Shown one piece after another: positions 1 through 64,000 of a DNA stretch of 64,000 bases; position 1 is the stretch's first letter, and the number at the start of each line of letters is the position of its first letter. The DNA comes from Ianthella basta (lineage: Eukaryota; Porifera; Demospongiae; Verongiida; Ianthellidae): contig OZ025874.1 in the NCBI GenBank assembly GCA_964019415.1, forward strand, positions 8,000,092-8,064,091, written 5' to 3'. A program made the translations under genes and the position numbers. The notes below the pieces were generated by a model. That model saw only the letters and a list, made by a program, of their open reading frames with translations, made no database searches and had not been told where the DNA came from.

Positions 1-1256
1 CCCACCAAGATCAATGGCCATCGTCTGGAGGCCATGGCTCGGGCCTCGCTCTGGGAGGTGGGGCTTGACTACCTCCACGGCACTGGACATGGTGTGGGGG
101 CATTTCTCAATGTTCACGAGGGTCCATGTGGCATAAACTCCCGTCCTGCCAAGGGACCACTGGAGGCAGGCATGATACTCTCTGATGGTGAGTGCAATGC
201 CCAAATATTAACAAGCAATCACTCTTTCAATCAAATGTACTGAGTCAGAATTTGCGCTCAATCAATCATTCCAATGCTGCTGTCTCCTTCAATCACAATA
301 TAAGGATGGTTTGGAAAGAGCTCAGTCTTCCCCAAATAGTTACTCCATATTGTTTATATGTCTCTTCCTAGGTCAGCCTTTAGTCTTTCCACATCTCTAC
401 ACAGTCACACACAGTTTACACTGTTTGTAAACCTCACCTGATGCATTTCTTCAACCTTCATGTCCACTCCATAGCTCTGTTGGAGTGCCAGGATTATGGC
501 CAAATATGGAATTAAATTAAAGATCTTAGCCTGTTTCAATATGGCGTTTAGGTATTTCCCGAATAAGGTAGAACAGTAGGCAGTGACTTCCACCCCAACC
601 TCCTCTATAGAGCCTGGCTACTATGAAGATGGCAGCTTTGGTGTTCGCATAGAGAACCTTGTGCAGATTGTAGAGACTGCCACGCCATACCGCTTCAAAG
701 ACATGCAGTATCTCACCATGGAAACCATCACCTTGGTGCCCATCCAGCAGAAGATGATCCTGCCAGAACTCATTACAGCTGAAGAGGTAGGTGGGATGTG
801 AATGTCCACGCGGATCTGCTTAATAGTGTACAAATCGCTCAAATGTACATGTGTGTGTACTGTAGGAAGTACCTCAAAGAGAATGTGTATAATTGTTCAG
901 TAACACTTTTATTACATCTGTATTAAATTACTCATACACCAGATAAAAAATCAGAAACAGAACATTTCGGCCAGGAAGAAGGGCCTTTGACATCTGTTTT
1001 GACTGTAGATACGTCTTCCAATGTGTGGTTTGGATGTACCAACAATTTAACCTTTTATCCACCCACACATTATAGAAGACAGATAGGATGACAAATTTAC
1101 TGTCATTTCCTCTTTCTCTGTCATTTGGTGTACCAGTTGGCATGGCTGAATGACTACCACACCAGGTGTCTGGAAGTGGTCGGCCCTGCTCTGAAGGAAA
1201 AGGACAAGACAGAGGTCTATCAATGGCTGAAGGAGCAGACCAAGCTCATGGGATAG
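1..1256 (+). CDS. XPNPEP1: Xaa-Pro aminopeptidase 1-like, C-terminal exons (5' partial)
   Basis: Three exons are readable: 1-187, 611-786 and 1137-1256, with the stop TAG at 1254-1256. Donors (GTGAGT at 188, GTAGGT at 787) and acceptors fit GT-AG and the phases join correctly. The family is a cytosolic, metal-dependent peptidase with a pita-bread fold that removes an N-terminal residue preceding proline. The exons carry the family signature HGTGHGVGAFLNVHEGP, then DEPGYYEDG and RIEN. The second His of the first motif and the Glu residues of the other two correspond to known metal ligands, so the metal site is intact. The last exon encodes the family's C-terminal helices and ends with LMG. The N-terminal two thirds, including the two Asp ligands, lie left of the window. 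Assignment is firm; orthology to XPNPEP1 rather than a close paralogue is inferred from the motifs. Confidence 0.93.
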
Positions 1257-1496
1257 ATAGATGGTGTACTCATTCATGTGTGCCTTAGGTTCTTATGACT
1301 CCAGTTGTGCAATGGACAGTTGAAAGACATAGGGTAGGAGGCTGCGTGAATATTTTTATAGGCGTAGTATAGTCATACAATGTCATGCATTATATGTACG
1401 TAGTGTTGGATGAAGGTTGGTGGTGAGGTCCTGATTGCAACTTAGCTGACTGTCTGCATGCATGTATACATACTTGAGCATCATGATCAAGCTGGA

Positions 1497-1502
1497 AATA
1501 AA
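1497..1502 (+). promoter_or_regulatory. Candidate polyadenylation signal of the aminopeptidase gene
   Basis: AATAAA lies about 240 bases after the aminopeptidase stop codon and before the next gene on the same strand. No cleavage site can be seen directly. Confidence 0.5.
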
Positions 1503-1904
1503 AGTAGAGATGCATGGGTAGTGGTTATATAAATTTAAAGGGTCTCTGATTCTGCCATGTTGGAAAATGGCAAATGCATGATTATGTGATCAAATATGTC
1601 CACTGAACATGTGCATATTCTAATGGGAGAGACATGACATGTGGTACATGGAGTCTTCAGGAGCACATACAAGATCTAGATGTTCGACGAGCACACAGTG
1701 ACACTACTGGCGTGATCGCGCAATTGCAGAAAACCGTCAAGAGCACTTACAGTGGATAGCTACAAGTCGTCAAGATTACAAATTACCACCCGCAAGCCGC
1801 TCACAGGTCTCTAAATATGAAGGTGTAAAGTCATTGTGCATTCCACAACGCACACACAAGCCTCACGTACAAGCTTGTCAGATCCACAGACGCACGACAG
1901 TGTC

Positions 1905-1913
1905 TATATATAG
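1905..1913 (+). promoter_or_regulatory. Possible TATA box of the first DUF3419 gene
   Basis: TATATATAG lies about 100 bases upstream of the ATG at 2011. Downstream of it, sequence up to the ATG is partly shared with the decayed third copy near 14440-14522, so the upstream region was duplicated with the gene. TATA-like runs are common in this AT-rich DNA. Confidence 0.3.
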
Positions 1914-2010
1914 CTATGCCAGATCAGAGGATTCGCTAGCGTCCGTTGGATGGTCCACAGATCTGTCAGTGTTAACTTGAGTAGCTATCCACCAGTGCCA
2001 CAACTAGAAA

Positions 2011-5000
2011 ATGGCTCAGCCAGTTAGCAAGACAGCCAAGGCTCCTGGCCAGGATCATGTCATTCTTTTCAGCAAGGTTTGGGAAGATTGTAGACTGCTG
2101 ACCAAGGGACTTCAAATCCAACATCAAGACCGTGTTCTCTCCATCACTGGGTAGGGACACGCACTACAGTATATATATACGCGAATAGCTAGCTATGCTT
2201 TGTGTAGCTTGCTGTCACGAAGTGTGAGCACTCCCGCGTATCTCTGATTGTAGTCTAAGGCCGACAAACGCTACCAAAGAGCTCTGCGCTCGAAATCATC
2301 TTCACAATAAACCTCAGCCCTCCATCTTCCAATTAAAGCTCTGGATCCACCTCTGAGTTTACTAATAGGCTGTCAGTGACAAGAGCAATGCTCTTTCACC
2401 TTGTTTTCAACTCGATTCGGTAGCTACTTAATGCCAGTGTGGACAATCGATCCACTACCACATACCATTTGAGTCTTCTTAGTCACTAAGGCTAGCAGCT
2501 GCTAGAATGTTTGTGCGCTTTTGCTTAATTGTATGTTAACTTTACACTTAAAAACACCTAAATTTGGCAGGTGCCCGTGTTCATGCACTAAGCATTTACA
2601 CTTAAGTTGTCCTCATTCCACCAGCTGTTGTTATTGCTATGATTATGCAAGCACTCGGTTTCTGCAGATCTGGTGACAATGTACTGAATCTTTTGCTTGA
2701 AGAACCAAAAGCAATCAGTAGGTTTAATGTTATAATAGTGTGTATTCTTATCTCTTTGTTACATACACATACATAATTATCCTTACAAAGACATGCAATC
2801 TTGCAGATTGCATCTACTACTGCACTTTGTGCCCTTTTACACAAAACTGTTACACATTGTTATACACACTAGGTGTCAACTATGTAGCTATACTAGAGTG
2901 CTGGTGGACGAATGATACAGTCAAGTGCACAGCAGTGTACACATGCAATCCCCAGTGCATACAAATTAACACTTGCACATACATACACAATGAGATGCCA
3001 ATTATAATTATATCATATAGTTGTAGCTATTAACTTGTAGCTTGTCTCTATACAGCTGCAGTGGACATTTCAATGGTGCAGAATGCCATTCTTGAATTGA
3101 AGGTAGCTGGAATAAAGCACTTGCAACATGCACAGTTTGTGCGCCTACTCGGAGACAGCCCTTCCAGCAAGGAGGAGAGGTAAACAGATTACTGCTGTTA
3201 CAAATGCGTAATATAATTATAATCGAAAAAGTATGTAATACAGAGTAATTAAGCATGATCTTTGCAAACTTTGTAGTGAACTGCTCTTCAATGTACATAT
3301 ATATAACTTTACAGGTTGGCCTTGCTCTTCTCAATCGCAGACAAGCTCCCAGAGTATGCAAGGGTATGTCACACTACATAGAGTGATGTATGCATTGGTA
3401 AAATAATTATTATATTCCACATTTCTACATAATTACTAGTGTGTAAAAATTCCTTTAGAATTAAAAGGGATTTAGGAATGACCAGCAGAAAAAGCATAGA
3501 AACAAGCAACAGTAACTAACACCATGATGAACCACATTGCCGTGAAGTTCGCTATGCATTCCTAATTTCCTTGTAGCTACATGGGACTAGCTAGCTAGAC
3601 ATTTGGGCCCATGTAGCTGTACAAGAAATTAGGAATGCAGAGCGAACTTCACGGCAATGTGGTTCATCATGGTGTTAGTTACCGTTGTTTGTTTCTATGC
3701 TTTTTCTACTGGTCATTCCTAAATCCCTTTTAATTCTAAAGGAACTTTTACACACTAGTTTGTACAGTTTTTGCATATCCAAATGACTATGTGTGACGTT
3801 TCGAGCGTAGTAGGGCGCGTTTCGATCTCGGGGCAAGGACGACAACAGGTCTCAACGTCAGAGATTCAATCACAACTGAACCACAGCACTACAAAGATCA
3901 TTTAATTACAAGCATGCACAGGAAACAGGGCAACACATCAAAAGATAATACAAAGCATGCAACTCCCTAATACAGCATCAATTATTAACAAACACAAACA
4001 AAGCAATACATACGCAGCACATAACTGATACACCAGACACAGCTACAGCATTACAAGATACAGCATTACACACAAACACAACTTCGTCACACCCCTTCCC
4101 CCTTAAAATGTCAGACGGGGTGAGGAAAATGTCAAATGTCTACCACACACAGGGCCCTCGCGACAGCCCATCTGCGTTTCCATTGTCACACCCTTTCCGG
4201 TGCGACATCGTGATTCGGTAGGGCTGCACGACCAGGGCCCACTGCGTGAGACGCCCATTGGCATTCTTCATTTTCTGGAGCCATGCAAGGGGCTTGTGAT
4301 CAGTCTGGACCGTGACTGGTTGGCCTTCAAGGTACACATTGAAGTAGGTCAGTGCCCACACTATGCCAAACATTCTTTCTCAATGACGGAATAGTTCATT
4401 TCTCTTGGGAACAGCTTCCTGCTGGCGAATGCTACTGGGTGCTCTTCACCCTTTGCATCTTCCTGACTCAACACTGCGCCAAGGCCGTAATCAGATGCAT
4501 CTGTCTGCAGGAGGAATGGCTTTCCAGGATCAGCTACCTGCAGCACCGGCTGAGTCATCAAGACTCCTTTGAGGTGGGTAAAGGCCTTCTGACACGGTTG
4601 ATCAACATTGACCAAGCTAGGCTGACCCTTCTTGGTTAACTGGGTGAGGGGGGCTGCCACCGTTGCAAACCCTGGAATGAACCGTCGATAATACCCTGCG
4701 AGCCCAAGAAATGAGCGAACATCCTTCTTGGTCTTCGGCTCAGGGTAGTTCTGAACTGATCGGACTTTCTCTGGATCTGGTTGCACCTTCCCACCACCGA
4801 TCACGTGACCCAGATAACGTGTGTGGTCTTGTCCGAAACGGCACTTTTTCAGCTTCACCGTCAGGCCAGCCTGTCGAAGTTGATCAAACACCTCCTGAAG
4901 GTGTCGCAGGTGTTCCTGCCAGTTGTGGCTGAACACAACGATGTCATCAATATACGCTTGAGCAAACCCCTGACATCCGCGCAACACATGGTTCATGGTT

Positions 5001-8000
5001 CTTTGAAAGGTCGCAGCGGCATTGTGCAGACCGAATGGCATCACTTCAAATTCAAACAAGCCGAAGGGGGTTGTGAAAGCTGTCTTCTCTCGCGACTCAG
5101 GAGTCAGAGGGATTTGCCAGTACCCTTTGGCAAGGTCTAAGGTCGACACAACCGAGGCAGTCCCCATGCCCTCGAACACCTCTTCCACTCTTGGCATGGG
5201 GTAGGTGTCAAACTTGGCCACCTGGTTCACCTTTCGGTAATCCACACAAAATCGTACCTCCCCATCTTTCTTGGGGACCAACACGATCGGTGAGGCCCAA
5301 GGGCTGGTTGACGGTCTAATGATGTTCTCGGCCAGCATCTTGTCCAGTTCTGCCTTCACCGCTGACCTACGAGAATAGGGAACTCGATAAGGTCTCTGGT
5401 GGATCGGTGTGGCATCTCCCACGTGGACTTCATGCTGTATCACGGTTGTACGTCCTGGCTTGTCATTGAAGACTGAAGGATACTGTGAAATCAATGAGAG
5501 AAGTTCCTCCCTCTTGGATGCATCGAGATTAGGGCTGAGCTCTGGGAGGAGATCCGTCCCCGTGGGCTTGGAGTCAAAGGAATACAGCTTCTCCTCCAGG
5601 TTACTGGCTTCCTGAAGTGGATCTTCCCAATCCTCCCCTTCTCCGGGTGACTCACCTACATCACTGGCTTCCCATGTCTGTTCTGTCTCACCCTCAGCTG
5701 TGGCCAACAGGGCGGTCTGGGGGTCATTCCACTTCTTCAGGAGGTTGATGTGAACTATCTTCTTCTCCCTATGTCTCCCCGGGGTCTCTACCTCGTAGTC
5801 CACATCGCTTAGTCGCCTCAGCACTTGGTAGGGTCCAGCCCACTCCAATTTGAGTTTGTTGGCCGAACTGGGTAACAGGACTAGCACCTTGTCCCCAGGG
5901 GACAGGGCTCTCTTCTTGGCATGTTGGTCGTAGTGGCTTTTCTGGTGGATTTGAGCTTTCTCAGCAGCTTCTTTCACTACATCAGCCATGTCCTGGAGGC
6001 GTTCCCGCATCTCTGTCATGTGGACAATTGCAGGAGTCTCCTCCCCTGTCTGTGCTGTCCATACCTCCTTGAGAACGTCAAGAGGTCCACGCACCCTCCT
6101 TCCGAACAGCAGTTCGAATGGGGAGAAGCCAGTTGACTCTTGGGGTACTTCTCGGTAGGCGAACAATAAGTATGGCAAATACTCATCCCAGTCCTTCCCC
6201 TTCTTGTTCACAAACTTTTTCAGCATCAGCTTGAGCGTAGCGTTAAACCGTTCCACCAACCCATCCGTTTGGGGGTGGTAGGGGGAAGTACGGATTCTCT
6301 TCACTTGCAGTAAATGGTACACTTCCTCCAGGGTGGCTGACATGAAGTTGGTGCCTTGATCTGTCAGTATCTGCTCTGGGATCCCTAGCCTTGAAAAAAT
6401 GGACATCAGCTCCTTGGCCACACGTGGCGCTTCTACACTTGGAAGGGGCACTGCCTCAGGGTACCGAGTTGCATAATCACAGAAAGTGAGTATAAACCGG
6501 TTGCCTCTCTTCGTACGCGGTAAGGGGCCCACGATGTCCATTGCAACTCTCTGAAAGGGTAGTGGTACCAAAGGCATTGGCACCATCTCAGCACGAGCAG
6601 GTCGCCGAGGCTGGCTCTTCTGACATACCTCACAGGACTTGCAGTATCTGGCTACCTCCGAAAAGATTCCTGGCCAGTAGTAGCGTTGGAGGATTCGATC
6701 CTTGGTCTTTGTGATTCCAAGGTGTCCGGCCATCGGCACATCATGGGCCAGACGCAACACTACCAGCCGGCACTGTTTGGGTAGTACCAGTTGCTCACAG
6801 GCTTTGGCTAGCCCTGTGCCTTTTGGCTGCCAGTGTCTGTACAGGAGTCCCTCCTGTTGGTAAAAGTAAACTCGTTCTTCTGCTGGCCTCTCAATGACCA
6901 GGCCATGGGCTTTCTCTAGGGTGGGGTCACCTTGCTGCCAAGCTCTCAACTCCACTGCAGTGGCTGGCAGCCCTTGTTCACCCCCTTCCTGTACTTTGTC
7001 CTCTGTACCTGTCACCTCTGACTCTGACTCTGTGGGGGGGTGTGACTCAGTGACCTCTGTGGGAACCTCAGGTGCCAATTTCTCACTATCAGCTGTTGTC
7101 TCCTCTGGGCTGGCTGACTCATCACTGGGTACATCCCCACTCAGCCCTTGGCTGTCCTCAGAGTTGGCAACATCTTGTTCAGCCTTTTTCTTGGCTGACC
7201 TGGTAACCACCATCAAACCTCTAGTGGGGCTTTCCCTATCAACTGGGTCGTACAAATCCCGCCCCAGTAGCACAGCCACTGGTAGTTCTGGTGCTATCAC
7301 CACTCGGGCCTGCTGCTGCCAAGTCCCCACCTGTAGTTGTACCACCGCTGTGGGGTATGACACTGTGTCACCGTGTACGCACACAACAGGCACCCGATCT
7401 GAACCGTTGACCTTTGATGATTCGATGAAGTCGGCTGCTACCATGGTTCGATCAGACCCTGTATCCACAAGCATCTGTACTGATCTACCATCCAGCCGCC
7501 CCCGTCGTAGGTACTTATAACTCTGCTCGTTCCAAGCAACCTCTTGGCAGCTCCCTCCATAAAGGGCTTTAGGTCTGGCAGGTGTGGAGGCCTCCTTCTT
7601 GTAGGGGCAGTTGTACATCATATGTCCAAATCTGTTGCATTGGAAGCAGCGTTTTTCCCCTCGTTGGTTTGTCTGGTCACGCCCCTTCTGCTCTCCAGGG
7701 CCACTGGGCTCCACCCGCCGGGATTCCTGCTTGTTGGCTCGTGGGGCTGTCCCCAAGGGAGTGGTCTCCTTCGCGCTCCCTTTTCCACCGTCTTCCCTGG
7801 CCAGGGCATAGGTGTCTGCCAGTTCAGCAGCCTCTGTCAACGACTTTGGCTCCTTCTCCTTAAGTGCAATTGCCAGGCCCTCAGGCACCCCTGCAATAAA
7901 CTGCTCTAGAAGGATCATCTCTTCTACAGAGATCTCCCTATCCCTCTTCCACTTCGCGAAACGGTCTCTCAGCCGATCTGCCCACTCAGCATAAGATTCG

Positions 8001-11000
8001 TTGGACTTCTTGCGGTCCTGTCGAAACTGCTGTCTGTGGGTCTCGGCATTCACTTGGTATCGTCTCAAAATCGCTTGCTTGACTGCTTGGTAGTCGTTGG
8101 CGCTCTCTATTCCAAGGTTCGCGTAGGCCGCCATCGCCTTACCAGTTAGCAAGCCCGCGAGCTGCATTGCCCACACGTCCTCGGGCCAGTCACGCTGCTT
8201 GGCAGTCCGTTCAAACATCTCTAGAAAGTGTTCGACATCGTCATCGACACTCAACTTCTGCAATGTGGGCTTAGGTAAACTCACCTTGGTCGTATCTTTA
8301 CCTGCGCCCGCCTCCGCCCTAGCGAGGATGTCAGTCATCTGGTCGCGATGTTTGGCCATCTCCGCCCGCTGTTGTTCGATGATCTCCATCAGGATCTGTC
8401 TCTGGGACTCCTGCTGATCTTTCATCAGCCGCTGCTGGTCCCTGAGAATCTCTACTAGTGTCGTTGCTGACACTCCGCCGTCCGTCTCTTCTCCCGTTAC
8501 AGCTGCGGTCGGCTCCTTCTCTCCCCGCTCTGACGTCTTCTTAGTCTGCTTCGACATCGTCGCTGCTCCCCGAGTCTCCGCTGCGGCTCCTTCGTGACAC
8601 TGAGTCGGGTCCTCCCGTACTGTACCTCCGCCGGTCCGAAACGTTCTGATCCAGGAACTGCAGGATCCCGCCGCTGCCACCAATTGTGACGTTTCGAGCG
8701 TAGTAGGTCGCGTTTCGATCTCGGGGCAAGGACGACAACAGGTCTCAACGTCAGAGATTCAATCACAACTGAACCACAGCACTACAAAGATCATTTAATT
8801 ACAAGCATGCACAGGAAACAGGGCAACACATCAAAAGATAATACAAAGCATGCAACTCCCTAATACAGCATCAATTATTAACAAACACAAACAGCAATAC
8901 ATACGCAGCACATAACTGATACACCAGACACAGCTACAGCATTACAAGATACAGCATTACACACAAACACAACTTCGTCACACTATGGTTACATCAGATT
9001 GATACCAGCACTGACTAATACTCCTTCCTTAAATTAGCTGAAGATTGGGCAGAGCATCGAGCACAGTTATGCCACTTTTAGATGATGCGGCTGCCGTGTA
9101 CCGTTCGGTATACCAGCGCAACAAAATGGCAGCATTGGGGTATCTTTAATACACGGGGAGGACAAATTTCCTGCCCGCTCCAGTGCTGTACTTATCGGAT
9201 TGCCACCGGCGCTCAGATCCTAGTCCTTGACATAGTTAGGAAATTTAAAATGAGAATTTGATTGAAGCTACTGGGTAGATTAGTGAACTACACTACTTGG
9301 TAATAATATTAATACAATTACACAGCTTGGTAACAGACTCAGACATTTTGCCCATTTCAGGGCCTTATTTTAATTCATCAGTGAAATAGATTTAATTATC
9401 CCTACCCAAGTCTCATTCACTGATGATGTCCCTGTATTGGATTGCATGAACTGTCTGAATCTATTACCAGGTTTGGTTCGTGTATCAGCCTTTGTTATCT
9501 ATTTTGCAGACATTCTGGGTGAACAACACACACCTCATAAGCGAAGGCCCAGGAGTGTCCTTTGAAGGAAAGGTTGACAAGTCTCTCCTGTCATGCAAAT
9601 GGAACCATGTTGTTGGTGATGCATCAGTGGAAGAGCTCTTCACTGCATCCTCCCTGGAAGAGCAGCAGGAGGTCTTTGATAGCTGGCCCGCTGAAGAGCT
9701 GAGGAAACAAGTTGGGTAAGGCTCTATTGCAGGTACACAGGTATATAGCGATGGCATATCAATGCAGGGTGTTGCCTGGGATGCACAGGTGCATGCCACC
9801 CTGGAAGTTCTCAGTGGCAGAAAATGCTGTGGAATAGGGCCTTATGTTAGACGGCAGTTTAATAATACTAGAAATAATAAAAATTTTCTACAAAAATTGT
9901 AAGGATGTAGGGATGGCATAAAAAGGACAGAAACAAGTAAAGGCTGTTACACAGTGGAGCATTAACCATTGTCCCTACATGCAAGAATGTCGCACCGTAT
10001 AGTCCTACACCCTTGAATGTAGGGACAATGGTTAATGCTCCACTGTGTAACAGCCTTTACTTGTTTCTGTCCTTTTTATGCCATCCCTACATCCTTACAA
10101 TTTTTGTAGAAAATTTTTATTATTTCTAGTTTCTGTACTTTTTATAGTGGACAGCTAAGCTGAAGCAACACACTTAGTCTCAACCATAGGGCATTGGTGC
10201 AGACATTATACCTCGTTTCTGTAATCCTGAAGCTCAAGGTGTGGGCTAGCACCTAGGTTCCGCGCTAACCCAGCGAGAAACGGCGACCGGAAGCCAACCG
10301 TGGTGGGGAAATGCACGCACGACCGCGCAAGTCCTTCAAACGGCGTGCAAGCTAACTGCTGCAGCTGCTACAGCGGATTTAGGCAATCTTGCAACAGGTC
10401 CCAAATCCTTGGGCAGTCGTTACCTAGGATACGGACTGTGTGACATCATAGTTGTGTACAATTTTGGCTCGTAACCTAGGTAACGACTACCCACAGTTTG
10501 GGAACCTGTTGCAAGATTGCCTAAATCGGCTGTAACAATGGCACCAGTCACTCCGGTTTCATCCGGTTTAATTACGTAATTTGAAAATGGCGTCCGTCCT
10601 GCTTGGCCAAGCAACAGGGCAGGAGTCGTGGCAAGCGCTGTCTTCCGAACTAACTCGCGCCGCCTTCTAACCTACAAAGGAATGCAGCCAGCCAAAAAAT
10701 GGTGCAATGTGGTGCGATAAATATTTTCCTGGTTCCTCTGGTTCGTGCGCTACGGCTGTCAGAGAAGAAGAAGAAGAAGAAGAAGACGAAACGTGAGAAA
10801 TGTCGAGGGCGCTATCTACGTATAGGCGCACCTTCGCTGGGAAGTAAGGTTATATATGTGCATTGTTTAGTCCCCGCTTCATCATGATAAGCTTCGAAGT
10901 GAGGGCTTCTCAGCTGGCTCAGGCATCAGAAAGGGTTGGTTCTCTAATACCAGCTTCACAGCAGGGTTGAAAAACCTTGCCGACGTTTTCGACCAGATGC

Positions 11001-13740
11001 TCTGGTCTTCTTCGCCCTGAAGAAGACCAGAGCATCTGGTCGAAACGTCGGCAAGGTTTTTCAACCCTGTTGTGAAGCTGGTATTAGAGAACCAACCCTT
11101 TCTGATGATAAGCTTCGTTCGCCGGTTTTCGGTCCTGTTTAGGAGTAGCCCGACTTTTCGTTTGTATTACAGCATCTGATACACAATAATAGTACACTTT
11201 TGCATTCCGGAAGCCAAGGCCTCCTCATGCATGTGTCGCACTGCAGCTGCCATTATTGTGATACACCCTGGTGACAGATGTGTCTACTAAAAGTTGGGGG
11301 CAGGGGGGGGGTCCTGCAACCAAAGCCATTGTGTCACACCCGTTGCCCTCCTGGCCCAGAAGGAGGTACCCGTAGGCTGGGTCTGCCACCTGCCAAGGTT
11401 ATACCCTGGGTCAACTCACAACGGTTTACTGTTTGAATCTGGTGTCCTGATGTCTGCACCAGCCAGGCAGTTGAAACGGCACATTCACCATAATAATACC
11501 AACATTCATGGATTGTCATAATATGGAGTATGTTACACTATCTCAAACTTTTCAGATTCTTTTTGGGCAACAGTTTCATGAAATATATACAGCTGCAATA
11601 TAGAATAGAGTGTCTTGTCAATCCCATTGCTAGCTACAGAAGTTAATTAATTACTCCAAAAAGTTCTCTCTTCACCAGAGGCACCTCACTTCCCAATATT
11701 TTCACAAGGGTTATTTGACCTCCACTTATTACATCTCCAGGGACCTGGGCACCATTTTCTCATCTGATTTCAGTTTCCACCACTAGATGGGTACACTTTG
11801 GAAGCATAAATAAGCTAAATTGGCAGCTGTATGAACTTGTCAAGTCTATATACATATTAAAACATTTCAGGTGTAATATATAGTAATGATATTCTATGTG
11901 TGTATACATAAATGACGTAACCACTTTCCGGTCACGTGGTCAAGAGTTGGAGGTTTGCGCAGGCTGGAGGTATGCGCATAACATATACATGCTTATGCTA
12001 TCCAATATAATCATGTGGGATTTTCTACTATATAGCGGGAAAATTTCGCGAGGTTTAATGTTCGCGATTTGACCAAATTTTCCTTCGCGAATTTTCTCCA
12101 CCCATGATTATAATTATATGCAAACGTCATAATAAGATGGCCGCCACGAAGCGCAGATGTGGATGTAGCCGTTTAAGTGCTATGTTACTGTTCTGTGCCC
12201 GAAGATTTCTTTCAACTAAGTAATTTGCCTGCCAATGAGATCTTCTGGAGGTTGTTAATCGCGAAATTAAAACCGCGAAATGTTCGGCTTTAAACAAAAT
12301 CGCAAAATTTTCTTCCGCGAAATTTTCCCGCTATGATGTATTAAGTTGGGTATTCACAGATGGGGTGGTGCACCTCAAAATGATCTGCAATGAGTTTGTA
12401 GAACTTATGTGCAAATGCATTAAACCTTAATGAATGCAAAATGTATTAGCATTTTATGTAACTATACTGTATTATGTGTTACTTTACAACCTGAGGTATG
12501 CATATTGTTGAATACAGTGTTGCTATCCAACTTGCAATTGATAATATAAATTATATGCATGCATGTTGGTGTTCATTGCATACATACAGGTTCTTTAGTG
12601 CAGCTGTGGCTGATCAGCGTAAGAAAGGCAATCCCCTGTTTCAGTTCATTCAGTGTAGTAATGCTGAACTGGAAGCAAGGATGTGGAAGGGATTGGTTCA
12701 CTGCTGTACTCAAGTGCCAGCCAAAGACAATTTCTATCTCAGCTGGTGCCTCAGGGGGTGTACAGGGTATGACCCACTCACCAAGCCAGACTTTTGCCCA
12801 CCCTACTTGCAGGAGAAGTCCTTTGAAAAGCTGAAGGTTTGAAGTTACTGTAAAGATTATTAGCATGGAAAAGCACACCAAAATGTGACTGTTCACATAA
12901 TTGTATGCATGCACCTGATTTGGAGGACAGAGACGTCAAAGGTCATACATTTAGCAGTAATATTTAGGATTACGAAACCTTTGGTGATGCTACACCTATG
13001 GCTATAGGGGTGCTAGTACTCCTACTAGTGTTACTGGTCCTTGGTTTGTAGCAGTTTCTCCTTCTAATGCATTTAATGAATAACTCTGAACTGCTTATAC
13101 TACTACCAATTTCACTCAGAATCTGGTAGATCGTCTGACTATAGTCACTTCCCCCATTGAGGAATACCTGCCAACAGTGGAGGTGCCATTTGACAAGGTA
13201 AGGATGAGATGCACAGCACTAATAGTAAAACATATGCAAGTATAGATTTCATGCATGCTTATGTAACACTTACTTATGTAGGTGCACACAGCCACACACT
13301 ATAGCTATAGCCTCATTTCAACGGAAACAACACTGGATGGTAGGCTAGGGTGATTACATGCACATGCATATGATTGTAAGTAATAGCTACATAATATGGC
13401 CTAATTGTAACAAATTCTTAGTCCGATTGTATGCACTGCAGTTACACGTCATGTCCTCCTCGTATGCACATACACACTCATGCAGGTGAACATGTCTAAT
13501 GTTCTGGACGTCATGCCAAAAGGAGACAATGTCAATACTTTGTTTGAGAGTCTTGCATCCAAGTGCAGTGGAGGTGCCCGGATTGCCCATTGGGGAATGT
13601 TTGATCTCAACCCCTGCCCAAGGGCAGTGGTAGAGAAAGGCCTACTGGTGCCTCTCTCAGAGCTGGCCTCTGTGCTCTTTAAACAGGACAGGGTGTTCCT
13701 CTACACAGCGTTCCATGTGACAGAGGTGCCACAGAAGTAG
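2011..13740 (+). CDS. DUF3419 / BtaA-like protein, copy A (8 exons)
   Basis: Exons are 2011-2150, 2668-2717, 3056-3179, 3315-3363, 9510-9715, 12590-12836, 13120-13197 and 13486-13740. All junctions are GT-AG and in phase, giving 382 residues. The family (PF11899) includes bacterial BtaA, which moves the 3-amino-3-carboxypropyl group of S-adenosylmethionine onto diacylglycerol, the first step of betaine-lipid (DGTS) synthesis. Exon 1 has KVWEDCRLL. Exons 2-3 give the SAM-binding core SGDNVLNLLLEEP followed by AVDISMVQNAILELK. The last exon carries RIAHWGMFD. Length matches stand-alone BtaA, with no fused methyltransferase. Start chosen by alignment with copy B. Intron 4 (6.1 kb) holds a fold-back element and a gypsy retrotransposon; intron 5 holds four more inverted repeats. 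The reading frame is nevertheless intact. Substrate in an animal is inferred only. Confidence 0.85.
3435..3759. mobile_element. Fold-back (MITE-like) element in intron 4 of copy A
   Basis: The two halves are near-perfect inverted repeats of about 150 bases around a short centre near 3585-3605. The termini read ACTAGTGTGTAAAA and its complement. No coding capacity is seen. A clear target-site duplication could not be assigned, so the exact ends may be off by a few bases. Confidence 0.75.
3792..4091 (-). repeat. 3' LTR of the gypsy element
   Basis: 300 bases, almost identical to 8685-8982. It starts TGTGACG and ends GTCACA. On the minus strand it is the downstream LTR, directly preceded by the polypurine tract. 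Confidence 0.92.
4092..4105 (-). other. Polypurine tract of the gypsy element
   Basis: On the minus strand the purine run AAGGGGGAAGGGG directly abuts the downstream LTR, the expected position of the plus-strand primer. Confidence 0.75.
4140..4373 (-). pseudogene. Frameshifted end of the gypsy RNase H domain
   Basis: This stretch encodes the rest of the RNase H domain, with TDHKPLAW and a terminal region rich in GNADGLSR, typical of the C-terminal end of gypsy RNase H. It is out of frame with the main polyprotein, which stops at 4361; the two frames overlap by 13 bases. The simplest reading is a single-base loss just before the RNase H middle part, so this copy cannot make a complete RNase H without frameshifting. 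A programmed shift at this site inside a catalytic domain would be unusual. Confidence 0.8.
4361..8557 (-). CDS. Gag-Pol polyprotein of the gypsy element (truncated in RNase H)
   Basis: An open frame of 1398 codons from the first ATG (8557); the frame is open further upstream to the LTR edge but without an ATG. In order: a charged gag region; a CCHC zinc knuckle CFQCNRFGHMMYNC near residue 300; an aspartic protease motif LVDTGSDRTM near 362; an integrase with an HHCC zinc domain (about 600-645) and D, D, E catalytic motifs in MDIVGPL, TDQGTNF and TDGLVERF (about 670-770); a GPY/F-like module near 905; an RT with YIDDIVVF near 1200; and the start of RNase H with DASDYGLGAVL near 1355. Gag and Pol are in one frame, with no stop or shift between them. 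The frame ends at KECLA because of a frameshift. Confidence 0.92.
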   Translation of the reverse strand: MSKQTKKTSERGEKEPTAAVTGEETDGGVSATTLVEILRDQQRLMKDQQESQRQILMEIIEQQRAEMAKHRDQMTDILARAEAGAGKDTTKVSLPKPTLQKLSVDDDVEHFLEMFERTAKQRDWPEDVWAMQLAGLLTGKAMAAYANLGIESANDYQAVKQAILRRYQVNAETHRQQFRQDRKKSNESYAEWADRLRDRFAKWKRDREISVEEMILLEQFIAGVPEGLAIALKEKEPKSLTEAAELADTYALAREDGGKGSAKETTPLGTAPRANKQESRRVEPSGPGEQKGRDQTNQRGEKRCFQCNRFGHMMYNCPYKKEASTPARPKALYGGSCQEVAWNEQSYKYLRRGRLDGRSVQMLVDTGSDRTMVAADFIESSKVNGSDRVPVVCVHGDTVSYPTAVVQLQVGTWQQQARVVIAPELPVAVLLGRDLYDPVDRESPTRGLMVVTRSAKKKAEQDVANSEDSQGLSGDVPSDESASPEETTADSEKLAPEVPTEVTESHPPTESESEVTGTEDKVQEGGEQGLPATAVELRAWQQGDPTLEKAHGLVIERPAEERVYFYQQEGLLYRHWQPKGTGLAKACEQLVLPKQCRLVVLRLAHDVPMAGHLGITKTKDRILQRYYWPGIFSEVARYCKSCEVCQKSQPRRPARAEMVPMPLVPLPFQRVAMDIVGPLPRTKRGNRFILTFCDYATRYPEAVPLPSVEAPRVAKELMSIFSRLGIPEQILTDQGTNFMSATLEEVYHLLQVKRIRTSPYHPQTDGLVERFNATLKLMLKKFVNKKGKDWDEYLPYLLFAYREVPQESTGFSPFELLFGRRVRGPLDVLKEVWTAQTGEETPAIVHMTEMRERLQDMADVVKEAAEKAQIHQKSHYDQHAKKRALSPGDKVLVLLPSSANKLKLEWAGPYQVLRRLSDVDYEVETPGRHREKKIVHINLLKKWNDPQTALLATAEGETEQTWEASDVGESPGEGEDWEDPLQEASNLEEKLYSFDSKPTGTDLLPELSPNLDASKREELLSLISQYPSVFNDKPGRTTVIQHEVHVGDATPIHQRPYRVPYSRRSAVKAELDKMLAENIIRPSTSPWASPIVLVPKKDGEVRFCVDYRKVNQVAKFDTYPMPRVEEVFEGMGTASVVSTLDLAKGYWQIPLTPESREKTAFTTPFGLFEFEVMPFGLHNAAATFQRTMNHVLRGCQGFAQAYIDDIVVFSHNWQEHLRHLQEVFDQLRQAGLTVKLKKCRFGQDHTRYLGHVIGGGKVQPDPEKVRSVQNYPEPKTKKDVRSFLGLAGYYRRFIPGFATVAAPLTQLTKKGQPSLVNVDQPCQKAFTHLKGVLMTQPVLQVADPGKPFLLQTDASDYGLGAVLSQEDAKGEEHPVAFASRKLFPREMNYSVIEKECLA
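8665..8682 (-). other. Primer-binding site of the gypsy element
   Basis: Two bases after the upstream LTR the minus strand reads TGGTGGCAGCGGCGGG, starting with the TGG expected to pair with a tRNA 3'-CCA. I have not matched it to a particular tRNA. Confidence 0.65.
8685..8982 (-). repeat. 5' LTR of the gypsy element
   Basis: 298 bases. It differs from 3792-4091 by one substitution near the start and a two-base deletion in an A-rich stretch. It is followed by the CTATG target duplication at 8983-8987. Confidence 0.92.
9868..10129. mobile_element. Fold-back (MITE-like) element in intron 5 of copy A
   Basis: Two arms of roughly 120 bases are nearly exact reverse complements. They begin CTAGAAATAATAAAAATTTT and close around a short centre near 9990-10010. 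There is no coding capacity. The centre shares words such as CATTCAAGGGTGTAGG with 17139-17155, so relatives exist in this window. Confidence 0.75.
10373..10535. mobile_element. Inverted-repeat element
   Basis: Arms starting AGCGGATTTAGGCAATCTTG pair with the complement ending at 10535 around a spacer near 10440-10470. The inner part (GTTACCTAGGATAC) recurs at 24577-24644, so this is a dispersed family. Confidence 0.65.
10925..11106. mobile_element. Inverted-repeat element with a degenerate hammerhead-like core
   Basis: Two arms of about 85-90 bases are near-perfect reverse complements around 11015. The right arm contains CTGAAGA, then an extra A, a GACCAG/CTGGTC hairpin and CGAAACGTC. That is the skeleton of a hammerhead ribozyme but with an unpaired base between the core and stem II. 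Similar words occur in many invertebrate mobile elements. Confidence 0.65.
12033..12334. mobile_element. MITE with terminal inverted repeats
   Basis: Terminal inverted repeats TAGCGGGAAAATTTCGCG and its complement bound about 300 bases without coding capacity, flanked by TA. An internal segment (AAGATGGCCGCCAC and surroundings) recurs at about 30300-30395. Confidence 0.75.
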
Positions 13741-14522
13741 CTATTCTCACAGTACATAGTATATATACATATAGGATGCTATAGATGTACGTATAAGCAA
13801 ACAAGTTGCAGACTGCTTGCAATTAGTATAATTATAGCTAGCTATGTTATATATACAGAATGAAATTTACTGGACCATCAACATGAGTATGGATGTGGTT
13901 TCACCTCATGCATTGATCCAGGCCTATTTTATACTAAGATACTTGCCCTGGCACTTTTCCACATGATGTTAATTGTGCAGGGTTGCAGTCCACAGTACAA
14001 CCCAATCAGATTACAGTATGCTGTGACGTCACAAACCAGCTGCAGCTTGTGACAAGCCATCTCCAAATTTGCAAATGGCAAATTATGCATTCATGCCACA
14101 GTTGTTGATATATAGGTGAGTTTTAAGGAGCTCTTATATACAAGGTGTCATCAATAATAGTGTGGCACGACTATATTAGCTAGCTAGCTATAGAGCATGG
14201 ATAGTATAATATGGAGAGGGTATATCCTATCCATGGCTAGATCATCCCAGACAAGAGCCTGAAAGTGGAGGCCTTCTCCCCGCCCTGGGCGCTTAGGACG
14301 TCTATATATAAGGGCTTCAGAAGCCACATATTATCACCCACAGACATGCATAGTATTACGAAGCTTGATGGTGCGCGAAGTGATTTCCGTCACACACACG
14401 TACGGAAGTTCATCACAAACTTATCAGATGATCACCAGCGTCCGTTGGTTGGACCACAGCTCTGACTAAGTTCACTTTGTAGTGCTGGCACTGGAGTATT
14501 TATCTGTGCCACTGGTAGAAAA
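13741..14522 (+). other. Intergenic DNA after copy A; decayed duplicate of the promoter region
   Basis: No gene is seen. From about 14430 the sequence resembles the region just upstream of copy A (shared words such as AGCGTCCGTTGG), so this is the left part of a decayed third copy. Confidence 0.5.
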
Positions 14523-14695
14523 ATGGCTCAGCCAATTAGCAAGACAGTCAAGGACGCTAGCCATGATCAAGTCATCCCTTTATTCATTAATTCCTCTGTT
14601 TACTTTTAAAGCCATGTACCATTATGTCACTCTACATTATGCAATTTCATGCAGGCTTTATGACATCCATTGACACATTCCCCCATTAGTATTCG

Positions 14696-14946
14696 CTCTT
14701 GTCGAAACCACAAGTGTTTCACTAGTGGTGGACACAAGAGTAGCTAGTCATCTTACCATCCATCAGTACGCCACACTGATGAGCCCCAACTAGGGCGAAA
14801 CAGCTGTCTGTGGCTCTACCATCTTTGTAGGATGACTAGCGGGGGAAGGCTGTGATCACTGGTTGCCATTAATAGGGCGTGATGCCCCCCAGCCTCCTGA
14901 GACACCATTGGTGTAGGAGGCTGGTTGGTGTAATATTCCCAGTGAT
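14696..14946 (+). other. Structured RNA element around the hammerhead
   Basis: The hammerhead is flanked by further strong hairpins. CTCTTGT (14696-14702) pairs with ACAAGAG (14734-14740). ATCACTGG (14855-14862) pairs with CCAGTGAT (14939-14946). Inside the latter, CCAGCCTCC (14889-14897) pairs with GGAGGCTGG (14916-14924). Together this suggests a compact structured transcript of about 250 bases, perhaps a small retroelement. No reading frame or poly(A) tail is seen. Confidence 0.5.
14744..14839 (+). ncRNA. Type I hammerhead ribozyme
   Basis: All elements of the fold can be placed. Outer stem I pairs CTAGTCATC (14744-14752) with GATGACTAG (14831-14839). Inner stem I pairs GCCACA (14770-14775) with TGTGGC (14809-14814). 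The core CTGATGA is at 14776-14782. Stem II pairs GCCC (14783-14786) with GGGC (14793-14796) around CAACTA. GAAA follows at 14797-14800. A very short stem III (AC/GT) gives the cleavage trinucleotide GTC, with cutting predicted after C14808. Short stem III is typical of metazoan hammerheads in Penelope-like elements and retrozymes. Only one copy is seen here, so the host element is unknown. Confidence 0.85.
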
Positions 14947-15156
14947 TAATCTCTATCTATCAACACCCACCCTTATTTCACGAGTTGTACTTTACCAGTT
15001 TTGTATTACAGCTGAAGAAGATCTATGGATCAAAATGTCCTGTAACTTATTGAAGTAGATGCCTGTTTTCAATGTCCTTTACCGTTCCTGCTATACTCCA
15101 GCTGGAAACTAGAGGTGCCCAGATTGGACGTTCCATGTGACAGAGGTGCCACAGTA

Positions 15157-16442
15157 GTAATTGTTCATTTTAATTTGCAGTAGTGCTTAAGTTGCTAGAT
15201 CATGTACTTAACAAAATGGTATGTAAAAGTTGCAAAGCCATTCAATAGTAACATAATCTTGAATGCTGTCAATTATTTTTGCTACAATAATTCTGCAATA
15301 ATTGTGATTAAGTTGATGCATAGATTGCATATAGGTACATCAAAATGCATGCATAATATACACTCTCTGCTTATAGGAATATATAACATAACATATATCA
15401 TGTAATGAACCCTTCAAAACACAAACACATAATTGCATGTATCAATTCAAGAGATGAAATACCAGACAAGGAAGTATGTTTGGATACGAAATACAATTTC
15501 AATTACACATGCATATACTTGACTATGTGTTGTATACCATGAGAAAGCTGATTGACACTAGTTGAGGTAGCACTCTAATTTCCAAAGCACTGGTCCACAC
15601 CAAGTACTAATGCATGGTTACAATTGGATTTCCCTGAACCATCCAACTGTTACCTGTAAAAGACAACTGTCATGCAGGTGCTGAGTGTTTGGTCAGCAGA
15701 TCAATACAATAATAGCTGTAGTACTACTGCAATGGCCTCCCATTAATGCAAACTACTATATATATATATGTTACGCGCATACCTCCAACCTGCGCAAACC
15801 TCCAACTACATCCATATTATAACCAGACAATTTCAGTTTTCTTTAAGTGGGATACTGCATCTGACATGCAATACATCTCTGTTTGGAATTATACATGTAT
15901 TAAATCTTATGGCCATAAAGAATTATAATGTAATAAAATTTACGTTCAAATGCATATTTAGTACGTGCATTAATGTTTACACATGTGGCTAAATAGCACT
16001 ATTACATTATAAATTATGGCTAAATGCATGAATCCCAAGCACCACAACTACTCCAGACAGGGCCTTGTGTATAGACTCCTGTGCCACAACATCTTCACTT
16101 TTGCCGCGACGACCAGAGCATGCATCCGCTCAACATCATTAGAGAGGTGACTGCCTTATACAGTGACCATCTCAGACAGGTTCCACTGTAACATGGACTA
16201 GTGGGAAATAATATTATACACTTAGTACCATGCAGTGCCATTCTGTCCTTTCCCTGGTAATGAATTTGAGTGTTAGCACCAGTTGCATTGACTGAGCCAT
16301 TACCATGCACATCTTGGTACCAATCTATTGCTATAATGGCATGTAGATCATGCAAAAACACTCCATTCATATAGCTACAAAGACCACAAGATTGTCACTT
16401 ATTCTTTAGAACAACCGCAGGAGGATCAATCAAGAAACAATC
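15157..16442 (+). other. Intergenic DNA before copy B
   Basis: AT-rich sequence with no convincing gene. Positions about 15775-15806 hold an inverted copy of a 29-base motif (GGAGGTTTGCGCAGG and flanks) also found at about 11951-11980 in intron 5 of copy A. Confidence 0.5.
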
Positions 16443-19400
16443 ATGACCCATCCAGTTAACAATACTGCCAAGGTCACTGGTCAGAATCATGTGATTCTTT
16501 ACAGCAAGGTTTGGGAAGATTGCAGACTGCTGTCCAAGGGACTTCAAATACAACATCAAGACCGTGTTCTCTCCATCACTGGGTAGGTAGCTACACAAAA
16601 ATTATTATACAAGTACAGAGCATAGTTACTAGTTGTTCAGTTTGCTTCGATAGTATACGTACATAGTTGCCCATGCAGATAAGTAGTTACACCAAACCAG
16701 CAAAAAGCACTGAAGTCATTATAGTTCCTTAGATACCTGCTTTCAAAACCGTCTTGTAATTATGTATTTTCAATTAATATCATATGTATGCTATGTATGT
16801 AGGGATGGTGGTGGTTGTTTGTATGCTATAATACAAACGGAAAGTATATAGCGATACTCCTGAACAGTAGTAAGGACCGACACAAGAAACCGCCTACAAG
16901 GAAGGGAGGCTGTACAGTATACAGAGGTAACACTACTTTCACGTGCAAGCTTGCCGTTGTGTAGAAAGCGTCGACGCCTTTTCCTGTGTCTTTCCCTCGT
17001 CTTTTTAATATTTCCTCCGCGCTCGTGCCATTTGGCAGCCATTTCACTTACAGCGCGGTTGCTTCTGGCCGTCATATTCTCGTTCGTCTGTTGTGCAGAG
17101 GTTGCTGCCACTTCCGGTTCCACTCCACAATCATCCTGCATTCAAGGGTGTAGGTACAGTGCAGCTCTTTTGTATGTATGTAGGGGCCCTACATCTAGAC
17201 CACCTGTGGTGTGGGTATATATGTAGCTACAGCCAATATCCCTCCATGCAGAAAGTGAGTCAGAGTGGCAGTAAATTAAAATATGATTGGGAGTGTGGGA
17301 GTTACTCTGTGACCAAGCCAGTCTTGCCTACCACCACAATTTTCTGGATCACGTAATTTGGGGGGGAGGGGGGCTACAGCCCCCTAGCCCCCTGTTCTGC
17401 CCTCCTAGCCTATATCACAGCTAACTCTGCAACATATAGCATATAGCCTATTCAAATAGAAGTAAGACATCTCGCACCCACCCACCACAGCTTACCCTAG
17501 GTTGCCCACCCAGCCACATCCCACAACGTGCTACACACCCTGCCATGCATTCGGGACACATTCCTTTGTTGCCACTGTTGTTTGGAAGCCTTTCAAGTAA
17601 ATCAGCCATTGCCCATGTGCAATTTGCATTCCATAAAAAACAAGGGTGTGTAATAATGTTTCCTCCAAAAACAAGGGCAGTTGTAGGGATGGTGCAGTGT
17701 ATCTCTGAAGGGCATGGCAAACCACCTGGCGGAAAAAAAAACAAGGAGGAGGGCTGGTCCATGCAAAGAAGGGAGCCAGCCTGTCCACGTAAAATCCAGG
17801 TCATTAACAGTTGCTGACTTTGAGTACATTTGCACCATCCCTACATCTGGGAACATTTTGCTTCGCTTGCGGTCTTGCTACCATCCCCTCTTTCTCCACC
17901 TGCATATTGTTATGCAATTGTGAGTGTGCAATAACAAGCTAAAGGGCTGCTACACACAACTAAAATTGCATGCCTATTCCAGCTATGCATCTCCCCATGT
18001 ACACATCACCAAGCTGCATGCATACACCTATGTACATGACTAAACCGCTGATGAGGAAAGGCTGTACAGCTATATAGCAACTGCAGTCTGGTACACCGTG
18101 GCGCATGCATATGTACAGATGTGTTCTGATATACTGTAAGACACTACCTATCTGGATATATACGTATATGAAGGTCGAACTTTACAAATGTTGGCAGTGA
18201 GGTGTACAATGTTTGTGCTGGCCTAGAGTGTGGGCATGAAAGTGAGTGTGGTGATTTGCAGGCAGTGATGTAGTGAACAGCTATGGTAAGTATTGACACT
18301 GCAGTTGAGCTTAGTGGTCTGCCAGGGTCTCATGGCAGAGCGAGATGGCTACATAAGAGATGAACCTAAAGAATATGAAGCCTGCAGCTGATACTTACAT
18401 GGAAATACGTTATGAATTGGAAGAGTAGGAGTCCTAGATTCTAGAGCACAGCAAAGTAGATTGAGTAGCAAGCAATTTCCAGGGATAAACCTGGTGGAAA
18501 GGGAAGATAGAGCAAAGCAAAGCAGAGAGATGGGCAAATTGCAAGGCTGTACCTGTAGGTGTTAAAGGGGAAGCTGAATAGCCAGAATGGTTGTGCAGTA
18601 GTAGGAGGCGCGGCAAAATGTTGCCAGATGTTGGAATGGTGCAAATGTATTCAAAGTCAGTGAATGTTAATGCCATTGAATTGACCTGGGTTTTGCATGG
18701 ACAAGCTGGCCCCCTCTTTGCATGGACCGGCCCTCCTCCTTGTTCCTATGTTTTTTCCACCAAGTGGTTTGCCATGCCTTCAGAGACACACCGCACCATC
18801 CCTACATCTGCCCTTGATTATGGAGGGAATATATTTACACACCCTTACAGTTATAATTATTCTGCTACTTACATCATACTGACTATATACTGTACTGATA
18901 AGAATTTCTGTACCAGAAAACCACACATCAAACGCTGCAGCGCTGGCGACTGCACACGCACGCACGTGTTATGTGGATATGCGCAGTTATTAGCACAATT
19001 ATTTATATCCAAATTCTTGTAACAGCAAGGGCTTTTAAACAGATGTTTATCTTCTGAAATTCTAAATAATCTTAAATACACTTATGTACTGAGTACATAG
19101 TAAATAGCAAATAGAATAAATGTTTCATTACAAGCAATTTTTCTGCAGATCTGGGGACAATGTGTTGAATCTCTTGCTTGAGGAACCAAAGGCAATCAGT
19201 AGGTTTGGTAATATAATTATATAGCATGTCACCAATTTGTCCTCTGTGTATATGTGTGTGCATGTGTGAGATGTGTGTGGGTGCATGTGTGTGTGTGTGC
19301 TTGTGTTAACAAGATGACCAACACACGGGAACCAGTGCAGAGAAGTGATCCGCTGCTCTAGTCATCTGCAATCAAAAACGCCCAGCAAGCACAGACATGA

Positions 19401-22204
19401 TGCCAAAGGTGAGAAGGGCAATCAAGGAAGACAAAGCGAAGTGGCTCAATGAGATGATAAAAGTAATGGAAGAAGACATGAGACGACACAAGCAGGCACC
19501 ACAACTCTGACATCCTGTGGGAAACTGGAGAACCCCCATCTAATAATAAAAGTGTAATAATTCCATTCGATTACAATTACTCATTACCATTGATGTGTGT
19601 GTGTGTGTCTGAAGTGTATGCACTTGTACCTATGTATAGTGTTATTTGAGACTACCTACCACCACCAACCAACCCTATAATTATATAATTATAGCAAATT
19701 CTGTTCCCATCCCTGCACCTTGCAATTGTATACACCTATGGCAACTTCTACATGCATTTACTCTCCACTATGTGCACTCTAGTTATAGAATGCGTATGGT
19801 TCCTGTTTCTTTTGGGGAACTTTGTTTGTCGTTTTTAGTCCTGCACAGGAGAAGCGTGACTTTTGCAAGTGATCAAACACATGCAATGTACAATGATGCA
19901 AACAATCACAAACAATAATTATTATTAAAATTGCATATCGTGTTTTTCATACAGCTGCAGTGGACATCTCAATGGTGCAGAATGCCATTCTTGAATTGAA
20001 GGTAGCTGGAATAAAGCACTTGCAACATGCACAGTTTGTGCGCCTACTAGGAGAGAGTCCTTCCAGCAAGGAAGAGAGGTAAACAGATCACTGCATGTTG
20101 TCACAACTGCAATTGCTTTTCAATCTATATATATATATATGACATGTACTTTACAGGCTGGCCTTGCTCCTCTCAATCAGAGACAAGCTCCCAGTGTATG
20201 CAAGGGTATGCTACATTACACAGAGTGACGTGTATAATCATTCCAATTATTGGGCATAGTTTATTTAATACACTTGCATATATGACTGAGTAATACTAGA
20301 GATCAAATGCACTTACAATTTTCTTTTTTAACAGTACATGCCACAATCATTATGTCATAGATTGCACAGTCATAGTCATTATTAAGAGCATGAACTCCAT
20401 AGAAACTGTATGTGCAGTCAAGTCAAATTAGCTTTGTTATCTGTAATTACATATGCAGACATTCTGGGAGAAAAACATGCACTTCATTACTGGAGGTCCA
20501 GGACTGTCCTTTGCAGCAAATAGCTTTCTGACATGCAAATGGAACCATGTTGTTGGTGATGCATCAGTGGAAGAGCTCTTTGCTGCATCCTCCCTGGAAG
20601 AGCAGCAGGAGGTCTTTGATAGCTGGCCGACTGATGAGCTAAGGAAGCAAGTTGGGTAAGGCTCTTATTGCAGCTGTCCACACAGGCATATAGATGGGTA
20701 TACACATTGGCATATCATTAAGCTAATTTTGCAGTTGTATTATAGATTAATGTCAATACTCCTGAAAAGCAATGTTTATAATATTATATATAACAGCCTT
20801 TTGTTCTGTGTATAATGTCATAGCTGCATGATATGGCATTTCAACATATATATTCATTGATAGACTGATGCAGCTTAAAATATGTATTATTATACTCCAC
20901 ATTAAATTTGTATATAGTTATGTGAGTGTGTTAGCTAAGTCTTCTTGAAACCATGATGCATCAGTGTAGCATATGTGTTTCTTTACGATATCATGTCATG
21001 CATGACATTTATATTGCATACAGGTTCTTCAGTACAGCTGTGGCTGCTGAGCGTAAAAAGAACACTCCCTCATATGAGTTCATTCAGTGCAGTGATGCTG
21101 ATTTGGAAGCAAAATTGTGGAAAGGGTTTGTTCACTGCTGTACTCAAGTGCCAGCCAAAGACAACTTCTATCTCAGCTGGTACCTCAGGGGGAGTACAGG
21201 GTATGACCCACTCACCAAGCCAGACCTTTGCCCACCCTACTTGCAGGAGAAGTCCTTTGAAAAGCTGAAAGTAAGACAATATATGCCATGAAGCTTCATC
21301 TTCACCTTAGAATGCACAACAAATTGAGAATTGATGTTTAATAAACCATTCAATTATAAGTATTTCATTTCCAATGTATATGACCATAGAATTTTACATC
21401 TCAGGAGTCTGTCTTAATTGCATACAAGACTAACATTTGGACTATTCAATGTGTCATTGAATATTACTTAATAGGTTTGCAAATGAAACATCTTAAAGTT
21501 TTTTTAAGCACTGGTCAAATGTGCTGGACAGCTCTGAACTGAAATACTGCCAACTTTGCTCAGAATCTGGTAGATCGTCTGACTATAGTCACCTCCCCCA
21601 TTGAGGAATACCTGCCAACAGTGGAAGTGCCATTTGACAAAGTGAGCTAAGACTAGATGTATGACACCAAAATAATGTACAGAGTATAAACATGGGCAAG
21701 GTTAAGAGTTCATGCATGTTGCAATCAACATGCATGCACCAAGTGCCGCCTATACTGGTATGTACAATAAATAAATGGTACACTAACTGTATGACATTGT
21801 GTTAATGCATTCTATTCAACTTGATGGTATATATATTGGGTGATTTTACATACCTGAAAGCTATGGCCTAATTGTAACATGCTCAGTTGATTGTATGTAC
21901 TGCAGTTAAATGTCATGTCCTCCTTGCATGTACATGCACACTCATGCAGGTGAACATGTCCAATGTTTTAGATGTCATGTCAAAGGGAGATAATGTTGGA
22001 AATTTGTTTGAGAGTCTTGCATCCAAGTGCAGTGGAGGTGCCCGGATTGCCCATTGGGGAATGTTTGACCCCAACCCCTGCCCAAGGGCAGTGGTAGAGA
22101 AAGGACTACTGGTGCCTCTCTCAGAGCTGGCCTCTGAACTCTTTGAAAAGGATCGACTATTCATCTACTCAGCATTCCATCTGAATGTGGTGTCACAGAA
22201 GTAA
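16443..22204 (+). CDS. DUF3419 / BtaA-like protein, copy B (8 exons)
   Basis: Exons are 16443-16582, 19149-19198, 19955-20078, 20157-20205, 20459-20655, 21024-21270, 21564-21641 and 21950-22204. They give 379 residues with every phase identical to copy A. The only exon-length difference is nine bases (three codons) fewer in exon 5. It has the same SAM-binding core (SGDNVLNLLLEEP, AVDISMVQNAILELK) and C-terminal RIAHWGMFD. Hand comparison of exon 8 gives about 83% identity to copy A, so the duplication is old enough to have diverged while both frames stayed open. The N-terminus differs (MTHPVNNTAK versus MAQPVSKTAK). A SAM-dependent aminocarboxypropyl transferase role is inferred from the family; no activity is known to me for animal members. 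Confidence 0.85.
17642..17866 (+). repeat. Dispersed repeat, first copy of an inverted pair
   Basis: This roughly 225-base stretch in intron 1 of copy B is the reverse complement of 18609-18846, with scattered differences. Shared words include GTAGGGATGGTGC and GGGCATGGCAAACCAC. There is no coding capacity. Confidence 0.65.
18609..18846 (-). repeat. Dispersed repeat, second copy of the inverted pair
   Basis: Inverted relative of 17642-17866, about 740 bases away. The pair could form a long hairpin in the unspliced transcript of copy B. Confidence 0.65.
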
Positions 22205-22869
22205 ATAAGACTTAGTGGTATCTTTGCAGTAGTGCTTAAGTTGCTTAGAAGCTAGTGTACTGAACAGAAGAGTATAACTGGCAAGGCACTTGCCTAGAGA
22301 TGTAATAATTATCAATTATTTGACAGCTATAAATTATCTTCACTACAATAATTTGCAAACTGATAAACTTGATTATATGTTATCAAAATTTAAATAATAT
22401 ACAATTGTAATCTCGAAATACATAAAACGAATAGCACGCAAGTGAAGCTATGCCCTAGTCAGCTCAAACACATCATAGTATCAAGTCAAAATATGAAACT
22501 ATACCATTCAAGGTGGGTGACCATCAGGAGTCATTCATTCCTCAGGCTTTACAGACAACATAGCTGCTAAGACACAGCACAAGGAAAGTCTCCCTGCCAA
22601 CACCCTACAGAGTGGCATCTGACTCAATCAATATGACTAACTACTAACTCTCTATCTGAATTGGTACATTTACTCGATGATTGTCTCACTCTGAGCTGGA
22701 TCCAGGAACATATGCAAACACACAAGATTACTCAACTCCAGTTACTCCACTCACCAACTAACACATACTATTGCTTGTGCAAATGATCAAAATGCATGAC
22801 TGCATTTGTGACAGAGCAACCATATAAATACGCAAGCCCGAAGTGCTAGCTCAGGAAGGAGCCCGCAGC
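22205..22869 (+). other. Intergenic DNA after copy B
   Basis: I see no gene or clear repeat here; the sequence is AT-rich with stops in all frames. Confidence 0.4.
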
Positions 22870-23308
22870 TTTTAACTGGCAGGTGTTCTCCTATGTTATG
22901 AGAAGGCCATTGTGAAGAAGGAGCTAGACTAAGTAAGGAATTAACGCTGTCAAAGCTGTTTCCCCTGTGATATTTCCCTATCTGAGCCAGTGGAAGACAA
23001 GGGCCCATATGACATTGTCGCCACTTCTTTGTTCCTAGAGGGTGCATGCAAGACCAATACCTGCAGAACTCAGAGAATGTGTCTCAAAGCTGGCCTGCCT
23101 TGTTAGACCAGAGGGCACTTTGCTGATGCAAGTATTCAAAAACTATCATACTTACATTGACAAAGATGGTAAGACCTATAAAATAAATCCTATTATGAGG
23201 GAGTTCTTGAAAGAGACACTTGAGTCTGCTGGGTTCACACATCACTATGGACTTTCTAACATGGGAATCACTTCCAGAAAAGCACCTGAAAGTTTACCTT
23301 GGTGTTAA
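22870..23308 (+). pseudogene. NNMT/PNMT/TEMT-like methyltransferase relic
   Basis: The last 88-codon open stretch (23042-23305) has CLVRPEGTLLMQVF, matching the post-motif strand of this class I methyltransferase family, then a region like the family's C-terminal lid (FLKETLESAGF). Just upstream, in another frame, CDISLSEP and GPYDIVATSLFLEGACK match the family's CDV and TSLCLEAACK signatures. Further upstream, WQVFSYV fits the preceding helix but is separated by stops. At least two frame changes and several stops interrupt it, and motif I (the SAM glycine loop) is not found, so this is a relic. Living members N-methylate small amines such as nicotinamide or indolethylamine. An unrecognised intron is a less likely explanation for the shifts. 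Confidence 0.55.
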
Positions 23309-24576
23309 CAGTCTGATGTTTGTCACTACCACAAAATAAGCAATTATTTGAGTATAATAAAAGCTATGAGAAGAAATCAACACTGCTTAATGTAGTAAAG
23401 GTTTCATCAACACACAGCTACTTATTTGTATCAATAGTTAAGTTAAACCCAACTATTACGCTACACCTCATATATATTATTAACTGTGACATTATCAAGA
23501 GAAATACATTGTGTCATGGAATTAATTGGAGAGATACGTAGCTGCATGCACGCAACGTTCCTGGAATTAAAGTTAGTCATAACGCTACTGGGTACTGCAT
23601 GGTGTAGTTCAGAGCAACTGTGAAATAGAGTCTGATTCATGTGCAATTTCAAATCCTTGTAGCAATAATCTGTACTTCCCAGCAATGTAATGCTGGGCCC
23701 ACTTGCTTATGACACAAGCCATCTTAATTAGGGATACCCACAGCCAGGCACCTAGCTCACATGGCCTCCGATGACATGTTGCCACATTAGCTAGCTAGCT
23801 GGCATTTCCTGTATATCACCTTGCAAAAAGGCTAGCACTGCCTATGCCTGTCAGCACTAGCTGCTTCCATTCACTAGGAGCCAGGCAGCACAGAATGTGG
23901 AAGAGTATGGGAAATAAGAACTAGCTGTTAAAGACAGTGGTGAGATTCATTGACATGCACTGACCATCTTTAGCTGTGAAGAGTACATACGTACGTATAT
24001 ATATTATGTCAAAGTCATGACATATATTCCGCTTACCAAAAGATAGAGGGACTATAGAACTTGATCACTTCCATATTATATATTAACTAGAAGGTGACTC
24101 AATCACAACATACAGCTACCACCACACACAACTAAATTTGGATATATATTGTACATCCACCAACATGCGCCAAATATACTGCAATGTTAATGTACATAAC
24201 TAACAGCCATTTTCACAGTGTTGTACGAACTATAGCTAAAAGTATAAAGTAAGTATAATTCCTTCCTGCATCTGAGAACACCCAGCTTGCAATGAGCTTT
24301 AGGGATGCCTCGTCATAAGAAGGACATAATCATGTTACGTACTATTCTCCATAAATATACACACCATTATTACATAACAGAGCAGTTCACACCTCTGCTG
24401 CCGTACTATTCACCCGGACAGATTCCTACAGTAGAAAATAAGACAGAGAGGAAGGAATCCAACTTTAGTGTAAACAGCACACTCAAACATGAGAATGCAG
24501 AGCTGGCGTGCAACACAACCAGTGGACTAGTCACCAGCTGTCAAGGGGCACTGCTTCTGCTGCCATCACTACAACA
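23309..24576 (+). other. Intergenic DNA between the two gene groups
   Basis: No supported gene. The left genes are on the plus strand and the selenoprotein O gene is on the minus strand, so this is the convergent gap. Confidence 0.45.
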
Positions 24577-24644
24577 TTGGCGGTTGTTACCTAGGATACC
24601 AGTACTGTACACAACTCATATCACCCCTAGGTAATGACTGCCAA
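24577..24644. repeat. Short inverted repeat, relative of 10373-10535
   Basis: TTGGCGGTTGTTACCTAGG pairs with the complement ending at 24644. The inner word GTTACCTAGGATAC is shared with the element in intron 5 of DUF3419 copy A. Confidence 0.55.
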
Positions 24645-24654
24645 GTTTAGCGTA

Positions 24655-24695
24655 GAACATCAAACTTTACAAGATTGTGAAGGCATCATGCTATG
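24655..24695 (-). promoter_or_regulatory. Candidate SECIS element in the selenoprotein O 3' UTR
   Basis: On the minus strand, about 170 bases after the Sec codon, ATGA (24689-24686) is followed nine bases later by AA in a loop, then a partly paired arm (CTTCAC with GTAAAG, one mismatch) and TGAT (24662-24659). That is the ATGA-AA-TGA order of an animal SECIS, but the helices are weak when paired by hand. A better structure elsewhere in the UTR is possible. Confidence 0.3.
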
Positions 24696-24858
24696 GTTCA
24701 TTGTATGGTACTGTACATGGAGAGGGATTGCAATACATGTATAATCAGGATCCCACCACACCACAAAAGAGATGTATTGTGCTTACTGCTGGAGCACATG
24801 CCAGCATTCTTTATGCAGTACAGTGTACTCCTCACCCAAGAGACATGTGTCCAGGCAC

Positions 24859-26176
24859 CTACGAGGATCAGGTGACCACAATACCAACAGCACTCATTGG
24901 AGGTCTGCTGCAGTAGTGCTGTAACAGGGCTTGATGGCCATCCTGGTGCCTCTGCAACCCAGAAGCACTGCTAGACTCGTCCACCTCCTTCTCCTCCCTC
25001 TCATCCACAGCAGAACCTTTGTGCACAGATGTGGTGTCAGCTATGGGCTCAGTCTCAGCTGCCTTGCTAGGTGGGTCAGGGCTGCAAGCCGACAAATCCA
25101 CTGATTCATTGTAGGGGTGCTTTAGGATACACAGGAGCCTCCTAACCTGAATGATATAAAGGTGACAGATCAATACAAGGTCAACAAGAGCACACATGCA
25201 CTACTGTGACCACACCATATAAAGCACACAAGTAGAAAGGCCTTTTCATTCACATGTGTGAAACATTATACAGGATCCAATACACCACATTAACCGTTAA
25301 AGATCCAAAACGTCCAGAACAAGCCTCCAGACTCACGAGTCCTCTCATGCCACTCCTTCATTGCCAGTTATGCATACGTGGTACAGTAAGACATATCATT
25401 GCAAATACAATGTAGCAAATTTTTGTGTATAGATGACGTCATGATGTAGATTTTCCACAGAGTGCCCACACTTATCCTATTGGTTACACATTACCCCATG
25501 TAATGCTTGCAGTACTTCTACACAATGCATTTAGGTGCAATTTTAGACACCCATCACTATGGGAAATTGGCGGTCCATCATGGCGTACATACTTCACTGT
25601 AGTCTTCTCCTTCAGCTGCTTCAATTGCCTTCTGCACAATATGATTTCGCAGGACAAATCTATAGAAAGATAGTGAGCAGACAGTAATTAAGAGTAATCA
25701 GGAGCACATAATGAATAAGTCTGGGGAGAAGTGTACGGGCAGGGAGCCCCCACATAAATTACTGCATGTGTGATATTTTCCAGTGCAACCTCAGAAATAA
25801 GACCACCTTCCGGACCATGCACTGGTCTGATTTTTGAGGTGGTCTTAATTCTGAAAACCATTGTACATGTATACACAGATTTGGGACTAAATCAAAGTGG
25901 TCTTATTTGTATATACCCGTAAAATCTTCATCTGTCCTACTATACGTAGGTGAGTCCTATAATATACTACACATATAAAAGACCGTATGTGGTACATATC
26001 TCACATACTTAGGATTTGTTGCATTCATCACTGAAGTTCTGTCCTTGTTGACCTGATGAGTGTAAAGATAGAGATGTCACACCAAACACTAGTCACCATG
26101 GTGTGTGCTCCATGTCTCACCTACCTCAACAAGCTTCTCTTTACTCACTCCCACACCCTCCTTCTCCAGCCGTTTT
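24859..26176 (-). CDS. SELENOO: Selenoprotein O, last four exons with in-frame Sec codon
   Basis: Exons in transcript order are 26176-26125, 26052-26009, 25659-25593 and 25146-24859, with GT-AG borders and consistent phases. They encode the C-terminal region: RLEKEGVGVSKEKLVE, then a stretch ending MNATNPK, then FVLRNHIVQKAIEAAEGEDY, then VRRLLCILKHPYNE and an acidic linker. The NPK-VLRN and QxAIEAAExGDxSEVRRLL motifs are diagnostic of the SelO/YdiU family, mitochondrial pseudokinase-fold enzymes that transfer AMP to proteins. The last exon ends VVT-TGA-Ser-Ser-TAG (TGA at 24870-24868, stop at 24861-24859). This matches the Sec-Ser-Ser end of vertebrate SELENOO, so the TGA is read as selenocysteine. 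These exons join four more at 61707-63843 across one very long intron. Confidence 0.88.
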
Positions 26177-27486
26177 CTGCATTGGGTGAATACAGAGCAC
26201 AATCAGGTACCACTTAACTGCACATTTCATCTGTGTGTGTGTGCGTGTAGCATGCTTAGTATGGAAGCTGTGCTGCCATTTACAACTCCTCACATTACAC
26301 CAAACAGCCAGGTTACAGGTTGGACTCTGCCATCACCTAGGCTGGGTAACCAGCAACTGGCAACCAGGCACATTCATTACCACACGCAAACACTGCTTTC
26401 AAGTCATCGCGGATAACATTAAACTAACGAAATGTACAGGTAGGCAAAGTGAAACATCTGCATATCCAGCCCTTTACTAATGGTGTGTTCGGTGGAGATG
26501 AGGAGGTGCTTCAGCATGGTTTAGCACATTTTGGCACAGTAGTTATGTTTGTTGTCACTACTCTCACTATGAACCACAACAGTGTGGGCAAGGTGAGTCA
26601 CCTCAAATAAGTAATGCTGCTATTCTAACATAGTATGGCAGTACAGTCTCTGTATCATACATTCGGCAAGGCAGTAATTGTATTGAATGGCACTGTTATA
26701 ATTCTGAAGCTCCACTTGTTATTAGGGCATACACTGCCTACCTCTTAATACCTAAACTATGAAGATCCACAGAGACAGCCAGCTGATATATCTATAAATA
26801 TTGATTACCTATTTAATTAAACATCCCCACGTTTGTAAGTATCATTATCACTGATGAAGGCAGCTGTAGCGCTGCCAAAACGTTTGATTCATCTCAATCG
26901 CTCGGCTAGTGATTTCACCAAAAAGGATCATGCTTCTACCTAGCCACTCAGGCCTTTACCGCATTACTCTTAAGTTATGCAGCTATAATATCAAAATGCA
27001 TACAATGACAACACATCTCCAGTGTGCCACATGGCAGCAAACACACCCTGGTACTCAAATACACATAATACCAGTCTGCAGCAGAATAGGCTACACTGCA
27101 TGCATGCATGTATGTATAATATATGTATTATGTTGTTAGGGCAGCACTAGGTATTATAAGATTACCTATAGTGCACCCCTGTCCATATGTTAATATGGAC
27201 AAAATTTATTTAAATTCAAAAATACACCAGTATCTGCATTCAGGCATTCTGGCACCATGCATGCAGCACATGTTCCATTCAATGAGCCAGTTGAATAATC
27301 TCACACACAGAGTACAAAGATAAGCAGTCTATAGTGCAGTCACTGGATCAACTACACATTAATTGCACAGCTAATTTAGGTCTGTGTGCAGCATAGCTCA
27401 AATGACTGTGTATGGTCCAAAAGTTATCAAAATTCCTGTTATGACAGTTTTCCAGGTGTTGTTCATATCTGCCAACCAGCAGCTGA
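26177..27486 (-). other. Intron stretch without a gene, left of the peptide array
   Basis: No gene is supported. Around 26846-26880 (plus strand) CTGATGA, an extra A, a GGCAGC/GCTGCC hairpin and CAAAACGTTT form a degenerate hammerhead-like word set like that at 11016-11060, probably a mobile-element remnant. Confidence 0.45.
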
Positions 27487-27954
27487 TCAGTAATAGGAAC
27501 AGTACCAGTAACAGCCGTATTTCTTGCAGCTGTATGAGTCGTAGTAACCACCACACTTGTTGTAGTAATAGCCGTAGTAGGATTTGCAATAACACTTGCT
27601 GCGGCGATAGCCATAGTGCCTGTATCCCGACCTGTAGTTAGACCGATAACCATAGTAACGATGACTACCATAACGAGATCTGTAACCATAACGTTTACGA
27701 GAATATCCCCCATAACGATAACTGCGAGATGCTGCAGCATTGGCTTCAGCATCAGCATCAGCATCAGCATCGGCATCGGCATCAGCATCGGCATCAGCAT
27801 CAGCATCAGCATCAGCATCAGCATCGGCATCAGCATCGGCATCGGCATCGGCATCAGCATCAGCATCTGGATCCGGTACTGGCTCAGCTTTAGCTGTCAG
27901 GAAAACAGCAGTGCCACACAGTAGGGCAAGCAAGAAGATATATTTGGACTTCAT
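27487..27954 (-). CDS. Secreted Tyr/Cys-rich peptide precursor 1 (type I)
   Basis: Single exon, 155 residues. The signal peptide begins [16 protein letters not shown] and ends in AKA. The acidic pro-region EPVPDP is followed by about 20 Asp-Ala pairs and EA-NA-AA, every second residue being Ala or Pro. The basic mature part has many GY, RY and SY pairs, then a C-terminal domain C-x-C-x10-C-x8-C-x4-C-x3-C-SYY. It is the most diverged type I member: its first pro dipeptide is EP rather than DP and its mature N-terminus begins SRSYRYGG instead of TYKHGYG. The TATA box lies 122 bases upstream. I recognise no named family; secretion and proteolytic maturation are inferred. Confidence 0.85.
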
Positions 27955-28075
27955 TTCAACCTTGCTCAGGTAAGAATCTTCACTGCACAGGGAGAATGAT
28001 CTTTAACCAGCGCTTGACTTGAGGTTCTTTGCAGTCCGTCGCTTTGGCAGCTTGATTTTCCACGCAAAGCTGGTT

Positions 28076-28256
28076 CTATTTATATCTTTTGCCCGCTAGC
28101 AGCAAACAGGCATGTTTTGTCTATGCAAGCCATACTGGACGTATCAATTAGGAGCTCATTATAGGAGTAAGGGTGTATGTTATATTTAAATTTACATGTC
28201 ATGAAAGCAAACATGTGATATAAGGGAGGGGTGGGTCATGTTATTAGTTTCCACCC
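28076..28256 (-). promoter_or_regulatory. Promoter of peptide gene 1
   Basis: A TATA box (minus strand GATATAAATAG, 28085-28076) lies 122 bases before the ATG. The G-rich upstream box shared by the array (plus strand GGGAGGGGTGGGT, then CCACCC) is at about 28223-28256, 270 bases before the ATG. Confidence 0.65.
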
Positions 28257-29163
28257 TATGCCAACAGACACAGCATGAGGAAGAGTGGGGGAGGATTAAG
28301 TCTCGTGATCATTCCGTTTTGAGGTTGAGACATACAGCAAATAATGTACCAAGAGGTGCTCGCTGCTATTGGTTCACACGGATAAGTCAGCATGACTTAC
28401 ACATCCAAAGTGCAGGATGTTCAATCTTTACATGTACATCTCTCTCTATATATATACAGTGTCGTTGTACCGTGAACACCCTACTACAGTAACACCTCCA
28501 TAGTGTACTTTAATATTAAAATAAGTGACATGTGTACTCAGCACATAAACAGCATTCAATATATACACACACATGGGTACACATATTACTTGCATTGATG
28601 CAACACCACTTCATTTAACACACAGCAACAGATCATGACTTCACTACATTCATATTCAGAAACTACTTCTATTCTCACAGCCGTCGCTGAGTGCAATGTA
28701 ATGGCCATTGCATACCCATACATACACACATACATGTAAGCCACTACCCAAACTGATGCTTCAACACCCCTACAGCTACCTTCATTGGTTGTGACTCTTA
28801 AGTGAGATTTGGTTACTACATAGCAGTATTCCATAGCAGAAGATACAACAGTGGTATCCATGCACATTCAAGCATGCGCAGAATCATGCATACTAACTAA
28901 ACCATGCAGCACACATGTGCCATTCAAAGAGTCAGCTTCAATAACTCCACAAACAGGAGCACAAAGATTAGCGGTGATACCTATGTGCCGATTCAGACAC
29001 TAATTCAACTACACATTAACTGTCCAGCTACTGTATGCATAGCATCATTAAAAGTGTTTGTGAGTGGGTCTATATGGTGGTAAAGTAAGTGTCTGTGAGA
29101 CTATGACTATGACGCTGACATGATGAAAGATTCAAAGTCCACTCCTGCAGTCCAACTAGCTGT
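28257..29163 (-). other. Spacer between peptide genes 1 and 2
   Basis: No gene is seen. The part from about 28880 to 29060 is a diverged relative of the 3' flank found after the other peptide genes (shared words such as CCATTCAA and CAACTACACATTAA). Confidence 0.45.
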
Positions 29164-29853
29164 TTAGTAATAGTAGCAGTACCAGTTGCAGCCATAGCTC
29201 TTGCACTTCCCCGAATCACTATAGGTACTGCAACGTCTGTAATAGCTCGAGTAGTAATACCTTGAGTAGGGTTTGCACACACACTTGCGGATCTTGCGGA
29301 TGCACGAGCATCTATTGTAGTCCAAACGGTAGCCATAAGAGCATTTCCTGGAGCATACGCACTTTCTGGAGTAGCTGTTCCAGTAGTAATGAGAGGGGCA
29401 CCTGGCTTTGCATGTGCAGCTGGCGTGGTGCAAGTAGTAGCCATAAGAGCATTTCCTGGAGCATACGCACTTTCTGGAGTAGCTGTTCCAGTAGTAGTAA
29501 GCGGGGCACCTGGCTTTGCATGTGCAGCTGGCGTGGTGCAAGTAGTAGCCATAAGAGCATTTCCTGGAGCATACGCACTTTCTGGAGTAGCTGTTCCAGT
29601 AGTAGTAAGCAGGGCACTTGCGATAATAGTACGAACTCTTCTGGTAAGTTGGTGCAGCATCAGCATCAGCATCGGCATCAGCATCGGCATCGGCATCGGC
29701 ATCGGCATCAGCATCAGCATCAGCATCAGCATCGGCATCAGCATCAGCATCGGCATCAGCATCAGCATCAGGTTCTGGTTCAGGGTCCGCTTTAGCACTG
29801 AAGATGGCAGTGCCACACAGTAGGGCAAGCAAGAAGATAACCTTCATCTTCAT
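29164..29853 (-). CDS. Secreted Cys-module peptide precursor 2 (type II, three modules)
   Basis: Single exon, 229 residues. The signal peptide [18 protein letters not shown] ends in AKA, followed by DP-EP-EP, about 20 Asp-Ala pairs and AP. Then come three 36-residue modules C-x12-C-x-C-x3-C-x10-C-x-C. The first two are near-identical as DNA over 108 bases (about 29400-29616), so one arose by recent internal duplication. The C-terminal domain C-x-C-x14-C-x8-C-x4-C-x3-C-YYY is shared with type I. The module's CVC-x3-C pattern resembles Balbiani-ring-3/VEGF-C-type cysteine repeats, a similarity of spacing only. TATA box 128 bases upstream. Confidence 0.85.
29400..29640 (-). repeat. 108-base tandem repeat inside peptide gene 2
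   Basis: Two successive 108-base units encode modules starting [16 protein letters not shown] and are almost identical in DNA; the third module (about 29292-29400) is more diverged. Confidence 0.8.
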
Positions 29854-29980
29854 TTTAGCCTTCCTAAGGTATCAATCTTCACTGCGTAGAGAGAATGCCC
29901 TTCAACCAGTGCTTGGCTTGAAGGACGTTGCTCTTTGGTTTGCTGCTTTTGTAGCTTAGGTTTCCAGGCAAAGCTGGGTC

Positions 29981-30155
29981 TATTTATATTGTACCTTAAT
30001 TCATTAGTGGTAGACAGATCTGCTTCATCTGCTAATCGCAGCTAACTTCCCAAATAGGAAAATAAATGAAAGCAATGTCTACATGACTGCACAAACAAGT
30101 GATGATATATATGTGTTGTAAGGGAGGGTTCAGTCATGTGTTCAGTCCCCACCCC
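29981..30155 (-). promoter_or_regulatory. Promoter of peptide gene 2
   Basis: A TATA box (minus strand AATATAAATA, 29990-29981) lies 128 bases before the ATG. The G-rich box with CCCCACCCC (30121-30155) lies about 268 bases before the ATG. Confidence 0.65.
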
Positions 30156-30670
30156 ATGTCTAAGACACAGCATGTGGAGGAGCGGGGGAGTGCTATAGTC
30201 TTGTGACAACATACCATACTGATTGGTTGTTAGCTGCATATGATCATAGCCCTGGCAGGGTAGAAATGCGTGCCCAATGAAGGATATGTACATACTTAAC
30301 ATATGATTATAATTACAATTATATGCGAACGTCATAGTAAGATGGCCGCCACCTAGCGTAAGTGATTTTCAAGTGATATGTTACTAGTCTGTAACTGATT
30401 AATAGTCATTATTACCCGTCAATATAATGTACTCCTTTTAGGCTATACGTGGCTCAGAGGATGGGTTAACCCCTGAAATCAATGGGTGCTTAACTAACAG
30501 TGCAAGTGCTTACCAGAGGATATGCGCTTATAAACAGGTGTGCTGATCAGTACAGCATCCCATTGTTACATTCACTACATCAGCGTATACAGCAAATTAC
30601 ACACTGGCACTACAGTACACAAGCAAATTTGCATACACACATATCAGGAAGATTTGTTCTTCACATGATG
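30156..30670. other. Spacer with a fragment of the 12033-12334 MITE family
   Basis: Positions about 30300-30395 (ATGCGAACGTCATAGTAAGATG and on) match the inside of the MITE in intron 5 of DUF3419 copy A. Its terminal repeats are missing. No gene is seen. Confidence 0.5.
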
Positions 30671-31411
30671 TTGTGACTCTATCAACAATATATATGGTAA
30701 TCCTATTGATCCACCATTAGTGAGGGGGCAAGAAAGGGGAGCCCCAATTACTTCATTTGTATTTATGCAATATGCACAACTTCATTCAGTACATAAAACA
30801 AGTGCAGTTAGATGACAGCATCAGGTCACCTTCGTTAGTATGGATAAACTATCACAATTTGTACAGCAATCAACAGAATCCAAGGTAATGCTATCATCAC
30901 CCACCGATCGTCGCACTGATGTCGCCCTATAGGAATGTGCCAAATAAAAATGGCCACTTCTACGTTGTACATATGTACAGACCACCAGACCAATTCAAGT
31001 GAAATCATTCAGGTAGCTACACATCTGCCTTCATCAAAGGCAGCCTTAGCTATAGGTTGTCAAAGCATCTACTTTCAATTGACTAGCACATACCCATCAG
31101 AGACAGGCAATACTAATGCCCACATCCTGCATATGCATGGAACAATGCATAGCGCCTACTACATGCAGCAAGCATACCATTCAAAGGGTCTGTTTCAAGA
31201 CTTTCACACACAGAAGTACAAAAATAAGCAGCAAATTGTATTGCAGTCACTGACTCGACAACACATTAATTGTGCAGCTAAGCCAAGTCTGATGAAAAGA
31301 GTTTCTATTAATTGAGCAAAGTCTACTAAACTGTGTGTGGCCTAATGATATCAAAGTACACGTGATGAAAGTTTCCGTGATATTAGTCCCTGCCAGCCAA
31401 CCTGCAGCTGA
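30671..31411 (-). repeat. Conserved 3' flank of type I genes (copy before gene 3)
   Basis: This block of about 740 bases recurs before genes 5, 7, 8 and 9, at 36488-37227, 42269-43008, 45887-46623 and 50105-50842. It probably holds the 3' UTR and downstream region. A plus-strand frame of about 100 codons is open in all copies, but its differences change residues, so I do not call it a gene. Confidence 0.7.
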
Positions 31412-31897
31412 TCAGTAGTAAGAGCAGTACCAGTTGCAGCCATACTTCTTGCACGACCAAGAGTCATAGTAGCCACCACACTTGTTGCTGTAACCGTAGC
31501 TGTAGGACTTGCAGTAACACCTTTGCCTGCGATAGCCATAGCGCTTGTATCCATAACCATGGCTACCATACCGATTTCTGTATCCATAATGACTTTTGCG
31601 ATAAGAGCCATAAGATGGACTATAACGCCGATAATGTGACCCATGGCTAACACGCCGATAGGACCCATATCCATGCTTATAAGTAGGTGCAGCATCAGCA
31701 TCTGCATCGGCATCAGGATCTGCATCGGCATCAGGATCTGCGTCAGCATCGGCATCAGCATCAGCATCAGGATCTGCGTCAGCATCGGCATCTGCATCAG
31801 CATCCGGCTCTGGTACCGGGTCTGCTTTAGCAGACATGAAGACAGCTGTACCCAATAGTAGGGCAAGCAAGAAGATGTACTTGGTCTTCATTTTCAC
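31412..31897 (-). CDS. Secreted Tyr/Cys-rich peptide precursor 3 (type I)
   Basis: Single exon, 161 residues. Signal peptide [18 protein letters not shown] to AKA. Pro-region DP-VP-EP, then Asp-Ala pairs interrupted by three Asp-Pro pairs, ending AP before TYKHGYG. The mature part is about 95 residues, rich in Gly, Tyr, Ser, His and Arg. The C-terminal domain is C-x-C-x10-C-x8-C-x4-C-x3-C, as in gene 1. It differs from genes 5 and 7-9 in the spacing after CYC (10 rather than 13 residues). Its signal and promoter are otherwise close to theirs, so it is the oldest branch of that subgroup here. Confidence 0.85.
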
Positions 31898-32020
31898 CTT
31901 GCACAGTTAAGAGTCTTCACAGTATAGAGTGGACAATCTTCAACCTGGGCTTAGTGAGGGGAATTTCACTCTTTAGGATCTGGTGCTTCGGCAGCTTGAT
32001 TTTCATGGCAATGCTCACTC

Positions 32021-32188
32021 TATTTATACCTTTCTCCACTAGCAGCAGACAGAAACTGTTTGCAAGCCTTGTTAGACTTCTCAACGGAAGTTTAATTGGA
32101 AAGTAAAGGGTACATGAGTTAGGTGTAACTAACGGTACACATGTGTAACCGAGGGAGGGGTAGGTGGTGTTGACAGTCTACACCCCAC
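32021..32188 (-). promoter_or_regulatory. Promoter of peptide gene 3
   Basis: A TATA box (minus strand GGTATAAATA, 32030-32021) lies 124 bases before the ATG. The upstream box GGGAGGGGTAGGT with CTACACCCC (32151-32188) lies about 254 bases before the ATG. Confidence 0.7.
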
Positions 32189-32280
32189 AATGAAGACACA
32201 ACTGAGGAGTTATGAGGACAGGTCAGCGTGTGCATACACCTAACACTCAGGTAGGTTTCATCTCTTCACATGATATTTAC

Positions 32281-32823
32281 CAGTGGCGTAGCACCACACT
32301 TTTCAGTGGTCAGGCCAGTCACCAATATTTTAGTAACCTAATCAATATAACTAGCTAATATCATTGATTTCAAAACGGATATGTTTGCTTCCCTGAGGAA
32401 ATGGCACAGCACCCCCCCCCCCCCCCCCCCCATCAGGTGATACGAGCAGTGTGCAGGGCTGTAACAAAATCGTGAAGTGGAATAGGGAGGAAATTTATTT
32501 TGCCCTTACTCTTTTATTGAGCTGATGACGGCCAATTTCAACAGGTCGAATGACGTCATATGATGCAATGCAACAATAGCCGCCACATCGATTAGTGCGC
32601 ATAGTAGCCTATTGAAGTGATGCATTGCTAAAGCGTTTTTCTTTTAGTTTGAACCTATAGTCAAGTAAGTTTACAAGTTAATTCTTCTTTTATGGTTACA
32701 ACCTCCCCCCTAAGTCTGGAAGTGTGTGCAAACTGGCCAGCTTTGATTTTCAGAAAGTCTGTTTCTTGAGCAAAAAGTGGTCCAGCTTTGGCCGAACCGA
32801 CCAGACCGGGTGCTACGCCTATG
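32281..32823. mobile_element. 543-base DNA-transposon-like insertion
   Basis: The insertion has imperfect terminal inverted repeats (CAGTGGCGTAGCACC and CATAGGCGTAGCACC in inverted orientation) and a five-base target duplication TTTAC (32276-32280 and 32824-32828). The matching spacers after genes 5, 7, 8 and 9 (for example 38096-38115) are uninterrupted and carry TTTAC once, giving the empty site. It contains a run of 20 C (32412-32431). There is no coding capacity, so it is non-autonomous. Confidence 0.8.
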
Positions 32824-32828
32824 TTTAC

Positions 32829-33936
32829 TGTTGCAGTACTATTGTACTGTTAATACCTGATCGACAATACAAACAATATCCCACCGTAGTGTATGTAAAT
32901 ATCCAAAGTGATGATCAGCATACTGACAGTATTCTATATGTGTGCATGCGCTGGATACTTCTTGTGTGCTGATGTATGTAATATACTAAACTATGACTAT
33001 ATAATACATAGTGATACATAGTAACAGATTACAGCCACATTTATAGTACACAATCTCTCTTTGACTGTTTGACTGGTGCAACACCATGATGTCAACTAAC
33101 AGCTGTGAGATTACCTCAGCCAGGGCCAAACATCAAACACAGACAAGAGCAAATTATCATCTGCAGGCTAACCCATCCTACGTATATACACGTGACTCCT
33201 TCCGGATTAGGAGGGTAACAGGTGTATTGAATGGGATCCCCTAACCATTCATACCATGGCATCAGTTGCAGGACCCACCCCCTTCCACAAAACATATTGT
33301 ACATTCATCCACTGCAAGGATGTCACAACAACGTGGTGGAGTGATGTAATACAAGATATTCTGGTGCCCAGAATGTGGAAGAGTAGTATTAAGGATAAGA
33401 TTATCAGTACTTTCAATCAGTGGAATAATAAAACAGAATCCATTGCAATGCTTCCACAAATTAAATACACCAGCACTACGTTACAGTACATACAGTTAGG
33501 AAACTCACACAAACATCGAGGTTTTAACAGCCTACACAGATGCCTTATAGTAGCAGCCACAGGCTGACATAGCATCTAAATGAACGTGCTCTTGACTAAA
33601 TTATGATTATATTTGGAAGCAGAGGAGACAATAACAATATCTGCTCCAGACATCCACGGCGCACTGTGTATCACCTGCTATCTGCTAGTACATACATGTA
33701 CCATTCAGTGAGTGAACTTCGATAATTCAGTAACAAAATACCATTACAGCTTCCTTTCTGGTGATTCAGTCATGCACTGGGTCAACTACACATAACACTG
33801 TGCAGCTATGCCGAGCCTGACTAAGAGAGTCTGTGTGCGAGCCTAGAGAGAGTTAACTGTTTGTGGGCTTAGTAAGAGGAAATTATAATGTGTCGGGTGT
33901 TCCAGTATCCACTCTTGCCAGCCAACCTGCAGCTGA
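32829..33936. repeat. Array spacer between type I promoter and type II 3' end
   Basis: Recurs at about 38100-39215 and 51700-52818, and truncated at 43860-44162 and 47460-47765. A plus-strand frame of 103 codons (33256-33567 and its copies) is open in the three full copies. Its differences are mostly residue-changing and no family is recognised, so it is not called a gene. Confidence 0.6.
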
Positions 33937-34437
33937 CTAATAATAGTAACATGACCAGTTGCATCCGTAACTCTTGCAGCTCCAGGAGTTGTAGTAGCTA
34001 CCACACTTGCTGTAACGAGAACTGCCGTAGTAATTAGAGTAGGCCTTGCACACACACCTGCGGCGCTTGGGGACGCACTTGCAGCCACTGTGATCCAAGC
34101 GGTAGCCATAGGAGCACTTCCTGGAGCATACACACTTCTTGTAGTAGTTGTTCCAAGAGTAGGGTGAGTAGCACCTGGGTTTGCACGTGCAGCTATGGTA
34201 GTCCAACTTGTAGCCGTAGTAGCATTTCCTGGAGCACACGCATTTCCTGTAGTAGCTGTTCCAGCTGTAGTAAGAGGGGCACCTTTGCCGATAATGAGAA
34301 GTGTGGTAATAAGGATAGGTTGGATCAGCATCAGCATCAGCATCAGCATCCGCATCAGCATCCACATCAGGCTCTGGTTCAGGATCCGCTTTAGCAACAA
34401 AGACGGCAGTACCACAGAATAGGGCAAGCAAGAAGAT
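33937..34437 (-). pseudogene. Peptide gene 4 (type II, two modules) lacking start and promoter
   Basis: The coding part matches genes 6 and 10: the later half of the signal peptide (FLLALFCGTAVFVAKA), DP-EP-EP, Asp-Ala pairs, two six-cysteine modules and the terminal domain. At about 34437 homology breaks off inside the signal peptide. The next bases match sequence that lies about 590 bases further upstream in the gene 6 unit (near 40344). The usual MKMK start, leader, TATA box and G-rich box are therefore deleted. The frame stays open by chance to an ATG at 34614. The pro-region also has one Asp-Val pair, breaking the X-Ala/X-Pro rule kept by all other members. Likely a dead or re-promoted copy. 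Confidence 0.75.
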
Positions 34438-36487
34438 TAATAATTTCTTCCAGGAAATATGCCAATTGTACATCGTGTGCACATGTGAGAGTAATAAGTA
34501 GTCACAACTATTATTATTCAAAATAAATGCAAAAGCACCTCTATTTGCACACCCTGTAGATATAGTCATGCAAATGTGCACAGCTGTCAACAGAGCCCAG
34601 TGAAATGCTGCCACTACCTACAGCTGCTACATACATACATACATACAAACATACATACATTTCATTCAAATCAGATGGTTCAGCAATATCTACATAGGCC
34701 ATTCACAGCTGCCTTCATCACTGGCAGCCATAGGCTGTCATAGTGATATTCGGCTAGCAGGTGGCAGCAATCCGCAGAAGAACATATGTTGCCATACCTT
34801 AAGAGTAGGATATTTCACCAGTTCAATGTGATACTCATAAAGCTAGTGGTACCTAGTGACTGCTAAAAGCTAATATCCTCTCCTTGTGTCAGCTAGCTTC
34901 TACGTAGAGCTTCCACAACTCAATAGTATTATTCAATTGTGCCTGAGGTACTTCATGATTGGTTCCTGACTAACCGATGACACATCAACTTTATGTACGT
35001 ACTACGATTAAGGGGGTGAATCTTAATCGAAATCTAACAGCAGTTCATAGAACACTAACAGACACAAAAGAACATAAAAAAGGTAAACAGATACACACTG
35101 TACAGCAGTCTGAACGAATACATACAATCCCTTGTTATTAGCACCAAATGGGAAAACACCCAGTTGCTGGAGTGAGGCAACCTATATAGTGTACATCAAA
35201 GACACACCTATCCCACATGTGGTGGTCAGTCTAGGTCAGTACTTGGACTTCAGTGCCAGCACAACTGTGGGTGGATGCAGTGTCACTATACAGAATACAT
35301 GCAAGGAGAGGGAGTGCCTGCTTGCTGTCATCAGCAATGACAGAGTATGCAAGTAGAAGAAGAGGTTGCTGTTTGTAGCTCTCAGGATGACCTTAAACTA
35401 ATGAGCTCTTATGGAATGGTCACATGACTGAGAAGTAAAACACATAATACACTTAGTAAGCATGACATAACTTCTATTTACTCCTAGACATTTGTATGCA
35501 AACAATAAGTGCTGCACTGTGTTATTGTTGCAATTGACATTTACATTACTATTATTGTCATGTTAAATGGTAAAATGTTATCTCTATATATAATTTGGTA
35601 GAGCTCAAATCCTATGTTCACAAACTCCTCATGCAGTTTGCGCGCGATTGACACGAAACTCGGGATTATTACAGAGCGCCGCATGGTGATGGTTATAAGG
35701 GGGTAGACGGAAGATGATTCGCTGCGCCTACGAAGAACGCCGCACGTTTTCCCTTTGTTATGGAAAAAGACGCCATGTTTTTGTTCGTTTATGGTCTGCG
35801 TATACAGGATTCTGGTTACTAAACGTTTCAAAACGCGGCACCATGCCAAAGGGAGATCGCTCGCGCTCTGCCATGCAACAGCGCTACAGCTAACACTGTC
35901 TGTGGCACCATACTGATGTAAATCAGATGCAATATGAGACTAAAATGCGGCAACATGGTAAACCTCTTCCTTCTGTGAAGCAACAGAGCTGCAGCCAACA
36001 CAATCTATGGCACCATTCTGATATACATCAGCTACAATATGAGTCTACAATGCAGCAACATCATAGACCTCTTCCTTCTGTGAGCATGTTGCTGCTTTTG
36101 CATATCCAATATCAGTGCATGCAAGATTCCACTTATTCTGGGTGATTCTCTGTCCACATCATGCTACACACAGCATCGCCTGCAACACGCATGCATAGCT
36201 ATGATTGCAGCCTACCAGCTGGCATACCCACACAATCATAAGCCACACTGTCGTGGAGCAGCTATCGTACAGCAGCCATCGTGGAGGCGCCGGAGCAGGG
36301 AAGCCTGCCGAAGGCGGGCTTTCCTGCTAGTTCAGTATACAACTGCCTAAACATGGAGTCATTTGCAGCTGTTTCTTATACAAATTGTGTAAACTGTGTA
36401 CTTTGATACCAGAAACAGCTGCAAGTGACCCAAATGTTTGGACAAGAATTTCACCTAGTACTACAGTAGTGTAGTTCATATGATGGC
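34438..36487. repeat. Array spacer upstream of type II genes, copy 1
   Basis: Contains the segment homologous to 40344-42268, 44580-45886, 48180-50104 and 54000-55250. Within it, 35147-35356 is a recurrent module of about 200 bases with an open frame (KDTPIPHVVVSLGQYLDF). Part of this spacer, 35585-36330, is not shared with the other units and may be an insertion. No gene is supported. Confidence 0.5.
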
Positions 36488-37227
36488 GTGACTCTATCAA
36501 CAATATATATGATAATCCTATTGATCCACCATTAGTGAGGGGGCAAGAAAGGGGAGTCCCAATTACTTCATATGTATTTAATGAGATGCAATATGCACAA
36601 CTTCATTCAGTACATAAAACAAGTGCAGTTAGATGACAGCATCAGGTCACCTTCGTTAGTATGGATAAACTATCACAACTTGCACAGCAATCAACAGAAT
36701 CCAAGGCAATGCTATCATCACCCACCGATCGTCACACTGACGTCGCCCATATAGGAATGTGCCCAATAAAAATGGCCACTTCTACGTTGTACATATGTAC
36801 AGACCACCAGACCAATTCAAGTGAAATCATTCAGGTAGCTACACATCTGCCTTCATCAAAGGCAGCCTTAGGTTGTCAAAGCATCTACTTTCAATTGACT
36901 AGCACATACCCATCAGAGACAGGCAATACTAATGCCCACATCCTGCATATGCATGGAACAATGCATAGCGCCTACTACATGCAGCGAGCATACCATTCAA
37001 AGGGTCTGTTTCAAGACTTTCACACACAGGAGTACAAAAATAAGCAGCACATTGTATTGCAGTCAATGACTCGACAACACATTAATTGTGCAGCTAAGCC
37101 AAGTCTGATGAAAAGAGTTTTTATTAATTGAGCAAAGTCTACTAAACTGTGTGTGGCCTAATGATATCAAAGTAAAAGTGATGAAAGTTTCCGTGATATT
37201 CGTCCCCGTCAGCCAACCTGCAGCTGA

Positions 37228-37722
37228 TCAGTAGTAAGAGCAGTACCAGTAGCAGCCATACTTCTTGCACTTCCAAGGGTCATAGTAGCCACCACACTTG
37301 TCCTTATTGTCCTTATAGTACTTGGAGTAGGACTTGCAGTAACACTTTTGCTTGCGATAGCCATAGCCATAGCCATAGCGCTTGTATCCATAACCATGGC
37401 TACCATACCGATTTCTGTATCCATAATGACTTTTGCGATAAGAGCCATAAGATGGACTATAACCCCGATAATGTGACCCATGGCTACCATGCCGATAGGA
37501 CCCATATCCATGCTTATAAGTAGGTGCAGCATCAGCATCTGCATCGGCATCAGGATCTGCATCGGCATCAGGATCTGCGTCAGCATCGGCATCTGCATCT
37601 GCATCTGCATCTGCATCTGCATCTGCATCCGGCTCTGGTACCGGGTCTGCTTTAGCAGACATGAAGACAGCTGTACCCAATAGTAGGGCAAGCAAGAAGA
37701 TGTACTTGGTCTTCATTTTCAC
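37228..37722 (-). CDS. Secreted Tyr/Cys-rich peptide precursor 5 (type I)
   Basis: Single exon, 164 residues; the protein is identical to that of gene 7. Signal peptide to AKA, then DP-VP-EP, Asp-Ala pairs with two Asp-Pro pairs, ending AP before TYKHGYG. The mature Gly/Tyr/His/Arg-rich part includes a short YGYGYGYR run not present in gene 3. The C-terminal domain is C-x-C-x13-C-x8-C-x4-C-x3-C-SYY, with KDNKDK in the first loop. Upstream (higher coordinates) is the intact type II gene 6, so this unit is complete. Confidence 0.85.
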   Translation of the reverse strand: MKMKTKYIFLLALLLGTAVFMSAKADPVPEPDADADADADADADADADADPDADADPDADADADAAPTYKHGYGSYRHGSHGSHYRGYSPSYGSYRKSHYGYRNRYGSHGYGYKRYGYGYGYRKQKCYCKSYSKYYKDNKDKCGGYYDPWKCKKYGCYWYCSYY

Positions 37723-37844
37723 CTTGCACAGTTAAGACTCTTCACAGTATAGAGTGGACAATCTTCAACCTGGGCTTAGTGAGGGGAATTTCACTCTTTA
37801 GGATCTGGTGCTTCGGCAGCTTGATTTTCATGGCAATGCTCACT

Positions 37845-38012
37845 CTATTTATACCTTTTCTCCACTAGAAGCTGACAGAAACTGTTTGCAAACCTAGTTA
37901 GACTTCTCAACGGAAGTTTAATTGGAGAGTAAAGGGTACATGAGTTAGGTGTAACTAACACTACACATGTGTGACAGGGAAGGGGTAGGTGGTGTTGACA
38001 GTCTACACCCCA
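37845..38012 (-). promoter_or_regulatory. Promoter of peptide gene 5
   Basis: The TATA box (37855-37845, minus GGTATAAATAG) is 123 bases, and the G-rich box (about 37978-38012) about 256 bases, before the ATG. Confidence 0.7.
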
Positions 38013-39215
38013 CAATGAAGACACAGCTGAGGAGTTCTGAGGACAGGTCAGCATCTGCATACACCTGACACTCAAGAATGTTTCATCTCTTTACATCACA
38101 TTTACTATTGCAGTACTATTGTACTGTTAATACCTGACAATACAAACAATATCCCACCGTAGTGTATGTTAATATCCAAAGTGATGATCAGCATACTGAC
38201 AGTATTCTATATGTGTGCATGCGCTGGATACTTCTTGTGTGCTGATGTATGTAATATACTAAACTATGACTATATAATACATAGTGATACATAGTAACAG
38301 AAAACAGTCACATTTATAGTACACAATCTCTCTTTGACTGTTTGACTGGTGCAACACCATGATGTCAACTAACAGCTGTGAAATTACCTCAGCCAGGGCC
38401 AAACATCAAACACAGGCAAGAGCAAATTATCATCTGCAGGCCGACCCATCCTACGTATATACACGTGACTCCTTCCGGATTAGGAAGGTAACAGGTGTAT
38501 TGAATGGGATCCCCTAACCATTCATACCATGGCATCAGTTGCAGGACCCACCCCCTGCCACAAAACATATTGTACATTCATCCACTGCCAGGATGTCACA
38601 ACAACGTGGTGGAGTGATGTAATACAAGATATTCTGGTGCCCGGAATGTGGAAGAATAGCATTAAGGATACTATTATCAGTACTTCCAGTCAGTGGAATA
38701 ATAAAACAGAATCCATTGCAATGCTTCCACAAATTAAATACACCAGCACTACGTTACAGTACATACAGTTAGGAAACTCACACAAACATCGAGGTTTTAA
38801 CAGCCTACACAGATGCCTTATAGTAGCAGCCACAGGCTGACATAGCATCTAAATGCACGTGCGCTTGATTAAATTATGATGGTAATTATATTTGGAGGCA
38901 GAGGAGACAATAACAATATCTGCTCCAGACATCCACGGTGCACTGTGTATCACCTGCTATCTGCTAGTACATACATGTGCCATTCAGTGAGTGAACTTCA
39001 ATAATTCAGTAACAAAATACCTTTACAGCTTCCTTACTGGTGATTCAGTCATGCACTGAATCAACTACACATAACACTGTGCAGCTACGCCGAGCCTGAC
39101 TAAGAGAGTCTGTGTGTGAGCCTAGAGAGAATTGACTGTTTGTGGGCCTAGTAATAGGAAATTATAATGTGTCGGGTGTTCCAGTATCCACTCTTGCCAG
39201 CCAACCTGCAGCTGA

Positions 39216-39767
39216 CTAATAATAGTAACATGACCAGTTGCATCCGTACTTCTTGCAGCTCCAGGAGTTGTAGTAGCTACCACACTTGCTGTAACGAGAA
39301 CTGCCGTAGTAATTAGAGTAGGCCTTGCACACACACCTGCGGCGCTTGGGGACGCACTTGCAGCCATTGTGGTCCAAGCGGTAGCCATAGGAGCACTTCC
39401 TGGAGCATACACACTTCTTGTAGTAGTTGTTCCAAGAGTAGGGTGAGTAGCACCTGGGTTTGCACGTGCAGCTATGGTAGTCCAACTTGTAGCCGTAGTA
39501 GCATTTCCTGGAGCACACACATTTCCTGTAGTAGCTGTTCCAGCTGTAGTAAGAGGGGCACCTTCGCCGATAATGAGAAGTGTGGTAATAAGTATATGTT
39601 GGATCAGCATCAGCATCCGCATCGGCATCAGCATCCGCATCAGCATCGGCATCGGCATCAGCATCGGCCTCAGCATCGGCATCAGGCTCTGGTTCAGGAT
39701 CCGCTTTAGCAACAAAGACGGCAGTGCCACAGAATAGGGCAAGCAAGAAGATAACCTTCATCTTCAT
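39216..39767 (-). CDS. Secreted Cys-module peptide precursor 6 (type II, two modules)
   Basis: Single exon, 183 residues. Signal peptide [18 protein letters not shown] to AKA. Pro-region DP-EP-EP, then Asp-Ala pairs with one Glu-Ala, ending DP before TYTYYH. Two modules C-x12-C-x-C-x3-C-x10-C-x-C are followed by a basic PKRRR linker and the terminal domain C-x-C-x14-C-x8-C-x4-C-x3-C-YYY. It has fewer Asp-Ala pairs than gene 10, which is otherwise very similar, so the hexamer tract coding for the pro-region changes length quickly. Confidence 0.85.
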   Translation of the reverse strand: MKMKVIFLLALFCGTAVFVAKADPEPEPDADAEADADADADADADADADADADADPTYTYYHTSHYRRRCPSYYSWNSYYRKCVCSRKCYYGYKLDYHSCTCKPRCYSPYSWNNYYKKCVCSRKCSYGYRLDHNGCKCVPKRRRCVCKAYSNYYGSSRYSKCGSYYNSWSCKKYGCNWSCYYY

Positions 39768-39892
39768 TTTTGCCTTCCTTAGGTATGAATCTTCACTGCG
39801 TGGAGAAAATGATCTTCAACCAGTGCTTGGCTTTAAGACGTTGCCCTTAGGTCTGTTGCTCTGGAAGTTGACTTTCTGGGTCAAGCTGAGTT

Positions 39893-40058
39893 CCTTTATA
39901 CCTTTCATCAACTAGCAACAGACAGAAACTCTGTGGCTGCTCAGATGGAACAATGGCCAATAGTTACACAGTAGGTGCCAATGTTTGCACACACAAAATG
40001 AACTGCATATCTCTTGTATAGGAGGAGGGGGGGAGTTAAGACTTATAGTCTTCACCCC
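39893..40058 (-). promoter_or_regulatory. Promoter of peptide gene 6
   Basis: The TATA box (minus GGTATAAAGG, 39902-39893) is 126 bases before the ATG. The G-rich box (40021-40058, with a 7-G run and CTTCACCCC) is about 254 bases before it. Confidence 0.65.
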
Positions 40059-42268
40059 TTAGCACGATATTTCATGCGCAATGACAGGTGAGGGATATAG
40101 GTCTTGTGATTATTCCACTGGCAGGTTGAAATGAATTGGAACACACACTAGTTAATAGTGAAACACGAAGAGGTACCTTAGTCCCAAGAAGTAAGTACAT
40201 TGCTTGCCATTGGCTCTCAACAGCAAATCAACATTACCACATACCGTAAGACTTTCATGCATCAAATGGAATATAGTAAGTGTGCTTGGTACAGTTTCAG
40301 GGTTAGGGTCTCACAGCAGCTACATACATTGTAGGAGACACGATAATAATTTCTTCCAGGAAATATGCCAATTGTACATCGTGTGCACATGTGAGAGTAA
40401 TAAGTAGTCACAACTATTATTATTCAAAATAAATGCAAAAGCATCTCTATTTGCACACCCTGTAGATATAGTCATGCAAATGTGCACAGCTGTCAACAGA
40501 GCCCAGTGAAATGCTGCCACTACCTACAGCTGCTACATACATACATACATACAAACATACATACATTTCATTCATTGGTTCAGCAATATCTATACAGGCC
40601 ATTCACAGCTGCCTTCATCACTGGCAGCCATAGGCTGTCATAGTGATATTCGGCTAGCAGGTGGTAGCAATCCGCAGAAGAAAATGTGTTACCATACCTT
40701 AAGAGTAGGATATTTCACCAGTTCACTGTGATACACATAAAGCTAGTGGTACCTAGTGACTGCTAAGAGCTAATATCCTCTCCTTGTGTCAGCTAGCTTC
40801 TACATAGAGCTTCCACAACCAAATAGTATTATTTAATTGTGCCGGAGGTACTTCATGATTGGTTCCTGACTAACCGATGACACATCAACTTCATGCACGT
40901 ACTATGATTAAGGGGGTGAATCTTAATTTTAATCTAACAGCAGTTCATAGTCCACTAACAGATACAAAGAACATAAAAAAGGCGAACAGATACACACTGT
41001 ACAGCAGTCTGAACGAATACATACAATCCCTTGTTATTAGCACCACATTAAATGGGAAAACACCCAGTTGCTGGAGTGAGACAACCTACAAGTGTACATC
41101 AAAGACACACCTATCCCACATGTGGTCAGTCTAGGTAAGTACTTGGACTTCAGTGCCAGCACAACTGTGGCTGGGTGCAGTGTCACTATACAGAATACAT
41201 GCAAGGAGAGGGAGTGCCTGCTTGCTGCCATCAGCAATGCCAGAGTATGCAAGTAGAAGAAGAGGTTGCTGTTTGTAGCTCTCAGGATGACCATAAACTA
41301 ATGAGCTCCTATTGAATGGTCACATGACTGAGAAGTAAAACACATAATACACTTAGTAAGCGTGACATAACTTCTATTTACTCCTAGACATTTGTATGCA
41401 AACAATAAGTGCTGCACTGTGTACGTGTCTACGTATAGCTTCCACAACCCAATAGTATTATTTAATTGTGCCAGAGGTACTTCATGATTGCTTCCTGACT
41501 AACTGATGACACATCAACTTCATGTACGTACTACGATTAAGGGGGTGAATCTTAATCTAAACAGCAGTTCAAAGAACACTGACAGATGCAATGAACATAA
41601 AAAAGGTGAACAGATACACACTGTACAGCAGTCTGAACGAATACATACAATGCCTTGTTATTAGCACCGTACTAAATGGGAAAACACCCAGTTACTGGAG
41701 TGAGGCAACCTACAAAGTGTACATCAAAGACACACCTATCCCACATGTGGTGGTCAGTCTAGGTAAGTACTTAGACTTCAGAGCCAGCACAACTGTGGGT
41801 GGATGCAGTGTCACTATACAGAATATATATACATGCAAGGAGAGGGAGTGCCTGCTTGCTGTCATCAGCAATGACAGAGTATACAAGTAGAAGAAGAGGT
41901 TGCTGTTTGTAGCTCTCAGGATTCCTTTAAACTAATGAGCTCTTATTGAATGGTCACATGACTGAGAAGTAAAACACATAATACACTTAGTAAGCGTGAC
42001 ATAACTTCTATTTACTCCTAGACATTTGTATGCGAACAATAAGTGCTGCACTGTGTTATTGTTGCAATTGACATTTACATTAATATTATTGTCATGTTAA
42101 ATGGTAAAATGTTATTCACTATACAACTGCCTAAACATGGAGTCATTTGCAGCTGTTTCTTATACAGATTGTGTAAATTGTGTACTTTGATACCAGAAAC
42201 AGCTGCAAGTGACCCAAATGTTTGGACAAGAATTTCACCTAGTACCACAGTAGTGTAGTTCATATGAT
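40059..42268. repeat. Array spacer upstream of type II genes, copy 2 (with internal duplication)
   Basis: About 600 bases are present twice in tandem here (about 40800-41420 and 41421-41950), each holding the module of about 200 bases with an open frame. The same doubling occurs at 48640-49800. No gene is supported. Confidence 0.55.
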
Positions 42269-43008
42269 GGCGTGACTCTATCAACAATATATATGATAAT
42301 CCTATTGATCCACCATTAGTGAGGGGGCAAGAAAGGGGAGCCCCAATTACTTCATATGTATTTAATGAGATGCAATATGCACAACTTCATTCAGTACATA
42401 AAACAAGTGCAGTTAGATGACAGCATCAGGTCACCTTCGTTAGTATGGATAAACTATCACAATTTGTACAGCAATCAACAGAATCCAAGGCAATGCTATC
42501 ATCACCCACCAATCGTCACACTGACATCACCCTATAGGAATGTGCCCAATAAAAATGGCCACTTCTACGTTGTACATATGTACAGACCATCAGACAAATT
42601 CAAGTGAAATCAACTATACATCTGCCTTCCTCAAAGGCAGCCTTAGCTATAGGTTGTCAAAGCATCTACTTTCAATTGACTAGCACTTACCCATCAGAGA
42701 CAGGCAATACTAATGCCCACATCCTGCATATGCATGGAACAATGCATAGCGCCTACTACATGCAGCGAGCATACCATTCAAAGGGTCTGTTTCAAGACTT
42801 TCACACACAGGAGTACAAAAATAAGCAGCACATTGTATTGCAGTCAATGACTCGACAACACATTAATTGTGCAGCTAAGCCAAGTCTGATGAAAAGAGTT
42901 TTTATTAATTGAGCAAAGTCTACTAAACTGTGTGTGGCCTAATGATATCAAAGTAAATGTGATGAAAGTTCCCGTGATATTCGTCCCCGCCAGCCAACCT
43001 GCAGCTGA

Positions 43009-43503
43009 TCAGTAGTAAGAGCAGTACCAGTAGCAGCCATACTTCTTGCACTTCCAAGGGTCATAGTAGCCACCACACTTGTCCTTATTGTCCTTATAGT
43101 ACTTGGAGTAGGACTTGCAGTAACACTTTTGCTTGCGATAGCCATAGCCATAGCCATAGCGCTTGTATCCATAACCATGGCTACCATACCGATTTCTGTA
43201 TCCATAATGACTTTTGCGATAAGAGCCATAAGATGGACTATAACCCCGATAATGTGACCCATGGCTACCATGCCGATAGGACCCATATCCATGCTTATAA
43301 GTAGGTGCAGCATCAGCATCTGCATCGGCATCAGGATCTGCATCGGCATCAGGATCTGCGTCAGCATCGGCATCTGCATCTGCATCTGCATCTGCATCTG
43401 CATCTGCATCCGGCTCTGGTACCGGGTCTGCTTTAGCAGACATGAAGACAGCTGTACCCAATAGTAGGGCAAGCAAGAAGATGTACTTGGTCTTCATTTT
43501 CAC
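43009..43503 (-). CDS. Secreted Tyr/Cys-rich peptide precursor 7 (type I)
   Basis: Single exon, 164 residues; the protein is identical to gene 5, 5781 bases away, including the number of Asp-Ala pairs. Signal peptide, dipeptide pro-region, Gly/Tyr-rich part and terminal C-x-C-x13-C-x8-C-x4-C-x3-C domain as in gene 5. The type II gene expected upstream is deleted (junction near 44163). Identity points to a very recent duplication or gene conversion; assembly duplication should be excluded. Confidence 0.85.
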   Translation of the reverse strand: MKMKTKYIFLLALLLGTAVFMSAKADPVPEPDADADADADADADADADADPDADADPDADADADAAPTYKHGYGSYRHGSHGSHYRGYSPSYGSYRKSHYGYRNRYGSHGYGYKRYGYGYGYRKQKCYCKSYSKYYKDNKDKCGGYYDPWKCKKYGCYWYCSYY

Positions 43504-43625
43504 CTTGCACAGTTAAGACTCTTCACAGTATAGAGTGGACAATCTTCAACCTGGGCTTAGTGAGGGGAATTTCACTCTTTAGGATCTGGTGCTTCGGCAG
43601 CTTGATTTTCATGGCAATGCTCACT

Positions 43626-43794
43626 CTATTTATACCTTTTCTCCACTAGAAGCTGACAGAAACTGTTTGCAAACCTAGTTAGACTTCTCAACGGAAGTTT
43701 AATTGGAGAGTAAAGGGTACATGAGTTAGGTGTAACTAACACTACACATGTGTGACAGGGAAGGGGTAGGTGGTGTTGACAGTCTACACCCCAC
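43626..43794 (-). promoter_or_regulatory. Promoter of peptide gene 7
   Basis: The TATA box (43636-43626) is 123 bases, and the G-rich box (about 43758-43794) about 255 bases, before the ATG. Confidence 0.7.
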
Positions 43795-43859
43795 AATGAA
43801 GACACAGCTGAGGAGTTCTGAGGACAGGTCAGCATCTGCATACACCTGACACTCAAGAA

Positions 43860-45886
43860 TGTTTCATCTCTTTACATCACATTTACTGTTGCAGTACTAT
43901 TGTACTGTTAATACCTGACAATACAAACAATATCCCACCGTAGTGTATGTTAATATCCAAAGTGATGATCAGCATACTGACAGTATTCTATATGTGTGCA
44001 TGCGCTGGATACTTCTTGTGTGCTGATGTATGTAATATACTAAACTATGACTATATAATACATAGTGATACATAGTAACAGAAAACAGTCACATTTATTG
44101 TACACATTCTCTCTTTGACTGTTTGACTGGTGCAACACCATGATGTCAACTAACAGCTGTGACAGAAACTCTGTGGCTGCTCAGATGGAACAATGGCCAA
44201 TGTTTACACAGTAGGTGCCAATGTTTGTACACACAAAATGAACTGCATATCTCTTGTATAGGAGGGGGGGGGGGGGGGGGGGGGTAAGACCAATAGTCTT
44301 CACCCCATAGCATGAAATGTCAAGCGCAATGACAGGTGAGGGATATAGGTCTTGTGACTATTCCACCGGCAGGTTGAAATGAAATGGAACACACACTAGT
44401 TAATAGTGAAACACGAAGAGGTACCTTAGTCCCAAGAAGTAAGTACATTCCTTGCCATTGGCTCTCAACAGCAAATCAACATTACCACATACCGTAAGAC
44501 TTTCATGCATCAAATGGAATATAGTAAGTGTGCTTGGTACAGTTTCAGGGTTAGGGTCTCACAGCAGCTACATACATTGTAGGAGACACGATAATAATTT
44601 CTTCCAGGAAATATGTCAATTGTACATCATGTGCACGTGTGAGAGTAATAAGTAGTCACAACTATTATTATTCAAAATAAAGGCAAAAGCACCTCTATTT
44701 GCACACCCTGTAGATATAGTCATGCAAATGTGCACAGCTGTCAACAGAGCCCAGTGAAATGCTGCCACTACCTACAATTGCTACATGCACACATACAAAC
44801 ATACATACATTTCATTCATTGGTTCAGCAATATCTATATAGGCCATTCACAGCTGCCTTCATCACTGGCAGCCATAGGCTGTCACAGTGATATTCGGCTA
44901 GCAGGTGGCAGCAATTCACAGAAGAATATATGTTGCCATACCTTAAGAGTAGGATATTTCACCAGTTCAATGTGATACTCATAAAGCTAGTGGTACCTAG
45001 TGACTGCTAAGAGCTAATATTTTCTCCTTGTGTCAGCTAGCTTCTACATAGAGCTTCCACAACTCAATAGTATTATTTAATTGTGCCGGAGGTACTTCAT
45101 GATTGGTTCCTGACTAACCGATGACACATCAACTTTATGTACGTACTACGATTAAGGGTGTGAATCTTAATCTTAATCTAACAGCAGTTCATAGTCCACT
45201 AACAGATACAAAGAACATAATAAAGGTGAACAATACACACTGTACAGCAGTCTGAACGAATACATACAATGCCTTGTTATTAGCACCGTATTAAATGGGA
45301 AAACACCCAGTTGCTGGAGTGAGACAACCTACTAAGTGTACATCAAAGACACACCTATCCCACATGTGGTGGTCAGTCTAGGTCAGTACTTGGACTTCAG
45401 TGCCAGCACAACCATGTGGGTGGATGCAGTGTCACTATACAGAATACATGCAAGTAGAGGGAGTGCCTGCTTGCTGTCATCAGCAATGCCAGAGTATGCA
45501 AGTAGAAGAAGAGGTTGCTGTTTGTAACTCTCAGGATGACCTTAAACTAATGAGCTCCTTTTGAATGGTCACATGACTGAGAAGTAAAACACATAATACA
45601 CTTAGTAAGCGTGACATAACTTCTATTTACTCCTAGACATTTGTATGCAAACAATAAGTGCTGCACTGTGTTATTGTTGCAATTGACATTTACATTAATA
45701 TTATTGTCATGTTAAATGGTAAAATGTTATTCACTATACAACTGCCTAAACATGGAGTCATTTGCAGCTGTTTCTTATACAAATTGTGTAAACTGTGTAC
45801 TTTGATACCAGAAACAGCTGCAAGTGACCCAAAGTTTGGACAAGAATTTTACCTAGTACCACAGTAGTGTAGTTCATATGATGGCG
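43860..45886. repeat. Array spacer with type II gene deleted, copy 1
   Basis: At 44163 the sequence passes from the spacer after a type I gene directly into the region upstream of a type II promoter (AGCTGTGACAGAAACTC). Compared with 38378-39918, about 1.54 kb carrying the whole type II gene is missing. A run of 21 G lies at 44264-44284. Confidence 0.7.
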
Positions 45887-46623
45887 TGACTCTATCAACA
45901 ATATATATGATAATCCTATTGATCCACCATTAGTGAGGGGGCAAGAAAGGGGAGTCCCAATTACTTCATATGTATTTAATGAGATGCAATATGCACAACT
46001 TCATTCAGTACATAAAACAAGTGCAGTTAGATGACAGCATCAGGTCACCTTCGTTAGTATGGATAAACTATCACAACTTGCACAGCAATCAACAGAATCC
46101 AAGGCAATGCTATCATCACCCACCAATCGTCACACTGACGTCGCCCATATAGGAATGTGCCCAATAAAAATGGCCACTTCTACGTTGTACATATGTACAG
46201 ACCATCAGACAATTTCAAGTGAAATCAGCTACACATCTGCCTTCCTCAAAGGCAGCCTTAGCTATAGGTTGTCAAAGCATCTACTTTCAATTGACTAGCA
46301 CTTACCCATCAGAGACAGGCAATACTAATGCCCACATCCTGCATATGCATGGAACAATGCATAGCGCCTACTACATGCAGCGAGCATACCATTCAAAGGG
46401 TCTGTTTCAAGACTTTCACACACAGGAGTACAAAAATAAGCAGCACATTGTATTGCAGTCAATGACTCGACAACACATTAATTGTGCAGCTAAGCCAAGT
46501 CTGATGAAAAGAGTTTTTATTAATTGAGCAAAGTCTACTAAACTGTGTGTGGCCTAATGATATCAAAGTAAATGTGATGAAAGTTCCCGTGATATTCGTC
46601 CCTGCCAGCCAACCTGCAGCTGA

Positions 46624-47106
46624 TCAGTAGTAAGAGCAGTACCAGTAGCAGCCATATTTCTTGCACTTCCAAGGGTCATAGTAGCCACCACACTTGTCCT
46701 TATTGTCCTTATAGTACTTGGAGTAGGACTTGCAGTAACACTTTTGCTTGCGATAGCCATAGCCATAGCCATAGCGCTTGTATCCATAACCATGGCTACC
46801 ATACCGATTTCTGTATCCATAATGACTTTTGCGATAAGAGCCATAAGATGGACCATAACCCCGATAATGTGACCCATGGCTAACACGCCGATAGGACCCA
46901 TATCCATGCTTATAAGTAGGTGCAGCATCAGCATCTGCATCGGCATCAGGATCTGCATCGGCATCAGGATCTGCGTCAGCATCGGCATCTGCATCTGCAT
47001 CTGCATCTGCATCCGGCTCTGGTACCGGGTCTGCTTTAGCAGACATGAAGACAGCTGTACCCAATAGTAGGGCAAGCAAGAAGATGTACTTGGTCTTCAT
47101 TTTCAC
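46624..47106 (-). CDS. Secreted Tyr/Cys-rich peptide precursor 8 (type I)
   Basis: Single exon, 160 residues; the protein is identical to gene 9. Same plan as genes 5 and 7, with two fewer Asp-Ala pairs. It has two substituted sites in the Gly/Tyr-rich part: a YRRVSHG stretch as in gene 3, and YGPS instead of YSPS. It is thus a mosaic of gene 3-like and gene 5-like sequence, suggesting gene conversion. Terminal domain C-x-C-x13-C-x8-C-x4-C-x3-C. Its upstream unit lacks the type II gene. Confidence 0.85.
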   Translation of the reverse strand: MKMKTKYIFLLALLLGTAVFMSAKADPVPEPDADADADADADADADPDADADPDADADADAAPTYKHGYGSYRRVSHGSHYRGYGPSYGSYRKSHYGYRNRYGSHGYGYKRYGYGYGYRKQKCYCKSYSKYYKDNKDKCGGYYDPWKCKKYGCYWYCSYY

Positions 47107-47228
47107 CTTGCACAGTTAAGACTCTTCACAGTATAGAGTGGACAATCTTCAACCTGGGCTTAGTGAGGGGAATTTCACTCTTTAGGATCTGGTGCTTCGG
47201 CAGCTTGATTTTCATGGCAATGCTCACT

Positions 47229-47397
47229 CTATTTATACCTTTTCTCCACTAGAAGCAGACAGAAACTGTTTGCAAACCTAGTTAGACTTCTCAACGGAAG
47301 TTTAATTGGACAGTAAAGGGTACATGAGTTAGGTGTAACTAACACTACACATGTGTGACAGGGAAGGGGTAGGTGGTGTTGACAGTCTACACCCCAC
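47229..47397 (-). promoter_or_regulatory. Promoter of peptide gene 8
   Basis: The TATA box (47239-47229) is 123 bases, and the G-rich box (about 47360-47397) about 254 bases, before the ATG. Confidence 0.7.
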
Positions 47398-47459
47398 AAT
47401 GAAGACACAGCTGAGGAGTTATGAGGACAGGTCAGCATCTGCATACACCTGACACTCAA

Positions 47460-50104
47460 GAATGTTTCATCTCTTTACATCACATTTACTGTTGCAGTAC
47501 TATTGTACTGTTAATACCTGACAATACAAACAATATCCCATCGTAGTGTATGTTAATATCCAAAGTGATGATCAGCATACTGACAGTATTCTATATGTGT
47601 GCATGCGCTGGATACTTCTTGTGTGCTGATGTATGTAATATACTAAACTATGACTATATAATACATAGTGATACATAGTAACAGAAAACAGTCACATTTA
47701 TTGTACACATTCTCTCTTTGACTGTTTGACTGGTGCAACACCATGATGTCAACTAACAGCTGTGACAGAAACTCTGTGGCTGCTCAGATGGAACAATGGC
47801 CAATGTTTACACAGTAGGTGCCAATGTTTGTACACACAAAATGAACTGCATATCTCTTGTATAGGAGGGGGGGGGGGGGGGGGTAAGACCAATAGTCTTC
47901 ACCCCATAGCATGAAATGTCAAGCGCAATGACAGGTGAGGGATATAGGTCTTGTGACTATTCCACCGGCAGGTTGAAATGAAATGGAACACACACTAGTT
48001 AATAGTGAAACACGAAGAGGTACCTTAGTCCCAAGAAGTAAGTACATTCCTTGCCATTGGCTCTCAACAGCAAATCAACATTACCACATACCGTAAGACT
48101 TTCATGCATCAAATGGAATATAGTAAGTGTGCTTGGTACAGTTTCAGGGTTAGGGTCTCACAGCAGCTACATACATTGTAGGAGACACGATAATAATTTC
48201 TTCCAGGAAATATGTCAATTGTACATCATGTGCACGTGTGAGAGTAATAAGTAGTCACAACTATTATTATTCAAAATAAAGGCAAAAGCACCTCTATTTG
48301 CACACCCTGTAGATATAGTCATGCAAATGTGCACAGCTGTCAACAGAGCCCAGTGAAATGCTGCCACTACCTACAATTGCTACATGCACACATACAAACA
48401 TACATACATTTCATTCATTGGTTCAGCAATATCTATATAGGCCATTCACAGCTGCCTTCATCACTGGCAGCCATAGGCTGTCACAGTGATATTCGGCTAG
48501 CAGGTGGCAGCAATTCACAGAAGAATATATGTTGCCATACCTTAAGAGTAGGATATTTCACCAGTTCAATGTGATACTCATAAAGCTAGTGGTACCTAGT
48601 GACTGCTAAGAGCTAATATTTTCTCCTTGTGTCAGCTAGCTTCTACATAGAGCTTCCACAACTCAATAGTATTATTTAATTGTGCCGGAGGTACTTCATG
48701 ATTGGTTCCTGACTAACCGATGACACATCAACTTTATGTACGTACTACGATTAAGGGTGTGAATCTTAATCTAACAGCAGTTCATAGTCCACTAACAGAT
48801 ACAAAGAACATAAAAAAGGTGAACAATACACACTGTACAGCAGTCTGAACGAATACATACAATGCCTTGTTATTAGCACCACATTAAATGGGAAAACACC
48901 CAGTTGCTGGAGTGAGACAACGTACTAAGTGTACATCAAAGACACACCTATCCCACATGTGGTGGTCAGTCTAGGTAAGTACTTGGACTTCAGTGCCAGC
49001 ACAACTGTGGGTGGATGCAGTGTCACTATACAGAATACATGCAAGGAGAGGGAGTGCCTGCTTGCTGCCATCAGCAATGACACAGTATGCAAGTAGAAAA
49101 AGAGGTTGCTGTTTGTAACTCTCAGGATGACCTTAAACTAATGAGCTCCTATTGAATGGTCACATGACTGAGAAGTAAAACACATAATACACTTAGTAAG
49201 CGTGACATAACTTCTATTTACTCCTAGACATTTGTATGCAAACAATAAGTGTTGCACTGTGTACGTGTCTACCTGTATCTTCCACAACCCAATAGTATTA
49301 TTTAATTGTGTCTGAGGTACTTCATGATTGCTTCCTGACTAACCGATGACACATCAACTTCATGTACGTACTACGATTAAGGGGGTGAATCTTAATCTAA
49401 ACAGCAGTTCAAAGAACACTGACAGATGCAAAGAACATAAAAAGGTGAACAATACACACTGTACAGCAGTCTGAACGAATACATACAATGCCTTGTTATT
49501 AGCACCGTATTAAATGGGAAAACACCCAGTTGCTGGAGTGAGACAACCTACTAAGTGTACATCAAAGACACACCTATCCCACATGTGGTGGTCAGTCTAG
49601 GTCAGTACTTGGACTTCAGTGCCAGCACAACCATGTGGGTGGATGCAGTGTCACTATACAGAATACATGCAAGTAGAGGGAGTGCCTGCTTGCTGTCATC
49701 AGCAATGCCAGAGTATGCAAGTAGAAGAAGAGGTTGCTGTTTGTAACTCTCAGGATGACCTTAAACTAATGAGCTCCTTTTGAATGGTCACATGACTGAG
49801 AAGTAAAACACATAATACACTTAGTAAGCGTGACATAACTTCTATTTACTCCTAGACATTTGTATGCAAACAATAAGTGCTGCACTGTGTTATTGTTGCA
49901 ATTGACATTTACATTAATATTATTGTCATGTTAAATGGTAAAATGTTATTCACTATACAACTGCCTAAACATGGAGTCATTTGCAGCTGTTTCTTATACA
50001 AATTGTGTAAACTGTGTACTTTGATACCAGAAACAGCTGCAAGTGACCCAAAGTTTGGACAAGAATTTTACCTAGTACCACAGTAGTGTAGTTCATATGA
50101 TGGC
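47460..50104. repeat. Array spacer with type II gene deleted, copy 2
   Basis: It has the same deletion junction as the previous spacer (near 47765), so the deletion came before the duplication. A run of 17 G is at 47867-47883. About 600 bases are doubled (48640-49260 and 49270-49800), as at 40800-41950. No gene is supported. Confidence 0.65.
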
Positions 50105-50842
50105 GTGACTCTATCAACAATATATATGATAATCCTATTGATCCACCATTAGTGAGGGGGCAAGAAAGGGGAGTCCCAATTACTTCATATGTATTTAATG
50201 AGATGCAATATGCACAACTTCATTCAGTACATAAAACAAGTGCAGTTAGATGACAGCATCAGGTCACCTTCGTTAGTATGGATAAACTATCACAACTTGC
50301 ACAGCAATCAACAGAATCCAAGGCAATGCTATCATCACCCACCAATCGTCACACTGACGTCGCCCATATAGGAATGTGCCCAATAAAAATGGCCACTTCT
50401 ACGTTGTACATATGTACAGACCATCAGACAATTTCAAGTGAAATCAGCTACACATCTGCCTTCCTCAAAGGCAGCCTTAGCTATAGGTTGTCAAAGCATC
50501 TACTTTCAATTGACTAGCACTTACCCATCAGAGACAGGCAATACTAATGCCCACATCCTGCATATGCATGGAACAATGCATAGCGCCTACTACATGCAGC
50601 GAGCATACCATTCAAAGGGTCTGTTTCAAGACTTTCACACACAGGAGTACAAAAATAAGCAGCACATTGTATTGCAGTCAATGACTCGACAACACATTAA
50701 TTGTGCAGCTAAGCCAAGTCTGATGAAAAGAGTTTTTATTAATTGAGCAAAGTCTACTAAACTGTGTGTGGCCTAATGATATCAAAGTAAATGTGATGAA
50801 AGTTCCCGTGATATTCGTCCCTGCCAGCCAACCTGCAGCTGA

Positions 50843-51325
50843 TCAGTAGTAAGAGCAGTACCAGTAGCAGCCATATTTCTTGCACTTCCAAGGGTCATAG
50901 TAGCCACCACACTTGTCCTTATTGTCCTTATAGTACTTGGAGTAGGACTTGCAGTAACACTTTTGCTTGCGATAGCCATAGCCATAGCCATAGCGCTTGT
51001 ATCCATAACCATGGCTACCATACCGATTTCTGTATCCATAATGACTTTTGCGATAAGAGCCATAAGATGGACCATAACCCCGATAATGTGACCCATGGCT
51101 AACACGCCGATAGGACCCATATCCATGCTTATAAGTAGGTGCAGCATCAGCATCTGCATCGGCATCAGGATCTGCATCGGCATCAGGATCTGCGTCAGCA
51201 TCGGCATCTGCATCTGCATCTGCATCTGCATCCGGCTCTGGTACCGGGTCTGCTTTAGCAGACATGAAGACAGCTGTACCCAATAGTAGGGCAAGCAAGA
51301 AGATGTACTTGGTCTTCATTTTCAC
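50843..51325 (-). CDS. Secreted Tyr/Cys-rich peptide precursor 9 (type I)
   Basis: Single exon, 160 residues; the protein is identical to gene 8, 4219 bases away, and the DNA appears identical over the coding region on reading. Signal peptide to AKA, DP-VP-EP and Asp-Ala/Asp-Pro pairs ending AP, Gly/Tyr-rich mature part, terminal six-cysteine domain with a 13-residue first loop. Its unit retains an intact type II gene (gene 10) upstream, unlike genes 7 and 8. Confidence 0.85.
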   Translation of the reverse strand: MKMKTKYIFLLALLLGTAVFMSAKADPVPEPDADADADADADADADPDADADPDADADADAAPTYKHGYGSYRRVSHGSHYRGYGPSYGSYRKSHYGYRNRYGSHGYGYKRYGYGYGYRKQKCYCKSYSKYYKDNKDKCGGYYDPWKCKKYGCYWYCSYY

Positions 51326-51447
51326 CTTGCACAGTTAAGACTCTTCACAGTATAGAGTGGACAATCTTCAACCTGGGCTTAGTGAGGGGAATTTCACTCT
51401 TTAGGATCTGGTGCTTCGGCAGCTTGATTTTCATGGCAATGCTCACT

Positions 51448-51616
51448 CTATTTATACCTTTTCTCCACTAGAAGCAGACAGAAACTGTTTGCAAACCTAG
51501 TTAGACTTCTCAACGGAAGTTTAATTGGACAGTAAAGGGTACATGAGTTAGGTGTAACTAACACTACACATGTGTGACAGGGAAGGGGTAGGTGGTGTTG
51601 ACAGTCTACACCCCAC
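51448..51616 (-). promoter_or_regulatory. Promoter of peptide gene 9
   Basis: The TATA box (51458-51448) is 123 bases, and the G-rich box (about 51580-51616) about 255 bases, before the ATG. Confidence 0.7.
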
Positions 51617-52818
51617 AATGAAGACACAGCTGAGGAGTTATGAGGACAGGTCAGCATCTGCATACACCTGACACTCAAGAATGTTTCATCTCTTTACATC
51701 ACATTTACTGTTGCAGTACTATTGTACTGTTAATACCTGACAATACAAACAATATCCCACCGTAGTGTATGTAAATATCCAAAGTGATGATCAGCATACT
51801 GACAGTATTCTATATGTGTGCATGCGCTGGATACTTCTTGTGTGCTGATGTATGTAATATACTAAACTATGACTATATAATACATAGTGATACATAGTAA
51901 CAGATTACAGCCACATTTATAGTACACAATCTCTCTTTGACTGTTTGACTGGTGCAACATCATGATGTCAACTAACAGCTGTGAAATTACCTCAGCCAGG
52001 GCCAAACATCAAACACAGACAAGAGCAAATTATCATCTGCAGGCCGACCCATCCTACGTATATACACGTGACTCCTTCCAGATCAGGAGGGTAACAGGTG
52101 TATTGAATGGGATCCCCTAACCATTCATACCATGGCATCAGTTGCAGGACCCACCCCCTTCCACAAAACATATTGTACATTCATCCACTGCAAGGATGTC
52201 ACAACAACGTGGTGGAGTGATGTAATACAAGATATTCTGGTGCCCGGAATGTGGAAGAATAGCATTAAGGATACTATTATCAGTACTTCCAGTCAGTGGA
52301 ATAATAAAACAGAATCCATTGCAATGCTTCCACAAATTAAATACACCAGCACTACGTTACAGTACATACAGTTAGGAAACTCACACAAACATCGAGGTTT
52401 TAACAGCCTACACAGATGCCTTATAGTAGCAGCCACAGGCTGACATAGCATCTAAATGCACGTGCGCTTGATTAAATTATGATGGTAATTATATTTGGAG
52501 GCAGAGGAGACAATAACAATATCTGCTCCAGACATCCACGGTGCACTGTGTATCACCTGCTATCTGCTAGTACATACATGTGCCATTCAGTGAGTGAACT
52601 TCCATAATTCAGTAACAAAATACCATTACAGCTTCCTTACTGGTGATTCAGTCATGCACTGGATCAACTACACATAACACTGTGCAGCTACGCCGAGCCT
52701 GACTAAGAGAGTCTGTGTGTGAGCCTAGAGAGAATTGACTGTTTGTGGGCCTAGTAATAGGAAATTATAATGTGTCGGGTGTTCCAGTATCCACTCTTGC
52801 CAGCCAACCTGCAGCTGA

Positions 52819-53418
52819 CTAATAATAGTAACATGACCAGTTGCATCCGTAACTCTTGCAGCTCCAGGAGTTGTAGTAGCTACCACACTTGCTGTAACGA
52901 GATCTGCCGTAGTAATTAGAGTAGGCCTTGCACACACACCTGCGGCGCTTGGGGACGCACTTGCAGCCACTGTGATCCAAGCGGTAGCCATAGGAGCACT
53001 TCCTGGAGCAGACACACTTCTTGTAGTAGTTGTTCCAAGAGTAGGGTGAGTAGCACCTGGGTTTGCATGTGCAGCTATGGTAGTCCAACTTGTAGCCGTA
53101 GTAGCATTTCCTGGAGCACACGCATTTCCTGTAGTAACTGTTCCAGCTGTAGTAAGAGGGGCACTTTCGCCGATAATGAGAAGTGTGGTAATAAGTATAT
53201 GTTGGATCAGCATCAGCATCAGCATCAGCATCAGCATCGGCATCGGCATCGGCATCGGCATCGGCATCGGCATCGGCATCGGCATCGGCATCGGCATCAG
53301 CGTCAGCATCGGCATCGGCATCAGCATCTGCATCAGGCTCTGGTTCAGGATCCGCTTTAGCAACAAAGACGGCAGTGCCACAGAATAGGGCAAGCAAGAA
53401 GATAACCTTCATCTTCAT
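52819..53418 (-). CDS. Secreted Cys-module peptide precursor 10 (type II, two modules)
   Basis: Single exon, 199 residues. Signal peptide [18 protein letters not shown] to AKA, DP-EP-EP, more than 20 Asp-Ala pairs, DP before TYTYYH. Two 36-residue modules and the terminal domain are near-identical to genes 4 and 6. The extra length against gene 6 is entirely in the Asp-Ala tract, coded by a hexamer microsatellite (GCATCA/GCATCG on the plus strand). TATA box 123 bases upstream. Confidence 0.85.
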   Translation of the reverse strand: MKMKVIFLLALFCGTAVFVAKADPEPEPDADADADADADADADADADADADADADADADADADADADADADPTYTYYHTSHYRRKCPSYYSWNSYYRKCVCSRKCYYGYKLDYHSCTCKPRCYSPYSWNNYYKKCVCSRKCSYGYRLDHSGCKCVPKRRRCVCKAYSNYYGRSRYSKCGSYYNSWSCKSYGCNWSCYYY

Positions 53419-53540
53419 TTTTGCCTTCCTTAGTTATGAATCTTCACTGCGTAGAGAAAATCTTCAACCAGTGCTTGGCTTTAAGACGTTGCTCCTTAGA
53501 TCTGTTGCTCTGGCAGTTGCTTTCTGGGTCAAGCTGGGTT

Positions 53541-53710
53541 CCTTTATACCTTTCATCAACTAGCAACAGACAGAAACTCTGTGGCTGCTCAGATGGAACA
53601 ATGGCCAATGTTTACACAGTAGGTGCCAATGTTTGTACACACAAAATGAACTGCATATCTCTTGTATAGGAGGGAGGGGGGGGGGGGGTAAGACCTATAG
53701 TCTTCACCCC
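53541..53710 (-). promoter_or_regulatory. Promoter of peptide gene 10
   Basis: The TATA box (53550-53541) is 123 bases before the ATG. The G-rich box with a 13-G run (53676-53688) and CTTCACCCC lies about 252-290 bases before it. Confidence 0.65.
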
Positions 53711-56080
53711 ATAGCACGAAATGTCAAGCGCAATGACAAGTGAGGGATATAGGTCTTGTGATTATTCCACTGGCAGGTTGAAATGAATTGGAACACACAC
53801 TAGTTAATAGTGAAACACGAAGAGGTACCTTAGTCCCAAGAAGTACATTGCTTGCCATTGGCTCTCAACAGCAAATCAACATTAGCACATACCGTCAGAC
53901 TTTCATGCATCAAATGGAACATAGTAAGTGTGCTTAGTACAGTTTCAGGGTTAGGGTCTCACGGCAGCTACATACATTGTAGGAGACACATTAATAATTT
54001 CTTCCAGGAAATATGTCAATTGTACATCATGTGCACGTGTGAGAGTAATAAGTAGTCACAACTATTATTATTCAAAATAAATGCAAAAGCACCTCTATTT
54101 GCACACCCTGTAGATATAGTCATGCAAATGTGCACAGCTGTCAACAGAGCCCAGTGAAATGCTGCCACTACCTACAATTGCTACATACACACATACAACT
54201 CATTCAAATCAGATGGTTCGGCAATATCTATATAGGCCATTCACAGCTGCCTTCATCACTGGCAGCCATAGGCTGTCATAGTGATATTTGGCTAGCAGGT
54301 GGCAGCACTCCGCAGAAGAACATAGGTTGCCATACCTTAAGAGTAGGATATTTCACCAGTTCAATGTGATACTCATAAAGCTAGTGGTACCTAATGACTG
54401 CTAAGAGTTAATATCCTCTCCTTGTGTCAGCTAGCTTCTACGTAGAGCTTCCACAACTCAATAGTATTATTAAATTGTGCCAGAGGTACTTCATGATTGC
54501 TTCCTGACTAACCGATGACACATCAACTTCATGTACGTACTACGATTAAGGGGGTGAATCTTAATCTAAACAGCAGTTCAAAGAACACTGACAGATACAA
54601 AGAACATAATAAAGGTGAACAGATACACACTGTACAGCAGTCTGAACGAATACATACAATGCCTTGTTATTAGCACCGTATTAAATGGAAAACACCCACT
54701 TGCTGGAGTGAGGCAACCTACATAGTGTACATCAAAGACACGCCTATCCCACATGTCGTCAGTCTAGGTCAGTACTTGGACTTCAGTGCCAGCACAACTG
54801 TGGGTGGATGCAGTGTCACTATACAGAATACATGCAAGGAGAGGGAGTGCCTGCTTGCTGTCATCAGCAATGACAGAGTATGCAAGTAGAAGAAGAGGTT
54901 GCCATTTGTAGCTCTCAGGATGACCTTAAACTAATGAGCTCCTATTGAATGGTCACATGACTGAGAAGTAAAACACATAATACACTTAGTAAGTGTGGCG
55001 TAACTTCTATTTACTCCTAGACATTTGTATGCGAACAATAAGTGCTGCACTGTGTTATTGTTGCAATTGACGTTTACATAATGTTAAATGTTAAAATGTT
55101 ATTCAGTATACAACTGCCCAAACATTGATTCATTTGCAGCTGTTTCTTATACAAATTGTGTAAATTGTGTACTTTGATACCAGAAACAGCTGCTGCAAGT
55201 GACCCAAATGTTTGGACAAGAATTTTACCTAGTACCACAGTAGTGTAGTTCATAGTGCATAGTGTTGGCAGTTCCTTATTCAAGATCTCAAACTCCAGAC
55301 TAAAGAGGTAACTAAGTAAAAGTTAAATGCCAACCAAGAGGTATCAGCAGGATTTAGAACTTTTGGGCTTGAAGTGACTGGGTGCAAAGTGCTCTAAATC
55401 TCCTCAGACACCAATTGGGCAGCATTTAAGTACTATACATAGATCCAACTAATTGGACAGCAAATTGACTTAGCTGCTCTTCCTAGTGGCATTTGCATCC
55501 TAAGTAGCAAGTTCTCAAAATGCATGTGTTTGGAACATTACAGTAGTACTAGTAAATCACAATACATAATATTATAATGGAAAGCATGCATTATACTATC
55601 TATCTCTATTTAGCACAACAACCAAACAGAATCCAATGCAATGTCACAAATTAAGTGACCCATACATACTTCCATATGGCTAACCAATTTGCGTAGAATA
55701 AATGCTTCAACAGCCTACCCCAATACCCTCATTGGTTGCAGTCACTAACTGCCAAAGTGCCTACATTATAATGGTAATTGTATTCTGAAGCAGAGGAGAC
55801 AACACCAATATCTACTCCAGATATCAACGGTGCACTGCATATCACCTGCTATCTGCTAGTACACACCATTCATTGAGGTAATTTCAATAATTCAGTAACA
55901 AAATACCATTACAGCTTCCTTACTGGTGATTCAGTCATGCACTGGATCAACTACACATATAGTGTGTAGCTATGCCAAGCCTGACTAAGAGAGTCTGTGT
56001 GTGAGCCTATAAGCTAGTAATACAAAACCATATGTGATGGGTGTTCCATAATCCACTCTTGCCAGCCAACTTGCAGCTGA
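53711..56080. repeat. Array spacer upstream of gene 10 and 3' flank of gene 11
   Basis: The left part (to about 55255) matches the other type II upstream spacers. From about 55255 the sequence becomes unique until 55790-56010, which again matches the type II 3' flank. No gene is supported. Confidence 0.55.
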
Positions 56081-57052
56081 CTAATAATAGTAACATGACC
56101 ATTTGCATCCGTACTTCTTGCAGCTCCAGGAGTTGTAGTAGCTACCACACTGGCTGTAACGAGAACTGCCATAGTGACTGGTGGGGGCCTTGCACACACA
56201 CTTGCGGCGCTTGGGGACACACTTGCAGCCATTGTGGTCCAAGCGGTAGCCATAGGAGCATTTCCTGGAACATACACACTTCTTGTAGTAGTTGTTCCAA
56301 GAGTAGGGTGAGTAGCACCTGGGTTTACACGTGCAGCTATCGTAGTCCAATTTGTAGTCGTGTGAGCATTTCTTGGAACATACACACTTCTTGTAGTAGT
56401 TGTCCCAGGAGTAGGGAGAGTAGCACCTGGGTTTGCACGTGCAGGTATCATACTCCAATTTGTAGTCATGTGAGCACTTCTTAGAACATTCGCACTTCTT
56501 GGAGTGTCTGTCGTAGTAGTGGGGTGCATAGCACCTGGGTTTGCACTTGCAGGTATCGTACTCCAATTTGTAGTCATATGAGCATTTCTTACGGCATTCA
56601 CACTTCTTGGAGTATCTGTCGTAGTAGTGGGGCGAGTAGCACCTGGGTTTGCATGTGCAGCTATCATAGTGAAGCTTGTAGTCGTATGAACACCTCCTGG
56701 AGCATACACACTTCCTGTAGTAGCTGTCCCAGCTGTAGTAAGATGGGCACTTTTGACGATAATGAGAAGTCCTGTGATATGTTGGATCAGCATCGGCATC
56801 TGCATCAGCGTCAGCATCGGCGTCTGCATCAGCGTCTGCATCAGCATCAGCATCTGCATCTGCATCTGGATCCGCATCCGCATCCGCATCGGCATCAGCA
56901 TCGGCATCGGCATCGGCATCGGCATCAGCATCGGCATCAGCATCAGCATCGGCATCGGCATCGGCATCAGGCTCTGGTTCAGGATCCGCTTTAGCAACAA
57001 AGACGGCAGTGCCACAGAGCAGGGCAAGCAAGAAGATAATCTTCACCTTCAT
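56081..57052 (-). CDS. Secreted Cys-module peptide precursor 11 (type II, five modules)
   Basis: Single exon, 323 residues, the longest member. Signal peptide [18 protein letters not shown] to AKA. The pro-region DP-EP-EP is followed by more than 25 Asp-Ala pairs with one Asp-Pro, ending DP before TYHRT. Five modules follow the C-x12-C-x-C-x3-C-x10-C-x-C rule. The first and last two have YSW-type first loops; modules 2 and 3 have HYYDR loops with CEC in place of CVC and are richer in acidic residues. The terminal domain is C-x-C-x14-C-x8-C-x4-C-x3-C-YYY. It sits at the 5' end of the array and is the most diverged type II gene; its TATA box is 127 bases upstream. Confidence 0.85.
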   Translation of the reverse strand: MKVKIIFLLALLCGTAVFVAKADPEPEPDADADADADADADADADADADADADADADADADPDADADADADADADADADADADADADADPTYHRTSHYRQKCPSYYSWDSYYRKCVCSRRCSYDYKLHYDSCTCKPRCYSPHYYDRYSKKCECRKKCSYDYKLEYDTCKCKPRCYAPHYYDRHSKKCECSKKCSHDYKLEYDTCTCKPRCYSPYSWDNYYKKCVCSKKCSHDYKLDYDSCTCKPRCYSPYSWNNYYKKCVCSRKCSYGYRLDHNGCKCVPKRRKCVCKAPTSHYGSSRYSQCGSYYNSWSCKKYGCKWSCYYY

Positions 57053-57178
57053 TTCAGCCCTGCTTAGGTAAGAATCTTCACTGCGTTTAGAGAAGATCTA
57101 CAACCAGTGCTTGTCTTGAGGAATTTGCTCTTTTGGTCTGTTGCTCTTGGAGCTTGACTTTCTGGACAAAGTTGAGCT

Positions 57179-57188
57179 CCTTTATACC
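57179..57188 (-). promoter_or_regulatory. TATA box of peptide gene 11
   Basis: Minus-strand GGTATAAAGG lies 127 bases before the ATG, the same motif and spacing as in genes 6 and 10. The G-rich upstream box of the other members is not clearly present. Confidence 0.6.
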
Positions 57189-57429
57189 TTTCCTCCACTA
57201 GCAGCTGGCAGAAGTGTTGCGGCTGCTCAATTGGAACAATGGGGCTGTGTTTGCACACACAAGAAGAAGATATCAATGTTTGCACACAAGAAAGTGCTAC
57301 AGGTCTGTTGATAAGGAGATGTTCTAGTCTCTCCCCTAGTACCAATCTAAGAATTGTGATCACGACACTGACAGGTTTGAATGAGTATAACTTAGAACGC
57401 ATTAGTCACCCAGTCCTGCTGTGACACAG

Positions 57430-59740
57430 TAGGCTGGTCTATGTGTAACCATCCAGTGATCACTCATCTCAGTGTAACACTTGCACGGCTAGAATTTCCC
57501 TTTCAAGAACCATTCACACTAATCGCTTGACTACAAAGTTGTGCATATCACTCTGCAGCATGCAATGACCTCCTCCACTTGGACAAACCTGCAGATAGTC
57601 ATGCACATTTGTACAGATATCAACAGAGCCCAGTGTAATGCTGCCATATAACCTATACAATCACACTATTGCATACATACACATATGTACTTAAAAGTAC
57701 ATACATACATGCATACACACATACAATATACATACGTACATACGTACATACATACATACATAATACATACATATCTTGTACATACGTACATACATTTCAC
57801 TTAAAAACAGATGTTTTGGCTAACTACAAATCTGCCTTCATTACTGGCAGCCATAAGTTGTCAAAGCAATTGCATTTAAGTGCATACGGTTGAGCTATCA
57901 TATGGCAGCATTCTGTGGATTGCCGAAAGATACGTACGTATGTTGCCATATCCTTGGTAAGTAATAAACACAGATGAAGTTGGTAGAGAGCTACAGACAT
58001 CTTTAGTTCTTCCAAATTGCTGCACAGTGACTTCTACATAGACCTCTGAATATCTGAACAGAACATGTGAGGGTGGTTGAAGTATAGCGAAGTACATCTA
58101 AATTCAAAGTTGCAAATACTCAACTCCTGCAAAGAGCTATGTATTCTAGCATCTCCTTGTGTCAGCTAACTTCTAGCTTCTTCTACCCAATTATAGCAAT
58201 TTCTGCCTGGGACACTTCAAACCATTGGTTCATAACTAAATAGAATACAGAAAATGTGATCCAATATTGATCACTAACATAATCACACCATCATGCGTCT
58301 TGTAACTATATCTGCAACTCCTTGGTCCCTTGTCAGTGATCTTGACTTCAAGAGCTTTAGAACTAGCTTGGGCAGCAACATGAGCAGCAATTATAAAAGT
58401 TCAAATAAGACTTACACATATAAAGTACATGCAGTGAGTTAAAAAGCACACTACATCATGTGTACATCTAGCTGGATGAATACGTACAATGCCTTGTTGT
58501 AATGGGAAAACACCCAGTTGCTGGAATGAGGCAACCTACAAAGTGTACATCAAAGACACACCTATCCCACATGTGGTCAGTCTAGGTAAGTACTTGGACT
58601 TCAGTGCCAGCACAACTGTGGGTGGATGCAGTGTCACTATACAGAATACATGCAAGTAGAGGGAGTGCCTGCACTTCCCACCACCATCAATACTGAGAGA
58701 TTTCCCATGAAGCTACAGCTGAGAACCCCTAACCTAAAAGGATCAGTGTGATGTAACACACACCATAGGCAGCCAATATAAGTCTATATTTCTTCAGTAA
58801 ATGAGCTACTCGTAGACTAACTAACTGCTGTAGCTACAAAAATGACTTTCAACCAGTGAGAGATATGATAAAAGTGATCACACAGCTGAGAATTGAAAAA
58901 CTGAGTGTGGCACAAGTTTCGAGATTTACTCCTTAGTGCGCATGTCGTTGCTTCTGTATTATCTCAACACAGCAACCCAGAGTAGTACGTAACTGAACTC
59001 AATTTGAAGGATACAGAACCACTGGCACTACTCAAATACCCTGTCCCCTCATAAGATCATCAAAATGAAATGTGTTTAATTTTGGCTATTGCACACTGGA
59101 TTGGAGCAGTTAATCAAGAGAGTGCCTAACAACTGAACCCAAAACATGGACTGTGGGGGTACCCTTCATTGTTCAAGGCCACCCTGCTTCAGACCATACT
59201 TGGGATTAGGGTTACACATTGTTTATGCAGTGGGTAGCTACATGTTAATGTTAGGATTCTAATATGCAGAGTACCTGGTTCAGTTCACGTGAATGACACT
59301 GTAACGCTTAATTACACACCACATAAGTGTGCATCTGAATGAGCACATACAATGCTCTTACTATTGCACCATTTCACTGCAAGAACATCCAGTGTGCGTG
59401 AGGTAGCCATTGAAAAACACAACCAAAGAACACCTATTCTATTTGTGGTCAGCCCAGGTCAGCACTTGGACTTCAGAGCCAGCACAACTGTGTGGGTGGG
59501 TGCAGTGTCAATACACAGAACACATTCAAAGAGGGGGAGTGCCTGTACTGTCTGCAGGCATAATTAGTATAGAGGAGCTAGCCAATGGCACAGTTAGCAC
59601 CTAGGTATTATTCTGAAGCCACCTCATAAGCCTGGCCTAAAAGGGTCAGTGTGATGCGACACATGGGCTGGGCCCTGAAGCCAGCCAGGTCCCCAGCCTC
59701 TGCAGCTTTCAGTGTGATCTAACACACAGCACAAGTAGGT
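57430..59740. other. Degenerate edge of the array
   Basis: No gene is supported. There is an ACATACAT-type microsatellite at about 57665-57800. The stretches 58500-58670 and 59395-59560 are diverged copies of the 200-base module found inside the array spacers, so duplication once reached this far. Confidence 0.5.
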
Positions 59741-60485
59741 ACGTACACATATACGTACCTACTGACACAGGTAGATACACACATATGCGTACCTACCGAC
59801 ACTGGTACATACACACATATACGTACCTACTGACACAGGTACGTACACACATATATGTACCTACTGACACAGGCGCATACACATATACATACCTACTGAC
59901 ACAGGTACGTACACAATACGTACCTACTGACACAGGTATGTACACATATACGTACCTACTGACACAGGTACGTACACACATACGTACCTACTGACACAGG
60001 TACATACACATATACGTACCTACTGACACAGGTGCATACACATATACATACCTACTGACACAAGTACATACACATATACGTACCTACTGACACAGGTACA
60101 TACACACATGCGTACCTACTGACACAGGTACATACACAAATATACGCACCTACTGACACAAGTACATATACACAAATACATACCTACTGACAAAGGTACA
60201 TACACAAATACATACCTACTGACACAGGTACATATACACAAATACATACCTACTGACACAGGTACATACACGAATACATACCTACTGACAAAGGTACATA
60301 CACATATATGTACCTACTGACACAGGTACATACACACAAATACATACCTACTGACAAAGGTACATACACATATATGTACCTACTGACACAGGTACATACA
60401 CGAATACATACCTACTGACAAAGGTACATACACATATATGTACCTACTGACACAGGTACATACACACAAATATATACCTGCTGAC
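59741..60485. repeat. Minisatellite, about 31-34 base unit
   Basis: More than 20 tandem units of the form ACCTACTGACACAGGTACAT plus an ACACAT/ATACGT spacer. Within a unit, GGTACGTA and TACGTACC are near-palindromic, so units can fold on themselves. Confidence 0.85.
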
Positions 60486-61706
60486 AGCAAGAAGAGGCTT
60501 ACAGGACTCCTGTCCCCTACACCTTAACCCCGGTAGACTAGTGAATGCAAAGCATTGTGGGGCGAGCCTGAGGAAGTGCCATGCAGTGACTGTTTTGCTG
60601 ATTCATGCACTGATTAAGCATTAAACAGAATGATGCTCTTCTGTTGCCTTGTGCTGTCTCTTCCGTGCATTCGTGCTGCTATACATTTTAGGTCAACTTG
60701 GCTGTCTTGCTAGTCTGACAGCCTATGGTCTGTAGAATTGCCCGTGGGCGGTGCGATCCATAGCTGTAGCATGCTGTACCTAATGCCCTTAAGTAGGGTC
60801 GAGTGTCTAATAATGACAGCATAGTATAGGACATTGTATTGACGCTATACATTGTGTATAATGATATGCATGATAGTGCAACCACAATGCTTATGAGATG
60901 CAAAGTGGCTGTTATAAATTGAATTGGATTTTGAGGACTAAATGGTGTATATACGTACACCTACGCACGCTGCAGACCCCTGACCAAAATATTACGCTAA
61001 AACTTTCCCCCGTGGCCCAAACAGACGTACGACACAGACAGAGCCACCGTACTACTCGTAAGGGAAGGGGCTCGCTCAGGCTCACCTCAATGAACTAAAT
61101 TGAATATGGATGCCACATAGTGGACCAGTAACAGACTGTTGCCATCACATTCAAGTGAAATTGCAAGGTACTAGAGTTCATACAAATGTAAACATCACCA
61201 TATGTGAAACCCCCTTTACTCCTTTCAATCAGTAAATATTGCACATCGGCAAAAACGTCTTGAAAATGACCACTTCAAATTGCTTTGTGAAAACATTAAG
61301 ACAAATAGTATTTTGCTTCAGACAACGAAGGAGGATTTCTGAGCAAGTAACACAGTTTAAGTTGAAAATCAGTGCAGGGCATTTGACCTGAACTACCCTC
61401 TAGAATACAAGGAGACTAAAATATCTTGTATGCTGAAGTTGATAAAGACCTTTGGGTCAAATGTCCCACACTACTTCAACTTCAGCTACAGTAGGTGAAG
61501 TGCTTGGAAATCCTCTTCTGCTGTTCATTCAAGTACGTAGTCATGTACGTATGAGCCTCAGTTTAATTTTACTATCATTTTGATTGATCACTCACTGTGC
61601 AATGTACTCATGCCGTTCACAAAAAGCAATGAGAATTACAAACTTCACCATTGCTGCTGCCTACCTCTTGATTGAGTACACAACGACATCCACATCTTCC
61701 ACTTAC
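60486..61706. other. Intron stretch right of the array
   Basis: I see no supported gene, RNA or clear repeat here; it belongs to the giant selenoprotein O intron. Confidence 0.4.
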
Positions 61707-63843
61707 CTGTACAGAGTTAGCCAATTTCTCCACACTTTCTCATCTTGTCGGCGCTTCTCCTCTGGTAACATGTTCTGCACGCAAACAGCATGATGTGCAG
61801 GCCAAGATGAAGGAATCACCATGTCACTATCACAAGTACAGTACCTACTCCATTAATCAATTAATCGCAACTAGTCACAATTACTGCTAAAAAGCAAAAT
61901 TGTAGCTATGGCAACCATCCCACTACCAAACCCTTGCTTTAGCGTCTCATCTCTCCATCCTCATTATAGCTACTTAGCGAACCTACTTTGAGCTGTTCCA
62001 AATTCCGTTGGTCATCTTGCTCCTTCTGCAGCATTGCCATGGAGATGCCCAACTGCTGAAGTACCCCGGGGCTTTCCCTGGCAACAGCCAGCAGCATGTG
62101 GAGGTTGCTGCATAGAGCATTAGGATCAGCACCACTTAAATATGCTGTTGACACAACCCTCCCTATTCTACCCATAGAGGCCCTTCACCCTACACTAAAT
62201 GCATGACGGACTGCATCTATGTGAAGACAATCATATCTGCAATAGCAAGCAATAGAACCATTCACAGGCGTCACCAATGCATGTGTTGGTTACACTTGGG
62301 AGCAGGGCACTTCCAAGAATTGGCACAGCTTACAAAGTGCTAACAAGAGAGTTGATGGGAAAGGATCATAAGCGAAATCACAGCAAAGCCCGATGGTGGA
62401 AGCTACGTCCGAAGACAAGACCAATGGAAGGAGCTACGGTCCGAAGACCTTAAAGCAACCTGTCGAAACAAGTCACGATCAGCGTCATTACTGTCCGTAG
62501 ACCTTTGAAACGACTTTGGGCTGCAAAGAAAGTGGCGCCGCCGGGAATCGAACCCAGGACCGAGTTGGTCCTGTCCCAAAATCATCAAGGGATGACAAAC
62601 CAACAGAAAGTACAGATTTCATAAAGGGATGTACAGCATATAAGACAACCACAAAATGGAGCTTTAACTTACTGTGGGTGCATTTTGGGCTTGGTGGAGG
62701 CTACTACTTCCTCTGGGGTACTGCACTGGTTGAGTATGGACTGTAGAGTAGCATCAAAGTCACTGCATACAGCAGGGAGAGAATGGAGGAGAGGGGAGGG
62801 GAAGGGAGAGGAGAAAGGGTTGAGGCAAGAGGGGGAAAGGAGACATGCATGGTGGGGGAGGGGAGGGAGGGTAACGAGCATGGAATGGGATTGCGTGTGG
62901 TGGGGAGTGGAGGTGAGAGTGTGTGGTAGGAGAGGGGAGGATGTAGTGGGAGAGGGAGGGGAGGGTGTGGTGGGGTGAGGGGAGAGGAAGGTGTGTGGTG
63001 GGGAGGGGAGGCTGTAGTGGGAGGAGGGAAGGGTGTGTGGTGGGGGGGAGGGGAGAGGAAGGTGTATGGTGGGGAGGGGAGGGAAGGGGAGGGTGTGTGT
63101 TGGGGAGGGGAGGGGAGAGTGTGTGATGGGGAGGGGAGAGGAAGGCATGTGGTGGGGAGGGGAGGGTGTGTGGTGGGGGAGGGGAGAGGAGGGGATGTGG
63201 TGGGAAGGGAAGGATGTGGTGAGGGAGGGGAAGATGCATGGCTATGCTGCAATGAGAGGAAGTGGCCACATGGCTTTGCACACTTTGAGTAGAGGGAGTT
63301 GGCCAAACATCGCTACTCTACAAGGAGAAGGAGTGGCACCAGGCCCCAGGTTTATGCTATGCTGCATGGCAACACCTACCTGTTCCCTGCATGCAATCCT
63401 GGCAGACATATGCATGACAGGCTTCTGAAACAGTTGGTAAAGTCACAACCTGCAGAGGAGAGGTTGCCCCACAGAAGAACATACAAACATGAATACATAG
63501 TCATACACACACACACACACCTACATACATACATACGTAGACATACTTCCACACCTGATGTATCACCGTGACAATGTATACCAACAGAGTACTGATAAGA
63601 GCCATGACACATCGTCTGTACACTAACAAATGCTGCATGGCATAATTGCTGAGAGAGAGCAAGCAATTATGTAGCTTTGAACAGCGACCTAATTGAGGGA
63701 TTTTAGCTAACAAGGTCGCAGAACGGGATACATATGTAGGTTGAGGTCACGTGCACGTGCGAGCGCACACATACACACACACACACAGCAATGAGTACTC
63801 ACCAGTTTGGTGCATGGCATCCAAAAGCGACTCCACCAGTTCA
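61707..63843 (-). CDS. SELENOO: Selenoprotein O, upstream exons (5' partial)
   Basis: Exons in transcript order are 63843-63803, 62762-62673, 62107-61987 and 61774-61707. They encode ELVESLLDAMHQT, then DFDATLQSILNQCSTPEE, then NLHMLLAVARESPGVLQQLG with LQKEQ, then MLPEEKRRQDEKVW followed by RNWLTLYR. This is the helical region that follows the catalytic core in SelO/YdiU proteins, and it joins in phase to RLEKE at 26176. Junction phases fit for the last three exons. Between the first two exons they do not (one base carried on each side), so a tiny exon, a non-canonical site or a sequence error is possible there. The pseudokinase core lies right of the window. Confidence 0.8.
62772..63235. 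repeat. G-rich low-complexity tract in a selenoprotein O intron
   Basis: Plus-strand repeats of GGGGAGGGGAGG and GTGTGGTGGGG over about 460 bases; the sense strand of the gene is therefore C/T-rich. The tract starts within about 10 bases of the exon ending at 62762, so its pyrimidine-rich sense strand runs straight into that acceptor site. Many G-quadruplex-compatible runs occur on the plus strand. Confidence 0.8.
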
Positions 63844-64000
63844 CTACAAAAACATGGGAATATGAGACACTACATCATCATGCGAGGTAACCCCTACTCC
63901 ACAACACACCCAAAACCAGTTAGAGCAAGTTCAAAGGTACACCATTTGCCTGTTGTCTACATCAGACATGCTACAGAGGCATGTGAATGGTGCAACGATG

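Follow-up and report, generated by a model that had tools for sequence, protein, structure and literature searches.

Melittin and yeast alpha-factor are made as precursors that are matured by dipeptidyl peptidase IV (DPP IV), and mussel foot proteins and trematode eggshell proteins are quinone-tanned, Tyr-rich matrix or adhesive proteins. In the prosequences of wasp peptides, DPP IV releases dipeptides, according to an excerpt of PMC4773785. The gene family described here lies in a stretch of 64,000 nucleotides from the sponge Ianthella basta (the window), with further members on another contig, C14. Its architecture resembles that of the DPP IV-matured precursors of wasp mastoparans and kinins and of ant aculeatoxins, with a signal peptide, an X-Ala/X-Pro or anionic pro-region and a separate mature part. 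However, those precursors release a short peptide, whereas the mature part here is a Cys/Tyr-rich protein of 80–233 residues. The 14 intact pro-regions of the window and C14, with 17–34 X-Ala/X-Pro dipeptides each, are likewise unlike those of the known precursors, and every one of the 15 genes encodes 6–36 cysteines in its mature part, in contrast to the cysteine-free mature peptide of the aculeatoxins.

The likeness to quinone-tanned proteins is one of composition (richness in Tyr, Lys, His, Cys and Gly), together with secretion and multiple gene copies; the acidic dipeptide pro-region sets the array family apart from them. Hydra arminins and periculins share with it the features of bipartite charge, cysteines and clustered lineage-specific paralogues, as far as an excerpt of PMC10945409 describes them. 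Little is known of the proteins by which sponges harden their skeleton, coat or attachment. Among the matches listed for sponge literature on dipeptidyl, propeptide, cysteine-rich and antistasin subjects, titles and opening lines of abstracts contained no earlier description of such a family.

A tandem array of precursor genes

A sequence-only reading had described eleven tandem genes at 27487–57052. All eleven open frames were recovered there on the minus strand, ten intact and one damaged (33937–34569), as follows.

g01, 27487..27954, minus: type I; pro-region 27730-27885, mature part 27490-27729 (starting SR); TATAAA at -130; an old, divergent paralogue (dS 1.2-2.2 against the type I genes with which it was compared)
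g02, 29164..29853, minus: type II, three six-Cys modules; pro-region 29650-29787, mature part 29167-29649; TATAAA at -135
g03, 31412..31891, minus: type I; pro-region 31685-31822, mature part 31415-31684; TATAAA at -137
g04, 33937..34569, minus: type II, two modules; apparently 5'-disrupted; 11 dipeptides, the shortest pro-region
g05, 37228..37716, minus: type I; pro-region 37522-37647, mature part 37231-37521; TATAAA at -137
g06, 39216..39767, minus: type II, two modules; pro-region 39600-39701, mature part 39219-39599 (modelled); TATAAA at -133
g07, 43009..43497, minus: type I, protein identical to g05; pro-region 43303-43428, mature part 43012-43302
g08, 46624..47100, minus: type I; pro-region 46918-47031, mature part 46627-46917
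g09, 50843..51319, minus: type I, protein identical to g08; pro-region 51137-51250, mature part 50846-51136
g10, 52819..53418, minus: type II, two modules; pro-region 53203-53352, mature part 52822-53202; TATAAA at -130
g11, 56081..57052, minus: type II, five modules; pro-region 56783-56986 (34 dipeptides, the longest), mature part 56084-56782; TATAAA at -134

Type I proteins carry a Gly/Tyr/Arg-rich stretch without the six-Cys module. The type II module reads C-x12-C-x-C-x3-C-x10-C-x-C-x3 and occurs in two, three or five copies in the window and four or five on C14. The proposed alternation of the two types applies to the first seven genes only, since the order of the whole array is I, II, I, II, I, II, I, I, I, II, II. 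The acidic Asp-Ala pro-region followed by a basic Tyr/Cys-rich part was found in all eleven genes as originally described, and so was the C-terminal Cys domain, with a spacing of 1-(10, 13 or 14)-8-4-3 (11/11). On C14, a spacing of 7 replaces 8 in two of four genes. A signal peptide had been attributed to every member; by inspection, a hydrophobic leader follows the shared start in ten of the eleven, the exception being g04, which lacks that start.

In g04, other sequence is joined within the signal peptide, and the shared promoter box and start are missing; the TATAAA box is present in the other 14 of the 15 family members. A query consisting of what was taken as its extra N-terminus matched intergenic DNA at four other places. 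Lacking the shared start and TATAAA, and with a presumed extra N-terminus that matches intergenic DNA, g04 therefore appears to be 5'-disrupted. It is also the sole member of the 15 with Val at an even pro-region position. AATAAA or ATTAAA was located within 300 bases of the stop codon in only 7 of 15 genes. Each intact gene is best explained as a short TATA-box gene that encodes a secreted precursor in a single frame.

A query of signal peptide plus pro-region gave at least 15 matches in the genome (E ≤0.001, 21 candidates scored), namely the 11 window genes and a second cluster of four on C14; no further member was found genome-wide with this query and threshold, the counts being lower bounds. 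Positions 54254-58500 of the window are 92% identical to C14:5051075-5055350. Relatives were also present on other contigs, as three ENA proteins. For the old paralogues (g01 and g02, each against its own type), dN/dS was 0.12-0.22 at dS 1.2-2.2; g03, compared with later type I genes, gave 1.4-2.2. Because the old paralogues are constrained and the query recovers 15 matches, the array is more than a chance arrangement. The second cluster and the disrupted g04, like the dipeptide register and the tyrosinase-rich setting presented below, are absent from the sequence-only reading.

The pro-region keeps a single dipeptide register

In all 15 members, the pro-region can be read in one register from the putative signal-peptidase site, placed by inspection, to a constant start of the mature part (TY, once SR, in g01), under the rule that the parse stops once an even residue is other than Ala, Pro or Val. 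All 323 even positions of the 14 intact genes were Ala or Pro (250 Ala, 73 Pro). An origin of the DA tract at the codon level alone was set aside, as the even-position Ala residues of the intact genes use all four Ala codons, while even positions hold nothing but Ala or Pro. Past the third dipeptide, Asp occupied 266 of the 281 odd positions in these genes, the rest being nine Ala of the last pair and six Glu, Tyr or Asn; even and odd positions contrast only modestly. Since slippage of a six-base unit preserves the register by itself, the informative features are the two ends and the absence of interruption.

No Lys or Arg occurs in the pro-regions of any of the 15 genes, and no dibasic pair lies at the boundary itself (0/15). 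RR, KR or R-x-x-R was present within 12 residues past the boundary in 8 of 15 genes, so that an alternative cut is possible there. The outside relatives P0001 and P0002 also parse as dipeptides, P0001 with one Val. The pattern corresponds to the substrate grammar of DPP IV and, at the level of primary structure, suggests a specific maturation route.

Composition and charge of the mature part

With a charge of +16 to +32, the mature parts are basic; Tyr makes up 16–34% of their residues. Among 1931 mature residues there were 441 Tyr and no Phe, and in five pairwise comparisons none of 41 Tyr mismatches was to Phe, against an expected value of about 18%. Other hydrophobic residues are scarce as well (Ile 2, Met 0, Leu 23, Val 34), and the missing Phe is part of this wider shortage.

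For the 14 intact genes, the net charge of the whole precursor ranged from −6 to +8, the pro-region nearly offsetting the mature part. Across 12 distinct intact proteins, the charges of the two parts were related with a Pearson coefficient of 0.66 and a Spearman coefficient of 0.48 (p 0.11; permutation p 0.035), and no trend was seen within type I; this charge balance is weak.

Enzyme genes and possible routes of maturation

The genome contains a DPP IV-type gene on contig C6, with exons above the PF00930 cut-off and further exons bearing Ser, Asp and His motifs, which we take to be those of the DPP IV active site; the exons were read singly, not joined. Genome-wide, 34 stop-free tyrosinase domains span 209 or more of 214 positions, and 15 heme-peroxidase domains span 486 or more of 530. 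The tyrosinase, peroxidase and DPP IV genes are unlinked to the array. A Tyr-rich, basic, secreted-type protein and tyrosinase genes, as expected for quinone tanning, thus occur in the same organism. Spongin, whose main components are reportedly collagens, was set aside as the material on account of that report.

On these grounds we tentatively propose, as the leading explanation although at somewhat less than even confidence, that the family encodes precursors which DPP IV trims to give tannable matrix or adhesive proteins. Cleavage by signal peptidase would fall at AKA|, and a DPP IV-type peptidase would then strip the acidic pro-region by X-Ala/X-Pro pairs; it would halt where a residue other than Ala or Pro first stands second in a pair, which is at TY (SR in g01). 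The pro-region, which nearly neutralises the charge of the mature part, would hold that part in a soluble, inactive form until it is released. Once free, the basic protein, rich in Tyr, Lys, His and Cys, would most likely go into an extracellular matrix, a coat or an adhesive as a structural component, to which type II would contribute hairpin-like Cys modules and type I its Gly/Tyr/Arg-rich stretch. Hardening could proceed by Tyr oxidation (through tyrosinase and DOPA-quinone, or peroxidase) and by disulfides.

A more specific version, which we consider rather unlikely as it stands, takes the charge-matched (Asp-Ala)n leader as a removable counter-ion block that prevents condensation of the cationic Tyr/Cys-rich polymer within the secretory cell; extracellular stripping by DPP IV would trigger condensation, and the expanded tyrosinase set would cross-link the product. 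If true, venom-style propeptide chemistry would have been turned to the building of materials in an early-branching animal, and pro-region removal of the DPP IV type would be tied to a large set of tyrosinases and to a lineage-specific family of Tyr-rich secreted proteins, three things that are unconnected in the literature examined.

The same DPP-type trimming could instead free a cationic, disulfide-rich antimicrobial or deterrent, the acidic pro-region preventing self-harm as in venoms or in Hydra; this is the chief rival, which we judge less probable than a matrix or adhesive role. An antimicrobial peptide of a different type, ASABF, has reportedly been found in the sponge Suberites. The features shared with the Hydra antimicrobial peptides fit a defensive role, and so do the strong positive charge, the recent duplications in the array and the repetitive, strongly anionic propeptides of ant toxins (excerpt of PMC10821600). 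However, the length and Tyr content of the mature parts and the multiplied modules are at odds with it, aliphatic residues are few for membrane insertion, and the old paralogues are conserved rather than diversified, although g03 shows the higher dN/dS given above. The sequence-only reading, citing secretion, clustering and copy change, had fairly left the role open between defence, adhesive and venom-like functions; the tyrosinase-rich setting favours an adhesive or matrix function over a venom-like one.

The near-neutral precursors and the almost uniform Asp at odd positions, which suit a plain acidic block, are also what would be seen if that block were never removed and the protein were a permanent block polyampholyte, self-condensing as a coacervate glue or a mineral-binding matrix. 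In glassin, Asp-rich and His-rich regions have been connected with silica deposition (excerpt of PMC10772126). We regard this explanation as quite unlikely, for it accounts neither for the fact that Pro is the sole alternative to Ala at even positions of the intact genes nor for the constant in-register junction.

Relatives of the type II module

No named family had been recognised in the array. This stands with a qualification for type II, whose modules are related to CXCXC-type modules (PF03128) at other loci of the same genome and are weakly antistasin-like. They match the modules of locus L021, which also has a similar terminal Cys domain; L021 (58.5 bits), L058 (64), L060 (34) and L061 (50.6) pass the PF03128 cut-off of 15 bits, and L057 gave no match. 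Where CXCXC modules read C-x-C-x-C, those of the window read C-x-C-x3-C, and PF03128 was not listed at E ≤1 for the 7 of 11 window genes scanned. The DA pro-region is missing from L021 and L061, the two relatives in which the leader end is visible.

Antistasin (PF02822, cut-off 21.2 bits) matched weakly over a C-YGY-LD-GC-C stretch, the Cys pattern and Tyr content of that family differing from those of the window genes. All three listed window genes scored below the cut-off (39216, 16.7; 56081, 15.6; 52819, 14.7), and the remaining four of the seven scanned, including the type II gene 29164, were unlisted; of the outside relatives, P0002 exceeded the cut-off (21.9) and P0001 reached 17.1. That the type II modules are antistasin-like protease inhibitors, with type I a derived, non-inhibitory form, gains something from these scores but is improbable, given the sub-threshold window genes, a Cys spacing as in the CXCXC relatives, the absence of the module from type I, and Tyr/Gly stretches that it leaves unexplained.

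Matches to Pfam TrAA12, CDC45, SpoIIIAH and TspB, all under cut-off, and to the circumsporozoite protein and others in PDB were rejected as low-complexity matches to the repeat part. A protein search with four matches included P0003 and P0004, which were rejected. A further search, in which the 8000 best candidates were scored, gave 17 matches, P0001, P0002 and 15 others, and the seven of these 15 that were inspected are unrelated proteins bearing a DA repeat. No family relative was found on prokaryote genome contigs, and NCBIfam gave no match for the three proteins scanned.

Genome searches also revealed no Hox-like homeodomain (best identity 47%) and 45 C1-protease matches, the latter considered as a sign of silicatein and hence of a siliceous sponge, an argument that was dropped. 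Nine C1 active-site stretches were read; eight have the catalytic Cys, and the ninth, L055, a member of a tandem trio, has Ser at that position.

Array structure and extent of the family

All 11 open frames that the sequence-only reading had claimed as an array were recovered on the minus strand. The array itself stood, with corrections: the gene order along the plus coordinate is I, II, I, II, I, II, I, I, I, II, II (type I, Gly/Tyr-rich mature part; type II, six-cysteine modules), and g04 (33937-34569) lacks the shared start. A TATAAA box was found 130-137 bases 5' of the ATG in 10 of the 11 window genes, or 14 of 15 when four genes of a second cluster, on contig C14, are counted. Since g04 lacks both box and start, and a query with its presumed own extra N-terminus matched intergenic DNA (40332-40475, 44580-44723, 48179-48322 and 53980-54123), its 5' end seems to have been lost. 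For 7 of the 15 genes, AATAAA or ATTAAA was present no more than 300 bases from the stop codon.

The family was delimited with a signal-plus-pro-region query of the genome (209,087,449 bases, 96 contigs; 21 candidates scored; match counts are lower bounds), in which the window occupies C7:8000092-8064091. The 15 matches were the 11 window genes and four on C14 (5052563-5071999, plus strand, order II, I, II, I). A search of 5.77 billion proteins returned four matches. P0001 and P0002 were judged true relatives, and their contigs measure at most 144,941 and 351,766 bases; a profile search added P0005, which seems to be a predicted protein that crosses frames in a related gene. No model in the libraries searched was matched above cut-off by the (Asp-Ala), or DA, family.

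Inside the window, duplications of more than 2 kb number six and are 96.5-99.1% identical, with shorter blocks down to 81%, and a C14 block matched window 54254-58500 at 92% identity across 4.3 kb. Old paralogues are constrained (dN/dS 0.12-0.22). Comparison of g03 (31412-31891) with later type I genes gave dN/dS of 1.4-2.2, from 17-19 non-synonymous changes; the value above 1 for g03 and g05 (37228-37716), with 18 non-synonymous and 2 synonymous changes, may reflect diversifying selection or recombination. Frames near both clusters look animal, with NHL and B-box domains on the array flank and a VWA domain beside the C14 cluster, where Ig and laminin-EGF matches fell just under cut-offs. A Hox-like homeodomain was not found in the genome (best identity 47%), which, with the cathepsin-like trio described below, points to a sponge as the probable source.

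The pro-region reads as a run of dipeptides

The predicted signal site follows AKA in the family genes and VRA in P0001 and P0002. Read two residues at a time from there, most type II genes give DP EP EP DA ... DA DP before TY, most type I genes DP VP EP DA ... DA AP before TY, and g01 EP VP DP DA ... NA AA before SR. All 15 genes parsed as far as a constant point; because the end of the parse is set by rule (the first even residue other than Ala, Pro or Val), the evidence consists of the two fixed ends and the unbroken run between them. Even positions hold Ala 256, Pro 77 and Val 1, the sole Val belonging to the disrupted g04, and odd positions Asp 289, Glu 23, Ala 9, Val 8, Tyr 3, Asn 1 and Gly 1. 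P0001 parsed with one Val and P0002 with none.

Beyond dipeptide 3 in the 14 intact genes, even positions comprise 250 Ala and 31 Pro, with Thr, Ser, Val and Gly absent. As these Ala use four codons (GCT 93, GCC 84, GCA 64, GCG 9) and Pro is the only replacement, synonymous change is common there. The register argument is tempered because odd positions are also nearly uniform (266 Asp, 9 Ala in the last pair, 3 Tyr, 2 Glu, 1 Asn). Lys and Arg are absent from every pro-region. Within 12 residues past the boundary, RR, KR or R-x-x-R occurs at varying positions in 8 of 15 genes (for example, g01 residues 2-5 and g03 residues 10-11) and is absent in 7.

Enzymes of the DPP IV type remove dipeptides in sequence during the maturation of melittin and yeast alpha-factor. 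The putative maturation grammar has known precedents; its setting is new. According to a review of wasp venom, DPP IV frees dipeptides of this type one after another (PMC4773785), and repetitive, highly anionic propeptides are described for ant toxins (PMC10821600).

PF00930 matches were obtained at C6:5029607-5031268 (57.4 and 25.7 bits) and C11:2726999 (30.3 bits), neither linked to the array. The C6 exons, read singly, carry SFGGY in the Ser exon, then YTERYMGTPEDN, HGTGD, DNVHF and TDKAHSI. An EE motif spanning an intron would fit a DPP gene if joined to these exons, as would a hydrophobic segment with basic flanks some 4 kb upstream. By the motifs of that family, we take the C6 gene to encode an enzyme of the DPP IV type. 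At C11, the gene has GWSYGGY and looks DPP8/9-like.

The mature part is basic, rich in Tyr and free of Phe

Mature parts carry a net charge of +16 to +32, 16-34% Tyr and 6, 18, 24, 30 or 36 cysteines; whole precursors are near neutral, between -6 and +8 for the 14 intact genes, and g04 reaches +10. The balance between pro-region and mature charges was weak across 12 distinct intact proteins (Pearson 0.66; Spearman 0.48, p 0.11; permutation p 0.035), and type I alone showed no trend.

Together the 15 mature parts span 1931 residues, among them 441 Tyr, 44 Trp and no Phe; the first 23 residues of the same 15 frames contain 32 Phe in all. Five pairwise comparisons yielded 41 Tyr mismatches, none of them Phe, about 7 being expected from a BLOSUM62-based share of 18% (P ~0.0003, the comparisons being non-independent). 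Because Leu (23), Val (34), Ile (2) and Met (0) are also rare, general hydrophobic avoidance may contribute to the absence of Phe.

Origin of the modules

L021 (C7:7247131-7248402), which lacks a DA region, has alternating C-x10-C-x-C-x-C modules and two terminal domains, each C-x12-C-x8/9-C-x8-C, with 5 Phe against 47 Tyr; it passes PF03128 (CXCXC module) at 58.5 bits. Used as a genome query, it matched 30 places: its own locus, 7 in DA genes and 22 elsewhere (14 on C1 at 13.44-13.54 Mb, 3 on C22, 3 on C6 and 2 on C7).

CXCXC-module clusters and loci related to the array modules (L021 query)
C1:13441444-13540107
C22:2221530-2229746
C6:1671131-1674578
C7:7240783-7248402

Five further loci of this type were sampled. 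In L061 the leader end is visible and has no DA region; the frames read for the other four do not reach it. Of the four that were scanned, three passed PF03128, and L057, though it has no Pfam listing, ends in two similar terminal domains. From these sequences we infer an origin of the DA family among CXCXC-module proteins, in which it acquired its acidic leader and type I lost the modules.

A possible substrate for tanning

The genome holds 43 tyrosinase matches over cut-off, 35 spanning at least 209 of 214 positions and 34 of these without a stop.

Example regions with near-complete, stop-free tyrosinase domains
C3:725954-726700
C5:1863170-1878943
C18:6487508-6490917

Judged by eye, all four tyrosinases read fully start with a hydrophobic, leader-like stretch and carry Cys-rich regions of EGF-like appearance; two of the four also have a C-terminal membrane segment. 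Heme-peroxidase domains spanning at least 486 of 530 positions numbered 15. Bivalves have tyrosinase expansions of about 18 or more. The 18 of amphioxus are named among large expansions (PMC3658974), a number exceeded by the 34 near-complete, stop-free domains here. For sponges, PMC12665527 reports that one demosponge has two tyrosinases, the calcareous sponge Sycon a cluster and Amphimedon none, and suggests that the sponge enzyme may cross-link matrix proteins through DOPA-quinone with Lys or His.

The array proteins may instead serve in defence: Hydra peptide families likewise combine bipartite charge, cysteines and clustering (PMC10945409). The tyrosinase and peroxidase sets, together with Tyr without Phe and the presence of Lys, His and Cys, favour the mature proteins as a putative tannable matrix or adhesive substrate, which is our leading reading.

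Other observations

A tandem trio of cathepsin-like frames with no visible introns lies at C6:3129864-3135966; in the single copy read, Ser replaces the catalytic Cys, as it does in silicateins, but the silicatein motif is lacking. In the window, outside the array, we noted the following.

12495-13740 and 20935-22204: a gene fragment present twice, its similarity to DUF3419 being below cut-off; after each copy comes a second frame, alike in both
14770-14814 (+): type I hammerhead ribozyme, 42.5 bits
4364-8758 (-): long open frame belonging to a Gypsy-like LTR retrotransposon, with a SCAN match in its gag part
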